This document shows, piece after piece, positions 1 to 64,000 of a DNA stretch of 64,000 nucleotides. A program made the position numbers and the translations under genes. Source of the DNA: Stieleria neptunia (GTDB lineage: Bacteria; Planctomycetota; Planctomycetia; Pirellulales; Pirellulaceae); contig NZ_CP037423.1 in assembly GCF_007754155.1 (NCBI RefSeq), positions 7,622,938-7,686,937 of the forward strand. Reading direction: 5' to 3'. The number at the start of each line of letters is the position of its first letter. Within the stretch, counting starts at the first letter, position 1. Under the pieces are notes generated by a model. It made no database searches, was not told the origin of the DNA, and was given only the letters and a program-made list of their open reading frames with translations.

Positions 1-2
1 TG

Positions 3-221
3 AATGCGATCGAAGACGACATCCATCACTTGCAAGACGACCTTCGATCGCTGCGGGCGCCGGCTTACGATTGCCCCCGCGAGCTGGTTTCGCGCCCGCC
101 CATCTACTCCGCCCCGCCGGCGAGGCATTGGGACGACCATCGCTCGCACTCGAGCCGCTACGGTTACGGTCGCGGCATCACGATCGGCGGCGGAAGTTCG
201 CGATTCACGATTCGCTGGTAA
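3..221 (+). CDS. C-terminal end of an unknown protein (5' truncated)
   Basis: An open frame runs from the left edge of the window to a stop at 219-221, giving about 72 residues with no need for an internal start. The visible part begins with an acidic, helix-like stretch (IEDDIHHLQDDLRSLR) and continues into a region rich in Arg, Ser, His and Gly that ends GGGSSRFTIRW. I do not recognise a domain. A strong terminator-like hairpin follows at 264-297, which supports this being the real 3' end of a transcription unit. Confidence 0.55.
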   Translation, partial: NAIEDDIHHLQDDLRSLRAPAYDCPRELVSRPPIYSAPPARHWDDHRSHSSRYGYGRGITIGGGSSRFTIRW

Positions 222-263
222 TCGGACTCCATCGCACCGATGAACCGGCGGCGTTGCCACGGG

Positions 264-297
264 GGGGCGGAAAAGGCAAACCGGTCTTTTCCGCCCC
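264..297 (+). terminator. Rho-independent-type terminator
   Basis: Two perfect 12-base arms (GGGGCGGAAAAG at 264-275 and CTTTTCCGCCCC at 286-297) enclose a 10-base loop and are followed by a T-rich stretch (GTTTCGTTTTCTT). It lies 43 bp after the stop of the truncated first gene and before the gene at 439. The rest of 222-438 shows nothing else I can support. Confidence 0.65.
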
Positions 298-438
298 GTT
301 TCGTTTTCTTCGCCGCGGACGCTTCCGTTGGAGATGCATTTTCGTCACGATAGATCGCCCACACGGGCGCCCCTCGCGGCGCCGTCCCCATTCGCGGCAC
401 GATGGTCTGTCGCCGGCACGATCGCACTCGAAGTCTCC

Positions 439-783
439 ATGGCCAAAAAACAACGCATTCCCCACAAGTTCTTGCCCTGGATTGATGCCCGCAAGAAGTT
501 TCGATTGTCCAACGCCCACATTCAAATGGCCCGTGAACTGGGGCTCAGTCCCAAGCGTTTCGGCAGCTACGCCGACACCAAGGACCAACCGTGGAAGGTG
601 CCGTTGCCGCAATTCATTGAAAACCAGTATGAAAAGCAGTTTGGCAAAGAACGCCCGGATGTCGTTTTGTCGATCGAAGAGATCGCGGCGGCCCATGTCG
701 CCAAGCGTGCCCAGCGCAAAGCGGACAAACTGAAGGCGGCCAGTGAGAGCGAGCCAACGGAAGCTCCACCTGAACAGCCGTAG
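439..783 (+). CDS. Conserved small basic protein of unknown function
   Basis: This 114-residue protein starts MAKKQRIPHKFLPW and has a compact conserved-looking core (IDARKKFRLSNAHIQMARELGLSPKRF, split here by eye into helices). A lysine-rich, low-complexity tail follows from about residue 80. The ATG at 439 is preferred over an upstream in-frame ATG at 328, because the 37 extra residues are Arg/Pro-rich and look like translated non-coding DNA. I recall similar short proteins annotated as conserved hypotheticals in many bacteria, but no function is known to me. There is no signal peptide or membrane segment, so it is probably cytoplasmic. An inverted repeat lies directly after the stop. Confidence 0.75.
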   Translation: MAKKQRIPHKFLPWIDARKKFRLSNAHIQMARELGLSPKRFGSYADTKDQPWKVPLPQFIENQYEKQFGKERPDVVLSIEEIAAAHVAKRAQRKADKLKAASESEPTEAPPEQP

Positions 784-831
784 TGGATCTTGTTCAAGAT
801 CCTTCTGCTTTGAGTCTGGTACAAGATCCAC
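783..831. repeat. Inverted repeat after the small conserved gene
   Basis: GTGGATCTTGT at 783-793 is repeated as its exact complement ACAAGATCCAC at 821-831, with a 27-base loop. It begins at the last base of the preceding stop codon. It could act as a weak terminator, but there is no T-run. Confidence 0.5.
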
Positions 832-926
832 GACCGCCAAACACCCGGCAGACATCGAGGGGGCACAATGGTAAGACATGCGAATCAACAATCCCGCATG
901 TTTCCTCGCCTTTGTTTTGAGACCGC

Positions 927-1502
927 ATGGATCCCGCCTCGATAACCCAAGTGATTCGCAACCGGCGTTCGGTCAAGCCGGGGCAGATGTCTGATCGACC
1001 GATCGACCGTGAAGTCCTCGACGAGATTTTGCTCAATGCCAATTGGGCTCCGACGCACGGCATGACACAGCCCTGGCGTTTCAAGATTTACCAGGGGCAA
1101 TCGCGACATGAATTGGCGAACTTCCTGGCCGCGACCTACAAGACGATCACGCCGCCGGAGTCTTTCAAGCAAGCCAAGTACGACAAGTTGTGCGTCAACC
1201 CGACGCTGGCCGGGGCCGTGATCGCGGTCGGTATGAAACGGCAGGAGAGCGGGAAGATCAGCGAGCTTGACGAGATCATGGCCGTCGCCTGCGCGGTGCA
1301 GAACATGCACCTGACGGCCACCGCCCATGGCCTGGGAGGATTCTGGTCCACCAATGGCGCTGCGATCAGCGATGAAATGCGCGACTTCATCGGACTGGCC
1401 CCCGACGACCGCGCCTTGGGGTTATTCTACTTGGGGCATCTCAGCGGTGACTGGCCGTCGAGTGCGCGCGAGGACATCGCGACCAAGGTCACGTGGGCCT
1501 AG
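927..1502 (+). CDS. Nitroreductase-family flavoprotein
   Basis: The 191-residue protein is a typical single-domain nitroreductase, a family of FMN-dependent NAD(P)H oxidoreductases that usually work as dimers in the cytoplasm. Family features are the N-terminal IRNRRSVK segment, which contacts the flavin phosphate, the NANWAPTHGMTQPWRF segment, and the C-terminal GLGGFWSTN and LGLFYLGH segments. The length is normal for the shorter YdjA-like branch. The ATG at 927 has no strong ribosome binding site. The next gene starts 32 bp after this stop. The substrate cannot be told from sequence. Confidence 0.9.
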   Translation: MDPASITQVIRNRRSVKPGQMSDRPIDREVLDEILLNANWAPTHGMTQPWRFKIYQGQSRHELANFLAATYKTITPPESFKQAKYDKLCVNPTLAGAVIAVGMKRQESGKISELDEIMAVACAVQNMHLTATAHGLGGFWSTNGAAISDEMRDFIGLAPDDRALGLFYLGHLSGDWPSSAREDIATKVTWA

Positions 1503-1534
1503 TGAGTTCTTGCAACGGACGTGGGGAGTTTTCT

Positions 1535-2761
1535 GTGAGCGAGTGGAAGAAAGCGTTCAGCCTGGTCGCTTGTATCAGTCTCGTCGTCGTGGGCGATTGG
1601 ATCGCTGAAACGAATCAAAAGTGGCGGACCGGCGCGGGTCGGTCGTCGTTGCTGTTTCAAGCCCCCGTCGCAAAGCAAGCTTCTACCGCGAAGGCAATTC
1701 ACACGATCGACGTGACGTTGGTCGTCGACGCAAGCCACGCCAGGCTGCCGCGTGAAAATCTATTGGTGTTTCGCGACGAACGTGGCAAGTCGTCTCCCGT
1801 TGAATCCCCCGGCGACTGGTCCAAGCGACGGCAGTCGATTCTTGACGGGATGCAGTCGGTGATGGGGCGAATGCCCGGTGCCGAAAAACGCTGCGCGTTG
1901 GACATGCGCGTCGTCGAGGCAGTCCAACGGCCGGGATATTTGGAGCAGTTGATCACGTACCAGGCCGAACCGGGCTCGCGCGTCCCGGCCTACCTGTTGA
2001 TCCCCGACTCGGTTCGCCAGACCCCCGAACGCAAGTTGCCAGCCGTGTTGTGTCTGCACCCGACCGACAACCGAATCGGCCACCGCGTCGTCGTCGACAG
2101 CGACGCCAAGCCGAATCGCCAATACGCCAGCGAGTTGGCCAAGCGGGGATACGTGACGCTTTCGCCAAGTTATCCGTTGCTGGCCGATTACCAACCCGAC
2201 CTCAAGGCGCTGGGATGGGAAAGCGGAACGCTCAAGGCCGTGTGGGACAACAGGCGTGGCTTGGATTTATTGGAGTCGTTGCCTTATGTCGACGCCCGCG
2301 GATTTGGTTGCATCGGTCATTCGCTGGGCGGACACAACGCGGTCTACACCGCCGTTTTTGAGGATCGAATCAAAGCGGTGGTTTCAAGCTGCGGTCTGGA
2401 TTCTTACCTCGACTACTATGGTGGCGACGCGGCGCGTTGGAGGCCCGAACAGGGCTGGTGTCAGACACGTTACATGCCCCGGTTGGCGGACTATCGTGGG
2501 CGGCTGGAACAAATCCCGTTCGACTTTCATGAGATGATCGGCGCGCTGGCTCCTCGTCACGTCTTGATTTCAGCCCCTCTGCATGACGGGAACTTTCAAG
2601 CCGCAAGCGTCGACCGAATTGCCAAGGCCGCCCGCGCGGTCTACACGTTGCTGGGCCATCCCGATCATCTGCGTGTCGAACATCCCGATTGCGACCACGA
2701 CTTCCCGGTGGCAATCCGGCAGCAGGCCTACCAACTGTTCGACCAAGTCCTACAGCCCTAA
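1535..2761 (+). CDS. Secreted or anchored alpha/beta hydrolase (dienelactone hydrolase/acetylxylan esterase type)
   Basis: This is a 408-residue protein with a hydrophobic N-terminus (KKAFSLVACISLVVVGDWIA), suggesting export or membrane anchoring. The hydrolase fold occupies about residues 110-408. Visible catalytic elements are the nucleophile elbow GCIGHSLGG with Ser263, an Asp in SAPLHDGNF and a His in HPDCDHDF near the C-terminus. The GTG at 1535 is chosen because GGGGAG lies 6 bp upstream; a GTG at 1493 would overlap the nitroreductase gene. The family contains esterases acting on acyl-substituted polysaccharides, so a carbohydrate esterase role is plausible but inferred. Confidence 0.85.
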   Translation: MSEWKKAFSLVACISLVVVGDWIAETNQKWRTGAGRSSLLFQAPVAKQASTAKAIHTIDVTLVVDASHARLPRENLLVFRDERGKSSPVESPGDWSKRRQSILDGMQSVMGRMPGAEKRCALDMRVVEAVQRPGYLEQLITYQAEPGSRVPAYLLIPDSVRQTPERKLPAVLCLHPTDNRIGHRVVVDSDAKPNRQYASELAKRGYVTLSPSYPLLADYQPDLKALGWESGTLKAVWDNRRGLDLLESLPYVDARGFGCIGHSLGGHNAVYTAVFEDRIKAVVSSCGLDSYLDYYGGDAARWRPEQGWCQTRYMPRLADYRGRLEQIPFDFHEMIGALAPRHVLISAPLHDGNFQAASVDRIAKAARAVYTLLGHPDHLRVEHPDCDHDFPVAIRQQAYQLFDQVLQP

Positions 2762-2766
2762 CCCCC

Positions 2767-2816
2767 AGTGGCGTAAGCTTCCAGCTTGCGAAGTGGCGTA
2801 AGCTTCCAGCTTGCGA
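2767..2816. repeat. Tandem 25-bp repeat with internal palindrome
   Basis: Two exact copies of a 25-bp unit (2767-2791 and 2792-2816; core GCGTAAGCTTCCAGCTTGCG) lie just after the hydrolase stop. Each copy contains the short palindromic pair AAGCTTCCAGCTT. Similar CAAGCTGGAAGCTTACGCCAC words are, to my knowledge, frequent between planctomycete genes. Function unknown. Confidence 0.7.
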
Positions 2817-2872
2817 TCCCCAGCAAGCGCCAGCTCAATGCCACCTATTTTGACGCCAAGCGGGGTGTTTTT

Positions 2873-2952
2873 GTTAGCGGTAGGGCGCGAGCCCTCCGGT
2901 CTTTCACGGTGTTTTTGTAGCGCGACCGGACGGCTCGCGCCGTTCCGCTAAC
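2873..2952. repeat. Palindromic repeat family P, copy 1 (empty of the nested element)
   Basis: This copy starts GTTAGCGGTAGGGCGCGAGC and ends GGCTCGCGCCGTTCCGCTAAC, so the two ends pair as a long imperfect hairpin. It contains the intact target word GGCTCGCGCC that is interrupted by the nested element in other copies. Outer flanks also pair (AATGCCAC before, GTGGCATT after). It lies between the hydrolase and DUF1805 genes, which converge here. The remainder of 2762-3026 holds only this and the tandem repeat. Confidence 0.8.
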
Positions 2953-3026
2953 ACCTTTAGGCCAAAGGACGTGGCATTAAGCGCCAGCTTGCCCCCCAAT
3001 GACCAGCAAGCTGCTTCCCCGGCGCT

Positions 3027-3359
3027 TTAGCCGGCGAGCATTTTCTCGACCGCCTGCCGGCCGGTCATGCCGATTTCGACACCCAACGCTTTGGCTTGCG
3101 GCGTCGCGTCGACGATTGTTGCATCGAACAGGTCTTCCGGTTCGACCAACGGGTCGCTGGGAGTGCCCTTGGCGATGGCGATGGCTTGGTTGAATTCGGC
3201 GGGCGTCACCATGTCATAGATCCCGCATCCGACGATGCCCCGGCGCGTGAGGATCGAACAGTACTGGCCGTTCTCCCAGCGATTGCTGATGCCGATTGCC
3301 GAGCCGTTTTCAAAGTTCAATTCACGAGCGATTGATCGGGGAAGCGTTTCGTCGTTCAT
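3027..3359 (-). CDS. DUF1805 (YunC-like) domain protein
   Basis: The 110-residue protein matches the DUF1805/YunC fold. It has an N-terminal strand (SIARELNFENGSAIGISNRW), a core reading CSILTRRGIVGCGIYDM, and the conserved C-terminal segment TPQAKALGVEIGMTGRQAVEKML. The start chosen is the ATG at 3359 (MNDETL), whose ATGA overlaps the stop of the upstream VOC gene and suggests translational coupling. A longer upstream frame would run through that gene. The molecular function of DUF1805 is not known to me. There is no signal peptide, so it is probably cytoplasmic. Confidence 0.8.
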   Translation of the reverse strand: MNDETLPRSIARELNFENGSAIGISNRWENGQYCSILTRRGIVGCGIYDMVTPAEFNQAIAIAKGTPSDPLVEPEDLFDATIVDATPQAKALGVEIGMTGRQAVEKMLAG

Positions 3360-3601
3360 CGCTGCCACCTCGTCCCAGGCGTGTCGCCGGTGCGATCGAA
3401 AACCTCGACACAATGCCCGTCGGGATCATAGAACCAGAGTTGCATGCATCCATCGGGTCGATCGACTTCCACCATCCCGAGCAGGTCTCGGTAAAAATCT
3501 CGGCTGCGTGCCAAGTCTTCGACGACAATCGTGACATGATCAATCGCTTTGACACGAATGACAGAATTGGTGGCATTCGATTGAGTTGATGAGCTGGTCA
3601 T
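3356..3601 (-). pseudogene. Internally shortened VOC/glyoxalase-family gene
   Basis: The 81-residue product opens like a vicinal-oxygen-chelate protein (IDHVTIVVEDLARSRDFYRDLLGM, with the first metal-ligand His). It closes with the usual last strands (LWFYDPDGHCVEVFDRTG, with the usual Glu). The middle of the fold, normally about 40 residues with the second beta-alpha-beta unit, is missing, and the frame is kept. VOC single domains are normally about 110-130 residues. It is either a decayed gene or a minimal half-domain protein. Its stop overlaps the DUF1805 start by 4 bp, so it may now serve mainly to couple that gene. Confidence 0.6.
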
Positions 3602-3817
3602 GAATCACGTGGAATCGAAACGGAGGAGACGCAAAACCCGACCGACGTGACACCGGCCGCTGCCATTACTGTATCGAATCCGCCGGGCCGCGTGCTCACG
3701 CTCACCGCATCGAAACCGGCGTCATGCGGACATGGCGGGAAATCGGTTTTTTCAGCACAGCAAATCCTTGCTCCCGTAGAACGGAAGCCCGACAATGACG
3801 GGTCCCCCGGAGGTATC

Positions 3818-5686
3818 ATGATCCAGCCCGCCCGCTCGCCCGTCGCCCCACGCGTGATCTCGCCGATCAGCGGAGACGTTACGCCACTGGTCGATCAGGT
3901 CGAAGGCTTGTTGGTTCGCGGCAAACACGTCCGCGTGCGGCTGGAAGGCGAAGCGAACACGATGGCGCTGGGGCACCTCGCTGCGGTGTTGCCCGAGATG
4001 ATTGCGGCCAACCGGTTGCGTCTGGATGACGAATCTCAGCCCTTCGACTTGAGCGGCGCAGCGGTCACCGTGGTGACCAGCAAGCTGATTCGCTGCGATC
4101 TGGTCTTGAGGCTCTGTGGATGGTCGCGTGACGATTTCATCGAGTATCTGTTGGCCGTGCACCCCGACCAGTGCCGGAGCGTGATGAGCCGACTGAAAGA
4201 TGCGAATCTGCGATACGCGTCAGGCTCGCCCGCCGTTTGGCGGTTGATTCTCGACCGGATGGCTGCGGACCCGACGGTCAGCGAGATCGAATCCATCGTC
4301 GTTGAGGAAGTCCACCGCAGGATCGGCGATCAGGTGCGATCCAGGGCACTGGCGGACATGATGCTGATGCACTCGGCCGAGGCGTTCGGCATGCTGCCGA
4401 TGGACAGTGTTTTACCCACGGCGGTCGCCCAGGTCCTCAGCGAACCCGATGTCGCAATGGCGTTCACGAACGAGCGTTTTATTTGGCGTCTGCGTTCGCC
4501 CGACGTGGGGGACGTTCAAGCGTTGATGTCATATCGCTGGCCGTGGGGACGACTCACCTCGATTGCGAAGTTGATTGACAAGAATGATCAAATCCCCCTC
4601 CATTTGATCAAGGCCTTCGGTGACGGGCGGTCCACGTCTGCCGCAACGTGCGCCACGTTGCTCTGCCTGTGCGATCAACAATGGAAACCCTCCGGCAAGC
4701 AGATCTGTCTGCGCGGAGGGCGGTTCGACAACGCGCAGTGGGCCGAAATTGATTTGCGTTCGGCAGATCTAAATGGTGCCAGGTTTTGCAACGCGGACTT
4801 GACGCGAGCCAACTTCAAAGGGGCTTGCCTCCGATCGGTCGATTTCTCCGGTGCAGTGTTACGTTCTGTCGATTTCAGCCAACGGTTCCGCAAATCGGAT
4901 CACCATCCGGCACAGCGAGTGGAAGCAGGCGAAGGCAGGCATCATCAGCGGAAGGCAACGGAAAAGGCCCCTCCCGCCTTGCTCGATATCGTCACGGGCA
5001 GCTTCCGCAACGCGGACCTGTCTTGTGCGGATTTATCCGGCCGTTGTTTTCAGCAATGCGATTTCGTCGACGCCGATCTGACAGGTGTCCGCGCCCACGG
5101 CGTCTGGTTTGAAGGAGGCCGGATCGATGGAGCGGACTTCAGCGGCGGAGACTTTTCCGAATCACAGTTTTTGAAGATGGACTTTCAAAACGCAACGATC
5201 GATGGCTCGAGTTTTTATGGTTCAGATTTCGTGTCGCCGAACCTGGACGCCGTGACGGCAACGAATGTCAGTTTCCAGCACTGCGGTTTGTCCCACGCAT
5301 CGATGACCGCGTCGACGTTGACCGCATGCAACTTTCACGATGCAACGCTCGTCAATGCAAGGCTGGCGGAAATCGATTGGCAGGATTGTGATCTCCGCGA
5401 CGCCGATTTACGCGGCTGCACGTTTCATCTCGGATCCACACGTTGCGGAATGGTCGACAGCCCCTATCCGTCGCACGGTACACGGACGGGGTTCTATACC
5501 GATGACTTTGACGAGCAATACTTCAAGAGCCCCGAAACGATTCGAAAAGCCAATCTGTGTGGTTCGGATTTGCGGGGGGCAGACATCACCGGCGTCGATT
5601 TCTATCTTGTCGATTTGCGGGGCGCCAAGTTTGATCCCGATCAACGCAAACAATTCGTCGCCAGCGGCGCGATTTTGGATGACTAA
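3818..5686 (+). CDS. Pentapeptide-repeat protein with a degenerate NTPase-like N-terminus
   Basis: This 622-residue protein has two parts. Residues 1 to about 330 are helical and include VRLEGEANTMALGHLAAVLP, which resembles a P-loop segment that has lost its GKT residues, and a segment WSRDDFIEYLLAVHPDQC that I associate with planctomycete NTPase/pentapeptide proteins. From about residue 335 to the end come A(D/N)LxG-type pentapeptide repeats (for example ADLNGARFCNADLTRANFKGA), broken by a charged insert near 415-445. Such repeats form a right-handed quadrilateral beta-helix. The ATG at 3818 has CCGGAGG just upstream. The alkC gene begins 5 bp after the stop, so the two are probably co-expressed. 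Role unknown. Confidence 0.8.
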   Translation: MIQPARSPVAPRVISPISGDVTPLVDQVEGLLVRGKHVRVRLEGEANTMALGHLAAVLPEMIAANRLRLDDESQPFDLSGAAVTVVTSKLIRCDLVLRLCGWSRDDFIEYLLAVHPDQCRSVMSRLKDANLRYASGSPAVWRLILDRMAADPTVSEIESIVVEEVHRRIGDQVRSRALADMMLMHSAEAFGMLPMDSVLPTAVAQVLSEPDVAMAFTNERFIWRLRSPDVGDVQALMSYRWPWGRLTSIAKLIDKNDQIPLHLIKAFGDGRSTSAATCATLLCLCDQQWKPSGKQICLRGGRFDNAQWAEIDLRSADLNGARFCNADLTRANFKGACLRSVDFSGAVLRSVDFSQRFRKSDHHPAQRVEAGEGRHHQRKATEKAPPALLDIVTGSFRNADLSCADLSGRCFQQCDFVDADLTGVRAHGVWFEGGRIDGADFSGGDFSESQFLKMDFQNATIDGSSFYGSDFVSPNLDAVTATNVSFQHCGLSHASMTASTLTACNFHDATLVNARLAEIDWQDCDLRDADLRGCTFHLGSTRCGMVDSPYPSHGTRTGFYTDDFDEQYFKSPETIRKANLCGSDLRGADITGVDFYLVDLRGAKFDPDQRKQFVASGAILDD

Positions 5687-5691
5687 GTGAC

Positions 5692-6834
5692 ATGGCAACG
5701 GAGCATGATTCGGCCGGATTCAGCCTGAAAGACCAACTGTTCAATCGGGAACGCATCGAGTATCTCGCCGGCTTGTTTGCCGATGCAGATTCCCGATTTG
5801 ACTCCGGCCGTTTTGTCCGCGAGTCGATGAAGGGGCTTTCGCGTTTGGAATTGAAAGAACGCATCGTCCACCTCGCCGAGCGGCTGGAAAAACATCTTTC
5901 GCCGGATTTCGCGGTCGCCGCAAAACAGATCACCGACGCGTTGCCGCCGCCACTGGATCCGCAAAAAACGGATGATGATTTTGGTGACTTCATTTTCGCT
6001 CCCCTCGGTGAATTTGTTGTCCGTAATGGGCTGGAGAAGAAACACGTCCACCGATCGCTGCGCACGCTCAAAGCCTTGACGCAGCGTTTCTCGATGGAGG
6101 ATGCGATCCGGGCATTTCTCAACGAGCATCCCGAGCGGACGCTGAAGGAACTTCAGAAATGGTCGACCGACAAGCACTACCACGTTCGGCGGTTGGTCAG
6201 CGAAGGAACGCGGCCCAGACTGCCTTGGTCCAAGCGGCTGGTGATCGAGGTGACCACCCCGCTGCCGTTGCTGGACCCGCTGCATGCCGACCCGACGCGC
6301 TATGTGACGCGTTCGGTTGCGAATCACCTGAACGATCTGGCCAAGACGCACCCCGGCTTGGTCCTGGAGACGCTTCATCGTTGGAAAAAAACAGCCGAGC
6401 AGGATGAGAACGAACTCCGTTGGATGAGCAAACATGCACTGCGCACGCTGGTCAAACAGGGTTCCGCAGAAGCACTCGGCTTTCTGGGGTTTCGCCCCGA
6501 TCCGCAAATCGACGTCACCGGATACAAGCTCGAGCGATCAAAGATCCGACCGGGCGAAGCGATCGAGTTGTCCTTCACGATCTCGGCCGGGCGCGACGAA
6601 TCGTTGATGGTGGATTACGTCGTCGATTTTGTGAAAGCCAACGGAACGACCGCGCCGAAAGTCCACAAGCTGAAGCAATTGGATCTGCGCAAGGGGCAAT
6701 CAAAATCGATCCGAAAGCGTCATGTTTTGCGGGCCAACGCGACGACCTACACACTCTATCCGGGGACGCACCACGTCACGCTGCAGATCAACGGCAAGCC
6801 GTTCGGGACACAGTCGTTCGAACTGCTGCCTTGA
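5692..6834 (+). CDS. alkC: AlkC-type DNA alkylation repair glycosylase with C-terminal Ig-like domain
   Basis: The 380-residue protein belongs to the HEAT-like-repeat DNA glycosylases (DNA_alkylation family), which remove N3-alkylated bases without flipping them. AlkC-specific words are visible: ASEGTRPRLPW-like SEGTRPRLPWSKRL and YVTRSVANHLNDLAKTHP. The helical part covers about residues 1-265. The last about 115 residues (from DPQIDVTGYKLERSKIRPGE) look like an Ig-like beta domain, a known feature of one AlkC branch. The cytoplasmic protein probably repairs 3-methyladenine and 3-methylcytosine. It follows the pentapeptide-repeat gene by 5 bp, an unusual partner for a repair enzyme. Confidence 0.9.
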   Translation: MATEHDSAGFSLKDQLFNRERIEYLAGLFADADSRFDSGRFVRESMKGLSRLELKERIVHLAERLEKHLSPDFAVAAKQITDALPPPLDPQKTDDDFGDFIFAPLGEFVVRNGLEKKHVHRSLRTLKALTQRFSMEDAIRAFLNEHPERTLKELQKWSTDKHYHVRRLVSEGTRPRLPWSKRLVIEVTTPLPLLDPLHADPTRYVTRSVANHLNDLAKTHPGLVLETLHRWKKTAEQDENELRWMSKHALRTLVKQGSAEALGFLGFRPDPQIDVTGYKLERSKIRPGEAIELSFTISAGRDESLMVDYVVDFVKANGTTAPKVHKLKQLDLRKGQSKSIRKRHVLRANATTYTLYPGTHHVTLQINGKPFGTQSFELLP

Positions 6835-6858
6835 GTGGCAGAGATTCAGTAACCGTTG

Positions 6859-6929
6859 GTGTGTAGCCTTCAGGCGATGCCCCGTCGCTGCGGAGCAGCG
6901 ACCGAGGGCGGCTAAAGCCTGCACACCAG
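6859..6929. repeat. GTGTAGCCTTCAGGCG repeat with hairpin
   Basis: The outer words TGGTGTGTAGCCTTCAGGC and GCGGCTAAAGCCTGCACACC pair imperfectly, and an inner hairpin CGTCGCTGCGGAGCAGCGACC lies between them. A second, partial copy (GTTGGTGTTTTAGCCTTCAGG) occurs at 11723-11760. It sits after alkC and could end transcription. The rest of 6835-7137 shows no feature other than the presumed leader of the next gene. Confidence 0.65.
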
Positions 6930-7137
6930 CGCACCTGCCTGTGCCGCTCGTTCCCGACACGTTGATTGCCCGGAACCCTCAGCGGGCTTTTGGGGTCTGC
7001 GGGTATGACAGTCGGAAGAGTTATCGACTAGAATGTAGATCCATCGGGAAACTTTGATGCGGCGAGGCTGTCTGCCATCCAGCTCGCCCACCTGAGTGTT
7101 CCGATCCCACCCCACTCGCGCTCTCGAGATTTTGACG

Positions 7138-10100
7138 ATGACCCGCACATCGTTTTTGACCGTGCTGCTCATTTGCATGCACTCCTGGTTCACCGCTGTA
7201 CGGTCGTCATCGGCCGAGACATCGCCGGCGGAGAAGCTGACCTACGAACAGCACATCCGGCCGATCTTTCGCGCCCATTGCTTCGATTGCCACGGGGCGA
7301 CGTCGGATCTGGAAGGCGGCTTGGACCTGCGTCTGGTCCGGTTGATGAAAACAGGCGGCGACAGCGGCGCGGCGATCGCGCCCGGCGATCCCGACGACAG
7401 CCTGTTGCTGCAACGCGTGATCGACGGTGACATGCCTCCGGGGGATCACAACGTCCCCGACCATCAGACCGCGATCCTCAAGCAATGGATCGCGGACGGC
7501 GCGGCGACGGCGCGGGAAGAGCCCGATTCGATCGGTCCCGGTCTGGGGATCACCCCCGAAGAACGCGCGTATTGGGCGTTCCAGCCGATTGCGCCCCCCA
7601 AAGCCGCGCCGATGGCGGACCATCCCCGCGTGCGAAATCCGATCGATTCCATCGTGTTGCAAGACGGTGAGGGGCAACCGGTACCGCTGGAACCCGAAGC
7701 GGATCGCACGACATTGGTGATCCGTGTTTATTTTGATCTGATCGGATTGCCGCCATCGGCCGAGCAGGTGCAACGCTGGTGCAACGATCCGCGGGAAGAT
7801 TGGTATGACCATCTGCTGACCGAAGTGCTCGATTCGCCACACTATGGCGAACGCTGGGCACGACATTGGTTGGACGTCGCCGGCTACGCGGACTCCGAAG
7901 GCTACACCGTGGCAGACCCGGAACGTGCCTGGGCCTGGAAGTATCGCGACTGGGTCATTCGTGCGTTCAATGACGACAAATCGTTCGATCAATTCATCAT
8001 CGAACAACTCGCCGGTGACGAACTTGCCGGTCCCCGCAACGGCGACTTGACGGACAAACAAACCGAGCTATTGGCGGCAACCGGCTTTCTGCGGATGGCC
8101 GCCGACGGAACCGGCAACGGAGCCAACAACGACGAAGCACGCAATCAGGTGATGATCGACACGATCAAGATCGTGGGGACATCTCTGATGGGATTGAGCT
8201 TTCATTGTGCCCAATGCCATGACCATCGCTACGATCCGATTCTGCAAACCGATTACTACGCGCTGCGCGCCGTCTTTGAGCCATCGTTGGATTGGAAGGC
8301 CTGGAAAACGCCGAACGCGCGCCTGGTTTCGCTCTACACCGCCGCGGACCGCGAACGAGCCGCAGAGGTAGAAAGCGAAGCGAAGAAAATTGAGCAGGAG
8401 AGAAACGAACGTCAGGCCGAGTACATGAAGCAGGCGCTCGACAAGGAGCTGCTCAACTACGAGGAACCGTTGCGGACGTCGCTTCGCCAGGCGTACCAAA
8501 CGCCGGCCAAGGAACGAAATGAAGAACAGAAAAAACTGTTGGCGGCCAACCCCAGCGTCAACATCACCCCGGGCAACCTGTACCAATACATTCCCGAGTC
8601 CAAACCCACACTGGCCGAGATCAGCAAACGGGTAGCGGAAGTGCGCGCTAAAAAACCGACCGAAGAGTTTTTGCGGGCGTTGATTGAACCGGCGGGCCAC
8701 GTCCCCGAAACGAAGCTGTTTCACCGCGGTGATCCCGGCCAACCCAAGCAAACCGTCGCGCCGGCGGCGCCGGAGGTTGCTTCACCCGAAGGCCGGCAGG
8801 TCGAGTTTCCGATCAACGACCCCGAGATCGCGTCAACGGGACGTCGACTTGCCTTTGCACATTGGTTGACCGATCGCGACAATCCGTTGCTTTCACGGGT
8901 GATCGTCAATCGCGTTTGGATGCATCACTTCGGCAAGGGGCTGGTCGCCACGCCCGGCGAGTTCGGCAAGCTCGGCTCGATGCCGTCGGATCCCCGGCTG
9001 CTGGATTGGTTGGCGGCCGAATTCGTCGACCAGGGGTGGAGTCTCAAACGGCTGCATCGCCTGATCCTGTCTTCGGCGGTTTGGCGCCAGAGCGTCGTGC
9101 CCAGTTCGGCGAACCCCTACGCGCGCACCCTGCGGAGATTGGAAGCCGAAACGATTCGCGACCGGATGCTGGCGGCGTCGGGATTGCTCGATCGCCAATT
9201 GTTCGGAGCGCCGGTCAAAATCAAAGAAGATGAATCGGGCCAAGTCGTCGTCGATGGGCCGCAACCCAGACGCAGCTTGTATATCCAGGCGCGCCGCAGT
9301 CGCCCCGTCGCGCTGTTGCAAACCTTTGACGCCCCGGTCATGGAAACCAACTGTGAAAACCGTGTCAGTTCGACGGTGGCGACCCAATCGTTGATGTTGC
9401 TCAACGGGCAATTCATCCTCGATCAATCGGCCAAACTGGCTGACCGTGCGGCAACAGAAGCAGTCTCGTTGCCCGAGCAGCGATTGGCGTCGCTTCCCGA
9501 AGTGCCAACTCCGCGGCAAACACAGTGGCAGTATGGTTATGGCGACTTGAATGAAGACACCGGACGCACTCAATTCACGCCGTTCCCGCACTGGACGGGA
9601 ACGCATTGGAGTGGTGGTGAAACGCTGCCCGACGCCCAGCTCGGTTGGGCGCATCTGACTGCCGGCGGCGGACACCCCCATGATGCCAATCGATCCGTCG
9701 TTCGTCGCTGGGTGACGCCGCGAGACGGTGTGATTGCGATCAGCGGACCATTGCAGCATTCCTCGGAAAACGGTGATGGTGTCAGGGGTCGAATCGTGCT
9801 GAGCCGATCCGGGCTGGTCGGCGAGTGGGTCGCCCAGCACTCCACGGCCCAGACGGCGGTGGAAGGAATGGAAGTGCAAGCCGGCGATACGATCGACTTC
9901 ATCACCGACTGCCGAAGCAATCACACTTCGGATTCGTTCGCCTGGCCGGTGACGATCACGTTGACGGTACCAGGCGAATCGGACGAAACGTTTGCGTCGC
10001 AAAACCAATTCGCTGGCCCCGCAGAGTCCACCGATGGGGTGCCCGGCCAGATCGTTCGCGCCTGGGAACTGGCCTACAGCCGCCAGCCCCGCGCGAACGA

Positions 10101-10254
10101 ACTGACGATGGCCGTCGAATTCATCGCCGATCAAATTCGGATGATGGACCAGAGTCCCAGCGCGATTCCGCCGGGCAGGACAAGTGTCTCTCAGGCGATG
10201 ACCAATTTGTGTCAGTCGCTCCTCAGTTCCAATGAGTTCTTGTATGTGGAATGA
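7138..10254 (+). CDS. PSCyt1/PSCyt2/PSD1 secreted cytochrome c-like protein (DUF1549/DUF1553)
   Basis: This 1038-residue protein has a signal peptide (FLTVLLICMHSWFTAVRSSSA). A planctomycete-type haem c motif follows (CFDCH, residues 48-52) with the GDMPPGDH segment typical of PSCyt1. A DUF1549 region covers about 155-370 (WARHWLDVAGYADSEGYT, plus a second CAQCH motif), a charged coiled-coil linker about 400-500, and a DUF1553 region from about 540 (LSRVIVNRVWMHHFGKGLVATPGEFG). An extra beta-rich block sits inside the DUF1553 part at about 780-940. The start at 7138 directly precedes the signal peptide. Its 3' end overlaps the DUF1501 gene, its standard partner. Biochemical function is not established; a role in polysaccharide-linked oxidation at the cell surface is often suggested. 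Confidence 0.92.
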   Translation: MTRTSFLTVLLICMHSWFTAVRSSSAETSPAEKLTYEQHIRPIFRAHCFDCHGATSDLEGGLDLRLVRLMKTGGDSGAAIAPGDPDDSLLLQRVIDGDMPPGDHNVPDHQTAILKQWIADGAATAREEPDSIGPGLGITPEERAYWAFQPIAPPKAAPMADHPRVRNPIDSIVLQDGEGQPVPLEPEADRTTLVIRVYFDLIGLPPSAEQVQRWCNDPREDWYDHLLTEVLDSPHYGERWARHWLDVAGYADSEGYTVADPERAWAWKYRDWVIRAFNDDKSFDQFIIEQLAGDELAGPRNGDLTDKQTELLAATGFLRMAADGTGNGANNDEARNQVMIDTIKIVGTSLMGLSFHCAQCHDHRYDPILQTDYYALRAVFEPSLDWKAWKTPNARLVSLYTAADRERAAEVESEAKKIEQERNERQAEYMKQALDKELLNYEEPLRTSLRQAYQTPAKERNEEQKKLLAANPSVNITPGNLYQYIPESKPTLAEISKRVAEVRAKKPTEEFLRALIEPAGHVPETKLFHRGDPGQPKQTVAPAAPEVASPEGRQVEFPINDPEIASTGRRLAFAHWLTDRDNPLLSRVIVNRVWMHHFGKGLVATPGEFGKLGSMPSDPRLLDWLAAEFVDQGWSLKRLHRLILSSAVWRQSVVPSSANPYARTLRRLEAETIRDRMLAASGLLDRQLFGAPVKIKEDESGQVVVDGPQPRRSLYIQARRSRPVALLQTFDAPVMETNCENRVSSTVATQSLMLLNGQFILDQSAKLADRAATEAVSLPEQRLASLPEVPTPRQTQWQYGYGDLNEDTGRTQFTPFPHWTGTHWSGGETLPDAQLGWAHLTAGGGHPHDANRSVVRRWVTPRDGVIAISGPLQHSSENGDGVRGRIVLSRSGLVGEWVAQHSTAQTAVEGMEVQAGDTIDFITDCRSNHTSDSFAWPVTITLTVPGESDETFASQNQFAGPAESTDGVPGQIVRAWELAYSRQPRANELTMAVEFIADQIRMMDQSPSAIPPGRTSVSQAMTNLCQSLLSSNEFLYVE

Positions 10255-11689
10255 AACGGTCTCCCGTCGCTGTTTTCTCAACCGCCAAGCCTTGGGGATC
10301 GGCTCGGTCGCGCTGGCCTGGTTGCTGCAACAAGAGAAACTGCAGGCAAAACCGAAAAACGTCCCCATGCAACCGCCGACGTTTGACTTGGAACTCAAAC
10401 CGACCCATCATCCGCCCAAGGCCAAAGCGATGATTTCGCTGTTCCAGCACGGCGGGCCGTCGCACATGGACCTGACCGACCCCAAGCCGGAACTGACGAA
10501 ATACGACGGCACTGAATACAACGGCGAAGTCGGTTACAGTTTCGTCAACGAAGCCAGCAAGAAGCTGATGGGGACGCGGTGGAAGTTCGCCAAGCATGGC
10601 CAATGCGGCACGGAACTTTCCGAATTGCTGCCCGAAACGGCGGAAATCGTCGACGACATCTGTCTGATCCGCAGTATGCACACCGGCGCCAACGGGCACG
10701 AAGTGTCGATCCGCTACTTTCACGGTGGAATCCCAGGTGTCACCGGTCGAGCCCACCTGGCGTCGTGGTTGTTGTACGGCTTGGGCAGCGAGACGCAAGA
10801 GTTGCCCGCCTACATGGTGTTGACCGACCCGGGCGGGCATCCCGTGGACGGCACCAATAATTGGTCCAGCGGATTCATGCCGGCACTTTATCAAGGCACC
10901 GTGTTGCGTCCCAAAGAGCCACGCATCTTAAATCTGGATTCGCCGCCGCACCTGCAAGGCATGCCGCAACGCCAGAACCTTGATTTTCTGCAACGGCTGA
11001 ATCGAAACCATGCCCAGCGGTTTCCCGGCGCCAGTGATTTAGAGGCCCGCATCGCCAGCTACGAACTGGCCGCACGGATGCAAACGGCAGCCCGCGAAGC
11101 CCTCGACATTTCCAAGGAAACCAAGGCGACACACGAACTGTACGGCATCAACGACGACGCGACACGCGAGTACGGAACGCGCTGTCTGATCGCCCGTCGG
11201 CTGGTCGAGCGGGGCGTGCGTTTTGTGCAATTGTTTCTTAACGGCCAACCCTGGGACAATCACAGCCACCTCGGTACCGCGTTGCCATCGATCTGCCGCA
11301 AGACGGACAAACCCTCCGCCGCCTTGGTCAAGGACCTGAAACAACGCGGCATGTTGGACGAAGTGCTGGTTCATTGGGGCGGTGAAATCGGACGCCTGCC
11401 GGTGACGCAAAACCAGGGAGCCCCCGAAAAGGATGGACGCGACCACAACGGCCAGGGATTCAGCATGTGGCTTGCCGGCGGAGGCATCAAACCGGGGATG
11501 ACGTTTGGAGCGACCGATGAATTCGGCCATCGCGCGGTCGAGAACAAGGTGACGCCGAACGACTACCAGGCCACGCTGTTGCACCAATTCGGTTTGGACT
11601 GGAACGAGTTAGTCTTCCACCACAACGGACGCCAGGAACTGCTGACCGCCGGCCGCCCGGCACGCGTCGTCGATGAGATCCTGTCGTAA
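10232..11689 (+). CDS. DUF1501 family protein with twin-arginine signal
   Basis: The 485-residue protein carries an SRRCFLNRQALGIGSVALAWLL N-terminus that fits a Tat export signal. The DUF1501 fold, related to alkaline-phosphatase/sulfatase-like hydrolases, follows. Conserved elements include FQHGGPSHMDLTDPKP, ANGHEVSIRYFHGG, DNHSHLG and GRDHNGQGFSMWLAGGG. It overlaps the end of the PSD1 gene by 23 bp, and an alternative ATG lies at 10244. DUF1501 and PSD1 genes are almost always paired in planctomycetes, which suggests one exported complex or pathway. The substrate is unknown. Confidence 0.92.
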   Translation: MSSCMWNETVSRRCFLNRQALGIGSVALAWLLQQEKLQAKPKNVPMQPPTFDLELKPTHHPPKAKAMISLFQHGGPSHMDLTDPKPELTKYDGTEYNGEVGYSFVNEASKKLMGTRWKFAKHGQCGTELSELLPETAEIVDDICLIRSMHTGANGHEVSIRYFHGGIPGVTGRAHLASWLLYGLGSETQELPAYMVLTDPGGHPVDGTNNWSSGFMPALYQGTVLRPKEPRILNLDSPPHLQGMPQRQNLDFLQRLNRNHAQRFPGASDLEARIASYELAARMQTAAREALDISKETKATHELYGINDDATREYGTRCLIARRLVERGVRFVQLFLNGQPWDNHSHLGTALPSICRKTDKPSAALVKDLKQRGMLDEVLVHWGGEIGRLPVTQNQGAPEKDGRDHNGQGFSMWLAGGGIKPGMTFGATDEFGHRAVENKVTPNDYQATLLHQFGLDWNELVFHHNGRQELLTAGRPARVVDEILS

Positions 11690-11779
11690 GACGTGTCCGA
11701 CACGAACGATACGGGCATAGACGTTGGTGTTTTAGCCTTCAGGCGATTCCCGGTCGCTGCATTTGCCCAAAGGGCATTC

Positions 11780-11986
11780 ACAACATAGCCTGGGGTCAGG
11801 GAACGAGCGCAGCGGAGTGACCGCCACCCCAGGGAAAGAAAGCCAAACCCGCTCTCTCCCCCTTTCGATCGGCCGGCGGCACCGCCGCCGGCCGATCGAA
11901 AGGGGGAGGGTTTTCGGTGGATCGTGGACCTGGGGTTACGCCCGGATTCGCTGGGGCTCATCCGGTCTCACCCCAGGCTATGTTGT
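11780..11986. repeat. Compound palindromic element between convergent genes
   Basis: A 17-bp word (ACAACATAGCCTGGGGT, 11780-11796) is repeated as its exact complement at 11970-11986. Between them is a nearly uninterrupted hairpin with two perfect 25-base arms (11856-11880 and 11884-11908; stem rich in CGATCGGCCGGCGGC) and a 3-base loop. It lies between the converging DUF1501 and fucosidase genes and may end transcription from both sides. The terminal repeats also make it look like a small non-autonomous mobile element. I saw no protein gene in 11690-12338. Confidence 0.8.
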
Positions 11987-12156
11987 TGATCGCCTTTGGC
12001 GAACCGAGCCGAGTGATTCTTGATCCACCACGGAACAAGAACAACCAATGTCTTATCCGGCACAACGGATGAAATAGCGGGGATTTTCGCAGCCCAGGCT
12101 CTGCCTCCCTGGTCCGCCGGCGGAGCCGGCCTGAATTGCGTTCCCAAGCGGACCCC

Positions 12157-12286
12157 TACGCCGTGAACGACTTTTTAGCGGTAGGGCGCGAGCCCTCCGG
12201 TGTGTTGGCAAAGAAGCGGAACCGGAGGGCTTGCGCCCTGCCGCTAAAACCTCGTCAAGCACAGGAAATAAATCGTTCACGGCGTA
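12157..12286. repeat. Palindromic repeat family P, copy 2
   Basis: The core (12174-12248) runs from TTTAGCGGTAGGGCGCGAGC to GGCTTGCGCCCTGCCGCTAAA. It is framed by an outer inverted repeat TACGCCGTGAACGA (12157-12170) and TCGTTCACGGCGTA (12273-12286). The copy is not interrupted by the nested element. It lies just downstream of the fucosidase gene's 3' end. Confidence 0.8.
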
Positions 12287-12338
12287 GGGCGGAGCCTGGG
12301 AACAAGTCGCGGCGTGACCTTTATCGCTCGACGGACCC

Positions 12339-14120
12339 CTAGTGCCCCACCGGTGTGAAGTGGATGGCTTTCAGGCTCGCGGATTCGACGTTTCCGTCCA
12401 GACACGCGACGGACACTTGGTAGCGACCGGCGTGGGGGAAATTGAGCCAGCCGATCGGGAACGATTGGTAGTTGTGCGATGCGTTTTGCTGGTTCTGAAT
12501 CTGCTCGCCACCTTCGACGTTCACACTCCAGACCAACCGGCCTTCCCCGGCGTACGTCAGGTCCACGATGTAGTCGCCGGGTTGCAGGACATCGACTTCC
12601 CAGGTCGCTTTTCCGCCGGAGCTGAAACCGTGCGCATGGACGATGCCTTTCCACTCGCCGAATTTTTCCATCCATCGCTTTCCCGATTTTTTAATGCCGG
12701 TCACTTCGGCAAACTCGGCCAAAATCTCCGTTTCGGTGTTCGGATCGAGCGACCAAACCGGATCGACTTCGGGTTCGGATTCCAGCTTCAATTCAATCAC
12801 CGAAACCAATTTCTCGGGTGCTCTCGGTGGCAATTCCAGGAACCGCCAATCGCCTTGTCGGCCGTGCGTGATCGAACGCTTTTCTTTACCGACCAACAAT
12901 TCCGCCGACTCGATCCCGGTTTTCAGGTTCGGCAGATAAAGTTTGCCGGACGTCGGCCACTGGAAAACACATAGAAACAAGGTGTTGCCCCTGCGAGTCA
13001 CGTCACCCCATGGCAGGGCGTGCTGCCAGGGTGAGGCTTCGGTGCCATAGACGACTTGCGGGTATCGGCGAATCCACTCGCCGGATAGCTCGAGTGTCCT
13101 GACAGCCCGCTCGGGGACGGTGCCGTCGCCGCGCGGGCCGATGTTCAGCATGTACGTCCCGCCGCGGCCGACGCATGCGATCAAACGCTTCAAGATCTCT
13201 TCCGGCGTCTTCCAATACTCGTCGTACCAGGCATAGGCCCAGGAATCATTGGTCGTGTCGACACTTTCCCAAAGTCCTTCGATGTTCTCGCGGGGGACTT
13301 CCATGTCGCCGAGCGTTTGGTAGTCACCCAGCCCGTGCCCGGCGCGACCGGAAACCATCGCGCGCGGTTGATTCTTGTGAACGACCTCGACGAGTTGCTC
13401 GACATAATGTTTGGGCATTTTGCCGGGGGTGTCGAACCAGACGATTTCGATGGGGCCATATTCCGTCGTGATCTCTTTGACCTGCGGCAAGCATTTCTTG
13501 GTGAAGTAGTCGTCGAAGGTTGCCGGGTTTCCGTCCTTGTCTGTCTTCGGTCCGCCACCGCCGCCGGGAAACGTCCAGTCTTGATTGTGCGAGTAATAAA
13601 AACCGAAACCGAGGCCCGCTTCACTGCACGCGGCAGCGAGTTCTTTCATCGGATCCTTGCTGAACGGTGTCGCGTCGACGATGTTGAAGTCATTGGCTTT
13701 GGAGTGATACATCGCGAAGCCGTCGTGGTGTTTGGCCGTGATCACGATGTATTTCATGCCGGCGGCCTTGGCGATTCTGGCAATTTCAGCGGCATCAAAT
13801 TTGACCGGATTGAACGTCCCCGCGAGCTGTTTGTATTTCGGAACAGGGATTCCCGCCATGCGTGGGTTCATGATCCATTCGCCGATGCCATAGTAGGTCT
13901 TGCCATCGACTTTGTTCCCCAGTTGGGAGTACAGCCCCCAGTGGATGAACATGGCGTAGTTGCCTTCGTCAAACAATTGGCCGCGTTCGGCGTTTTCGGC
14001 GCGCAGCTTGACGACGCGGTCCCCCCAAAGCTTGTCCATTGATTCCTGGGCACGCGAGGCCGTCGGCATCAAGGCAAGTGTGGTGAACAGAATGACTAAC
14101 AGTCTTCGATGTCGATTCAC
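12339..14120 (-). CDS. Secreted alpha-L-fucosidase, GH29 (first copy)
   Basis: The 593-residue enzyme has a signal peptide ending near TASRAQ. Its GH29 catalytic barrel covers about residues 45-370: [35 protein letters not shown] and EYGPIEIVWFDTP, where Asp230 is the likely nucleophile of this retaining family. A C-terminal beta-sandwich (about 480-593) looks like a carbohydrate-binding module. The GTG at 14120 is chosen because GAGGA lies 7 bp upstream and the signal peptide begins there; a longer ATG frame would overlap the kinase gene. It should release terminal L-fucose outside the cytoplasm. It is the last gene of the leftward fucose locus. Confidence 0.9.
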   Translation of the reverse strand: MNRHRRLLVILFTTLALMPTASRAQESMDKLWGDRVVKLRAENAERGQLFDEGNYAMFIHWGLYSQLGNKVDGKTYYGIGEWIMNPRMAGIPVPKYKQLAGTFNPVKFDAAEIARIAKAAGMKYIVITAKHHDGFAMYHSKANDFNIVDATPFSKDPMKELAAACSEAGLGFGFYYSHNQDWTFPGGGGGPKTDKDGNPATFDDYFTKKCLPQVKEITTEYGPIEIVWFDTPGKMPKHYVEQLVEVVHKNQPRAMVSGRAGHGLGDYQTLGDMEVPRENIEGLWESVDTTNDSWAYAWYDEYWKTPEEILKRLIACVGRGGTYMLNIGPRGDGTVPERAVRTLELSGEWIRRYPQVVYGTEASPWQHALPWGDVTRRGNTLFLCVFQWPTSGKLYLPNLKTGIESAELLVGKEKRSITHGRQGDWRFLELPPRAPEKLVSVIELKLESEPEVDPVWSLDPNTETEILAEFAEVTGIKKSGKRWMEKFGEWKGIVHAHGFSSGGKATWEVDVLQPGDYIVDLTYAGEGRLVWSVNVEGGEQIQNQQNASHNYQSFPIGWLNFPHAGRYQVSVACLDGNVESASLKAIHFTPVGH

Positions 14121-14164
14121 GGTGGTGTCCTCAGTTAACGAACAATTTAGGGTTTGGGGTCGGA

Positions 14165-16144
14165 TCAATCGCCATGGAGCAGGCGTTCGATGGTCTCGAA
14201 CACGATGTCTTGTCGAATCGGTTTTGCGATGTAGGCATCCATGCCGGCGTCCAGGCAGCGTTGCTCGTCGGTTGCCATGGCATGCGCGGTCATCGCGATG
14301 ATCGGCAGATGGGTGTCGGTGCCACGTTCTCGCTCGCGTATCAGCCGTGTCGCTTCAAGTCCGTCCATCTCTGGCATCTCGACGTCCATCAGAATCAGGT
14401 CAAACGTCTCGTTTGCCGACAGTTCGACGGCCTGACGGCCGTCCAAGGCCACCGCAACATCGTGTCCTAAATCCGAAAGCATCATGGTCGCAACCATCTG
14501 ATTGGTCACACCGTCTTCGGCAAGCAGGATTCGCAGTGGACGCCGCGGCCGGGCGGCTTGTGCCGATGTCGCCGACGCGTCCTCGCCGGACTGGCCGCTT
14601 CCTGCCGAATCGATCACGGGAAAGGTCAGCGCGAACGAAAACATGCTTCCTCGTCCCACCTGACTCTGGACGTCGATCTGCCCGCCCATCAGTCGGACCA
14701 GGCGTGCGGTGATCGCCAGGCCGAGTCCCGTGCCGCCGAATCGCCGTGTCGTCGATTTGTCCGCCTGCTCGAATTCCTCAAAGATGACGTTCAGCTTGTC
14801 CGCCGGGATACCAATACCCGAATCGCTGACGGCGAATCGAATGCAGACTTCGGTGTCGTCACGGGGCGCCTCGTCACTGGGCACAGGCGCAACGCTCAAG
14901 GTCACCTGTCCCTGCGAGGTGAACTTGAGTGCGTTGCCAATCAGATTGACGAGAATTTGCCGCAGTCGGACAAAATCGGCGAGAATAAGTTTGGGAAGAT
15001 CGGGGGCAACCTCGCAATCGAGTTGAATCGATTTTTCGTCGGCCCGCACCGAAAGCATTCGGATCGTCCCGCGTGCGCACTCGGCCACGTCACCCGGGAC
15101 GGGATCCAGCTCAACGCGTCCCGATTCAATTCGCGAGAAATCCAGGATATCGTTGAGCAAATTCAACAGACTTTCACCGGATTCCAGAATGGTCTTGGCT
15201 TGTTGGGTTCGCAGATCGTCCAGTCCTGCGCGAACCAGCAACTCGGCCATTCCGATGATGGCGTTCATCGGCGTGCGAATCTCGTGGCTCAAATTGGCGA
15301 CGAATTCACTCTTGGCGCGGTTGGCAGCCTCCGCGGCCTGCTTGGCTCGCTCCAGCGACTCGGCCGTGGATTTGAGTTCCGAGATATCGCGTGAGATCCC
15401 AAACGTGCCGACGATCTGACCGTCTTCATCTCGCAGCGGCAACTTGGTCGTCGCGACCCAGGTCTCGCTGCCGTCCGGCCAAATCGCGTGTTCTTCGCGT
15501 CCAAGGATGTTCTGCCCGGTTCGAATCAGTTTCAGTTCATCCTCCCGCGCCGCCGCGGCATATTCTTGGGGAAAGTACTCGCTGTCGTGCGTTCCGATCG
15601 CATCTGAGGGCGTCGCCAAACCCAACCGATCCGCGTGGGCGCGGCTGACGCGTAGAAACCGGCTCTCGGTATCTTTGAAATAAATGAAGTCGGGAAGGTT
15701 GTTCAGGATCGTGTGAAGCAGGAATCTCTCCTGCACCAACTGGGCTTCGGCCATTTGGTGCTCGGTCACGTCCCAAAAAACGACCTCGATTCCAACGACT
15801 TTGCCCTGGGGATTGCGAATCGGCGATTTGCGAACCTTGACGAGCCGGCTGTCCGTACCGGCGTCGTTGTCTTCGATCTCAGTCGTGGCCTGATCAGACT
15901 GCAGCACCCGTCGGTCGTCGTCGCGATACTTTTCGGCCAGTTCGTGGGGGAACAAATCAAAGTCGGTTTTGCCCACCAGTTCGTCGGCAGGCAATCCCAA
16001 TCGGTTTGCCAATCGTTTGTTGACGTAAGTGAACTTTCCTTGCAGGTCCTTCAAGACCACATAGAACGGCAGGCCGTCGATGAACGAAACACGCAACCAG
16101 TCTGGAATCCCGGGCGGCAATTCGTCATCGGACTGTTCAGTCAT
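14165..16144 (-). CDS. Soluble hybrid histidine kinase: PAS-PAS-HisKA-HATPase-REC
   Basis: This 659-residue signalling protein has two PAS domains (about 20-130 and 140-255). A dimerisation/phospho-acceptor domain follows with His287 in NLSHEIRTPMN. The ATP-binding domain has an N-box at LIGNALKF (Asn404) and G-boxes SDSGIGIP and GGTGLGL. A C-terminal receiver domain (about 535-655) carries its phospho-acceptor Asp in LILMDVEMPEMDG. No membrane segment is seen, so it probably senses an internal signal. It lies between the aldolase gene (4-bp ATGA overlap) and the fucosidase gene, so it may report on fucose metabolism. No DNA-binding output domain or partner regulator is visible nearby. Confidence 0.92.
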   Translation of the reverse strand: MTEQSDDELPPGIPDWLRVSFIDGLPFYVVLKDLQGKFTYVNKRLANRLGLPADELVGKTDFDLFPHELAEKYRDDDRRVLQSDQATTEIEDNDAGTDSRLVKVRKSPIRNPQGKVVGIEVVFWDVTEHQMAEAQLVQERFLLHTILNNLPDFIYFKDTESRFLRVSRAHADRLGLATPSDAIGTHDSEYFPQEYAAAAREDELKLIRTGQNILGREEHAIWPDGSETWVATTKLPLRDEDGQIVGTFGISRDISELKSTAESLERAKQAAEAANRAKSEFVANLSHEIRTPMNAIIGMAELLVRAGLDDLRTQQAKTILESGESLLNLLNDILDFSRIESGRVELDPVPGDVAECARGTIRMLSVRADEKSIQLDCEVAPDLPKLILADFVRLRQILVNLIGNALKFTSQGQVTLSVAPVPSDEAPRDDTEVCIRFAVSDSGIGIPADKLNVIFEEFEQADKSTTRRFGGTGLGLAITARLVRLMGGQIDVQSQVGRGSMFSFALTFPVIDSAGSGQSGEDASATSAQAARPRRPLRILLAEDGVTNQMVATMMLSDLGHDVAVALDGRQAVELSANETFDLILMDVEMPEMDGLEATRLIRERERGTDTHLPIIAMTAHAMATDEQRCLDAGMDAYIAKPIRQDIVFETIERLLHGD

Positions 16145-16899
16145 AGCTTCAACGCTTGTTGGCGGTAGTGTTCGTCGATGCGATTGGCAATCCGATTCAC
16201 TTCACCTTCATCCATAAACACCGGACCGCCGAGGGCTGCGGCACCGGCAAAAATTTCGGCCGCCTTGTCAGCCATCAGCATCGCGGCTTTGACGGCGCCG
16301 GGCGTTTTACCGATCGTGATCAGACCGTGGTTCTGCAACAGGATCACGCGCGGAGGGACACCGAATTCATCCAGGAACGCTTGCGTTTTTTGACGAATCA
16401 CTTGCGACAATTTCAGCCCGGGGTCGACGTACGGGATGGAGACGGATTGCGCCCCGCAACAAACGACTTCGTCGGGAAACAAACGCTGCGTCGCGAATCG
16501 GTCCGCCAGCGGCGAGCAGAGGATTCGGTTGACCGCGATGCTGTGCGTGTGGCCGACGAATTCGATTCCCGGCAGCGACAACAGGTAGGCATGAAAGAGT
16601 GTTTCGACGGAGGGCTTCTTGGCGGTCGAATCCACGCGACAACCGAGCAGGCGATCCTCGATTTCCTGGTCGCTGATCGCGTCTTCCTCCAACATCGGCA
16701 ACAACGCATCAAACCGGCAGGCGACCGCATCGTCGCTGCCGAGTGTTCCAAGACAACTGCCACTGGCTTTGACAAAAAACGTTTCCGCGTCGATCTTCGC
16801 CGACGTGTTGCCTTCGCCCAGGATCGCAAGCTGCCGACTTTCCTCACCCAAAAAGTGAGACAGTTCAAGCATGGATTCGAGAATTTGTGGTTGATTCAT
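16141..16899 (-). CDS. Class II aldolase/adducin family protein, probable L-fuculose-1-phosphate aldolase
   Basis: The 252-residue protein has the class II aldolase hallmarks: phosphate-binding GEGNTS (28-33) and KASGS (44-48), likely catalytic Glu99 in SVETLFH, and zinc ligands His117 and His119 (HTH) and His191 (QNHG). The family cleaves sugar 1-phosphates to dihydroxyacetone phosphate and lactaldehyde. Being next to L-fucose isomerase makes fuculose 1-phosphate the likely substrate. The N-terminal half also resembles RhaE-type rhamnulose-1-phosphate aldolases, so that is the main alternative. A GTG precedes the chosen ATG. The stop overlaps the kinase start by 4 bp. Confidence 0.85.
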   Translation of the reverse strand: MNQPQILESMLELSHFLGEESRQLAILGEGNTSAKIDAETFFVKASGSCLGTLGSDDAVACRFDALLPMLEEDAISDQEIEDRLLGCRVDSTAKKPSVETLFHAYLLSLPGIEFVGHTHSIAVNRILCSPLADRFATQRLFPDEVVCCGAQSVSIPYVDPGLKLSQVIRQKTQAFLDEFGVPPRVILLQNHGLITIGKTPGAVKAAMLMADKAAEIFAGAAALGGPVFMDEGEVNRIANRIDEHYRQQALKL

Positions 16900-17044
16900 C
16901 ACGTCGATTGCTCAGCGATCGAATGGGGAAAAGTGATTGTAATGCCGCTCGCCGGGGCGTGTGGGGCCGCTGTCTGGTGACGCCAGCGACGCCCCATGGT
17001 GACGTTCTGATTCAGGCCATGATTTAGCCCGCGTAGCAGCGTGT

Positions 17045-18856
17045 CTACTTTCGACCGTAGAGGGGCCCAAAGTTTTCGCAGGCTCGGAAGTCTGCGCCTT
17101 CCAGATCGTCGGTCCCGAATGCGTTCCATGCACTCGGCCGGAAAACACGCGCCCGATCGACGTTGTGCATGTAAACCGGAATGCGAAGGATCGACGCCAA
17201 GGTCATGAACAGATGTCCGACATGGCCGGCTGTCATCACGCAGTGATTGGCGCCCCAGTGATTCATCACTTCATAGGTCGATGTGAACGCGCCGCGGCCG
17301 GTCAGCATCGGTGCGAACCAAGTGGTCGGCCAGGTCGGGTTGGTGCGCTGGTCCAAGGTATCGTGGACGTCGTCGGGCAATTCTACCGTGTGTCCCTCGG
17401 CGATCTGCAGCGCCGGCCCGAGCCCATCGACCAGATTGATTCGGGTCATCGTCGCCGGCATGCCGCCGCGTGTCTTGAAACGCGAACTCATGCCGCCGCC
17501 GGGAAAATACTCGGTGATCGACGGATGCCATGTCGTCGCCTTCAGGCACCGTTCGACTTCGTCGTCGGTGATCTCCCAGAACGGCTTCATCGTCGGCGTG
17601 CCATCGGCGGCGGATTGTTGACCGGTCCCGTCCAGCGTCGCTGGGCCTGAGTTGATCAGGTGCAGCAGACCGTCGCTGGCCATGCCATCCAACCGATAAC
17701 CGTCGCAGACCGACGCCACCGCGTCCGGACTCCAATACGTCCGCAGGTCGGCAAACACCTGTGCCGTGTTGGTCAGCAGATGACCGAACAGCATGGTCGC
17801 CGCATTCATGGCATCGTTTTCGGTGGCGACGATGTACGGCGCACGCTTTCCATTCCAGTCGAACGAGGTGTTGAGGATGGCTTCCATGAAGTCCCCGTTG
17901 GGGAAATGATCCGTCCATTGACGTTGGCCTTGGAAACCGGATGCGATCGCGCCGTGGCCATGAGCCTGCTCGTTCAGTCCCATTTCAGCCAATTTCGGAT
18001 TGCCGACCATCAAGTCGCGGGCGATCAACGCCATCTTCACACAATCCGACCACTCGCCGTCGAGTTGTTCGCGGGAACGCTTGGTGGCATCGCTGTTGTA
18101 ATCGTCGCCTTCGGGGCAGTTCTCTTTGACCCAGTCGAGCGCCGCCTCGTACTCGGCTTGATCGAATTGGCCCTTGTTCATCCGGCCGATGAACTCGCTC
18201 ATGTCGATGTCTTCGACACGCATGCCGAGCCATTTTTCCCAGAACGAGTAGTCGACCATCGATCCGGCAATGCCCATCGATGTCCCGCCCATCGACAGGT
18301 AGGACTTGCCCCGCATCAACGCTGCCGCCAAACCGCAGCGGGCGAAGTCCAGGATCTTCGTTTGCACATCAGCCGGCATTGCCGCGTCACCCGCGTTCTG
18401 GACGTCGCGTCCATAGATGCCGAATGCGGGAAAGCCTTTTTGCGAATGCCCGGCCAGGACGGCTGCCAGATAAACGGCTCCGGGACGTTCGGTTCCGTTG
18501 AATCCGAACACCGCTTTGGGGCGTAGCGGGTCCATGTCCATGGTTTCCGATCCGTAACACCAGCACGGGGTGACGGTCAACGACAGCCCCACGTTCTCGC
18601 GACGAAACAGGTCTTCGCAGCGGCTGGCTTCGGCGACGCCGCCGATGCACGTCTCGGCAATCACGCACTCGGCCGGTTCGCCGTTGGGATAGTAAACATT
18701 GCTGCTGATCAACTCGGCCACTCGCTTGGCCAGATTCATCGTCTGGTCTTCGAGCGATTCACGGACGCCACCGAGTCGTCCGTCGATCGTGGGTCGGATG
18801 CCGATCTTGGGGAGGTTGCCGTTCCAAACGCTGGGAGATGAGAGAGGAGTATTCAT
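17045..18856 (-). CDS. fucI: L-fucose isomerase
   Basis: The 603-residue protein is close in length to E. coli FucI (591) and converts L-fucose to L-fuculose in the cytoplasm using Mn2+. The family start [26 protein letters not shown] is visible. The probable metal ligands are Glu346 ([10 protein letters not shown]), Asp370 (FADLRTYW) and His538 (HWGANHCVM). They match E. coli Glu337, Asp361 and His528 with nearly constant offset. The ATG at 18856 gives the expected N-terminus; the much longer frame upstream is Arg/Pro-rich shadow. It is transcribed towards the aldolase gene, 145 bp away. L-arabinose isomerase-like activity is an unlikely alternative. Confidence 0.95.
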
Positions 18857-19008
18857 GATGGAGGTTTTTGGACGATTCCCTTTTGCCGGAGAACTGGTGG
18901 ACCGCGAATCCGAAGGCGGCGATGGTAGTGGTGAAGCGAGCCGTTGGCGATCCGAATGATACAGCAACGGCCGCCAAAGCTCGACCGGTGATGGTCCTCT
19001 CTGGGCGA

Positions 19009-20907
19009 TCAATCGACGGCTGATTCGCCCTCGCGTTTGAGCGTCAATTGCCTCAGGTTCATGGGTTGCCAAGACCCGGGGGTGGGGATGACGCGGACAC
19101 TCTTCCGCCCGGGCTCCCTGACCCGGATCGAGCCCAGATCTCGCTTGGCGTAGCGACCATAGCTGCCCGTGGAGGGGACGGACGCGGAGAGCTGCGAATC
19201 GTTGACCGACACCCGGAATTCGGTTTCTGATTCTTGAACAGACATCACAGCGGAAACCCGATAGACGCCGGGTTCGCGGATCTCGATCTCCCATTCGACC
19301 CAGGCCTGGTCGTCCAGCCAGTACCCGACGTGCGGGATTCCGTCATGTTCGCGAAGACCGGCGTCCCGACTGCCTTCGTTATTGTGAATGAAGGCTTGGT
19401 CGGCAAAAAGTTCGAGCACGCCGTCTTGTCCAGGCGTGGGCAACAGCGATCGGACTTCCGGCGTTCCGCTGACGACCAGTTTGATCACGCTGTCGTCGGC
19501 GTCCGGCGGATCCGCGGGCAAGCTGACCAGGACGCCGTCCTCGACAGACCGGGTGGAAAGCACCTGACCGCCATCGAAAAGACGGGCCGATCGGACCTCG
19601 TTTTCCAGCCCACGCACGACCAGCTTGCCGTCTTGTGGCCAGTCGAACACGTGCAGGTAAAGCGCCGTCCCGTCCGCGGTGGCTTTGGCCGTGCAGCGTC
19701 CCCAATCCGGCTTGCCGATCGGGCCGGCCGTGGTGCCGTAAATCGATTCTCCGTTGGTTTGCATCCACTGTCCGATTCGCTGCAGTCGTTCGACCGCCTG
19801 GGGCAACAGCGTGCCCTTTCCCGTCGGGCTCACGTTGAGCAGATAGTTTCCGCCCTTGCTGGCGATGTCGGCAAGGTTGCGAATCAACGTGCGGGTGGAT
19901 TTGAAATTCGTGTCGGATTTCTTGTAGCCCCAGCTGCCGCTGATCGGCATGCAGACCTCCCAGTCTTTGCCCTGCGGTGCTTGCCGGGGAATGTTGCGTT
20001 CAAACGTCTTGTAGTCGCCGGGAAAGTCCTCGCCCAATCGATCGTTGGTCAGGACGTCGGGTTGCAGTTTGGTCAGCGAATGCAAGCTGTTGAACGCCTC
20101 TTCGCTCATCGCCCGAGGCGTGTCCCACCAAAAGATACCGATGGGCCCGTATTCGGTCAGCAACTGCCGCACTTCCGGAACCGCCTTCTCACTGACGTAT
20201 TGGTCACTGCTGACGCGTTTGATGGTTTTATCCCAGCCGTTGCCGAATCCGCCCGGATGATGCCAGTCTTGAGCCTGGGAATAATAAAACCCAAACTTGA
20301 TCCCCTGCTTTTGACAGGCCTCGGCCAGCTCCTTCATGATGTCGCGACCAAAGGGGCTGAAGTCGACCACGTTGTAGTTGGTCGCTTTGGAGTCGAACAT
20401 CGCAAAGCCGTCGTGGTGCTTGGCCGTGATGACCAGGTACTTCATGCCGGCTTGCTTGGCCAATCCGACAAATTGGTCGGCATCAAAGTCGACCGGGTTG
20501 AATTGCTTGGCGTATTGCTCGTATTCGGCGATCGGGATCTTGCCGCGTGCCATCATCCATTCGGCGCTGTTGGGCAATTCCTGGCCTTTGTATTGACCGC
20601 CGACGACCGAGTAGACGCCCCAGTGCACGAACATGCCGAATTTTGCTTCACGCCACCACGCCATCCGCGACGCGTTCTCGTCCGGCGATTCGGTGGGCGG
20701 CTGAGTCGCTGCCGGCTGAGTCGCTGCCGGCTGGGCTGCGGGTTGCTGGGCTGCGGGTTGCTGGGCTGCGGGTTGCTGGGCGGCAAGATGCTGCGTGGTG
20801 GTGTGGCTGGCGAGAACCACAGCGACCAAGACAAAAATTCCGTGCCGGGCAGAACGCAGTCGAGGGAGCGATGAAGGGAATCGTGGCAGTCTGTTTTGAT
20901 CGGGCAT
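19009..20907 (-). CDS. Secreted alpha-L-fucosidase, GH29 (second copy)
   Basis: The 632-residue enzyme has a signal-like segment ([22 protein letters not shown]). A low-complexity linker of [10 protein letters not shown] repeats (about 44-72) follows, then a GH29 barrel: [38 protein letters not shown] and [12 protein letters not shown], where Asp262 is the likely nucleophile. Cys/Trp-rich C-terminal beta domains follow, with a possible carbohydrate-binding module at about 520-625. It is only moderately similar to the other fucosidase here, so the two may act on different linkages. It is the first gene of the leftward fucose locus. Confidence 0.9.
20701..20790. repeat. 15-bp tandem repeat coding for a Pro/Ala/Gln linker
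   Basis: A unit of 15 bp (GCTGCGGGTTGCTGG on the plus strand) occurs three to four times and is followed by two diverged units (GCTGCCGGCTGAGTC). It lies within the second fucosidase gene and encodes PAAQQ and PAATQ steps directly after the signal peptide. Such arrays change length easily by slippage, always in steps of five residues. Confidence 0.8.
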
Positions 20908-21104
20908 TCGCTTCGGGTTCCAAGGATGATTTCGTCGGATGTTCAGCTGGGCAATCCGTTCCGGTGCAGCGATGCGTCGCGGCCGCAGGATTCCGACAAT
21001 CGGGGATGGGATTCACCTTAGCGACACGATCCCGTTCGTAAAGAACGTTTTGCGTCAATTGAGGCGGTGAATGCGACATCGGAGGCCCCAGGATCATCCA
21101 TGTA

Positions 21105-21215
21105 AGGACCGTCGGAAGAATAAGTGGCGGAGATTGATTGTGGGATAGGCTTCCAGCCTGTCGTTTTCGCCATGACAGGCTGGAAGCCTATCCCACTTAT
21201 TCTTCCGACTGTCCT
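21105..21215. repeat. Nested inverted repeat, MITE-like
   Basis: Outer arms of about 23 bp (AGGACCGTCGGAAGAATAAG at the left, its complement with one mismatch at the right, ending 21215) enclose a second inverted repeat. The second repeat has perfect 23-base arms at 21140-21162 and 21174-21196 (TGGGATAGGCTTCCAGCCTG). A close copy of the inner part occurs at 27262-27318. The element sits in the gap between the second fucosidase gene and the next gene. The rest of 20908-21358 holds nothing I can support. Confidence 0.75.
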
Positions 21216-21358
21216 AAATGCTGAAGTTGTCGCGCCAGTCGCCAAGGCTTTCGGCGATTCGCCGAGAAATCGAATCGGAACGCGGCCCCCAATCAACCGG
21301 TTGGCAGCGTGACGCCGGAAACGCCAGACGCAAATCGAACGATTTGCCACCGACGTGT

Positions 21359-22231
21359 TCAACGATCGATGGCTTCTTCAATTCGCTGCCACTGGTCCGA
21401 TGGCAACAGCCTCGCCAATTGCAGATTGAAATAGGGCCGGTCCGGATTGCGAATGTTACTCCAGGGCGGAGCCAGGCGAGGCACGTCCCAGACAAGCTTG
21501 TCTCCGTAGTACAATCGGAGCCGGTCATGACGCGACCGCGCCGGCGAATAAACCCACGTGGATCCTGCGTCGGTGCGTCGAGCTTCGATGACCAGTAGCA
21601 GTTCCGGATCCGTCGAGTCGACAAATCCGTAAACGGCTCCGTCGAGGATCTGCTCATTCGTGCTCTCGTATCGATACAACGGTTTGGACAGCAGCCGCAG
21701 ACGAGAAATCTCGTCGGGCGCAGTGTGAGGAGAAAACTCGGCGCGGAATTGACGGGCGATCCGATTCATCTGACCGAGTCGCGTCGTCGCCGAGTTCGTC
21801 GGCGGCCGAATGTCGGCGATCGGGCGGAATTCGACACCCGGCTTCGCGGGCGACCATTTTGGGACGCCGTCTCGATGCATCGTGAACTTCTCGTCGCTAA
21901 GCGACTGAAACTCTGCGTCAAAGATCCTCTTCGACGTCACTGCATAAATCGAAACGATTGCTTCAGCGCACCCCTGGTGCGTCCAGATGTAGGTGTCGCC
22001 GAATGCGGATCCTTGCGTTGCCTTCGACCAACGTAAAAGCGAGCGGGGAACTCGGCTCAGCGCAACACCATCGGGCATCGTCACAGTGTACCGATCGGCC
22101 TCCTCATCGCAGATCTCATGCACCAGTCGACCGAGCGATGTTTCTTCCGAATCCTGAGCCCGAACCGAGTGAGCGGCGAGTGCAATAACCATCGCCAGAC
22201 ACTTCATGAAAAGAGTTTGTTTCGCTGGCAT
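21359..22231 (-). CDS. Secreted protein of unknown function
   Basis: The 290-residue protein has a signal peptide (LFMKCLAMVIALAAHSVRAQ) and no domain I recognise. The mature part is mixed alpha/beta and rich in Arg and Tyr, with segments such as YGFVDSTDPELLLVIEARR and RLRLYYGDKLVWDVPRLAPPW. No catalytic motif is obvious. The ATG at 22231 follows GGAGAA by 6 bp, which fixes the start; an upstream in-frame start at 22303 lacks this and would disrupt the signal peptide. It lies between the fucose locus and a Uma2 gene on the other strand. Confidence 0.75.
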   Translation of the reverse strand: MPAKQTLFMKCLAMVIALAAHSVRAQDSEETSLGRLVHEICDEEADRYTVTMPDGVALSRVPRSLLRWSKATQGSAFGDTYIWTHQGCAEAIVSIYAVTSKRIFDAEFQSLSDEKFTMHRDGVPKWSPAKPGVEFRPIADIRPPTNSATTRLGQMNRIARQFRAEFSPHTAPDEISRLRLLSKPLYRYESTNEQILDGAVYGFVDSTDPELLLVIEARRTDAGSTWVYSPARSRHDRLRLYYGDKLVWDVPRLAPPWSNIRNPDRPYFNLQLARLLPSDQWQRIEEAIDR

Positions 22232-22923
22232 TTGAGATTCTCCGCTGATGCGATGATGCTCCAAAGTCGGCTTGATTCTAAGCCCCAACGTCTCCGGCAT
22301 CAAACGCGGAATGTCTCAACGACAGTGAAACAACGTTCCGATGTGAACCAAATCCAGCACGATCCACCACTTCCAAGCGAGATTGCCGAGCCATCGCAAT
22401 CTCACCAAATTGAACAGGGCAAGACAAAAGCGGCCCCAAAAGCGGCCGCGTGCCCAGAAAAGTATGGGCGGCACTTGTTGGTCGCCCGTCGTGCCAATTG
22501 CTGGTTCCCGCTCCTCCGTCCCAGAGGATCGTTGCGAGGACTCGCCGATTCTCGCGCGTTTCCAGTCGCAGTTTTCTCGATCTCTTTCGGGCGGAAGTTT
22601 GTGAATTGCGGAAAACAGTTCGCCTTGGGCGACGCGCGGGCTTTGCGGGCATAGAAACGGTTTTGACGTAGTCGAACTCGAATCGAAGGCGGAGGTTCAT
22701 CCTTCCGCACAACGTCAATGCGTGTTTTTGCCGTTCCTTTTTTCACACGTTTTCCATTTCTGAATGAATTTCTGCTGTCGAGCTTGCTGACGACGAGGGA
22801 TCAGCCGCACGGCGGATCTGCCCCGCACGGGAATACACTTTCCATCACCCGACGAACGTTTGCTTCGTTTACAATGACGCAGGCGAATTTGTTACGGTTA
22901 TTCCAGGTGTTCGTGGATCGATC
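22232..22923. other. Gene-free stretch upstream of the Uma2 gene
   Basis: This 692-bp stretch contains several open frames on both strands, but their products are Arg/Pro/Ser-rich, lack domains and overlap each other. None has a convincing ribosome binding site. It must hold the promoters of two divergent genes. I see no repeat of the families found elsewhere in the window. Confidence 0.5.
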
Positions 22924-23532
22924 ATGTCCGAAGCCCCCCCTCCCCTCCCATCCAAAAACGGTGAACCGGCGTGGGAAGCGGCCTACTTGCATCCTCCGCA
23001 AGGTAGTTGGTCCGAAGAGGAATTCCTGAAATTTCACACCAACCGAATGGCTGAGCTCGCCGAAGGAAGGCTGGAGATACTGCCAATGCCGAACCTGAAA
23101 CATCAGCGGATGCTGCGGTTGTTGCTGGGGTGGCTTGAAAACGCGATGCCCGAAGGCGGTACCGCCCTTTTCGCTCCGCTGCCGATTCGATTGTTCCCCG
23201 GCACGATTCGAGAACCGGACCTGCTATACATCGCTCCTGAGAACCGTCCAGCCGCCGATGTCGACTATCCTGACCATCTTGATCTGGTCATGGAGATCGT
23301 CAGCCCCGGTAGTGAAGCGAGGCACCGCGACTACACCGACAAACGCCGTGACTATGCCAAGGCGGGTGTCGCCGAATACTGGATCGTGGATCCAGTCGAG
23401 CAGCGGGTTACCGTGCTATCGTTGAACTCGGACCGATATACGGAAATCGGCACCTTCGCGGTCGGACAAGTCGCCTCGGGTGAGTTACTGACGGGACTGC
23501 GGGTCGACGTTTCAACGCTCATGAAGGCATGA
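22924..23532 (+). CDS. Uma2-family (DUF820) PD-(D/E)xK nuclease-like protein
   Basis: The 202-residue protein fits the Uma2/DUF820 family, a restriction-endonuclease-like fold expanded in planctomycetes and cyanobacteria. Expected elements are visible: AELAEGRLEILPMPNLKH near the start, REPDLLYI with the acidic residue, HLDLVMEIVSPGSEARHRD with the second acid, and KRRDYAKAGVAEYWIVDP with the family lysine. The acidic and Lys residues could form the nuclease site. No partner gene is apparent. The true substrate of this family is not settled. Confidence 0.9.
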   Translation: MSEAPPPLPSKNGEPAWEAAYLHPPQGSWSEEEFLKFHTNRMAELAEGRLEILPMPNLKHQRMLRLLLGWLENAMPEGGTALFAPLPIRLFPGTIREPDLLYIAPENRPAADVDYPDHLDLVMEIVSPGSEARHRDYTDKRRDYAKAGVAEYWIVDPVEQRVTVLSLNSDRYTEIGTFAVGQVASGELLTGLRVDVSTLMKA

Positions 23533-23804
23533 TCGGCGGCCGTCCCTGCACAGCTACGGGCTGCATATTGTTTGCCGACCCGAACATCCGCATCCGGAAC
23601 CGTGTCACGATATCTGATGTTCCCGAAATTCGTCGACGATTTCGTCCAAGTCTTCGCCTAAAATTTACGATTTGTCGGCAGACGCTCCGTAAGATCCTGG
23701 GGCGACAAATCGGTGTCGACGATCTCTTCTTGATCCGGAGTGAGAGTCAGGGATCCGCGGGAACAGCTTGCCATCGGCGGGTGTGCTCCACTGCTGCGAC
23801 GCGA
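23533..23804. other. Gene-free stretch between convergent genes
   Basis: This 272-bp gap separates the Uma2 gene and the CxxCH protein gene, which converge. On the minus strand two very short acidic frames can be read, one ending with LDEIVDEFREHQIS and one containing LTPDQEEIVDTDLSPQDL. They look like scraps of decayed genes rather than a live gene. No terminator hairpin stands out. Confidence 0.35.
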
Positions 23805-26800
23805 TCAATGCCCGCCTTCGGGTTGCAGCCTGGTTTTGCCGACCGGCTTGAGCTCGACGCGAAGTCCATCGTCGCGCTGTTTTCGGTCGATCGAAAACGT
23901 GATCGAATGCCGGCCACGTTCCAACTGAATCGGGGCCGCAAGATCATCGATGCGTTGGTCGTCGACCCACAGCCCCAGGCCGTCGCTGGAGTTCAAATCC
24001 AACCGAACGGTGCCGGCGACGAGCACGTTGACGAATCCGCGTGCGAAGACCGCTTCGGAATCGGGCCAATCGGCAGTGGGCAACTCGCCGCGGACCATGC
24101 TGTATGCCGGCAACCAATCGGCATCGTCGGTAGGGATCGCGGCACTGTCGGGGCCAGCACTGACACGCCATTTGCGAATGACGGGACTTTCGTCATTGGC
24201 ATAGTCACCCGGCTTGCCGAGAACCGAGATGAATTTGACCAGATCCAGAAACTCGCCGCGGTCCTTCAGTTGGTCGGCCAGTCCCGCCGGCATCAACGAC
24301 TTGGCGGGGACTTCCGCCTCGATTTCATCGGTCGCGAAACGCACCTCTTGGCCCGACGCTGAAGAATCGCGCAAGACCACTTCTTGTTCGTTTCGAAACG
24401 TCACGATCCCGGTTCGCACGCTGCCGCTATCCAGCAAAAACGTTTTCGTTTCATAGTGTTCGGCGATCGCCGCATTGGGACGCAGAATCGATTCGACCAG
24501 GTACTTGGTTTTCGCAGCGGCTCCCACGGCGACCAAGTTGGGGCCGATGACCGGTCCGGCCGGTCCGATCGCGTGACACTGGGTACAGGACAGCGACTTG
24601 CGGCGGTAAATCAGTTCGCCGCGCGCGGCGTTGCCACGTGTTTCCGCGTCGCTCGCCAGTGTTTCGATCTCCTCGGCCAACAGATCGGCTGTCAGCGAAC
24701 CCGATGTGGTCGAAGGTTGAAATGATTTCGCAAGCGTGTCGGTCAACAAACCGCTTTCGCGATGGAATTGGCTGACTCGGTCGCTGACCAACGGATGAAT
24801 CGTGACGCCGGCCAAGGATTCGCCCAGCCGTGTTCCACCGTTTTGTCGACTCAAGAACGTTTGCACGAGCGACACCGGATCCGCCCGCTCGGGGTCTTCA
24901 CTCATCAGCGTCGCCGCGGCATCGGCGGCACGATCCAAATCGATGTGGGCCAAGCCCGCGACGGCTGCATAGCGAGTTTCCAAGTCGCCGTCGGCCGCCA
25001 GGCTCGCCAACGGTTCCGAGTAAGCCTTGGCGCTGGTCTGGGCCAACGCGACCGCGATGGCTTGCTTGACCGCTGGACTGAAGGAATCGTCCTGCAATGC
25101 GGCCAATTCCTCTCGTCCGGCAACACGCCAAGCGCCCAGGTTGTTGGCGGCAAGAACGCGTACGGCTTCGTTGTCGCTGTCCAGCAGCGTCCTCAGACCT
25201 CGCATGATGCGTCTGAGTCGCGTCGACGCTTTTTGCTTGGCCAGCTGTTGCAGCGATTCGAGCATCGCGATCGACGTGTCCTCCGACCGGATCCCGTTCC
25301 CCTTGGTGAAGGCGGTCACGATCGTGCGGATGTCGTCGTCGGTCCCGACCTTGATCAGCTGCGATTGCACGTTCCGCAGACTTTGGGAACTCGGGGATTC
25401 TTGTTTCAGCAATTCGGCGAGCGTGCGATCCAGTCCGATGCCGGCCCCCTGTTCGACATAGTCTCGGTGACTGGACTTGGCAAACTGCAACCCGCCCGAC
25501 TCCATGGCCGGACGCCAGTGGTTTTCGAGTGCTTTCGTGGTTTGCGAAAGCGCGTCGTCAATCAGCTCGTCTCGCGGATGATCCAACGCATTCAAGCATG
25601 CCAGGAACGACTGGGCGTTGGGGATGAATCCGGCCGACAACACGGCTTCCATGCGGGTTCGCGGGAACGCATCTGCCGATGCTTTGGCGATCATCGCGAT
25701 CGGATCGGACAATTGTTCGTGCCAGTAACGAATCACCCTCGCGCCGGCGGAACGCGCATGCCCGTCGTTCGCGTCCAGGACGCGGGCAAGAATCGATTCG
25801 CTCACACGTTCCACATTTTGACAGGCCCACATGGCTTCGACCAGGTGATGATCGTAATCGGGGTCTTGCTCGGGCAGTGATTCAACCCAAGCTTCGGCCG
25901 CGGCGAGCACGCTGTCCGGATCACGCTCGCTCAGTTCTTTCCTGGCTTGGTGGCGGATCCAATCCTCCGGACTTTTTAATTGATCGACCAGCGACCGGAT
26001 CGACGCCCCAACCAGCTTCGGTTTTTCAACGAGCGGTCGATGCTTGTGCGTGATCCGCCAGATGCGTCCGTGGTCGTGATCACGGCGCGGGTCGCGAAAG
26101 TCATGCTGGGCGTGGTTGATGATCGAGTTGTACCAATCGGCGACATAGACCGCACCGTCCGGGCCGATCTTTACATCGACCGGCCGAAAGTTGGGGTGTT
26201 TTGATTTGATCAGCGGCTCAAGGACGTTGGCGCGAAAACCGGCACCGTCTTCGATGAATTCATACCGCACGACGGTGCGGCTTTTGAAACGACCGGTCAG
26301 CAACTGGCCGCGAATGTCATCGCCGACATGGCTGCCCGTCGCCAGATCTCCGCCGCATTGTTTTTCGGTGCTAATCAAGGGCTTGATCCGAACCGACTCG
26401 TCACTGTTGCCGCTCGCCGGAGACAGGTACAGGATGCGAGGGTTGTTGACCATGAACGATTGGCCCCAGCGATCAAAGACATGTCCCCAGGGATTGCCGC
26501 CGGTGCCGCGACAGAACATTCGCAGCTCCATCGTGCGAGGATTGTATTGGTAAACGCCGCCGTTGAAGTTTCGCAACACGCCGTATTGCGTTTCGACTTG
26601 GGCGTGCAGAAAAATGCCTTCTTGAAAATAAATCCATCCGCCGGGGCCACGCCGCCACGCGCTGATGCTGTGGTGACTGTCTTCGATCCCGAAACCCGTC
26701 AGCACCAGTTCTTTTTCGTCGGCGACGTCATCCCCATCGGTGTCTTTCAGGAAAAACACGTCGGGCGACTGCGCCACATAACAGCCTCCGTTGGCCAGTT

Positions 26801-27200
26801 CGATCCCGGTGGGCAGGTACAATCCATCGGCGAACACGGTGGACTTGTCCGCCACACCGTCGTTGTCCGTGTCTTCCAGGATGATGATCTTGTCGTTGGC
26901 GACTTCTCCGGGTTTCAGCTGCGGATACGCCCAAGAGCATGCGACCCAAAGCCGTCCCCTGGAATCCCAATGCATGTGGACCGGGTTGGCGAGCATCGGA
27001 TCCGCCGCGAACAGGTTGGCCTGGTAGCCCTCGAGTAGCTCAAAATTTTCCAGTTCTGATGACGGGTCATGATTGTTCATCAGATCCAGATCAGCATCCT
27101 TCAGGTTCTTGATGCCGCTGGCGTCTTGGGCGGACGCCGTTGCCGTCAGGCTTGCGACGACCGTGGCAAGACACAATGCGATGCGTAGCGATCGTTTCAT
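23805..27200 (-). CDS. PVC-type haem-binding CxxCH protein (membrane-bound dehydrogenase-like)
   Basis: This large exported protein (1131 residues) has a signal peptide (RIALCLATVVASLTATASAQ). Residues 45-390 form a beta-propeller of the sugar-dehydrogenase type (MHWDSRGRLWVACSWAYPQ, DTDNDGVAD, VKIGPDGAVYVADWYNSII). A long HEAT-like helical region (about 400-880) and a C-terminal cytochrome c domain with CTQCHAIGP complete it, followed by a beta domain that may bind carbohydrate. The start at 27200 matches the signal peptide; a longer frame overlaps the SGNH gene. It probably passes electrons from oxidation of an external substrate, but the substrate is not known. It follows the SGNH gene on the same strand. 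Confidence 0.9.
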   Translation of the reverse strand: MKRSLRIALCLATVVASLTATASAQDASGIKNLKDADLDLMNNHDPSSELENFELLEGYQANLFAADPMLANPVHMHWDSRGRLWVACSWAYPQLKPGEVANDKIIILEDTDNDGVADKSTVFADGLYLPTGIELANGGCYVAQSPDVFFLKDTDGDDVADEKELVLTGFGIEDSHHSISAWRRGPGGWIYFQEGIFLHAQVETQYGVLRNFNGGVYQYNPRTMELRMFCRGTGGNPWGHVFDRWGQSFMVNNPRILYLSPASGNSDESVRIKPLISTEKQCGGDLATGSHVGDDIRGQLLTGRFKSRTVVRYEFIEDGAGFRANVLEPLIKSKHPNFRPVDVKIGPDGAVYVADWYNSIINHAQHDFRDPRRDHDHGRIWRITHKHRPLVEKPKLVGASIRSLVDQLKSPEDWIRHQARKELSERDPDSVLAAAEAWVESLPEQDPDYDHHLVEAMWACQNVERVSESILARVLDANDGHARSAGARVIRYWHEQLSDPIAMIAKASADAFPRTRMEAVLSAGFIPNAQSFLACLNALDHPRDELIDDALSQTTKALENHWRPAMESGGLQFAKSSHRDYVEQGAGIGLDRTLAELLKQESPSSQSLRNVQSQLIKVGTDDDIRTIVTAFTKGNGIRSEDTSIAMLESLQQLAKQKASTRLRRIMRGLRTLLDSDNEAVRVLAANNLGAWRVAGREELAALQDDSFSPAVKQAIAVALAQTSAKAYSEPLASLAADGDLETRYAAVAGLAHIDLDRAADAAATLMSEDPERADPVSLVQTFLSRQNGGTRLGESLAGVTIHPLVSDRVSQFHRESGLLTDTLAKSFQPSTTSGSLTADLLAEEIETLASDAETRGNAARGELIYRRKSLSCTQCHAIGPAGPVIGPNLVAVGAAAKTKYLVESILRPNAAIAEHYETKTFLLDSGSVRTGIVTFRNEQEVVLRDSSASGQEVRFATDEIEAEVPAKSLMPAGLADQLKDRGEFLDLVKFISVLGKPGDYANDESPVIRKWRVSAGPDSAAIPTDDADWLPAYSMVRGELPTADWPDSEAVFARGFVNVLVAGTVRLDLNSSDGLGLWVDDQRIDDLAAPIQLERGRHSITFSIDRKQRDDGLRVELKPVGKTRLQPEGGH

Positions 27201-27261
27201 GGGTTCAACACGAGAGAAAGCGGTGGGGAATGACTGGCGAACAAGATGATGAGTGGGGAAA

Positions 27262-27318
27262 GTGGGATAGGCTTTCAGCCTGTCGATGCTGAACGGACAG
27301 GCTGGAAGCCTATCCCAC
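27262..27318. repeat. GTGGGATAGGC inverted repeat, second copy
   Basis: Two 23-base arms (27262-27284 and 27296-27318) pair with one mismatch. They match the inner hairpin at 21140-21196, but the loop differs (GATGCTGAACG-like here). It lies between the SGNH gene and the CxxCH protein gene, which share a strand, so it may weaken read-through between them. Confidence 0.75.
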
Positions 27319-27340
27319 GGTTCGGGTTCGTTACTATTCT

Positions 27341-28606
27341 TCAGCGTTCGACGCGTGCGAGTCGCCATCGGCGCGATTTCAACGCGATCCCACTTCGCAA
27401 CGTTTCGTCGCGTTGGTTGGCGATTCGATTGAACTGGATCACTTCACCCGGCAGGGCTCGACCGCTGGGGGACCGTTTTCGTTCTCCGACGATGTGAACT
27501 TGATTCAGTGCCTTCCAGCTGTAGGTGAACTGCAGGTTTTTATCGTTGACGTCGGCGCGATACCGTTCCGCTTCGCGATGGGCGGGCGAACGGTCGACCG
27601 GGATGCCTTGTCCCCATGCGTCACCCGCCGCGGTTGCAACGTGCTCTCCGTCGATGGTCAATTGGTACGTGCCGGCGGGTAGATTCTGCACCACCATCGT
27701 GTCCCGATGAAAGGCCAGCGGTGATGGCAACGGCTGGTCGGTCGGCGGCGGCAAGCGGGGCGCCGTCGTCTCGGTGCCTTGAAAGGTGATTTCAAAACCA
27801 TTGACTTGAGAGTCGCTGACTGCGGAGTGATTGATCGTCAACTGCGAGAGTTCGACGCCGCGTCCCTGGCCCGTTTGGGCTCGCGCGTCGATCGTGATCC
27901 GCCACGGCCGAACATCATCTGGCTGATCCGAGGCAAGAAGCTGATTGGCAAATTCATGGCTGATCGCCCAGTATCCGAATCGATTCAAGTGAATGCCATT
28001 GGTGGTCAATTTTGGACCGACCGGTTCGTCCATCAGATAAAGCGACGTTTCGAAGAGATTGACAAACGGGATTTCCGCAGCCGAGGCGACGTCGTTTGTC
28101 GCTTGCGTGTACGCCCTCAAGACATCGTTGCGCGCCTCTCGATTGGGCGTCAGTTTGCCGAGGTCTTCGCATGCGATCGGTGAGACCAGGATCAGACGCA
28201 CGTCCGTTTCGCCGTTGTATTGTTTCCCGGCGTGCGAGGTGATGAAGGACTGCAAGTCTCGTCGGAACTGATCCAACGCTTCGATTCCGTCAAAGGACTC
28301 GCCCATGCCGAAGCAGGCAATGATCACATCGGTGCCGTGATCGCGGAGCGTCGATTCCTCGGACGGGAAATTCGTCGGTCGATCGCGCGCGGTCAACATG
28401 TCGCCGCCCCAACCCAGGTTGCGGATCGAGACACCTTTGGCATGCTGCAATAACGCCGTTTCCAAGTAGCCGTGAATCCGAAGCTGATCGGCGAACGTGT
28501 TGCCAACGATCGCGATGCGATCACCGGGACGTATCGGCGACTGGGCACCGGCGACCGAACAGAACAAGCCGCCCAGCAGGATTGCCACGATTGAAAGGTG
28601 TTTCAT
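27341..28606 (-). CDS. SGNH/GDSL-type hydrolase with unusual active-site residues
   Basis: The 421-residue protein has a signal peptide (LSIVAILLGGLFCSVAGAQ) and an SGNH fold at about 28-225. Block I reads IAIVGNTFAD, where the normal GDS is GNT (35-37). Block II is NLGWGGD, block III is GMGESFDG, and the last block is TNGIHLNRFGY with His206 and Asn203 in place of the usual Asp. A C-terminal beta-rich half (about 230-421) is unassigned. I recall GNT forms in other planctomycete members, so it may be a distinct branch. Its role with the adjacent CxxCH haem protein and ThuA genes is probably on external carbohydrates. Confidence 0.82.
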   Translation of the reverse strand: MKHLSIVAILLGGLFCSVAGAQSPIRPGDRIAIVGNTFADQLRIHGYLETALLQHAKGVSIRNLGWGGDMLTARDRPTNFPSEESTLRDHGTDVIIACFGMGESFDGIEALDQFRRDLQSFITSHAGKQYNGETDVRLILVSPIACEDLGKLTPNREARNDVLRAYTQATNDVASAAEIPFVNLFETSLYLMDEPVGPKLTTNGIHLNRFGYWAISHEFANQLLASDQPDDVRPWRITIDARAQTGQGRGVELSQLTINHSAVSDSQVNGFEITFQGTETTAPRLPPPTDQPLPSPLAFHRDTMVVQNLPAGTYQLTIDGEHVATAAGDAWGQGIPVDRSPAHREAERYRADVNDKNLQFTYSWKALNQVHIVGERKRSPSGRALPGEVIQFNRIANQRDETLRSGIALKSRRWRLARVER

Positions 28607-28622
28607 CGTTCGACTCGGGAGT

Positions 28623-29585
28623 TTACTTTTTGGGTTTCTTGTCGACACGCTGGATTTCCCACGTTGAAATGTCTTCATCGGCACCGGGCACGGGGCGATC
28701 GACCGCCCAGCAACAACCATTGATCAACATCCGGACAAACGCTTCCTCGGCAAAGTCACCGGGATGACCGAATGACGTTCCAAAAACCTTGCCGCCCCAT
28801 TCGTTCTCCCACGCCCAGGCAACCACATCGGACTCGTGCTGTTTGACTTCGATCGTGCCGAATGATTTTTTCAGCGTTCGCACGCGCCCCTGTCCCGAAC
28901 CGGTCACCAACGGAATGCACCCTTCCTCCAGTCGCGTCAGGTACAGCGTCCCCGGCGAGACCCATTTCGTCTTGGTGATGTTGGACAAGATGGGATGATC
29001 GGTCGATTTCTCGACCACGCTGATTTGCGTTTCGCTGGTCTGGTGCACCACGTACGGTGTGCCCAGAACCCGTCGGCCGAAGTCATCGTTCCATGAAAAT
29101 CGCGGATGACCGGCCGGGTATTTGAACGAGTGGTTTGCCGTCCGCAAACCGATGACGGGCTTGCCGGATCGGACGTAATCTTCAATCGGTTGCCACTCCT
29201 CGTCGGGCAACTTCAGAAACCGCATGAAGAAGATTGCGAGATCCGCTTCGGCCAACGCTTCGATGCCCGGCAGCACGTTTTCGGTCTTCTTTTCTGGATT
29301 CCCCTCTCCCATCACGATCGTCGTTCGAAATCCGAAACGCTGCAGCTCCTTGGCAAAGATCGGCATCGACAACTCCGGAGAGTAGTGGAGCGTGCCGACG
29401 ACGATCACCGCGTGCGGTCGCTTGACCTCGTCCGACCAGGCGGGCCCCGAAACGACGAATGAGACGACAAACATCGCGATCAGTGCGAGACATGGAATCA
29501 GCCCCGTCGTCCGACGAACTGCGTTCATCGCAAACGGTGCGGCACGGCGACCGACCGAAGGCGTCAGTGGTTTCGGTTTTAACAT
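28623..29585 (-). CDS. ThuA-domain protein, exported
   Basis: The 320-residue protein has a long N-region and then a hydrophobic segment (LIPCLALIAMFVVSFVVSGPAWS), an export signal or anchor. The ThuA-like class I glutamine-amidotransferase fold follows: VIVVGTLHYSP, ADLAIFFMRFLKL, VRSGKPVIGLRTANHSF and WAWENEWGGKVFGTSFGHPGDF. The ATG at 29585 is selected because AGGAG lies 7 bp upstream. ThuA was linked to trehalose use in rhizobia, and many homologues sit in polysaccharide loci. The precise reaction is unknown. The SGNH gene begins 16 bp after its stop, so the two are probably one operon. Confidence 0.85.
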   Translation of the reverse strand: MLKPKPLTPSVGRRAAPFAMNAVRRTTGLIPCLALIAMFVVSFVVSGPAWSDEVKRPHAVIVVGTLHYSPELSMPIFAKELQRFGFRTTIVMGEGNPEKKTENVLPGIEALAEADLAIFFMRFLKLPDEEWQPIEDYVRSGKPVIGLRTANHSFKYPAGHPRFSWNDDFGRRVLGTPYVVHQTSETQISVVEKSTDHPILSNITKTKWVSPGTLYLTRLEEGCIPLVTGSGQGRVRTLKKSFGTIEVKQHESDVVAWAWENEWGGKVFGTSFGHPGDFAEEAFVRMLINGCCWAVDRPVPGADEDISTWEIQRVDKKPKK

Positions 29586-29634
29586 TCTCAAGCTCCTGGA
29601 GCGGAAATGGCGATGGAACGATTGGCACGGAAGG

Positions 29635-29746
29635 GTACGACGTCCTTTCCAGGTCGTCGGGACAAGTCCCTCGGACGACGGCCCGGAAAGGTACGACGTC
29701 CTTTCCAGGTCGTCGGGACGAGTCCCTCGGACGACGGCCCGGAAGG
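29635..29746. repeat. Two tandem 56-bp repeats
   Basis: Two copies of a 56-bp unit lie head to tail (29635-29690 and 29691-29746) and differ at only a few positions. Each begins GTACGACGTCCTTTCCAGG and contains the inverted words GGTCGTCGGGAC and CCTCGGACGACGGCC. The array ends with GCCGTCGTAC, so it can also fold end to end. It lies upstream of the ThuA gene and downstream of the sulfatase gene. Confidence 0.8.
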
Positions 29747-29807
29747 GCCGTCGTACGTGGACGGTCCTTCAAGGTTTAACACCAACGGTTGCTGACTCCC
29801 TTTCTCG

Positions 29808-31220
29808 TTAGGGCCGTGACTGTACCGTTGCGTCGCGCAACGACGAAAAATTCTTGGGGTTCGGTTTGGGCGGAAGCGTGGATTTCCATTCGGAAAGTTT
29901 CTCGGTCAGTTGCGTGACCACGTCCGGGTGCGATTCTTTCACGTCTCGCTCTTCGTAGGGATCGGCGACGATGTCATACAGTTCCACGTACGCAGAGGCT
30001 TCGTCGCTGATCAGTTTCCAGTTTTGGTCGACGATGCAATAGTCGACCCAGTGAAAAGAGTCGGCTTGCCCGGGCTTGCCGTTTCCCTTCATCTTCCAGA
30101 ACAACGGTTGGTTGCGACCGTCGCGGACGTCACCTTGCAGTGTTTTCAGCTGGCTGATGCCATCGGGCTGGTAAGATTCGGGCAACTCGGCGCCCGCGAT
30201 TTCGCAAAACGTCGGCAGCAAATCCACGGCTGAAATCATCGAACGTTGATCGACTTTGCCCGCCGCGATCTTGCCCGGCCAGCGTGCGATGAAGGGTACA
30301 TTGATGCCGCCTTCGAAGAGCGACGCCTTGTAACCCTTGCGTCCGGCGGTGATCCCCTTGGCCGCCGCGATCCCGAAGCCCGCGCCCGTCGCGGTGTCGT
30401 AGCTGAGGGCCAACGATGTTCCGGGCCGGGCGCGGGCGGGCCCGTTGTCGGAACTAAAGATGACCAGCGTGTTGTCGACCAGATCCAGTCTGTCGAGCGT
30501 CTCGAGAACCTCGCCGATGCGATCGTCGGCGTGCGACAACACCGAGGCGTAGATTTCATCGTTTTCATCGAGCCCACTGTTGCGAAACCGCCAACGGTAC
30601 TTCGGTATGACGTGAAACGGCGTGTGCGGTTCATGGACCCACAAGTTGATGAAGAACGGCTTGCCGGCCTGATGACTGTTCTGGATGAACTCGATCGCAT
30701 GCTCGGCGTCTTCGTGCACGGGCATCTGCTCGCCGGAACAATTGAACGCTCCGTAGGCATCGTATCCATACTCGCCGGGCGACGGGGAATCGGGGATCAT
30801 GTCGTTGGCCAGATGCCATTTGCCGAAATGGGCCGTCGCGTATCCGGCCTTCTGCAGCAATTTGGGCAGCGTGACCGAGTCGGTGTCCAGCCAATCGGGC
30901 ATGTTGCGTTTGGCATTACTCGGCACCCAGGCGAAATGCCCGTCGATGTTGTAGCGGGCCGGAAAATGCCCCGTCATCACCGCCGTTCGGCTGGGGGAAC
31001 ACACGCCGCTGGCGACGGTGAACCGATGAAAATCCGTTCCCTCACGCGCCAGCCGATCGATGTTGGGAGTCTTGACATAGGGATGGCCGTGGCAACTCAG
31101 ATCGCCCCAACCCCAGTCATCGGCAAAGATGAACACAATATTGGGACGCGGTGAATCAGCGGCGGCGAAGGATGTCAAAAGACACACCAACGCAAGCGCC
31201 ATCAGACAAGTGGACTTCAT
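29808..31220 (-). CDS. Secreted sulfatase (formylglycine type), first of three
   Basis: The 470-residue enzyme has a signal peptide (CLMALALVCLLTSFAAA). The sulfatase fold shows metal-binding IFADDWGWGD near the N-terminus, the formylglycine motif C74-S-P-S-R with the downstream TGHFPARY, the GKWHL segment and the late metal site FSSDNGP. It should hydrolyse sulfate esters of polysaccharides after Cys74 is converted to formylglycine. The start at 31220 gives the signal peptide; a longer frame lacks support. The neighbouring esterase, ThuA and SGNH genes share its strand, suggesting a joint role in carbohydrate breakdown. Confidence 0.93.
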   Translation of the reverse strand: MKSTCLMALALVCLLTSFAAADSPRPNIVFIFADDWGWGDLSCHGHPYVKTPNIDRLAREGTDFHRFTVASGVCSPSRTAVMTGHFPARYNIDGHFAWVPSNAKRNMPDWLDTDSVTLPKLLQKAGYATAHFGKWHLANDMIPDSPSPGEYGYDAYGAFNCSGEQMPVHEDAEHAIEFIQNSHQAGKPFFINLWVHEPHTPFHVIPKYRWRFRNSGLDENDEIYASVLSHADDRIGEVLETLDRLDLVDNTLVIFSSDNGPARARPGTSLALSYDTATGAGFGIAAAKGITAGRKGYKASLFEGGINVPFIARWPGKIAAGKVDQRSMISAVDLLPTFCEIAGAELPESYQPDGISQLKTLQGDVRDGRNQPLFWKMKGNGKPGQADSFHWVDYCIVDQNWKLISDEASAYVELYDIVADPYEERDVKESHPDVVTQLTEKLSEWKSTLPPKPNPKNFSSLRDATVQSRP

Positions 31221-31337
31221 GGTTTCGACTTGGAGGTTCGTTTGGGGAATCGTGTTGAAATGGATTGTAGTGGGTGAAGGTGGATTCGTTGTGTTTTCCA
31301 CCCTCTGCCGATCGTCGCTCTGCCGATCATCGCTGCG

Positions 31338-33254
31338 TCAAAGGACGTCGACCTCTTTCGAGACCCAGCGCAGGTTCCGGAACTGCGGCGGCGGTCCCTT
31401 CCACTGACCGCCCACGACACGCGTCTTCCGGTCGCGGCGTTGCCCCGATTGCAATCGTTCGGTCGCCGATAATTCCAACTGCCGGATGTTTTCCCAGTCG
31501 GCCAAGGGTTCGTCCCCGCCATCGCAAAAGTCTGCCGGGGTGAGCACAACGGGTTGCCATGCATCACCGCCGTCCAATTCGACTTCGGCGGCATGGTCGT
31601 CGATCCGCACCACCAAGGTATTCTGCTGATCTGCTTTCACGTCAACGGCCAACACCGCATCCGGGGGCGCGTGATAGATGTCCGCGTTCGGTTTGTTCGT
31701 GGTGAGCGGCCATTCGTCCGGACGATAGGTAAACCATTCTTTTTGCCAGTCGCCGGCGAAGTCTTCGATCGTGGTCTGAGGTTGTTGTGTCGGCGTGACA
31801 ACGGATTGTTGAAGTTGTTGCGGCGGGACGGTCCGTATCAAGGACGACAGGTTGATCGGTTCGCTGCGGTACTGGCGATAGTAATACCCGGCACCTTCGA
31901 CCGGTTGGGGCAGCGTGTAGGTGACATTGGCATAGACCCACAGTGGTTTTTCTGTGCTGGAGATCGGTAGCGATCCGGTCCACGATTTCTCCTGACGTTT
32001 CGCCGCGACGTGATGCCAATAGCGATGCACCACGTCGTCTCGATCGGACGGTGTCTCGTTCGGTTTTCCGTCTTGGGTGTAATAGACGTCCACCGACTCG
32101 ATCGGCAAACTTGTATCGGCGTCGATGCGGATGGTTGGGATGCCGTCGGAGGTCTGCAAGGTGAGGTTTGTCTCGGGCGTCGCAGGGAACACGAAGTTGC
32201 GTTTGAGATGTTGGTCAAACCAGAGCAGCGTGGCCGCTTCGTAGGGCGCGGTGTCTTGGTGGTTGTGGTGTGGCGAGCAGGTCACGCGCCACTGTCGGCT
32301 TTGGATCTCCCCAACCGCTTTGGGCAGATCGCCGATTCGACCATGGAAATCATTCGCCGGGCTCAGGAAGATGATCGGACACCTGATGTGTTTCAGGCTG
32401 ACGTCGTCACCGAGTGTGTTGCGAAACAATTCGCTGTCGTTGTAGCGATCGCTGATTCCACCACACGAAGGAGCGGCGGCTTGGACTCGGTCGTCGATGG
32501 CGGTGAGCACCGTCAGTTTGCCGCCCATCGAGTGCCCATAGACTCCCAATCGTTCCGGGTCGACTTCCGGTTGTCGCTGCAGAAACGTCAATGCCCGTCT
32601 GGCCGCGACGGCACACAGGAACCAACCGCTGTTGCGAGGCGATTCGACGGGATCCAGCGTCCACGGAGCCGCTTTGCCGCTCGGGAATTGATTCCCCGCA
32701 TTGCGTGAAGGGGCGTGATAGCCATCGACGGCGCCCCAGTCCGTCGTCGGTTTGTAATCGGGTGCGTCGGTTTTCTGATCCCAAAACAATTTGACTTGAT
32801 CGGGGCCGACCCGGTACTCGGGCGCGGAGATTCGCCCCGCCCAAGCGATCGACACCGTCGCGTAGCCGCGTTTGGCATTGGTCAAACAGGCTTTGTAGTC
32901 GGCGTATTGTCCGCCGCCATGGATCTGCACCAGGCCGGGCACGCCGGAGGCGCCTTGGGGAAATCCGTACACGGCGGCCAGCGTCGCTTTCTGGCCCTTG
33001 AAGATGCCGATTCGAAAACGCACGACTCGCAACACAACGCCGTCCTCTTCCCATTGGTGAAGCAGTTCAACGTCCAAGGGTTCATCGCGCGGATCAAACC
33101 CCGACCACATCTGGTCAAGGTTCTCGGGCGCCTGATTGTTCTGCAACGCGGGCAGCGTGTCGGGGGCTTCCGCCGACACTGCACCACTGGCGGCGATGGA
33201 GAGCAGCAGCGTCAGGAGAACGTTGCAACCCAGAAGGGGCGAGACGCGGAGCAT
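31338..33254 (-). CDS. Secreted alpha/beta hydrolase, probable carbohydrate esterase
   Basis: The 638-residue protein has a signal peptide (LLGCNVLLTLLLSIAASGAVSA). A dienelactone-hydrolase/acetylxylan-esterase-like domain spans about 75-360, with oxyanion-region QIHGGGQYADY, nucleophile elbow VYGHSMGG (Ser242), an acid in SPANDFHGR and the likely catalytic His in CSPHHNHQDT. The C-terminal part (about 370-638) is beta-rich and may bind carbohydrate. It is larger than most single-domain esterases. It precedes the sulfatase gene by about 117 bp on the same strand. The acyl group and polymer are not deducible. Confidence 0.85.
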   Translation of the reverse strand: MLRVSPLLGCNVLLTLLLSIAASGAVSAEAPDTLPALQNNQAPENLDQMWSGFDPRDEPLDVELLHQWEEDGVVLRVVRFRIGIFKGQKATLAAVYGFPQGASGVPGLVQIHGGGQYADYKACLTNAKRGYATVSIAWAGRISAPEYRVGPDQVKLFWDQKTDAPDYKPTTDWGAVDGYHAPSRNAGNQFPSGKAAPWTLDPVESPRNSGWFLCAVAARRALTFLQRQPEVDPERLGVYGHSMGGKLTVLTAIDDRVQAAAPSCGGISDRYNDSELFRNTLGDDVSLKHIRCPIIFLSPANDFHGRIGDLPKAVGEIQSRQWRVTCSPHHNHQDTAPYEAATLLWFDQHLKRNFVFPATPETNLTLQTSDGIPTIRIDADTSLPIESVDVYYTQDGKPNETPSDRDDVVHRYWHHVAAKRQEKSWTGSLPISSTEKPLWVYANVTYTLPQPVEGAGYYYRQYRSEPINLSSLIRTVPPQQLQQSVVTPTQQPQTTIEDFAGDWQKEWFTYRPDEWPLTTNKPNADIYHAPPDAVLAVDVKADQQNTLVVRIDDHAAEVELDGGDAWQPVVLTPADFCDGGDEPLADWENIRQLELSATERLQSGQRRDRKTRVVGGQWKGPPPQFRNLRWVSKEVDVL

Positions 33255-33404
33255 GGGGCGGGACCGGTGCCGGAGGGGACAACGAGGATTGGGGGAGATC
33301 CTCGATTGGGGAGTTCAACCACACAACATCTTTCAGTCGCGGGGGAAAGTCAATCAATTGCTGCGTCGGACGGGGAAGGATTTGCGACACGGGCATGTCG
33401 GCGG

Positions 33405-36347
33405 TCAATCGGCGGCGAATGACTCAGCGGAACCCTCAATCAGCAGATGGGTTTGTCCGGCGTCCAGGCCACCAAACGATTCGACGCTTCCGCTCGGCCA
33501 CGTCACGGTCACGTCTTCAACGCGCTCACTCGATCCGATCCCGGCCTTCAAGATCCGCTCGTTGCTGCCCATGTAACCGTCGCCGGAGAGCAACCAGACC
33601 CGACGTCGGCGCCCCTCTGCGATGAATTGCACGATCGCCCCGATCGCATCGCGAGCGCTCGCCGTGCCGATGCAGCGGATGCCGATTCGGCGGTTGTCGG
33701 TCTCCGTCCGATTGGCGAGCAAAACAGGTGGAGCGTCCTGATGCGTGACGATCAGATCGTCCGCCAAGTCGGCATCGACGTCGATTTTCCAGAGCGCGCG
33801 TCCGATGTGGTTGGTCGCCAGGTACGGGGATTGATCTGACAGTTCGACAGGCTGGAAGATTCCGTTTGTTGATCGCCGCATCAGCTGAAAGGGCTGTTCC
33901 AGCGGCGGTTGGTCCGGTCCGAAATCGCCGATGTGTCCGTTCGTGATCGCCAGTTCGTCGATACCGTCCGCGTCCATGTCGATGGCCTGTGCGCCGAAAC
34001 CGACGGTCATCAGCGTCGGTTCGATCAACTTCTGGCGGGCGGTGCTGTCGACCCACAATCCCGCGGCTTGCTGTTCGTAATAGATGTTGTACTCGCGCGC
34101 AAATCCGGTGACGTACAAATCCAGATCCGAGTCACCGTCAAAATCTCCGCACGCAATCCCCATGGATGCTTGCGCCAATGATTGGCCATCGACCGCGATG
34201 CCGCGCGGCACCGCCAATTCGGCGAGTCCCCCAGGGTTGATCTCAAGCAGATGATTGGCCGACATGTCATTGGCGATGAAAGCGGATTGCGAACCATCGG
34301 TCAATTGTCCGGCCAGAATCCCCAGCCCCCGACCGGGCGAAATTCGCTTCAGCGGATCAACGAACGACGGCTCAAATCCGCCCCTGCCGTCGCCCAACCA
34401 CACTTGATCCCGGTCGGCGGGGAATTTTGCCGGATGGCACGGAGCGGGGCCTTCGTCGGTTCGACAGGGTTGGTCCACATCCGAGGTGAGATCACAGTAG
34501 TTGACCGCGATCAAATCGGTGATGCCGTCGCGATCCAGGTCGACAAACGCCCCGCTGGTCGTCCACTGATGGGCCGTCGTGTGCAGCGATCGGGTGTCGT
34601 CGGAAAACGTACCGTCGCCGTTGTTTCGTAGCAGCCGATTTCGTCCAACGTTGGCGAAGAAGATGTCAGCAAATCCGTCTTCGTTGTAATCACCGATCGC
34701 AACCCCTTGGCCAAAATTTTGACTCGAGCAACCGCACGCGACAGTGACGTCGGCAAACTGTCCGTCAAGATTTCGCAGCATCGACGTCCGGGAGGAGTTT
34801 GGTGTGGGCGTTTCGCCGGAAGCGGAAAAGGTCAGATCCGAGCGCCCGTCTAAATCGAAATCCAACGTTCCGCCGCCGCTGCCCATCGAATGGACCAAAC
34901 CGGATGCGATGTCATGGTACTCAATGGCCGGCAAGACAAGCCGGCGCGAGCGAGTTTCATCGACATAGCGAAGCGGGACCGCGCTGCCGAGAAGGCCGCG
35001 GTGATTGCTCGATGGAACCGGCTCAATTGTGCGGTCAATGTCGGTGACCGGGTTGCCGGCGATTTCATCCAAGGGGTCCCAATCGGGCAGCGATTGCCAA
35101 GCTCGATTTTGCCGCAAGTCGGCGACGATCGACCGGCGAAGCGCGTCGAGGGAAGGATCCGTTTCACCGGGCAGTGTGGTGGCGATCGCCGACCAGGCTT
35201 CGGCTTCCCAGTCCCTGCCCAGACGACTCAAGGCACGGGCGACGTCGGCTGCGGCTCGCTGACTGCGTTCCCCGCTGCCGCCGAAGCGTTGCAAGTGCAT
35301 GCGAAGATCGAACAGATGTCGGGCCCGTCGATCAGCTCTCTGAATGATTTGCTCAGCCGCGTCCTCGTCGAGGACCTTGCCCGGATCCGCCCGTGATTGT
35401 AGTTGGCGTATCGATTGGCTGATCTGCGTCCAGGCAACCGCCATGTTGGGGCCGAGACGCGCCGCTTCGGCGTAACAGGAAAGCGCCGCGCTAAAATCAT
35501 CCAAATGAAAGTGACGGTCTCCCAGAGCGATCCAGAAATCGGCTTGGTCGCGACAGTGCGGCAAGGCGGCGGTCAACCAGTCTTCGAACGCTTCGTCGGA
35601 GGCCTGTTGAATGCCCGGCATCCGACCGAGCATCGCGTGCGCGGGGGCAAAGTCACCGTGGTGCCGAATGATCTCTCGGAGCACCGATTCGGCGGCGGAG
35701 AATTGACGTCCGTCCCGCATCGATTGCGCCAGCCCCAGCCGAAGCCGATGGTCGTTCGGGTTGCGCTCGATCAACGCTTCAATCGCTTCGGCGGTGAACA
35801 GTCGTTGTGACGTGTCGGTGCATGTGAGCAACACCGGGACGTCGAACGTGCGCTGCCGGATGATCGCTTCATAGTGTTCCTGCATCAAGTCGGTTCGACC
35901 GACTTCGCCGAGCAGCCCGAACAGCATGCGACGCAACGCATGGCGATCCGGTTCGGCCTCCACCGCCTGGGACAACAGTTCGATGGCGGGGTACGCTTCA
36001 CCGACTTCCAGAAATGCCCGCACCGCCATCTCGACTCGCGATGCCGGATTGAACCCCGCGGCGCGAGTCGCTCGGGCCAGCAGTTCGGCGGCTTCGCGTC
36101 GGTCTCCCGCCGCGGCGGTGGCGCGGGCGGCAGCGGTTAAAACGCCGGGGTCATCTGGCGACACGATCAGCGCGTCGCGGGCCAACCGCTGGGCGTCTTC
36201 GATTCTGGATTCACGAAGGGCGGCATCCACGGAATCGTTTTGCGGATCGCGCGCGACGACTTCGACCGCAGGCGGTTGGCGACTTTCGGTGCATCCGACG
36301 GCGATTGCCAGCAGGGCACCCAATGCGAGTGATCGTTGTGATTTCAA
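33405..36347 (-). CDS. TPR and VCBS/FG-GAP repeat lipoprotein with UnbV/ASPIC C-terminus
   Basis: This large lipoprotein (980 residues) has a signal sequence with lipobox AVGC, the cysteine being residue 19. Helical TPR-like repeats run from about 40 to 400. A VCBS/FG-GAP beta-propeller (about 450-880) carries calcium-loop words such as DFDLDGRSDLTF, DYNEDGFADIFFANVG, DLDRDGITDLIAVNY and DFDGDSDLDLYVTG. The UnbV/ASPIC segment WPSGSVESFGGLDAGQTHLL closes it. The TTG at 36347 is inferred because it begins the signal peptide; the open frame extends upstream into repeat DNA. It should sit at the cell surface and may take part in adhesion or carbohydrate binding. Confidence 0.85.
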   Translation of the reverse strand: MKSQRSLALGALLAIAVGCTESRQPPAVEVVARDPQNDSVDAALRESRIEDAQRLARDALIVSPDDPGVLTAAARATAAAGDRREAAELLARATRAAGFNPASRVEMAVRAFLEVGEAYPAIELLSQAVEAEPDRHALRRMLFGLLGEVGRTDLMQEHYEAIIRQRTFDVPVLLTCTDTSQRLFTAEAIEALIERNPNDHRLRLGLAQSMRDGRQFSAAESVLREIIRHHGDFAPAHAMLGRMPGIQQASDEAFEDWLTAALPHCRDQADFWIALGDRHFHLDDFSAALSCYAEAARLGPNMAVAWTQISQSIRQLQSRADPGKVLDEDAAEQIIQRADRRARHLFDLRMHLQRFGGSGERSQRAAADVARALSRLGRDWEAEAWSAIATTLPGETDPSLDALRRSIVADLRQNRAWQSLPDWDPLDEIAGNPVTDIDRTIEPVPSSNHRGLLGSAVPLRYVDETRSRRLVLPAIEYHDIASGLVHSMGSGGGTLDFDLDGRSDLTFSASGETPTPNSSRTSMLRNLDGQFADVTVACGCSSQNFGQGVAIGDYNEDGFADIFFANVGRNRLLRNNGDGTFSDDTRSLHTTAHQWTTSGAFVDLDRDGITDLIAVNYCDLTSDVDQPCRTDEGPAPCHPAKFPADRDQVWLGDGRGGFEPSFVDPLKRISPGRGLGILAGQLTDGSQSAFIANDMSANHLLEINPGGLAELAVPRGIAVDGQSLAQASMGIACGDFDGDSDLDLYVTGFAREYNIYYEQQAAGLWVDSTARQKLIEPTLMTVGFGAQAIDMDADGIDELAITNGHIGDFGPDQPPLEQPFQLMRRSTNGIFQPVELSDQSPYLATNHIGRALWKIDVDADLADDLIVTHQDAPPVLLANRTETDNRRIGIRCIGTASARDAIGAIVQFIAEGRRRRVWLLSGDGYMGSNERILKAGIGSSERVEDVTVTWPSGSVESFGGLDAGQTHLLIEGSAESFAAD

Positions 36348-36437
36348 TTCACCGGGGCTCCACGGGTGTGCGCGGTTTGTGAGCGGCAAGGCGTAAGCCC
36401 AATACCGCTAAATCGAGAAGGGAACATGAATCACCCA

Positions 36438-36512
36438 GGCTCCCCTCTCCCCCGATTCCTGGCGAGCCTAAGCGAGTCAGGAATCGGGGGAGAGGGGCTG
36501 GGGGTGAGGGGG
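36438..36512. repeat. CCCCTCTCCCCC inverted repeat, first copy
   Basis: The left arm GGCTCCCCTCTCCCCCGATT (36438 on) pairs with a right arm GGAATCGGGGGAGAGGGGCT. The right arm continues into GGGGGTGAGGGGG. The short loop contains GGCGAGCCTAAGCGAGTC. The same arms recur in reverse order at 36770-36900. Words like CCCTCACCCCCAGCCCCTCTC are common intergenic repeats in many bacterial genomes. Confidence 0.75.
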
Positions 36513-36769
36513 ATAAGTGGGAATTTATACTGTGCGCCGTTGCTGGATTGCGGCGACGATATGCTCTCGAACCCCGGTTGGACATGGCGACACAGCAGAA
36601 ATCAGCAGAGTATCGCCCCATCGGATACTCACGTCCAAACTTTTCTCCGGCGCAACCACGATTGCTCATCATCTGCTAAACCGAGTTTTCGAATTCATTC
36701 GCTCGGCCGCGCTGATCACGAACAAACTCGGTGACCTTGTGATTGCATCGTCGTTTCGTCATGTGGATT

Positions 36770-36900
36770 CCCCCTCACCCCCAGCCCCTCTCCCCCAAAC
36801 AAGCCTCTCGTCATTGCAACATATTGGCATTCTAAAATCACTCGGTGCCCATGATCAATCAGAATCAACGAAGAGGCTTGTTCGGGGGAGAGGGGAGCCA
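36770..36900. repeat. CCCCTCTCCCCC inverted repeat, second copy
   Basis: The left arm starts CCCCCTCACCCCCAGCCCC and continues through TCTCCCCCAAACAAGCCTCT. The right arm, AGAGGCTTGTTCGGGGGAGA then GGGGAGCC, is its complement. The two copies of this family lie about 260 bp apart. Between them (36513-36769) I see no gene and no other repeat I can support. Confidence 0.75.
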
Positions 36901-36923
36901 TTTTGGGGTAAGTCGAATCTCGA

Positions 36924-37130
36924 TTTAGCGGTATTGGGCGCAAGCCCTCCGGTCGTTCCATGTGTTTCCGAACCGAAACCGGACGGCTCCCGGGCTGTCG
37001 TTTTTGTGAGCCGCGCGCCGCGTAAGCGGCCGGGCACTGCGACGCTGCCCGAGGCCTTACGGCCAGCGGCTCACCATTGACTCAGCAGATCCCGACTCAA
37101 TCGACAGCCCGCTCGCGCCGTTCCGCTAAC
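36924..37130. repeat. Palindromic repeat family P, copy 3 (interrupted)
   Basis: The left end TTTAGCGGTATTGGGCGCAA and the right end GCTCGCGCCGTTCCGCTAAC are the two halves of a family P palindrome, split by a 123-bp nested element at 36989-37111. It ends 10 bp before the beta-helix gene's stop. A half-copy of the same variant (GCGTAAGCCCAATACCGCTA) lies at 36388-36411, next to the start of the VCBS lipoprotein gene. Confidence 0.8.
36989..37111. mobile_element. Nested 123-bp hairpin element M, copy 1
   Basis: The element begins CGGGCTGTCG and ends CGACAGCCCG, a perfect 10-bp terminal inverted repeat. Inside is a long hairpin (GTGAGCCGC ... GCGGCTCAC, with GGGCA ... TGCCC at its tip) and an asymmetric tail containing GACTCAGCAGATCCCGACTC. 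It is flanked by CTCC (36985-36988) and CTCG (37112-37115), an almost perfect 4-bp duplication. It codes for no protein, so it would be a MITE moved by an enzyme encoded elsewhere. Confidence 0.8.
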
Positions 37131-37139
37131 ATCTTTCAC

Positions 37140-40079
37140 TTATCGCGCCCGCAACTCTTGGAACGCCGTGTTTTCCGCTCGGTCGGTCACCGGCTGGACA
37201 CTCCAAATGATCCAGCGAAATTTTCCCAGGAAGTGTCCCGGCTTGGATTGCAACGCAACGGCATTGAACACTTCGTGCGACGCTCGACGGGTATCGATCG
37301 ATGTCAGCGGTGTGAACTTGGATCGGTCGGCGACGTCCCACCCCGGATCCGTTGACGAATCGCTTCCGTAGAGCGTCAGTTTTTGCGGGCCGCGGACCCC
37401 ATTGAAGTTCGTCGACCAGCTGGTGATCGAAGAAACGTTTTTCGATTCGCCCAGGTCCAAGCGATAGCCCCCGGTGGTCACGCCGTTGGCGAAAACCGGG
37501 CCGTAGCTCTGTTGCAGCTTGCCATCGATCAGCGTCGCCGGCGGCGCGTCACGCGTCGACGGGTTGGCGTCGACCTTGCCGGTCGGTTTTCCTGTCGGCG
37601 CGAGCGTCGCAAAGTCTTCGGCCGTCCCCGCGGATTCGAAAACGATGCGGGGTGCGTTTGGAAGCGATAATTCCATCGGCTGCTGGTTTCGAATCACTTT
37701 CACCTTCAACGCTGCGTCGCCGGCTTGCTGGTACGCCGAGAGTAAATCAGAGACCCGTTTGACCGGCGTTGCGTTGACGCCTTGGATCAAGTCTCCATCG
37801 CTCAGGCCTGCGCTGGCGGCGTCGCTGTTGGGATCGATTTCTGAAATCGCGACACCGCCGTCTTCTTGGGACACTCCATAGGCCGAGAAATCGGAACCTT
37901 TCAGGTCGACCACCCGGGCCCCCAACCAATACGTCGGCTGCGGTGTGACGACGCGGCGGCGATCGGATCGGGGCTTCGCCAATTCTTGCTTCACCTCCAA
38001 CGCCGGGATCTCGGGTGTTGCGGCGATCTGCTTGAGCGAGGGTTTCTTGACGCCGAATTGATCCATGGCAAAATTTTCGAAACCGATGTCAAAGGCCGGC
38101 GACTCGGGGCGGACACGGAAATCGCCGCCCGCCGGATCGATGAACAAGGGGTCGGCGACGATGGAGTGGCGGTCCCATCCGAAGTCGGCGTAACGATCGT
38201 TCATTCCCGGCGTGCTGGCGAAATAGAGATTTGAATCGACCCGTTTTCCTCTGGCGGTCTCCGTCGGGGCGCGGACGCCTTTTGGTGCGGCCATGAAGAT
38301 GTTGCTGAACACTTCATCGCCGCTGTTGTTGTACCAAACGTGTGGGTGCAGACCGTTGTTGACGGTGATGTTGTTCCAGGCCCGACGTCGAAAGCCTTCA
38401 CGAAACTTCAAGCCTCCCGAAAGCATCAGGTTGTTGTAAATGTCGTAGTTGGACGAGCCGTCGTCCAGGTCGATGTCCCAGCCATGGTCGCAGCGCCAGC
38501 GGCTGTCGCGAATCACCGTGGTCTCGACGGCGTCCAAGAACGGGAACTGCGGCTCCTGGTCGATGATTTTCTGACTGGCGCTGCGGTCGCTGCTCCAGTA
38601 GCGGTCTCGCCCCCAGGAGTTGAAGGAGCCGTGGTCGTGAGTCTCTTGCACGGTATCGAAGACATCGCAGCGTTCGATCAGGTGGCCCCCCCAGGCACCG
38701 TCGCCGATGTTGATGCCCGCGCGGGCGCAATCATAAATCGAACAATCGCGAACCGTGATGCCTTGTGCCATCGTGATTTGGACTCCGGCCGGTTGGCGTT
38801 CGACTCGGCCGATTCCATGTATCAAACAGTCTTCGACCACGCAGTCGGCCGGGTACCGATTCGACTTCGGCCCCGGAGTGCGATCGACCTTGACCAGATC
38901 GTTTTTCTGGCGGTATTCAAAGAGCGGATCACGAACGGCATCGGGATCCCCGACAAAGCAAACACCGCTGGCGCCGCAGTCGTGAATGTGGCAACCCTTG
39001 ACGACCACACGGCGGTTGTAATCGCTGACGAAGATCGCGTTGCCGCCGACCTGATCAAATTCGAAATCCAACAGCCTGATGTCCTCGCTGCCGGAGAGCA
39101 AAACGGCGCCGCCGCGATAGATCGTCCAATCCGAACGCAGCATCGGTTCTTTCGTTTCCATGAAGGTCCGCGCGGCATGGCGAACGACAAAACCCTGCAG
39201 GGTAATGAATCGCACGGGGGCATCGGCGGACCCGTTGAATTCGATCAGGTGTCGCAGTCGCACCACTTCGATTTTCGCTCGGCCCAGGTCCACGCCTTGG
39301 GGAGGCATGAAGTACAAGCGGTTCGTGTCCGCGTCGTGATACCATTCGCCGGGCGCGTCCAATTCTTCGAAGATGTTTTCGACCATGCGAAAGTCTTTGT
39401 GCATGCCCATTTGACGGTTGTTTTGCCAGCCGCCTTCATAGGTCACGTCGCCATCGGAGTTTTTGCCGGTGATCCGATAGTGGTAGCCTCCCCAGCGAGC
39501 GCGATGCATGGCGTGAATGAACCCGCCGGTGGGATCGGCCCAGCCGCTGGCGCGTTGTTTGGAGAACGCATCGGCGGCGAAGCCTTGATAGGCTGCGGTC
39601 TTTTGGCTGGCGTCATAATTCGGATAGCGAGCCATCCGTTGTTGGCGTCCCGCCAGAAACAGCTGGTCGATCGCCAAACCCGAAGGGGTCTTGGAGACAA
39701 AGATTCCATCGCGGAAGGGTGTCCATTGCAGGTCGAGCTTGGTCCCGCCGCTGAGCACGGCTTTCCCTTCGTTTTCCGCGCGGTAGAGGACCGGTCGATC
39801 GGGGGCACCGGAGTCGGCGGCGGTGAACGTTAACGTCTCGGGCAGATAATAAACGCCGTCGGCGACGGAGACCGTCACGGGGGCGGTGCCGGCTGATTGC
39901 CGGGCGAGAGACTGCGCCCGACCGAGCGTCGCCACCGGGGCAGCGGCCGAGCCGTCATTGGCATCGTCGCCCGCGGGGCTGACGAAGATGTCGCGGGCAT
40001 GTAAGGAGGCAATGCTTGCGCCGAAGCAGATCAGAATCAACAAGGATCGAAGCATGGGAACTCGTCGTGAACGGGGCAT
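37140..40079 (-). CDS. Exported parallel beta-helix protein with PDZ and discoidin-like domains
   Basis: This 979-residue protein has a signal peptide (MLRSLLILICFGASIASLHA, preceded by a short basic stretch). A right-handed beta-helix domain (about 25-640) begins with RDIFVSPAGDDANDGSAAAP, a motif seen in polysaccharide lyases and glycosidases of this fold, and contains runs such as GITVRDCSIYDCARAGINIGDG. A PDZ domain follows at about 715-800 (VAISEIDPNSDAASAGLSDGDLI). The C-terminus resembles an F5/8-type discoidin domain (DPGWDVADRSKFTPLTS region). The start could also be the ATG at 40055. It lies 34 bp after the regulator gene, so the regulator probably controls it. It may cut or bind an external polysaccharide. 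Confidence 0.85.
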   Translation of the reverse strand: MPRSRRVPMLRSLLILICFGASIASLHARDIFVSPAGDDANDGSAAAPVATLGRAQSLARQSAGTAPVTVSVADGVYYLPETLTFTAADSGAPDRPVLYRAENEGKAVLSGGTKLDLQWTPFRDGIFVSKTPSGLAIDQLFLAGRQQRMARYPNYDASQKTAAYQGFAADAFSKQRASGWADPTGGFIHAMHRARWGGYHYRITGKNSDGDVTYEGGWQNNRQMGMHKDFRMVENIFEELDAPGEWYHDADTNRLYFMPPQGVDLGRAKIEVVRLRHLIEFNGSADAPVRFITLQGFVVRHAARTFMETKEPMLRSDWTIYRGGAVLLSGSEDIRLLDFEFDQVGGNAIFVSDYNRRVVVKGCHIHDCGASGVCFVGDPDAVRDPLFEYRQKNDLVKVDRTPGPKSNRYPADCVVEDCLIHGIGRVERQPAGVQITMAQGITVRDCSIYDCARAGINIGDGAWGGHLIERCDVFDTVQETHDHGSFNSWGRDRYWSSDRSASQKIIDQEPQFPFLDAVETTVIRDSRWRCDHGWDIDLDDGSSNYDIYNNLMLSGGLKFREGFRRRAWNNITVNNGLHPHVWYNNSGDEVFSNIFMAAPKGVRAPTETARGKRVDSNLYFASTPGMNDRYADFGWDRHSIVADPLFIDPAGGDFRVRPESPAFDIGFENFAMDQFGVKKPSLKQIAATPEIPALEVKQELAKPRSDRRRVVTPQPTYWLGARVVDLKGSDFSAYGVSQEDGGVAISEIDPNSDAASAGLSDGDLIQGVNATPVKRVSDLLSAYQQAGDAALKVKVIRNQQPMELSLPNAPRIVFESAGTAEDFATLAPTGKPTGKVDANPSTRDAPPATLIDGKLQQSYGPVFANGVTTGGYRLDLGESKNVSSITSWSTNFNGVRGPQKLTLYGSDSSTDPGWDVADRSKFTPLTSIDTRRASHEVFNAVALQSKPGHFLGKFRWIIWSVQPVTDRAENTAFQELRAR

Positions 40080-40113
40080 CGGAAGGAAGGGTGGCAACCG
40101 TCGGCGAAACGCC

Positions 40114-41349
40114 CTAACGGCTTTTTGACGAAACTGCCGGTGTTTGGAGAAGATCGCCATTGGCTTGTTGTTGCGATCGAAATTCACCGGGCGATTCCCC
40201 GGTCTCGCGTTTGAAAACGGCCCCCAAGCATTCTTTATGACTGTAGCCCGTTTTCGCCGCGATTTGCTCCAGCGTCATGTCCGTTTCTAACAACAACTGC
40301 TTCACGCGTTCCAGCTGGGTAAGCGTGATCTGCTGGTGTGGTGTGCGCCCCAAAACTTCCCGGAACCTCCGCTCCAGCTGTCGGCGGGAAAGGGACGTGA
40401 ACTCGGCGACATCGCCCACATTGATTCCGGAACAGGCGTTTTGTCGAATGAATCGGCACACCCGGGCGATCTCGACATCGTCGACCGCCACGACCTTTGT
40501 CGAAAGGCGTTCGGAGACCGAAATCGGCGGCACGTACTCGATCTCATTTTCTGGCAGCAAGCCATTCATCATCTGTTGCAAAATTTCGGCGGCCCGATAA
40601 CCGACCTGTTCCGCATTGGGGCGGACACTCGACAGCGGAGGGTCACACAACAAACAGAGGGCATCGTCGTCATCGACGCCGATCACGCCCAGGTCATCGG
40701 GGACGGCGATGCTGGACAGCCGACAGGCGTTGAGCACCTGTTGTCCGCGAATGTCATTGCAAACAAACAGGCCGGTCGGTCGCGAAAGCGTCGACAACCA
40801 CTTTGCCAGCGATTCCAATTCCAGCACGCCCGCCTCCTCCAACTGCGTCAACGTCGTGCCGGGGACACCGGGGGACTGGTAGATATCAAAGGGACAATTC
40901 GCGGCATCGACCAACTGTTGAAACGCGGCCAGTCGGGCATCGGAATAGGTGGCAAACCGAAAGCCACAGAATGCGAATCGGCGGAACCCGCGGTCCCACA
41001 GATGCGAGAACGCCATTTCGGCGACGCGCTGGTTATCCGTTTCGACTTGCGGCACGCCGGTGAATTTTCGGTTGCAGCGGACATCGATGATCGGCACCCG
41101 CAATTGACGCAACGGTTCAATCGTGTGCCAGTCCACACGGGCAATCACGCCGTCAATCCGCGAGCTGAAAATCCAATCCGGAATCGCGGAATCCAGCGTC
41201 ATCTCCTGATGCAGCAGCGACCATTCCACGCGTGTTCGCGAAAACAACGCGACTCCGCGAAGCAATTCACGCCCGTAGGCGCGTGACGCTTCGACAAGGA
41301 GTGCGATTCGGGGACGTTTGGATTGATTCACCGCTGCTACCTGTTGCAT
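40114..41349 (-). CDS. XylR-type transcriptional regulator (LacI-like sensor plus AraC HTH)
   Basis: The 411-residue regulator has an N-terminal periplasmic-binding-protein-like sugar sensor (about 12-290): RIALLVEASRAYGRELLRGV, DGVIARVDW, RRFAFCGFRF and DLGVIGVDDDDALCLLCDPPLSSVRPN. A C-terminal AraC-family double helix-turn-helix spans about 305-400 (VGDVAEFTSLSRRQLERRFREVLGRTPHQ and TLEQIAAKTGYSHKECLGAVFKRETGESPGEFR). This layout is that of XylR, which activates pentose genes when sugar binds. The gene downstream encodes a carbohydrate-active-looking beta-helix protein, a likely target. The inducing sugar is unknown. Confidence 0.93.
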   Translation of the reverse strand: MQQVAAVNQSKRPRIALLVEASRAYGRELLRGVALFSRTRVEWSLLHQEMTLDSAIPDWIFSSRIDGVIARVDWHTIEPLRQLRVPIIDVRCNRKFTGVPQVETDNQRVAEMAFSHLWDRGFRRFAFCGFRFATYSDARLAAFQQLVDAANCPFDIYQSPGVPGTTLTQLEEAGVLELESLAKWLSTLSRPTGLFVCNDIRGQQVLNACRLSSIAVPDDLGVIGVDDDDALCLLCDPPLSSVRPNAEQVGYRAAEILQQMMNGLLPENEIEYVPPISVSERLSTKVVAVDDVEIARVCRFIRQNACSGINVGDVAEFTSLSRRQLERRFREVLGRTPHQQITLTQLERVKQLLLETDMTLEQIAAKTGYSHKECLGAVFKRETGESPGEFRSQQQANGDLLQTPAVSSKSR

Positions 41350-41868
41350 GCCACCGGCGCAAGTCAAGAACGGCTGCTCGCGCGTCGCAAATCATTTACG
41401 CCGACGACAAGGCCTTGCGAACATCGGTGGATTCGGCAGGCTACCAGAAACACCTGCGAGTCGCAAATTTCCTGGTCCCAACGGCTGCTCTGGCTGCCCG
41501 ACCTCGATTCCGGTCGAGGCAGCCGAGACAGCGGAGTCTCCACGCTATCGTCCCCCGTCCCCATTGGGACTAAGGATTCGCCATTGTCCCTGCCCAAACA
41601 GAACGGAGAGTCAACTCAACGGAGGGGGGTGATTGATGTGTCGCCAACACGGCGGATGCGGCGCGAAGGAGGCCACGTCTACAAAGAAAAATTGAAAAAG
41701 AAAGCGGAAAATCACGCCACCCGGATGCCGCAGTGACGCAGATTCCGGGGCATTGACGCAAATGATTCGCCCGCCGACGCAAAATCGCATTCCTTCCCTC
41801 GCGTCACAGCGGGTAGGGTAAGACCATACCTCGTTCTTTTCCTTTTCCTTTTTCTACAGGTTTTCGAC
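41350..41868. other. Divergent intergenic region with a hairpin and a short leader-like frame
   Basis: This 519-bp region separates the regulator gene from the DUF1559 gene, which diverge, so it must hold two promoters. A stem-loop at 41492-41523 (GGCTGCCCGACC ... GGTCGAGGCAGCC) has no T-run. A 19-residue frame at 41636-41695 (MCRQHGGCGAKEATSTKKN) is preceded by the very strong GGAGGGGGG but resembles nothing known. No other gene is seen. Confidence 0.45.
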
Positions 41869-43077
41869 ATGACGAAAGCGCGCAAAGCAGGTTTTACACT
41901 CGTCGAACTGCTGGTGGTGATTGCCATCATCGGCATCTTGGTCGGGTTGCTACTGCCGGCGGTCCAGGCGGCCCGTGAAGCGGCTCGACGGATGAGTTGC
42001 AGCAACAATTTCAAGCAGATCGGGTTGGCGATCCACAACTACCATTCCACCTACAAACGCATCCCGGCACACGGGGTTGGCACGACCTCGTTCCCCAGCG
42101 CCGGCAACGCTTGGTGGGCCGCCAACACGTTGGCGAACAACCGTCGACTGAGCGTGCTGGTCGGCATCCTGCCGTTCATCGAGCAGCAATCGATTTGGGA
42201 CATCGTCAGCAACCCCAACGATTTTGACAAGGACGGCGTGATCGATTTTCAATCGATGGGGCCGACGCCCGATCAGATCGATTACCAACCATGGACGATG
42301 GAGATTCCGGGTTATCGTTGCCCAAGTGATCCCGGCGTCGGACTCCCCGCCTTGGGACGCGCCAACTATGCGGCATGCTTGGGCGACAGCACGTGGCAAA
42401 CCATGGTCGGTCCGTGGGACGGAGACTTGGAAGAGCCTGTGGCGAGCGTCCGATTCCAGCGTGCCCAGGCGGGCCACCGCGGCTTCTTCAAGCCGCGCGA
42501 TGCACGCGGTCGGTTTCGTGACGTGCTCGATGGCCTGTCCAACACCATCGCGATGGGTGAAATCGGAACCTATCTCGGTGACAACGACGCTCGGATGGTG
42601 TTGCCCAATGATGGCAGTTCACTGGGAAACAACAACGGTTCGATGAACACCATCCGCGATAATCCAGGTGCCTGTGATGACTTTGTCGATCCCGATCGGC
42701 CCCGGTTTTGGCTCAACGGTGGTTCGCGGACCACGCGTGCACGAGGTTTTCGCTGGGCGGACTTCAAACAGATTTTCACCGGATGCTTCACGATCCTGCC
42801 TCCCAACGGCGTCTATTGTTCGCGGCACAACGGCGACGACTTGACCGGGACCGCCCCGATGTCCAGTCGGCACCAAGGTGGTGTCCACGTCTTGATGGGC
42901 GACGGAGCCGTCATCTTCATGAGCGACTCGGTCGAGGCCGGCAGTCGCAACCAAGGCGACGTTTGGATCAACGGCACCGGCATCAGAGCCCCCGGAAGTC
43001 CCAGCCCGCACGGGCTTTGGGGAGCCTTGGGCACACGTGCGGCGAACGAAACGATCCAGGAACAACTGAATCAGTAG
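41869..43077 (+). CDS. DUF1559 protein with type IV pilin-like N-terminus
   Basis: The 402-residue protein begins with a prepilin signal: short basic leader MTKARKAG, then FTLVELLVVIAIIGILVGLLLPAV, with the expected Glu at position 5 of the mature chain. The DUF1559 body follows, with its usual CSNNFKQIGLAIHNYHSTYKRIP and the C-terminal H-x-GG-VHVLMGDGAV motif. A prepilin peptidase should process it, leaving a pseudopilin-like surface or periplasmic protein. The family is hugely expanded in planctomycetes and its function is unknown. A small lipoprotein gene follows, as is usual. Confidence 0.95.
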   Translation: MTKARKAGFTLVELLVVIAIIGILVGLLLPAVQAAREAARRMSCSNNFKQIGLAIHNYHSTYKRIPAHGVGTTSFPSAGNAWWAANTLANNRRLSVLVGILPFIEQQSIWDIVSNPNDFDKDGVIDFQSMGPTPDQIDYQPWTMEIPGYRCPSDPGVGLPALGRANYAACLGDSTWQTMVGPWDGDLEEPVASVRFQRAQAGHRGFFKPRDARGRFRDVLDGLSNTIAMGEIGTYLGDNDARMVLPNDGSSLGNNNGSMNTIRDNPGACDDFVDPDRPRFWLNGGSRTTRARGFRWADFKQIFTGCFTILPPNGVYCSRHNGDDLTGTAPMSSRHQGGVHVLMGDGAVIFMSDSVEAGSRNQGDVWINGTGIRAPGSPSPHGLWGALGTRAANETIQEQLNQ

Positions 43078-43257
43078 CGCTCGCCCACGCCTGGACAGTT
43101 GGTCGGTTGAAGCCCGCATGCCATGACGAGGAGCCACGCAGCGTTTCTCGCCAACGCGTCGGGCAAACATGATCGCGTTGAACTGGGGTTGTCGACTCCA
43201 TCGACAACCCCTTGTGGGAACGCGATGAAGCATTTTCCCGATGTGTTTCTTGTGGTT

Positions 43258-43330
43258 TTAGCGGCAGGGCGCGAGCCCTCCGGTTCTTCATCTTTGCCAG
43301 AACACCGGAGGGCTCGCGCCCTACCGCTAT
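43258..43330. repeat. Palindromic repeat family P, copy 4
   Basis: Left arm TTAGCGGCAGGGCGCGAGCC and right arm GGCTCGCGCCCTACCGCTA pair over most of their length, and the inner GGAGGG/CCCTCC words also pair. Outer words around it (GATGAAGCATTT at 43224-43235 and AAATGCTTCAC at 43332-43342) form a second layer. It is not interrupted by the nested element. It lies between the DUF1559 gene and its companion lipoprotein gene; nothing else is seen in 43078-43438. Confidence 0.8.
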
Positions 43331-43438
43331 CAAATGCTTCACAGCGTTGCCCTTGCGGGAAGGCGATGCACTTTGCGATCGCCTTCCTCTTTTTTTGATT
43401 CTTTCTTTCCGTCAATCAAAACCAGTTTGAAAGCCACG

Positions 43439-43633
43439 ATGAAAATCCGATCTCTCTTGTTCCTCGTCGCAGCCACCGTTTGTGGCGCCGTTTCCTTCAG
43501 CGGATGCTCCGGAAACCAGCCGACGTCCGTCACCGAAGATGCCGATCAAGCCGCCATCGATGCGTACAAGGAAATGGAAGCGAAGCTGGAGGCAGAAACC
43601 ATGGGGCAAATGGAAGGCGACGACCTCCAATAG
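43439..43633 (+). CDS. Small lipoprotein companion of DUF1559
   Basis: The 64-residue product has a lipoprotein signal (MKIRSLLFLVAATVCGAVSFSGC) with a lipobox-like SFSGC and the acylated Cys at residue 23. The mature part is short, acidic and helical (DADQAAIDAYKEMEAKLEAE). Small lipoproteins of this sort commonly follow DUF1559 genes in planctomycetes, so a shared complex is plausible. The ATG at 43439 is chosen over upstream in-frame starts because it begins the signal peptide. The gap 43634-43868 holds nothing I can support. Confidence 0.78.
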   Translation: MKIRSLLFLVAATVCGAVSFSGCSGNQPTSVTEDADQAAIDAYKEMEAKLEAETMGQMEGDDLQ

Positions 43634-43868
43634 CAACCGGCATCTCCCTCGCACGTCGCTCTCCACAATCCGGAGAGCGACCGCGGGGGAACCCGCCGTT
43701 CCCACCGCACCGGGACCGCTCGCGGGCGTTCCGCTAACAACGCGCGCGGCAGCAATGGCCGAGACGTTTATGGGCGAGTGTACCAAGACGCCCGCGAGAA
43801 CGACTCCGACGCGGGTTGGGACGATATGATGGTCTCCCGTCACTTTGACAAAACGACCATGACAAGAA

Positions 43869-45245
43869 ATGAATTCGATGAAACAGAGACGTACCGTCCC
43901 GTTGAGACAGATCCAGGCATTTGTGGTGTGGATCGTGGTGGCGTTTTCAGCCGGCGTCCAAGCGGCTGAGAAGCCGAACGTTGTCCTGATCCTTGCCGAT
44001 GACTTGGGCTACGGCGATTTGGGGTGTTACGGTCACCCGGTTGCCAAGACGCCGAACATTGATGCCTTGGCAAAGCAAGGCGTTCGCTTTACCCAGCACT
44101 ATTCCAATGGGCCCGAGTGCAGTCCGACTCGCACGGCGTTGTTGACCGGGCGTTACCAACAGCGTGTGGGCGGTCTGGAATGTGCGATCGGAACCGGGAA
44201 TGTCGGGCGCTACGACGACGCGATCCGCTTGGCCGAACAACATGACCTGGGGCTTCCGGTCGCAGATGCGGTGTTGCCGTCGCTGCTCAAGTCGGCCGGC
44301 TACCGCTGCGGAATTTTTGGCAAGTGGCACTTGGGGTACGAGCCTAAATTCAATCCGATGCAATACGGTTGGGACGAGTTCGTCGGCTACCTGGGCGGCA
44401 ACGTCCACTACTTCAACCATCGTGAAACGAGCGACTTGCACGTTCTGTTTCGCGGTCGGCAGCCGATCAAACGCGAAGGCTACATGACGCACTTGATCAC
44501 CGATGACGGCATCGATTTTATCAAGCGTCACAAGGACCAGCCGTTTTTTGCCTACGTCTCGCATGAATGCCCGCACTTTCCCTACCAAGGCCCCGGCGAC
44601 AAAGACAAGGTCGTCACAGAGGAGAATTGGATGGCGTTTGATCCACCGGCGTACATCGCGATGCTGGAGGATCTCGATGCGGAAGTCGGCAGGATTCTGA
44701 AGACGCTGGAGGATTCGGGGGTCGCCGACAACACCATTGTCCTGTTCGTCTCCGACAACGGAGGATTCGCCGGTGCGGGGAACATGGGACCGCTTCGCGG
44801 CAGCAAGGGCACGACGTACGAAGGCGGGATCCGCGTGCCGTTGATCGTCCGCTGGCCGAATCGAATTGCCCCCGGGACGGTCAGCAGTCAAGTTTGCGTC
44901 ACGTTTGATTTGACGCGATCGATTCTGACGCTGGCGGGTGCCGATGTGTCGGGCCGCAAGCTGGAGGGAATCGATATCCTGTCGCATGTTGCCGATCAGC
45001 GAGAGGACATTCCACGCACGCTGTTTTGGCGCGGCCGCCGCCGCAACAGGACTTGGACTGCGGTGCGGAACGGCGATCTGAAATTGGTCCGCAAGCGCGA
45101 GGGCACGGACACGACCCAATGGATGTATAATTTAGCCAGTGATGTTGGTGAAACCGACGACCTTGCATCGTCACGCCCCCAAGCGTTTGAGCAGCTGGAG
45201 CGATTGATCCAGTGGTGGGAAGGGGACGTGCAGCCGCGTCGTTAA
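43869..45245 (+). CDS. Secreted sulfatase, second of three
   Basis: The 458-residue enzyme has a signal peptide (QIQAFVVWIVVAFSAGVQA) after a basic leader. It shows ILADDLGYGDLGCYG at the metal site, formylglycine motif C84-S-P-T-R with LLTGRY downstream, FGKWHLGY and FVSDNGG. The CSPTR form is fully standard. It is shorter than the other two sulfatases and lacks a long C-terminal domain. ATGs at 43869 and 43878 are both possible. It should remove sulfate groups from polysaccharide outside the cytoplasm. The next gene begins 14 bp downstream but is of unrelated function. Confidence 0.93.
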   Translation: MNSMKQRRTVPLRQIQAFVVWIVVAFSAGVQAAEKPNVVLILADDLGYGDLGCYGHPVAKTPNIDALAKQGVRFTQHYSNGPECSPTRTALLTGRYQQRVGGLECAIGTGNVGRYDDAIRLAEQHDLGLPVADAVLPSLLKSAGYRCGIFGKWHLGYEPKFNPMQYGWDEFVGYLGGNVHYFNHRETSDLHVLFRGRQPIKREGYMTHLITDDGIDFIKRHKDQPFFAYVSHECPHFPYQGPGDKDKVVTEENWMAFDPPAYIAMLEDLDAEVGRILKTLEDSGVADNTIVLFVSDNGGFAGAGNMGPLRGSKGTTYEGGIRVPLIVRWPNRIAPGTVSSQVCVTFDLTRSILTLAGADVSGRKLEGIDILSHVADQREDIPRTLFWRGRRRNRTWTAVRNGDLKLVRKREGTDTTQWMYNLASDVGETDDLASSRPQAFEQLERLIQWWEGDVQPRR

Positions 45246-45259
45246 CCAGAGGAAGTGAC

Positions 45260-46741
45260 ATGCATTGGGTCTGGACGACGATCATCATCGCGGTGATTGT
45301 GCTGGCGTGGGTCGCGTACGATGTCCTGCAAAAGAAACACGCGATTCTGCACAATTTCCCGATCATCGGCCATTTTCGATACTGGCTGGAAGCGATCGGC
45401 CCCGAGTTGCGGCAATACATCGTCACCAACAACGATGAAGAACGCCCCTTCAGCCGGGACCAGCGGCGCTGGGTGTATGCGTCGTCCAAAAAGGACAACA
45501 ACTATTTTGGTTTCGGGACGGACAATGAATTGGAATCGTCCCCGAACTATTTGATCATTCGCCACAGTGCGTTTCCGCTCAGCGATCCGCTGCCGGGCGA
45601 AGACGACTTTGACCCGAATCATTCCGCGGCGTGCAAGAAAGTGATGGGTGCGACGCAGGGCCGCGCCAAAGCGTTTCGGCCGGATTCGATCGTCAACATT
45701 TCGGCGATGAGTTTCGGATCGCTCAGCGCCCCGGCCATCGAGGCGCTCAACCGGGGCGCGGCGCTCGCCGGATGCTTGCACAACACCGGCGAAGGCGGCG
45801 TGTCGCCCTATCACGGCAAAGGCGGCGAGCTGATTTGGCAGATCGGCACCGGTTACTTCGGCTGTCGAACCGCTGACGGACGATTCGACATCGCACAGTT
45901 CCGCGATGTCGTTCAGTCGCATCCGATTCGCGCGATCGAAATCAAGCTTAGCCAGGGCGCCAAGCCGGGCCGTGGCGGGTTGCTGCCGGCGGCAAAGATT
46001 TCTCCCGAGATCTCAAGGATCCGGGGCGTACCGATGGGCAAGGATTGCGCCAGTCCGGCGTCGCACCGTGAGTTCAGCGGCGTCGACTCGATGCTCGACT
46101 TTGTCGAACGACTCGCCCAGGAAAGCGGTTTGCCGGTCGGCATCAAGTCGGCCGTCGGGCAAATGGATTTCTGGTACGACTTGGCCGGCCAGATTCACGA
46201 GACCGGTCGCAGCGTGGACTTTGTCACCATCGACGGGGGCGAAGGCGGGACGGGCGCGGCGCCCCTGGTCTTTTCCGACCATGTCGCCATGCCCTTTAAA
46301 CTGGGGATGAGTTCGGTGTATCGCATCTTTCGAGACGCCGAATTGCATGAAAACATCGTCTTCATCGGATCCGGTAAGCTCGGCTTTCCGCACAGCGCGT
46401 TGCTGGCCTTCGGATTGGGGTGTGACATGATCAACGTCGGCCGTGAAGCCATGTTGTCGATCGGATGCATCCAGGCACAACGCTGTCACACCGGGCACTG
46501 TCCGGCCGGCATCGCCACCCAGAATCGATGGCTGATGGGAGGGCTGGATCCGACCGACAAGTCGCATCGGTTTGCCAACTACGTCGTGACACTGCGAAAG
46601 GAACTGTTACAGCTCGGTCGGGCATGCGGCGTGCCGCATCCCTGCGACGTGGAGTTGAAGCATTTTGACATCCTGTCCGATGCGTTCGGTACCACGTCGG
46701 CCAAGGAACTGTTCGGATACCGTTGGGCGTCGAACGCCTAG
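45260..46741 (+). CDS. Membrane-anchored FMN-binding glutamate-synthase-like protein
   Basis: The 493-residue protein begins with one hydrophobic segment (WVWTTIIIAVIVLAWVAYDVL). It then follows the FMN domain of glutamate synthase: NISAMSFGSLSAPAIEALNRGA, NTGEGGVSPYH, EIKLSQGAKPGRGGLLP and DFVTIDGGEGGTGAAP. A C-x5-C-x4-C cluster (CIQAQRCHTGHCPAGIATQ) matches the 3Fe-4S ligands. The glutaminase domain of true glutamate synthase is absent, so it is one of the stand-alone FMN proteins of unknown substrate. The ATG at 45260 follows GAGGA. It is 14 bp after the sulfatase gene. Confidence 0.92.
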   Translation: MHWVWTTIIIAVIVLAWVAYDVLQKKHAILHNFPIIGHFRYWLEAIGPELRQYIVTNNDEERPFSRDQRRWVYASSKKDNNYFGFGTDNELESSPNYLIIRHSAFPLSDPLPGEDDFDPNHSAACKKVMGATQGRAKAFRPDSIVNISAMSFGSLSAPAIEALNRGAALAGCLHNTGEGGVSPYHGKGGELIWQIGTGYFGCRTADGRFDIAQFRDVVQSHPIRAIEIKLSQGAKPGRGGLLPAAKISPEISRIRGVPMGKDCASPASHREFSGVDSMLDFVERLAQESGLPVGIKSAVGQMDFWYDLAGQIHETGRSVDFVTIDGGEGGTGAAPLVFSDHVAMPFKLGMSSVYRIFRDAELHENIVFIGSGKLGFPHSALLAFGLGCDMINVGREAMLSIGCIQAQRCHTGHCPAGIATQNRWLMGGLDPTDKSHRFANYVVTLRKELLQLGRACGVPHPCDVELKHFDILSDAFGTTSAKELFGYRWASNA

Positions 46742-46781
46742 TGCTTTGTCAGCTTTCAGTTTTCGAGCCTGCGTTTGTCGA

Positions 46782-46859
46782 GCGGAAAAGGGGTCAGGTA
46801 CCAAAAACCAAATGGCCCGCAGGGTGCTTCGCATTTTTGGTACCTGACCCCTATTCCGC
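46782..46859. repeat. GGGGTCAGGTACC inverted repeat between convergent genes
   Basis: The arms GCGGAAAAGGGGTCAGGTAC (46782 on) and GGTACCTGACCCCTATTCCG pair with one mismatch over about 26 bases, including a perfect 19-base core, around a 26-base loop. It sits between two converging genes and may end transcription in both directions. GGTACCTGACCCC-type palindromes are seen with REP-associated transposases in other bacteria, so a mobile origin is possible; no such gene is in this window. Confidence 0.75.
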
Positions 46860-46896
46860 GGTACCCTAAGTATCAAAGTTGACGAAGCACTATTTG

Positions 46897-47685
46897 CTAC
46901 GCGGCGCGTCGTGGCCGGGCCGGGACGATGTGTTCGCCAAGCGTGTCGATTTCCAAACGCAACAACGCCGCGGTGACCTCGTCGGCAGACGGACGGTTTT
47001 CCGGCGCCGCGTCGACCATGCACTCGACCAACTCACACGCCGGGCTGAGGACTTGCTCGTTGGTCGTTTCCACCCGCGCCAGCCATTCCCACAGCATGCG
47101 TCCGGCGGCAAAGATGTCGCTCGCCGGGCTTCCCGCGGACGCGTTGACGAGCAGCTCGGGTGCGGCGTATTGCCGAGTGCCGCGAAACGGTGCCGACTGG
47201 TCGAGTGTGCCCCGATGGGCAAATGCCAGATCGATCAGCGTCACGTGCCCATTGCTGCCCACGATCACGTTGTCGGGTTTGACGTCGCCGTGAGTCCAAC
47301 CGGCGGCGTGGATCGCGCCGAGCCCCTGGCAAATCTGTCGGATCAGCCAGAGCGCGACTGGCAGGGGTTTTCGTGGACCGCTGGATAGATGCCATTTCAT
47401 CGTCCGCCCGTCCAACAGCGGCATCGTCAAGTAAGGCCACGCTCCCGACACGTCGCCGTCGAGGATCGGGACCACGTTGGGATGCCGGATCTGGGCTCCG
47501 GCGGTCAGGGAACCCGTGATTCCATCGCGATCTTCGGGCCTCATCGCCACCTTCATGGCATAGTCCCAGCGCGGGCTACCGGCGGCATCGACCGGTTGGG
47601 CGAAGCTGACGCAAAACGCCGCATTGGCACACAAACTTGAGCCCAGTCGCCAAATTCCCAATTGTTCAGGCAGCTTTGATTCCAT
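46897..47685 (-). CDS. Divergent Ser/Thr protein kinase-like protein
   Basis: The protein (262 residues from the ATG at 47685) has a protein-kinase fold. It has the VAIK-like lysine in DYAMKVAM (Lys45), catalytic-loop H132-G-D-V-K-P-D-N and the APE-like YAAPELL. The glycine-rich loop is not convincing, the usual HRD is HGD, and the DFG metal motif is DLA (152-154). The catalytic Asp, Lys and Asn of HxDxKxxN are present, so activity is possible but doubtful. A TTG at 47790 would add 35 residues; the ATG is preferred for its better ribosome binding site. It converges on the FMN protein gene. No membrane segment is seen. Confidence 0.8.
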   Translation of the reverse strand: MESKLPEQLGIWRLGSSLCANAAFCVSFAQPVDAAGSPRWDYAMKVAMRPEDRDGITGSLTAGAQIRHPNVVPILDGDVSGAWPYLTMPLLDGRTMKWHLSSGPRKPLPVALWLIRQICQGLGAIHAAGWTHGDVKPDNVIVGSNGHVTLIDLAFAHRGTLDQSAPFRGTRQYAAPELLVNASAGSPASDIFAAGRMLWEWLARVETTNEQVLSPACELVECMVDAAPENRPSADEVTAALLRLEIDTLGEHIVPARPRRAA

Positions 47686-47833
47686 TTCGCCATCGATCGG
47701 ATGATCGCGCCAAGGGTCGTAAAAGAAAGGCCGACTAGGAACATCGACCAATCCGTCGCGGCTCTGTCGAACCGATGAACCAATCGGCAAAGTCGACGTG
47801 GTTTAACCTGCGGGGACCAAGCTGTGAAGCATT

Positions 47834-48032
47834 TTTAGCGGTCGGGCGCGAGCGGGCTGTCGTTTTTGTGAGCCGCGCGCCGCGTAAGCGGCCGGGCACT
47901 GCGACTCTGCCCGAGGCCTTACGGCCAGCGGCTCACCATTGACTCAGCAGATCCCGACTCAATCGACAGCCCGCGAGCCCTCCGGTGTTTCGGCAACGAT
48001 GGGCAAGCCGGAGGGCTCGCGCCCTGCCGCTG
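47834..48032. repeat. Palindromic repeat family P, copy 5 (interrupted)
   Basis: The left part TTTAGCGGTCGGGCGCGAG is separated from its continuation CGAGCCCTCCGGTG by a 121-bp nested element (47853-47973). The right arm GGAGGGCTCGCGCCCTGCCG completes the palindrome. In this copy the element entered the left arm, not the right. The rest of 47686-48198 (with GATTCACAGCGTTGCCGCGG just after the repeat) shows no gene. Confidence 0.8.
47853..47973. mobile_element. Nested hairpin element M, copy 2 (121 bp)
   Basis: It has the same 10-bp terminal inverted repeat (CGGGCTGTCG and CGACAGCCCG) and internal hairpin as copy 1. Its flanks are a perfect 4-bp duplication, CGAG (47849-47852 and 47974-47977). 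CGAG is the complement of the CTCG flank at copy 4. Removing the element and one CGAG restores an intact family P arm. Confidence 0.85.
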
Positions 48033-48198
48033 ACGCCTTAAGAACCCCGGGGAAAAAATGATTCACAGCGTTGCCGCGGGGAGCGCAAAACGCTCCAAAT
48101 CGCACGATTTCGGAAACGCTGGCCGTTCGTGTAAACTGGTGGGGCCGATTTGACGGTCCCACCTTTTCCCCTGCACTTCCAGCCCCTGGTCTCTCGCC

Positions 48199-49545
48199 AT
48201 GAATCGACATCGTCCCAATCCGCGGGTCGTCGGTCGCCGATCCATTTTGCAGGCCGCGGGGATTTCCATCGCTCTGCCGGCATTCGATTCGCTTCGCAGC
48301 CGGGCGACCGCGGGCGAATCGGATTCCCCGTCGACGAAGTCTGCCGAATCGTCACAGCCGCCGCGTCGCATGGTCTGTATCGGCAACATGTTGGGCTTTT
48401 ACCCCGAGGCGTTTTGGCCCGGCAAGCCCTCGGCGGACGGAACAACGACCGTCCGTGACGACGCGTCGTCGCTGTCGACGACACTCGCCTCGCTGGCCGA
48501 ACACTCCGGTGATTTCACCGTGATCGGCGGGTTGGACCATGGGCTCAAGGGCGGCCATTTTGCGATCCACGCGTTCCTGTCCGGCGTTCGCAGTGTGGAC
48601 GCAAAATCGATGCCCGACGGGAACATCACGCTGGACCAGTTCGCCGCCGAAACGATCGCCGGCCGCACCCGGTTTGCCTCCTTGACCGTCGGCAGCGATT
48701 CGGGAATCCACGGCGGATGCCAACTGTCATGGAGCCGCTCGGGCACCCGGGTCCCACCGATCACGGGGCCGCGGGAATTGTTCGAAAAACTGTTTGTCGG
48801 AGTCAAACCGGCCGACAAACAGCGCGCCGCGGATCGGTTTCGCATGCAGGAATCGATCCTCGATGCGGTCAACGGGGACGCCAAGACGATTTCAAAACAA
48901 CTCAATCGACGCGACGCCCAAAAGCTGGACGAATACCTGACGTCGATTCGCGACGTCGAAAAACGATTGGGCAATCGCAAACAGTGGATCGACATCGAAA
49001 AACCTCCCGCCCCCTTTGCTGCACCGGCCAACACGAACATGGTCGACGATCTGCCGATGTTGTACGAGCTGATCGCGCTGGCCTTGCAAACCGATTCGAC
49101 TCGGATCGCCACGTTGGAACTCGGCGGCGACTTCGAAGCCCGTGATTTCGGTTTCAAAAGCGGTTATCACTCGCTTTCGCACCACGGCCAACGCAAGGAA
49201 TCGATCGACGCGTTGAAGAAGATTGAATCGTACCAGGTCGAACAGTTTTCTCGCTTCCTGACCAAGCTGCGTGAGACCGAGAGCGGCGATTCCAATCTGC
49301 TGGAAACCACGTCGGTGTTGTTCGGCAGCGGGATGGGGAACGCGAACTCGCACACCAACACGAACTTGCCGATCGTCGTCGCCGGCGGAGGGCTGCGGCA
49401 TCGGGGCACGATGTGGTTTGATTCGTCGAATCCACACCGTCCCCCGTTGACCAACCTGTACCTGACCTTGCTGCATCGGTTCGGGATTCCGGCAGAACGT
49501 TTCTCGACCAGCACCGGCACGCTTTCGGGTTTGGAGTTGGCGTGA
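48199..49545 (+). CDS. DUF1552 family protein with Tat-like signal
   Basis: The 448-residue protein starts with a twin-arginine-like leader (VVGRRSILQAAGISIALPAF). It then follows DUF1552: PRRMVCIGNMLGFYPEAFWP, GLDHGLKGGHFAIHAFLSG, SLTVGSDSGIHGGCQLSWSRSGTRVPP and VLFGSGMGNANSHTNTNLPIVVAGGG. The family is a partner of DUF1592-type cytochrome proteins, and that gene follows with a TGATG overlap. Both products are exported. Function is unknown; DUF1552 is thought to be related to the DUF1501/phosphatase-like group. Confidence 0.93.
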   Translation: MNRHRPNPRVVGRRSILQAAGISIALPAFDSLRSRATAGESDSPSTKSAESSQPPRRMVCIGNMLGFYPEAFWPGKPSADGTTTVRDDASSLSTTLASLAEHSGDFTVIGGLDHGLKGGHFAIHAFLSGVRSVDAKSMPDGNITLDQFAAETIAGRTRFASLTVGSDSGIHGGCQLSWSRSGTRVPPITGPRELFEKLFVGVKPADKQRAADRFRMQESILDAVNGDAKTISKQLNRRDAQKLDEYLTSIRDVEKRLGNRKQWIDIEKPPAPFAAPANTNMVDDLPMLYELIALALQTDSTRIATLELGGDFEARDFGFKSGYHSLSHHGQRKESIDALKKIESYQVEQFSRFLTKLRETESGDSNLLETTSVLFGSGMGNANSHTNTNLPIVVAGGGLRHRGTMWFDSSNPHRPPLTNLYLTLLHRFGIPAERFSTSTGTLSGLELA

Positions 49546-52016
49546 TGCGTCTTTCCATTATGGCGCGCGCCCTCTGCGTCGGGTTTGCACTGTCGGGCGG
49601 ATTGACGCAACCGCAGAGCCAGGCCGAAGATGCGATCGCGTTTTTGGAAACCTACTGCGTCGATTGCCACAATGCCGACGATGCCGGTGGTGAGCGTGAA
49701 TTTGATGCGCTCGACTTGTCGTCGACCGATCACGACACGCAAATCATCGTGCAGGAGATCATCGACCAGTTGACGCTCGGCGACATGCCGCCCGAGGACG
49801 CGGAGCAGCCGACACGTGGTGAGCGTCTGGCGGCGATCGATTCGCTGACCGCGTCGCTGCAGCAGCTGCGCAACCAGTCGTCCAGCACCGGCGGTCAAAC
49901 GGTGCTGCGTCGGTTGACCCGTCGCGAGTACCTGGCCACCGTCAGCGATCTGTTCCAGATGGACATGTCGATGTTCGATCCCAGTGATCGGTTTCCGCGG
50001 GACAACACCGTCGAACACCTCGACAACGTCGGCGACGCCCTGGTGACCTCGGGACACCTGTTGGAACAATACCTGGACGCGGCCGATGCGATCGTCGAAA
50101 AAGCGCTCGCCAACCGCACGCAACCCGACGAAAAAAGTTGGCACTTCGACGACCATTTTCGTCAGCAACCCGAGCTGGATGGGGCTCACCGGGCGGCTTT
50201 TAACTTTCGCTATCTGTGTTTGTACGACAGCCCGCTGGCGGATCGCCCCGAGGGTGCGTACGGACCGCTGGAAGAGTTTGCCGAGGGCGTGCCGTCGGAC
50301 GGCGTCTATGAGATCCGTGTGCTCGCCCAAGCGCTTCACCGCGACACGCCTTATTCAGAAGCCGACCTGAAGATCGACTTGAGCGAAAAGTTTCGCTTGG
50401 GCATCCGCCCCGGAAACGCCAAGGCGGGCAGCTTGCACACGATGCAGCCGATTCAACCCTTGCTGGCCGAGCGTACGATCGACGACGGTGAGCCACGGTG
50501 GTACACGATGGAGGTGCCGTTGGATCGCGGTTTCACCCCGCGATTCACGTTTGAAAACGGCTTGCGCGAGGTGCGTCCCCTGCACACGCGGCTGCATCGG
50601 AAATACGCCGACTTGTTACCCGAACATGCCCGCGGCGGCCAGGGAATCGTTCGCGCACGCAACGCGATGTTGCGATACGGCCAGGTCCCGCAAATCCGGA
50701 TTCACGAAGTCGTGATCCGCGGTCCGATTTTTCGACAGTGGCCCAGCGCGACCTTGGCAAGCGTTTTGCCCGGCGGCCGATTCCAGCCCGACGACGCCCG
50801 CGAGCTGACCGCAGCGTTTGCCCGCCGCGCCTATCGACGGCCCCTGAAACCGGGAGAACTCGATCGGTTGATGTCGGTCTATCAGACACGTCTGCGGCAC
50901 GGTCGTGATCCGTTCGGCGCATTCAAGGACACGTTGAAGACCGCGCTTTGTTCGCCGGCGTTTTTGTATCTGCATCCCGATTGCCCTGCCGATTCCGATC
51001 AGCTGTCCCAACATGCGCTCGCCGCCCGATTGTCGTACTTTCTGACCGGATCGATGCCCGATGCGATCTTGCGGGAAGCGGCCGATTCACAGCAGTTGGA
51101 TCGCGAGGCGTTGATCGAACATACGCGCCGATTGCTGGCCGATACCAAGTCCGACGCGATGATCGCCGGGTTCACCGACGCCTGGTTGAATCTACGCGCA
51201 CTGGGCGAGATGCCGCCGGACCGCGATCAGTTTTGGCGTTACTACGCATCCAATTTGCAGCCCGACATGAAACAGGAAACGCGTCGCTTTCTGCGTCACC
51301 TGATCGATGAAAACGCGTCGATCGTACGCTGGCTGGATGCGGATTATTCGTTCATCAATCGAGACCTGGCAAAGCTCTATGGCGTGGTGGATCAGGTGCC
51401 TGCCGAAGGTGCCGATGTGTTTCGGAAAGTCGTGTTCGGCGACCGGCGTCGTGGCGGACTGTTGGGCCAGGCGAGCGTGTTGACGGTGTCCGCCAACGGG
51501 ATCGAAACCTCGCCCGTCGTCCGCGGTGTCTGGATGCTGGAAAACGTGCTCGGAACTCCCCCGCCGCCTCCGCCGGACGATGTGCCCGCGATCGATCCCG
51601 ATGTGCGGGGGGCGACGTCGGTGCGTGACTTGTTGGAGAAGCATCGGACCTCGGCCGCCTGCAACGAATGCCATCGCAAAATTGATCCGCTCGGTTTTGC
51701 ACTGGAGTGTTTTGATCCGATCGGTGAGGTGCGCACGCGTTACGAGAACAAAGCGGCCATCGACACGTCGGGAAAACTTCCCAGCGGGCAAGCCTTTGCC
51801 GGCGTCGAAGAATTGAAGACGCTGTTGGTGCAGCGCCAAGCGTTTTTCGCGCGAGCGTTCACCGAAAAGCTGTTCGCCTATGCACTCGGGCGGCGGATCG
51901 AGTGGAGCGACCGGGCAACGATCGATGCCATCCTGGAGCGGTTGGCGAAGAACGAGTATCCGACGCGAGAGCTGATCGAGCAAATCGTGATCAGCGATCT
52001 GTTTTCGCGGCGGTAG
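49545..52016 (+). CDS. DUF1587/1592/1588/1585-type cytochrome c-like protein
   Basis: The 823-residue protein has a signal peptide and an N-terminal planctomycete cytochrome motif (CVDCHNADDAGGE, haem CxxCH at 38-42). A DUF1587-like segment (LRRLTRREYLATVSDLFQMD) follows, then a beta region with PGGRFQPDD. After it come the DUF1592 and DUF1588 helical domains (FVRRAYRRPL-like FARRAYRRPLKPGELDRLMSVYQ and ATRRFLRHLIDENASIVRWLDADYSFINRDLAKLYG). The C-terminal DUF1585 domain carries a second CNECHRKIDPLGFALE. Two c-type haems are predicted. The ATG at 49545 overlaps the DUF1552 stop. It presumably forms an exported electron-transfer complex with DUF1552. Confidence 0.93.
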   Translation: MRLSIMARALCVGFALSGGLTQPQSQAEDAIAFLETYCVDCHNADDAGGEREFDALDLSSTDHDTQIIVQEIIDQLTLGDMPPEDAEQPTRGERLAAIDSLTASLQQLRNQSSSTGGQTVLRRLTRREYLATVSDLFQMDMSMFDPSDRFPRDNTVEHLDNVGDALVTSGHLLEQYLDAADAIVEKALANRTQPDEKSWHFDDHFRQQPELDGAHRAAFNFRYLCLYDSPLADRPEGAYGPLEEFAEGVPSDGVYEIRVLAQALHRDTPYSEADLKIDLSEKFRLGIRPGNAKAGSLHTMQPIQPLLAERTIDDGEPRWYTMEVPLDRGFTPRFTFENGLREVRPLHTRLHRKYADLLPEHARGGQGIVRARNAMLRYGQVPQIRIHEVVIRGPIFRQWPSATLASVLPGGRFQPDDARELTAAFARRAYRRPLKPGELDRLMSVYQTRLRHGRDPFGAFKDTLKTALCSPAFLYLHPDCPADSDQLSQHALAARLSYFLTGSMPDAILREAADSQQLDREALIEHTRRLLADTKSDAMIAGFTDAWLNLRALGEMPPDRDQFWRYYASNLQPDMKQETRRFLRHLIDENASIVRWLDADYSFINRDLAKLYGVVDQVPAEGADVFRKVVFGDRRRGGLLGQASVLTVSANGIETSPVVRGVWMLENVLGTPPPPPPDDVPAIDPDVRGATSVRDLLEKHRTSAACNECHRKIDPLGFALECFDPIGEVRTRYENKAAIDTSGKLPSGQAFAGVEELKTLLVQRQAFFARAFTEKLFAYALGRRIEWSDRATIDAILERLAKNEYPTRELIEQIVISDLFSRR

Positions 52017-52043
52017 GGCTTGCTGTGCTTGCCGGTTGACCTG

Positions 52044-52460
52044 CTACTTGTCCCCCGGCTCTGCCGCCTGGGAACACACTGTCGCGGAGGCTCCGCCTCT
52101 CGGTCGTCAACCGCGTGTGGCAGAGCCACACCGGCATTGCGTTCCAAGGCGGGGCCTTGGAACGAGGGGGCGACGGGGCATCTACTTGTTCCCAGGCTCC
52201 CGCCTGGGGACACACTGTCGCGGAGGCTCCGCCTCGCGACCGTCAACCGCGTGTGGCAGAGCCACGCCGGCATTGCGTTCCAAGGCGGAGCCTTGGAACG
52301 AGGGGCGACGGGGCATCTACTTGTTCCCAGGCTGCCGCCTGGGAACACACTGTCGCGGAGGCTCCGCCTCTCGGTCGTCAACCGCGTGTGGCAGAGCCAC
52401 ACCGGCATTGCGTTCCAAGGCGGGGCCTTGGAACGAGGGGGCGAGGGGGCGACGGGGCAT
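52044..52460. repeat. Three tandem copies of a ~137-bp repeat
   Basis: Units start with TACTTGTT/TCCCAGGCT-like words at 52044, 52183 and 52318 and are about 139, 135 and 143 bp long. Each carries CACTGTCGCGGAGGCTCCGC, CAACCGCGTGTGGCAGAGCC and a hairpin GTTCCAAGGCGGGGCCTTGG. The units are over 90% alike by eye. The block fills nearly all of 52017-52480, between the DUF1592-type gene and the ABC-F gene, which converge. Long open frames across it on both strands arise from the repetition and are not genes. Confidence 0.85.
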
Positions 52461-52480
52461 GCACGGCGTGAGCGACACGC

Positions 52481-54262
<1,782 letters not shown>

Positions 54263-54380
54263 ATCGGCGGACAGAGGGGGGCAGGAGGGCGCGAAATGGA
54301 AACGCCGGTGAGGTTACCAAGCCGACGCCGAATCGTCGACTGTGGTAGGACCGCCGATGGCGCGTGGAGCGAGGAAACGC

Positions 54381-55112
54381 TCACGACGTCCGTTTGGGGG
54401 CGGCGACGTTCTTGGTCGGGCGGCGTTTGATCGGGGCCAATGCGTGCTGGACTTGGAACGCGACGTCCGCGATCAGCGTGTCGACTCGGTTGCGGCTGAC
54501 GGCATAGGCCGCCAATGCGGGAATCGCAACGACCAAGCCGCCGACGGTGGTCACCAACGCCTGGTAAATCCCTTCGGCCAAGTCACCGGCTCCCGCGGCC
54601 CCCCGCGTCGTGGCGACTTGCTGGAACGCAAAAATCATCCCGGTCACCGTTCCCAACAGCCCGACCATCGGGGCGATGTTGCCGATCACGGACAAGTATT
54701 CGATCCGTCGCATCATGCGGGCGGACTGTTCCGCGAGCGCATCCTCGACCGCCTTTTCCACGCCCTGCCAGCCGTACTCGACTTCCGCAATCCCCGACAA
54801 CAACACCACGCTCAGAACGCTCGGTTCACGCCGGCACGCCGCATCGGCTTCTTGCAGCCGGCCGGTCAGCAAGGCTTGGCGGACGGTTTCGCTCAACCCC
54901 TCCGGCAAGACTTCGCCACGGCGGAGCGTCATCACCTGGTCGAACACCAGGTACGCCGCCAAAAAGCTGAGCGAAAGCAGCACCACCAAGATGACCGCGC
55001 CGACGATCCCGCCGCTGAGCACGATGTCCAGCAACCCCGCGCTCTCGGCCGCCTGGTCGGCATTTCCTTGGGCAAGCAACACCTCAAATTGAATCGGCAA
55101 TCCCTGCGGCAT
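54381..55112 (-). CDS. MotA/TolQ/ExbB proton-channel family protein
   Basis: The 243-residue protein has three membrane segments: about 26-58 (GLLDIVLSGGIVGAVILVVLLSLSFLAAYLVF), about 135-158 (SVIGNIAPMVGLLGTVTGMIFAF) and about 185-210 (GIYQALVTTVGGLVVAIPALAAYAV). The signature GLLGTVTGMI, with its conserved Thr, matches the family. These inner-membrane proteins use the ion gradient to power TonB-, Tol- or motor-type machines with an ExbD/MotB partner. No partner gene is next to it. The start at 55112 gives a normal N-terminus. It lies downstream of the GTPase operon across a repeat. Confidence 0.9.
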   Translation of the reverse strand: MPQGLPIQFEVLLAQGNADQAAESAGLLDIVLSGGIVGAVILVVLLSLSFLAAYLVFDQVMTLRRGEVLPEGLSETVRQALLTGRLQEADAACRREPSVLSVVLLSGIAEVEYGWQGVEKAVEDALAEQSARMMRRIEYLSVIGNIAPMVGLLGTVTGMIFAFQQVATTRGAAGAGDLAEGIYQALVTTVGGLVVAIPALAAYAVSRNRVDTLIADVAFQVQHALAPIKRRPTKNVAAPKRTS

Positions 55113-55299
55113 GGTTGGCTGGTGGATCAGTGGTGACGGTGCGGTGAAGGAGGATGCACAGTGTATCAGTTCACCGTCGTCGCGAAACGGTCGGTGGGAA
55201 TCAGGGAACCCGTGGCAGAATGATTCGGGGCAGAATGATCGGAACCCGTGGGCTGGCGCGCCAGGCCATCGACTCTGACGCCAAGCGGAATGTTTGTTG

Positions 55300-55436
55300 T
55301 TAGCGGTAGGGCGCAAGCGGGCTGCCGTTTTTGTGAGCCGCGACGCGTAAGCGGCCGGGCACTGCGACGCTGCCCGAGGCCTTACGGCCAGCGGCTCACC
55401 ATTGACTCAGCAGATCCCGACTCAATCGACAGCCCG
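55300..55436. repeat. Palindromic repeat family P, copy 6 (left half only)
   Basis: Only the left arm TTAGCGGTAGGGCGCAAG (55300-55317) of family P is present, followed directly by the nested element. The right arm is missing and the element runs up to the GTPase gene. The preceding 20 bp (GACGCCAAGCGG...TGTTT) match the sequence before copy 1 at 2857-2872. The rest of 55113-55436 holds no gene. Confidence 0.7.
55318..55436. mobile_element. Nested hairpin element M, copy 3 (119 bp)
   Basis: The left terminal repeat has one change (CGGGCTGCCG) and the right one is intact (CGACAGCCCG). The internal hairpin and tail match the other copies. The flanks are CAAG on the left and CTAG on the right, which agree at three of four positions. 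CTA at 55437-55439 is the complement of the TAG stop codon of the neighbouring GTPase gene, so the element ends exactly where that gene ends. Confidence 0.8.
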
Positions 55437-57290
55437 CTAGTGTCGACCGGCGGACACCAGGAACTCGGCGTCGGTCAACAGCGGATCGTCCCAGCGAAGT
55501 CGCAGCACACGGTCTTGTTGCAACTCCGCGATCGCTTCGTCATGACCGTGGCGAATGGCGTGTTGAGCCCGCTGCGTGCGGCCGTTGGATTGCGCCGCGG
55601 AGAGCGCGATCATCGCAAAAATCGCGGTCGGCAAGAGCGACAGCACCAAACTGGTGAGCACCATCGCGAATTCGGGTTTGGGAAAATGCTCCAGCGGATG
55701 CTGCCCCTCTCCGGCGTCTTGCGCCGAGACCTGGACCAGGGTGTCGTAGCTGGCTTTCAAGTATTCGCCGTAGAGGGCGACAAAGGGGCCGGCCATCAGC
55801 AGCCAAAAGATCAGCGTGCCGACGATCGCCATGATCGTGGCGGTCGACGGTGAGATCGAATTCTGCTCGACCGCGTCTTCAAAGATCTCGTGCGAGCGTT
55901 CTTGCAGGGCATCGATGCCGGCCAGCGAGGCGACGTGTTGAGTTTCGGAGTGCGACGTGACGCGCCACGGATCGCCGGGGATTGATTTGCCGTCGTCGCC
56001 CTGATCGGCGTTTCTGAGCAACGCCAACTCCTCTCGAAACTGTGCCGCCAGCGGGCCCAGTCGATCGGTGACTGCCGCGGCACTGCGGCGTTGTAGCCCG
56101 TCACGGAGTTCGTCGTTGGCGTTGCGATCCGATGTCAGACTGCGCGTCGAAGTCCAGATCGTGCTGACCAACGACGGAAGCGAACCCGAGAGCGACAACA
56201 GCACGCGATCCCAGGCCCCATGCGTCAAATTCAACACGCCCAAGATCGAACGGTAGGGAAACCAAATGGCGCCGGTCGATGTCAACAGTTTCAAACGCAA
56301 CCGGCTGCGAACGGCGGCCTGCATCGGACCGTCGGGCCCGATCAACGTTTGTGCGACTTCGCCCGGCAGTTTCGTCGCTTCGTCGTTCAACCGATTGACC
56401 GCACGGGTCAGGCCCGGCAGTTCGTCGGCCAGCAACCCGCTGAGTGCGGATCGGAATCGACCGTCCAGGGCCGCCAGCCGGGTCGATTTGCGCCGATCGC
56501 TGTCGGGGTTGTTTTCCAATTCGATTTGCAACTGGCGGAGCAGTTCGGTTGCGGCCTGCGCCCCGATCTGCTGTTCGCTTTCGCCGCTGAGTTCAAAATC
56601 GGTGACCTGGATCGGGCGGGCGATGACGCTCTCGGGCGCGGCGGTCCGCAGGTTCGCCAGGAAGGCATCGATGTCCGCATGCAGCGCCGCATCGTCGACA
56701 CCGATCGTATTGACCACGGGGATGACGATCGTGCCTTCGCTGGCCACCGCAAGCGCGGCTGGGGTTTGGCCACGAATCTGATCGCGGCGGACGACCAACA
56801 CGATCGCCGACGCCAGCGAGAGTGCCCGTTTGGCGACCTCGGCGATCCCTTGCCGATCATCCGTCGCCCCGGGCGCATCGACGAGCATGTAGGGCGTACC
56901 GATCGGCTCCATGTCGGCCGAGGACACCCGGACGAATCGTTCAAAACGCGGGTCCAGATCGACCGGCGTGTGCGGGCCGACCCACACCAGTTCCTCCGTC
57001 GCCTGGTCGGCATTGTTGCCGCTGCGAATGGAAGCGGCCAGCGGCGAGCGACGAATCAATTGGCGGATCAGCCACGATTTGCCTTGTCCGGTCGCGCCCA
57101 CGACCGCCAAGACCAACGCGCCGGCGGCCCGATCTTGTGAGATCAGGTGACGGGCCCGGGCGTGTTCCTCACACAGCGATCGAACTTGGCGCCCCGTTTC
57201 GCTGTCGCCCAAAACCGACGCCCCGGCGCGACGAACCCGGTTCAAAAATTCGTCGTCAGGGGTCACGGTGTCTGCGAAGGATTCATGCAT
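55437..57290 (-). CDS. Divergent membrane GTPase, second of a tandem pair
   Basis: The 617-residue protein has a P-loop GATGQGKS (65-72), a G3-like DAPG (138-141) and a possible G4-like NTIGVD (194-199) instead of NKxD. A helical middle follows (about 270-480). Two hydrophobic segments near the C-terminus (about 500-525, IMAIVGTLIFWLLMAGPFVALY, and 555-580, MVLTSLVLSLLPTAIFAMIALSA) suggest membrane anchoring. The layout recalls dynamin-like or GIMAP-like GTPases but I cannot place it in a named family. It overlaps the first GTPase gene by 8 bp. Its last codon ends at the border of a nested repeat element, so the C-terminus may have been trimmed. Confidence 0.75.
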   Translation of the reverse strand: MHESFADTVTPDDEFLNRVRRAGASVLGDSETGRQVRSLCEEHARARHLISQDRAAGALVLAVVGATGQGKSWLIRQLIRRSPLAASIRSGNNADQATEELVWVGPHTPVDLDPRFERFVRVSSADMEPIGTPYMLVDAPGATDDRQGIAEVAKRALSLASAIVLVVRRDQIRGQTPAALAVASEGTIVIPVVNTIGVDDAALHADIDAFLANLRTAAPESVIARPIQVTDFELSGESEQQIGAQAATELLRQLQIELENNPDSDRRKSTRLAALDGRFRSALSGLLADELPGLTRAVNRLNDEATKLPGEVAQTLIGPDGPMQAAVRSRLRLKLLTSTGAIWFPYRSILGVLNLTHGAWDRVLLSLSGSLPSLVSTIWTSTRSLTSDRNANDELRDGLQRRSAAAVTDRLGPLAAQFREELALLRNADQGDDGKSIPGDPWRVTSHSETQHVASLAGIDALQERSHEIFEDAVEQNSISPSTATIMAIVGTLIFWLLMAGPFVALYGEYLKASYDTLVQVSAQDAGEGQHPLEHFPKPEFAMVLTSLVLSLLPTAIFAMIALSAAQSNGRTQRAQHAIRHGHDEAIAELQQDRVLRLRWDDPLLTDAEFLVSAGRH

Positions 57291-59409
57291 GTTTGGACTC
57301 GCGGGGCAGGATCCCGTTCAATTCTTGGCGAAACGTTTGATTCATACGATAGACCGCCAGCGTCGCGTTTGCTCCGCCACCGGCAGCGACCTTTACATTC
57401 GGAGTCGGGAACATGATGTTGGATTGTTTGAGACGGATCGAGGGAAGCGGGCTGCCGGGATCGATACCGATCTGGTGACACAGCAAGACATAGAACATCG
57501 ACATCTGTTCGACCGCGGCTTGGGTGCTGAGCGTCTGGGCCGTCTTTCCGCCGGCCCAGTAGGCTGAAAAAGCGGTCAGCCCGGCGGCGGCCAGCAGTTC
57601 GACGACCGAGGCGTTGGCGACCAGAACGGTCGCGCCGAAATCGACCGGCAACATCAGCACGCTTCCGAACGTGGCCAGCAGAGCCGCCAACGGTGTCAAC
57701 CCGAAGGCCAACTTTTTGTGACGCGGGATCTGACGCCACATCTCTTCGGCGACGCCACGCAATTGATCGCTATCGAACACGACGCGGTCATTTTCATGAA
57801 ACGTTTGCAACACCTCGTGCATCGACTGGGTCCACGCGGCGGGATCGATCGGATCGTTTTGCCCGTCAAACCAATGCGGCAACGTCAACGGCGCGCCGAA
57901 CCGCCGAAGCGACGTGTCCAGGTCCTCCGGATCGACGAGTTGGCCGACCTTCTTCGCCTTGAATTTCTCCTTGATCGATTCGGCATACCGTTCCGCCATC
58001 GCGGTCGGCACGTACTGTTTGAACAAATCAGACGCCGCCTTGGTGCGGCCTTGGATGAACGTGTTGATCTTCACACCCCAGCGGGCGTACCAGGGTGCGG
58101 CTTCGCAGAACGCGTCGGCCAGCTGGCGGACGATGCGTTCGGATTGGTGCATCCGAACCTCCGTGATCGCACCTCCGGTCGACTGCTTTGTGAACAGGCT
58201 GATCGTCGTGTCCAACAGCGTTTGCCTTGCCCGCTCGGTCAACCGCAGCGATTGCTCGGCGTCCTTTTCGACCGCGGCCAGACCCATGTCCCAGACCGCG
58301 CGACGCAGTGCGGCATGGCGTCCCATCAAAAAACGATCCGACGATTCCGGGCGATCCAACTCACGCGTCAGATGGGTCAATAATCGATCGCAGCCGATCT
58401 CCGCCGGCGGGTTTTCGTCGGGATGCGTCGAGAGCGAAAAGAAAATCGGGAGCGGATCGTCGTCGGGGTTTTCGATCGTGACTTCCTGGTCCCCGTCTTT
58501 GGCCGATTTCGGAATAAAGGGTTCGCTTTTGGGCAACTCGTAATCGTAGGCCCCGTAAACTCTTTCGACGCCGAATTTGCTGGCCTGGGGTTCGAAGGAT
58601 TCCAACACATCTTCGGGGGTTTGCCCGGGGCGAATCTTGTTGACCGCCAGCAGACGCGGAATGCCGGGCATCAAGTCCGAGATCGTTTGCAGGATGTCCC
58701 CGAGCGAACGGTCGCGGGCCATGCTGGGTGTCGACACGACCAGAAAGGCGCTGCAAAACGTCGATGCCTTGCCCAGCAGTTCACGTCTTCGCTCCGGCGA
58801 CCCGACGCCAAAGACTTCGTCGGAAACGATGTCGGGGCAATCCAGCAAACCGATCCCCAAATCATCCAACGCCGGATCGGTCGCGACCAGTGGAACGCCC
58901 AACGCGTCGACGCCGCCGCTGCGGTTGTTGTATTGTTCATGCGCCTCTTCGGGCATTTCGGCCAACAACTCCGGGGCATGACCGACGGCATCGCCAAAAT
59001 CATCCAGCAACAACTGCCACAACGCGGATTCTTCACGCCATTTCTGGGGCAGCCACAAAACGAATCGGTGCGTGCCTTGGCGGTTGGCGACACCACGCAG
59101 CGTGCGGGCGCGACCGTGCCGGCTGAGCAGCCCGGCGACCAGGCTGGTTTTACCGCTGTTGAGCATGCCGGCGACGGCCAACGTCGGGTACTCGGCCAAG
59201 CGGGCACCATGGAAAACTTGGCGTCCCAGTGACACCACGTCGCCGGCCAAGTTCGGTTGGACGCGACGAAGTGACGAGAGGAAACTTTCGTTGCGGGGAT
59301 CGGGGTACAGACGCTCGACCGCGGCTCGACGATCATCGTCTTCGAGTAACGCTTTCAAACGCGGCCAGTCGACCTGGGTCGGGGTTTTTCGTCGTTTGTG
59401 ACCAAACAT
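57283..59409 (-). CDS. Divergent dynamin-like GTPase, first of a tandem pair
   Basis: The 708-residue protein has a P-loop GMLNSGKT (81-88), a G3-like DCPD (190-193) in place of DxxG, and G4 NKIR (257-260) in place of NKxD. A long helical region follows (about 340-580). A hydrophobic hairpin lies at about 590-640 (LTPLAALLATFGSVLMLPVDFGATVLVANASVVELLAAAG). This order, GTPase head, helical stalk and membrane paddle, is that of bacterial dynamin-like proteins, which remodel membranes; the link is by layout only. It starts 9 bp after the receptor kinase gene's stop and overlaps the second GTPase gene by 8 bp. It probably works with its neighbour as a pair. Confidence 0.75.
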   Translation of the reverse strand: MFGHKRRKTPTQVDWPRLKALLEDDDRRAAVERLYPDPRNESFLSSLRRVQPNLAGDVVSLGRQVFHGARLAEYPTLAVAGMLNSGKTSLVAGLLSRHGRARTLRGVANRQGTHRFVLWLPQKWREESALWQLLLDDFGDAVGHAPELLAEMPEEAHEQYNNRSGGVDALGVPLVATDPALDDLGIGLLDCPDIVSDEVFGVGSPERRRELLGKASTFCSAFLVVSTPSMARDRSLGDILQTISDLMPGIPRLLAVNKIRPGQTPEDVLESFEPQASKFGVERVYGAYDYELPKSEPFIPKSAKDGDQEVTIENPDDDPLPIFFSLSTHPDENPPAEIGCDRLLTHLTRELDRPESSDRFLMGRHAALRRAVWDMGLAAVEKDAEQSLRLTERARQTLLDTTISLFTKQSTGGAITEVRMHQSERIVRQLADAFCEAAPWYARWGVKINTFIQGRTKAASDLFKQYVPTAMAERYAESIKEKFKAKKVGQLVDPEDLDTSLRRFGAPLTLPHWFDGQNDPIDPAAWTQSMHEVLQTFHENDRVVFDSDQLRGVAEEMWRQIPRHKKLAFGLTPLAALLATFGSVLMLPVDFGATVLVANASVVELLAAAGLTAFSAYWAGGKTAQTLSTQAAVEQMSMFYVLLCHQIGIDPGSPLPSIRLKQSNIMFPTPNVKVAAGGGANATLAVYRMNQTFRQELNGILPRESKHA

Positions 59410-59418
59410 ATCCGGTGT

Positions 59419-61686
59419 TCAGCTCGCCGTTGATTGGGCCAGTGGGCTTGCCGCTGGACGTTTTTCGTTCACGGCGGTGTCACCTTGGGTGCCTTCGGCC
59501 GATGGATTGTCTTCGCTCAGCTCAAAATCGTCCAAGTACGGGCCGTCGAAAATCTCACGCCACCATAAAGCAGCATCCGCTTGCGTCCAATGGGGACTGT
59601 CCGCACACGCCAACAGCTCGTTTGCCAATTGCTGAGCGGACTGGGGCCGTGTGAGCGGATCCAGATGCAGGCAGCGCAGCAGGACCCGTTGAAGATCCTT
59701 GGCCAGCGGGACGCCGATGCGCCGCTCCGGGGGCTCCGGTTCCTCGTGAAGTTTTTTGGCGCACACGTCGGTCGCCGATTCGCCCTCCAACGGAGCGTGA
59801 CCGCACAGCAGAGTATAGCCGACCGCACCGATCGAATAGATGTCGCTGAGCACATCGGCCGAGGCGGCATCACGAATCGCCTCGGGCGACATGTAAAGCG
59901 GTGTGCCGGTCAGCGAATCGACGCGCGTCAATTGCATCGATTCATGGTCGATCTGTTTCGCCAATCCAAAATCGAGCACTTTGATCAAGTCATGGATCCC
60001 GCTGCGTGAGGTCAACAGGACGTTGGCCGGTTTGATGTCGCGGTGAATCATGCCCGCCGCATGGGCTTCGGCGATCGACCCGCAGATCTGAAGCAACAGA
60101 TAGATCACTCGCTCGGCCGGTTGACGTCCGTAGTAGTCCACCAGCTGTTCCAGCGAGATCCCTTCGACATACTCCATGACGTAAAAGAACGTGCCTTCGT
60201 CGGTTCGTCCGAAGTCGTAGATTTCGACCGTATTGGGATGTTTCAAGCGTGCCGACAGCTGGACTTCACGCTGGAACCTGGCCAGGGATCGCTCGGTCGC
60301 ATTGGCGTTTTCGAGGACTTTGATGGCGACTTTGCGATCCAGCAAACCGTGCTCGCCCAAATACACAGTGCCCATGCCTCCGCGTCCGATTCGCTGCTGC
60401 AGATCGTATTGTCCCAATCGTCGCTTCAGCTCCTCGACTCGGTCTGCATTGATGTCGCGCGGTCGCGTGATCCAAACCAACCCCAACAGAATCGCCGCGG
60501 CGATCGACACGGCGCCGAACAGGGCGAGGAACGAATTGCGCAAAATCCGCAGCGACGCAAACGCCTCTTCGACCTCCAACTCGCTGGCGATGCCGAAATG
60601 GTATTCGGACAGCCAAGTCCACGCGCCGACCACGGGAACGCCTCGATAGCCGTTGTATCCGACGACATTCGAACCGACGCCTCCACGCGTCGCATGGTCC
60701 GCCATCCACGTCAGCGGCCAGGTCGCCGGTTCCCCCGGCACCGAGTTTCGCGCGCGAATGTCCACGCCGGGATCGCGGACCTGAATCTTCAGCGGGCTCG
60801 TTTCGCCGGGTGACAGTAGCCCCGCTTGGGTCAACTGAGATTCGAAACGACTGCTCGAGATCATCACCGCGTTTCGGTCGAAGGCATAGGTCTCACCGCT
60901 GCTGCCCATCTGGGCGACCGACAAGATCTTGCTGAACTGTTTGGCCGGATCGATCATCAGCACCACCGAACCGGTCGTTCGCAGGTCGTCTCGAACGGGG
61001 GCGACCGCACACATGACCGCCATCCGACCGGTCGGCGTTTCCGCTTCGCCGGCGCGGCGGATTTCGATCTCGAAGGGACGTGTCACGGACACCGTACCGG
61101 CCGTCAATCGCGCGAACAGATCTTGGCCCAGTGGGATCGTGCCGCCGTTGAACCGGGCGTCACTGGAATCCAGCACTCCGCCCAACGGATCCACGATCGC
61201 CCATCCCAAGTAGCCGGCATCACTCAGCCGCGCCGTCAGGGCCTTTAAATATTCCGATCGATTGGGGCCCCGTTCGTGCACCGCCGCGAGATCACCCGCC
61301 GGCTCGGATGCTTTGGAATGCTGTTCCAATAACTCGATCGCGTAACCCCGCAATCCATCTTCGGCCGCGTACAGTTTTGCCGTTTCACGTTGGTCGGCAA
61401 GCCACAACTGCAACGCGTTGATGTTGGCCGCCAACACGGTTTCCAACGAATTGCGAATGCTGCCCCGCACGCTCTCGCGGACCAGCCAGCCGACATACAG
61501 CGTCACGCCCAACAAGACCGCGACGACCAGGGACGCGATCACCGGCGACAAGGGGCCGACCGGGGCCTGCCGAACGACGCTCATGATCGTCGACTGGCCG
61601 AGACCGCGCCGCGCGCGGGGGGAACCGTCCAGTGTTTTCCACTGCGAACGTGTTTCTTGATGGCGTTTTGCGTTGTCTTGGGGCAT
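59419..61686 (-). CDS. Receptor Ser/Thr protein kinase with extracytoplasmic Cache domain
   Basis: The 755-residue protein has a first membrane segment (about 46-69, SPVIASLVVAVLLGVTLYVGWLV). A double-Cache-like sensor domain (about 75-375) follows, then a second membrane segment (386-406). The cytoplasmic kinase domain (about 427-690) has G-loop IGRGGMGTVY, Lys456 in VAIKVL, catalytic HRD (Asp550), DFG (Asp572) and GTPLYMSPEA. All catalytic residues are intact. Cache domains bind small ligands such as amino or organic acids outside the membrane; ligand unknown. It is the first gene of an operon followed by two membrane GTPase genes, which are plausible substrates or outputs. Confidence 0.93.
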   Translation of the reverse strand: MPQDNAKRHQETRSQWKTLDGSPRARRGLGQSTIMSVVRQAPVGPLSPVIASLVVAVLLGVTLYVGWLVRESVRGSIRNSLETVLAANINALQLWLADQRETAKLYAAEDGLRGYAIELLEQHSKASEPAGDLAAVHERGPNRSEYLKALTARLSDAGYLGWAIVDPLGGVLDSSDARFNGGTIPLGQDLFARLTAGTVSVTRPFEIEIRRAGEAETPTGRMAVMCAVAPVRDDLRTTGSVVLMIDPAKQFSKILSVAQMGSSGETYAFDRNAVMISSSRFESQLTQAGLLSPGETSPLKIQVRDPGVDIRARNSVPGEPATWPLTWMADHATRGGVGSNVVGYNGYRGVPVVGAWTWLSEYHFGIASELEVEEAFASLRILRNSFLALFGAVSIAAAILLGLVWITRPRDINADRVEELKRRLGQYDLQQRIGRGGMGTVYLGEHGLLDRKVAIKVLENANATERSLARFQREVQLSARLKHPNTVEIYDFGRTDEGTFFYVMEYVEGISLEQLVDYYGRQPAERVIYLLLQICGSIAEAHAAGMIHRDIKPANVLLTSRSGIHDLIKVLDFGLAKQIDHESMQLTRVDSLTGTPLYMSPEAIRDAASADVLSDIYSIGAVGYTLLCGHAPLEGESATDVCAKKLHEEPEPPERRIGVPLAKDLQRVLLRCLHLDPLTRPQSAQQLANELLACADSPHWTQADAALWWREIFDGPYLDDFELSEDNPSAEGTQGDTAVNEKRPAASPLAQSTAS

Positions 61687-61763
61687 CGTGCCAGTATACG
61701 AAACGGAGGGGACCGCGCCGCTTCCACTTGTTCCCAGGTTCCGCCCTACGCCGTGAACGATTT

Positions 61764-61967
61764 TTTGGCGGCAGGGCGCGAGCCCTCCGGTCTTTCACGG
61801 TGTTTTTGAAACGCAACCGGACGGCTCGCGGGCTGTCGATTGAGTCGGGATCTGCTGAGTTAATGGTGAGCCGCTGGCCGTAAGGCCTCGGGCGGGCGTC
61901 GCAGTGCCCGGCCGCTTACGCGTCGCAGCTCACAAAAACGACAGCCCGCTCGCGCCGTTCCGCTAAC
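61764..61967. repeat. Palindromic repeat family P, copy 7 (interrupted)
   Basis: The left end TTTGGCGGCAGGGCGCGAGC and right end GCTCGCGCCGTTCCGCTAAC frame a nested element at 61829-61948. Before it stands TACGCCGTGAACGA, the same outer word as copy 2. It lies between the divergent kinase and sulfatase genes; the remainder of 61687-62072 shows no gene. Confidence 0.8.
61829..61948. mobile_element. Nested hairpin element M, copy 4 (120 bp, inverted)
   Basis: This copy is in the opposite orientation to the others: the tail (ATTGAGTCGGGATCTGCTGA) comes first and the hairpin second. The terminal repeats CGGGCTGTCG and CGACAGCCCG are perfect and the flanks are a perfect CTCG duplication (61825-61828 and 61949-61952). 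Orientation differs, yet the insertion point in the host palindrome is the same, which argues for target choice rather than simple co-duplication. Confidence 0.85.
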
Positions 61968-62072
61968 ACCTTCCGAGCCGAAGTGAGTGCGACTAGGCAC
62001 GCGTGCGATTCGACTATGATAGTCTGCCGCAACACTGCCAGCCCGATTCCCCACGTTCCCCCCGCTCTCTCC

Positions 62073-63689
62073 ATGACACATCGGTTCGTCTTGATCGATC
62101 ATTGCCCACCAATCAAAACGCTGACGCTCGCCATCGGCCTGACCTTGGCAGGCGTGGTGTGCTCGTTGTGCCTGTGCCCCGCGCAGCTTATCGCCGCTCG
62201 ACCCAACGTCGTCCTGATCTTGATGGATGACATGGGGGCGATCGACCTGTCCGGTGAAGGCAGTCCGTATTACCAGTCGCCGCGGATCGATAGCATCGCC
62301 GAACAGGGGATGCGTTTTCGCAACGGATACGCGACCTGCTGTGTGTGCAGCCCGTCCCGCGCGAGCATTCAATTGGGAACGTTTCCCGCGCGGAACGGGA
62401 TCACCGACTGGATCGGCGCAAAAACCGGTCTCGATTGGAAGCGTCCCGACCGCGTGCTTCCGGCGGAGTACGTGCACGCCTTGCCGGATGAGGAAGCGAC
62501 GATCGCCGAGGCACTTCGTGAGGGCGGCTACGCCACTTTTTTTGCCGGCAAGTGGCACTTGGGCGACAAGGGCTCCTGGCCGACCGACCATGGCTACCAG
62601 GTCAACAAGGGCGGACACGACAAGGGCAGTCCACCGGGAGGCTACTTTGCACCGTATACCAATCCGGTGCTGGAGAACGGCCCCGACGGCGAATCCCTGC
62701 CGATGCGTCTGGCGCAAGAGACGGTGAATTACATCAACGAGCAAAACGAGAAACCGTTCTTCGCGATGCTGTCGTTCTACAGCGTGCATGGTCCGGTCCA
62801 GACAAGCAAAACGCTGTGGGAAAAGTACCGGGAGCTCGCGCCGGAGCTGCCCGCCGGGCAACAACGGTTTCAAGTCGATCGCACGTTGCCGGTACGCCAA
62901 GTCCAAGATCACCCCGTTTATGCCGGGATGGTGGAAACCGTCGACAACGCCGTGGGGCTGGTGCTCGATGCGATCGACGCGAAGGGTTTGACGGACAACA
63001 CGATCGTGGTGTTCACCAGCGACAACGGCGGGGTCTCGTCGGGGGACGCCTTTTGCACCTCCAATTTGCCTCTCCGCGGCGGCAAGGGCCGGCAATGGGA
63101 AGGCGGCATCCGTGAACCGTTCTACATTCGCTATCCGGCACTGGTTCCCCCCGGATCGTCCGACGACACGCCCGTGACCGGAGCCGATCTCTATCCGACG
63201 CTGTTGGATTTGTGCGGGCTACCGCTGCGGCCGACCCAGCACCAAGACGGCGTCAGCCTGAAACCGCTGTTGACCGGTGGGACGATCCCCGACCGACCAC
63301 TGTTTTGGCATTACCCCCATTACGGAAATCAAGGCGGTGAACCGCACGCGATCATCCGCCAGGACGGCTGGAAACTGATCCACTACTACGAAGACGGACG
63401 CAACGAACTGTATCACCTGGCGACCGATCCGAGTGAACAAAGCGATCTGTCACGCACCCAACCGGCCCGCGCCGCTGCCATGTGGCAGCAACTGGACACT
63501 TGGTTGAACGATGTCCAGGCGAAACGGCCCGAACCGGATCCACGCTACGATCCAAAAACGACCGAGAGGTACTATCAGGAGAAACAGACCAAGCTGAAAC
63601 AGCGGCTGGAGGAATTCCATTCGCGGATCCTGGAGGCCGATTGGCAGCCAAATCCGGATTGGTGGGGAAGTCTTCGTGCGAAAGACTAA
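62073..63689 (+). CDS. Secreted sulfatase, third of three
   Basis: The 538-residue enzyme has a signal peptide (TLTLAIGLTLAGVVCSLCLC...AARP). It shows the metal-site LILMDDMGAIDLSGEG, the formylglycine motif C92-S-P-S-R with LGTFPARNG, FFAGKWHLGDKG and FTSDNGG. The C-terminal helical tail (about 480-538) is rich in Lys, Glu and Gln. The ATG at 62073 begins the signal peptide region; in-frame codons upstream read through repeat-adjacent DNA. It should remove sulfate esters from polysaccharides in the periplasm or outside. Confidence 0.93.
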   Translation: MTHRFVLIDHCPPIKTLTLAIGLTLAGVVCSLCLCPAQLIAARPNVVLILMDDMGAIDLSGEGSPYYQSPRIDSIAEQGMRFRNGYATCCVCSPSRASIQLGTFPARNGITDWIGAKTGLDWKRPDRVLPAEYVHALPDEEATIAEALREGGYATFFAGKWHLGDKGSWPTDHGYQVNKGGHDKGSPPGGYFAPYTNPVLENGPDGESLPMRLAQETVNYINEQNEKPFFAMLSFYSVHGPVQTSKTLWEKYRELAPELPAGQQRFQVDRTLPVRQVQDHPVYAGMVETVDNAVGLVLDAIDAKGLTDNTIVVFTSDNGGVSSGDAFCTSNLPLRGGKGRQWEGGIREPFYIRYPALVPPGSSDDTPVTGADLYPTLLDLCGLPLRPTQHQDGVSLKPLLTGGTIPDRPLFWHYPHYGNQGGEPHAIIRQDGWKLIHYYEDGRNELYHLATDPSEQSDLSRTQPARAAAMWQQLDTWLNDVQAKRPEPDPRYDPKTTERYYQEKQTKLKQRLEEFHSRILEADWQPNPDWWGSLRAKD

Positions 63690-63801
63690 TTTTTGAGTAT
63701 GCTAAACTGGTCTTGACGGCATCCAGGCCTTGCCGCTAGCTGTCGAAAGACGACATCGCGAAAACGGGTAATTCGCACTGTTCAATTTCGGGAGATCCAT
63801 C

Positions 63802-64000
63802 ATGGCGTCACATTCGAGTCACGGTCCTGATCGGCACGGTAACGAGGAACAGGGTGGGGACGAACCCGATCACGAGTCACTGTGTGGTTCGACGGTCGAG
63901 CGTTTCTTTCGCGGCATCAGCGAGTTCATCTTTCATACCAAACTCGGTGTCGCGGACGTCCAGCTGGTCGACTACGTCAGCGATTTGATGTTGCGATTCG
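63802..64000 (+). CDS. N-terminus of an unknown protein (truncated by the window)
   Basis: The ATG at 63802 follows GGAGAT by 6 bp and opens a frame running off the right edge. The visible 66 residues begin with a His/Asp/Gly-rich stretch (MASHSSHGPDRHGNEEQGG) and then turn helical (VERFFRGISEFIFHTKLGVADVQLVDYVSDLMLRF). The second part looks conserved; I recall similar planctomycete hypotheticals. No function can be given. Confidence 0.7.
   Translation, partial: MASHSSHGPDRHGNEEQGGDEPDHESLCGSTVERFFRGISEFIFHTKLGVADVQLVDYVSDLMLRF

Follow-up and report, generated by a model that had tools for sequence, protein, structure and literature searches.

A palindrome-targeted MITE of Stieleria neptunia with a 4-bp target duplication and a probable IS1182-family transposase

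Introduction

Four copies of a short element with inverted ends lie in one 64,000-nucleotide stretch (called the window below) of the 10.98-Mb, single-contig genome of Stieleria neptunia, and all four are associated with a palindromic repeat, termed P here. How did an element of about 120 bp come to sit repeatedly at one point of one repeat family, which enzyme moved it, and what does that enzyme recognize? An earlier note on the window had proposed a target-specific MITE or REP-seeking element with a 4-bp duplication. REP-seeking insertion sequences (IS) have been reported for the IS3, IS110, IS4, IS256, and IS5 families, e.g., ISPpu9 and ISRm22 (PMC1525189). For IS1272, a member of the IS1182 family, insertion into inverted repeats is described that removes these repeats and leaves no duplication (PMC5678879, PMC4923244); its authors cite a review according to which some IS1182 members target palindromes (PMC5678879, PMC4923244) and draw duplication of the loop as a possible pathway only (PMC5678879).

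Results

Four copies of the element in the window

Copy 1 (36991 to 37111, plus strand, 121 bp) occupies the right arm of a P palindrome, copy 2 (47853 to 47973, plus strand, 121 bp) a left arm, and copy 4 (61829 to 61948, minus strand, 120 bp) again a right arm. The claim that every window copy lies inside P holds for these three, whereas copy 3 (55318 to 55436, plus strand, 119 bp) has P on its left side only, the other half being absent. The bounds given previously were confirmed except for the start of copy 1, which was off by 2 bp (36991, not 36989). As described before, copies 2 and 4 are enclosed by perfect 4-bp duplications (CGAG at 47849 to 47852 and 47974 to 47977; CTCG at 61825 to 61828 and 61949 to 61952) and copy 1 by a near match, three of the four bases being equal in CTCC (36987 to 36990) and CTCG (37112 to 37115). 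The flanks of copy 3, CAAG (55314 to 55317) and CTAG (55437 to 55440, overlapping the stop codon of an open reading frame on the minus strand at 55437 to 57290), form no duplication.

The proposed 10-bp terminal inverted repeats are present in the four copies as CGGGCTGTCG and CGACAGCCCG, copy 3 carrying a single substitution; copies 1 and 2 are 99% identical. The internal hairpin of the earlier note is likewise borne out: the element is predicted to adopt a cloverleaf-like fold, in which a 10-bp outer stem formed by the inverted ends closes two arms, one of them branched, and which at −65 kcal/mol (RNA folding) is far better than that of shuffled versions of the element (z, −6.1). No Rfam family matched the window at gathering scores.

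Uninterrupted P (2873 to 2952; two further examples with approximate bounds at 12173 to 12250 and 43256 to 43333) consists of two small hairpins, one inverted relative to the other, and the palindrome at 2873 to 2952 is predicted to fold as one long hairpin (DNA folding; z, −6.1 against shuffles). Each single arm corresponds to a small hairpin, AGGGC-GCGA-GCCCT or ACGGC-GCGA-GCCGT. The insertion point, GGCG[CGAG]CC, falls within the loop of this hairpin (GGGC-GCGA-GCCC), the duplicated CGAG being one base off from the loop GCGA. P was also considered as a RAYT-linked REP; this was rejected, no P arm being found at the loci of seven Y1_Tnp genes (about 1.5 kb on each side).

Repeated insertion throughout the genome

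Three contiguous stretches of the genome, unselected for the element, were combined with the window to give a sample of 1.264 Mb. BLAST returned 36 matches in this sample, two of them weak and another two being the halves of a single disrupted copy; 32 copies are near full length, which extrapolates to roughly 280 per genome. Together with 26 copies from the best-matching BLAST loci, 58 copies were available. By a lenient test, P is found on both sides of 17 sample copies, on one side of 11, and on neither side of 4. Contrary to the possibility, raised in the earlier note, that copies lie mostly outside P, 28 of 32 are thus associated with it; by a strict test, 24 of the 32 lie in a P arm, compared with 0.0023 expected from random placement. 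Nor are the flanks generally unduplicated, as the note had also considered: perfect 4-bp duplications were seen for 15 copies of the sample and for 37 among all 58; the other 17 sample copies lack one, several by a single substitution and others through loss of a flank. Since copies outside P duplicate other words (CTGG, CTAG, CAAG, and TCAA), the repeat arises on insertion and is not merely part of P.

The element measures 118 to 133 bp in 53 copies, with a mean pairwise identity of 92.4% (89.1% among 27 full-length sample copies). Being short, devoid of coding capacity, bounded by inverted ends, and present in many duplication-flanked copies, it is a MITE by these features, and the data support its description as target specific and as duplicating 4 bp.

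The note had envisaged that, if every copy were nested, P and element might have been copied as one unit, with no repeated targeted insertion; most copies are nested in P. However, the element is seen at different loci in either arm of P, in both of its arm types, and in both orientations relative to the arm (20 and 4 copies in the strict sample; 30 and 17 among all 58, with 11 in neither count), and a few copies lie outside P with duplications of their own; hence, the nest was not copied as a unit, and we regard such an origin as scarcely credible. Element-free P at the same loci in two relatives argues against it as well. At both copy 2 and copy 4, Stieleria sedimenti (G002) and Rhodopirellula sp. 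SM50 (G005), two relatives of the same genus, possess an uninterrupted P with one CGAG or CTCG, and the alignments of the two flanks overlap by exactly 4 bp. The comparison of occupied with empty orthologous sites proposed in the note, which had claimed that removal of the element plus one flank restores the uninterrupted form, was successful for these copies. They are the only two with clean one-to-one empty sites in a search in which 10 copies were tried and 15 are listed with some comparator. A third relative of the genus, Stieleria magnilauensis (G012), is without P at copy 2 and has no intact P at copy 4, where an apparent single element end lies beside GCGAG. Copy 3 is a ruin; its orthologous site carries an intact P in G005, a P with a different insertion in G002, and the end of another element in G012. 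For copy 1, no comparator locus was found in the relatives. Copy 9800001:245474 is a weaker case, G012 having a P array with no element at the matching ends, and for most other copies the intergenic DNA of the relatives is too diverged or rearranged for such a comparison.

An IS1182-family element with matching ends

The note had suggested searching for a transposase gene with matching ends. In the S. neptunia genome itself none was found, but the sister species S. magnilauensis has a transposase-bearing element whose ends are nearly those of the MITE and whose insertion point is identical. The S. magnilauensis IS has a length of 1993 bp and the ends CGGCCTGTCGGTTTAGTG and ACTAAATCGACAGGCCG, occupies a P arm between two CGAG words, and encodes an IS1182-family transposase (NF033551, 329.3 bits versus a cutoff of 270; PF13751 and PF05598). 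All of its 36 copies, which share 99 to 100% protein identity, could be bounded. By the lenient test, P is located on both sides of 24 copies, on one side of 10, and on neither side of 2; in other words, 34 of 36 are bordered by P on one or both sides, a palindromic target as reported for some IS1182 members. Some P-like or Q-like arms (L182, L184; for palindrome Q, see below) and tandem neighbors (L171) are included in this lenient count. Perfect 4-bp duplications flank 30 of the 36 (CTCG 11, CGAG 7, CAAG 6, CTAG 3, CTTG 2, and CATG 1). Nine of the ten terminal bases of IS (CGGCCTGTCG) and MITE (CGGGCTGTCG) are equal, and the two agree in further bases inside the ends, in the exact target point, and in the length of the duplication. 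A second S. magnilauensis IS, 40% identical to the first, has the ends CGGCCTGTTGATTT, like the MITEs of another genome of the genus (G003). Our preferred reading, held with good confidence, is that an IS1182-family DDE transposase acts on the MITE in trans and inserts it with a 4-bp stagger into small-hairpin loops, chiefly those of P arms.

Alternatively, a transposase of another family might move the MITE, the S. magnilauensis IS being convergent in ends and target. When the S. neptunia genome was searched with the S. magnilauensis transposase and the IS1182 model, no IS with matching ends was detected; the only IS1182 matches were two copies of a distant 1579-bp IS with ends (AGGCTGTGAATAATTGG) unlike those of the MITE, both abutting P arms with a 5-bp duplication, CGGAG. 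Furthermore, when 13 relatives were scanned at an E value of 1e-40 for matches to the IS1182 model, S. magnilauensis alone was positive, and the 12 others include G002, G003, G005, and G026 (a member of another genus of the family), all of which contain many MITEs. Loss of the parent element while MITEs remain is, however, common, and convergence would have to account for the agreement of termini, inner end bases, target point, and duplication length as well as for the resemblance of the second IS to the G003 MITEs; we therefore consider this alternative improbable. At an E value of 1e-120, a threshold that would also miss relatives with 40% identity, 196 genomes of the order yielded no match. 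Paired MITE-type ends in the S. neptunia sample at most 4.5 kb apart and with equal 4-bp flanks were inspected too; some matched the ends only weakly, others proved to be two separate MITEs or a disrupted copy, and none was taken for an IS.

Related MITEs in other palindromes

MITEs related to that of S. neptunia were analyzed in G003 and G026 at the 30 best-matching loci of each genome, which are not a random selection; 2 of the 30 G003 loci and 12 of the 30 G026 loci were dropped for unrecognizable ends. The G003 element measures 117 bp, and 23 of the 28 copies retained show a perfect duplication, which is always CTAG; 18 are located within GGCGCTAGCC (palindrome Q). For G026, 14 of 18 copies have a perfect duplication (TTGA 7, TCAA 5, TTGG 1, and CCAA 1), and 13 lie in a palindrome designated R. 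An alignment of ten MITEs from each of the three genomes plus one from G001 extends over most of their length and suggests a shared fold, with paired changes in the outer stem as expected of inverted ends. The G003 loci are rich in Q and those of G026 in R, both sets being biased to element sites; in the S. neptunia sample, intact P cores number 51 per Mb, the Q core 0, and the R word 3. One S. neptunia copy outside P, own_9800001:82238, sits at an R-like site with TCAA duplicated. By genome, the palindrome targets of these MITEs are P at CGAG, Q at CTAG, and R at TCAA/TTGA. It is conceivable, at close to an even chance in our estimation, that the IS1182 subgroup of the S. magnilauensis IS, together with its MITEs, targets the loop of any short palindrome that abounds in the host, splitting the hairpin without deleting it.

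Hairpin shape and sequence in target choice

The two types of P arm are used to very different extents: 16 AACGG-type arms are occupied and 7 intact in the S. neptunia sample, compared with 8 occupied and 49 intact CAGGG-type arms (Fisher test, P = 2.7e-6). Since AACGG arms are used far more although both types form 5-bp stems, sequence counts too. For nine target sites outside P, the stem around the duplication averages 4.1 bp versus 2.3 bp in word-matched controls, a value reached in 9 of 200000 resamples; five of the nine have stems of 2 to 3 bp, a length that roughly one-third of the controls or more (at least 30%) also attain, and two have stems of 7 and 8 bp. This set omits L017, L182, and L184, which are P- or Q-like, and 4400001:255693 and 9800001:229778, which have no duplication; L026 and L191 were kept despite imperfect duplications.

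These data also bear on a variant of our reading that retains the MITE and its IS1182-type partner and has the enzyme read a short symmetric sequence in double-stranded DNA, about CG-CNNG-CG/CC, of which P would be the commonest good match. The preference for AACGG arms speaks for such a mode of recognition, CNNG fits most duplications, and the sites CG-CTGG-CG and CG-CTAG-CG outside P have only 3-bp stems. Conversely, the target word differs from host to host (CGAG, CTAG, and TCAA/TTGA) and always lies at the center of a palindrome, two sites outside P have the 7- and 8-bp stems, and hairpin targets are already described for the IS1182 family (PMC4923244, PMC5678879). We regard recognition of a symmetric sequence as quite possible, though on balance we do not expect it to hold.

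Discussion

According to the model favored here, an IS1182-family DDE transposase would act in trans on the nonautonomous MITE, in a genome in which no IS with matching ends was found, and would place it by a 4-bp staggered insertion within a small-hairpin loop, the shape of the hairpin perhaps helping in target choice. P arms (stem ACGGC/AGGGC, loop GCGA, stem GCCGT/GCCCT) are the commonest such hairpins in the genome; copies would therefore pile up in them, duplicating CGAG or CTCG. Relative to the earlier note, this adds the IS1182 family, the insertion point in the hairpin loop, the preference for AACGG arms, and the use of other palindromes in other hosts. With 16 of 23 AACGG-type arms of the sample occupied, the habit resembles the use of a safe harbor, and an enzyme directed to hairpin loops could have practical use.

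Hairpin targeting by IS1182 elements is already known from IS1272, as described in the sources cited above; insertion into the loop with a duplication and with the hairpin kept would be a new variation. If the loop-duplication reading is true, the pathway that the IS1272 authors drew as a possibility is seen in dozens of independent natural insertions. The choice of palindromes by this family has so far rested on IS1272, whose target is deleted, and the present insertions make it directly testable through dozens of insertions at the same point, two clean empty sites, a burst of 36 copies of a likely parent IS in a sister species, and relatives that use other palindromes. In the titles and abstracts of the open-license literature, no report was found of IS1182 elements or their MITEs inserting into REP loops in Planctomycetes.

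The closest known systems are IS1272 and TnSha1 of staphylococci, which have an IS1182-family transposase and hairpin or inverted-repeat targets, as proposed here (PMC5678879, PMC4923244). As described there, they delete all or part of the hairpin, leave no duplication, and show little preference for the target sequence. By contrast, the present elements do not replace a stem-loop: the hairpin is split in its loop with both halves kept, a 4-bp duplication results, and nearly all insertions fall within a single repeat family. For ISPse1, a Paracoccus IS of the IS1182 family, a duplication of 4 bp is listed, as found here, and no palindrome target was seen (PMC3281130). REP-seeking IS share the fixed insertion point in a high-copy palindrome, but those described in PMC1525189 have transposases of families other than IS1182 and are full IS rather than MITEs. 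Finally, P looks like the REPINs or REP dimers associated with RAYT transposases, which are likewise two small hairpins in inverted order (PMC3733652); unlike in REPINs, P is the target and not the inserted element.

Palindrome P and other repeats of the window

Because some copies of the host palindrome P are enclosed by longer inverted repeats (window positions 12140 to 12303 and 48008 to 48075; TACGCCGTGAACGA... and GCTGTGAAGCATT...), P itself may form just the centre of a more extensive palindrome. The window also holds a separate repeated hairpin, present as GTGGGATAGGCTTCCAGCCTGTCG and as its complement (21140 to 21196 and 27262 to 27318), and two tandem repeats, one of three 135-bp units (52031 to 52436) and one of two 56-bp units (29624 to 29735). 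The right flank of the third MITE copy, CTAG at 55437 to 55440, shares bases with the stop codon of an ORF on the minus strand (55437 to 57290).

Related elements

A second, distant IS1182 element of 1579 bp with the termini AGGCTGTGAATAATTGG is present in the window's own genome, C1 (loci L201 and L202, at approximately 1.676 and 3.302 Mb), where it adjoins P arms at a different point, with a 5-bp duplication, CGGAG. In the P arrays of Stieleria magnilauensis, copies of the 1993-bp IS lie side by side in tandem (L195 to L197 and L171/L173). A related MITE of genome G001 (L066, 1501 to 1630) contains a Q-type hairpin, GGCGCTAGCC, the same type of target as that used by the MITE of G003.
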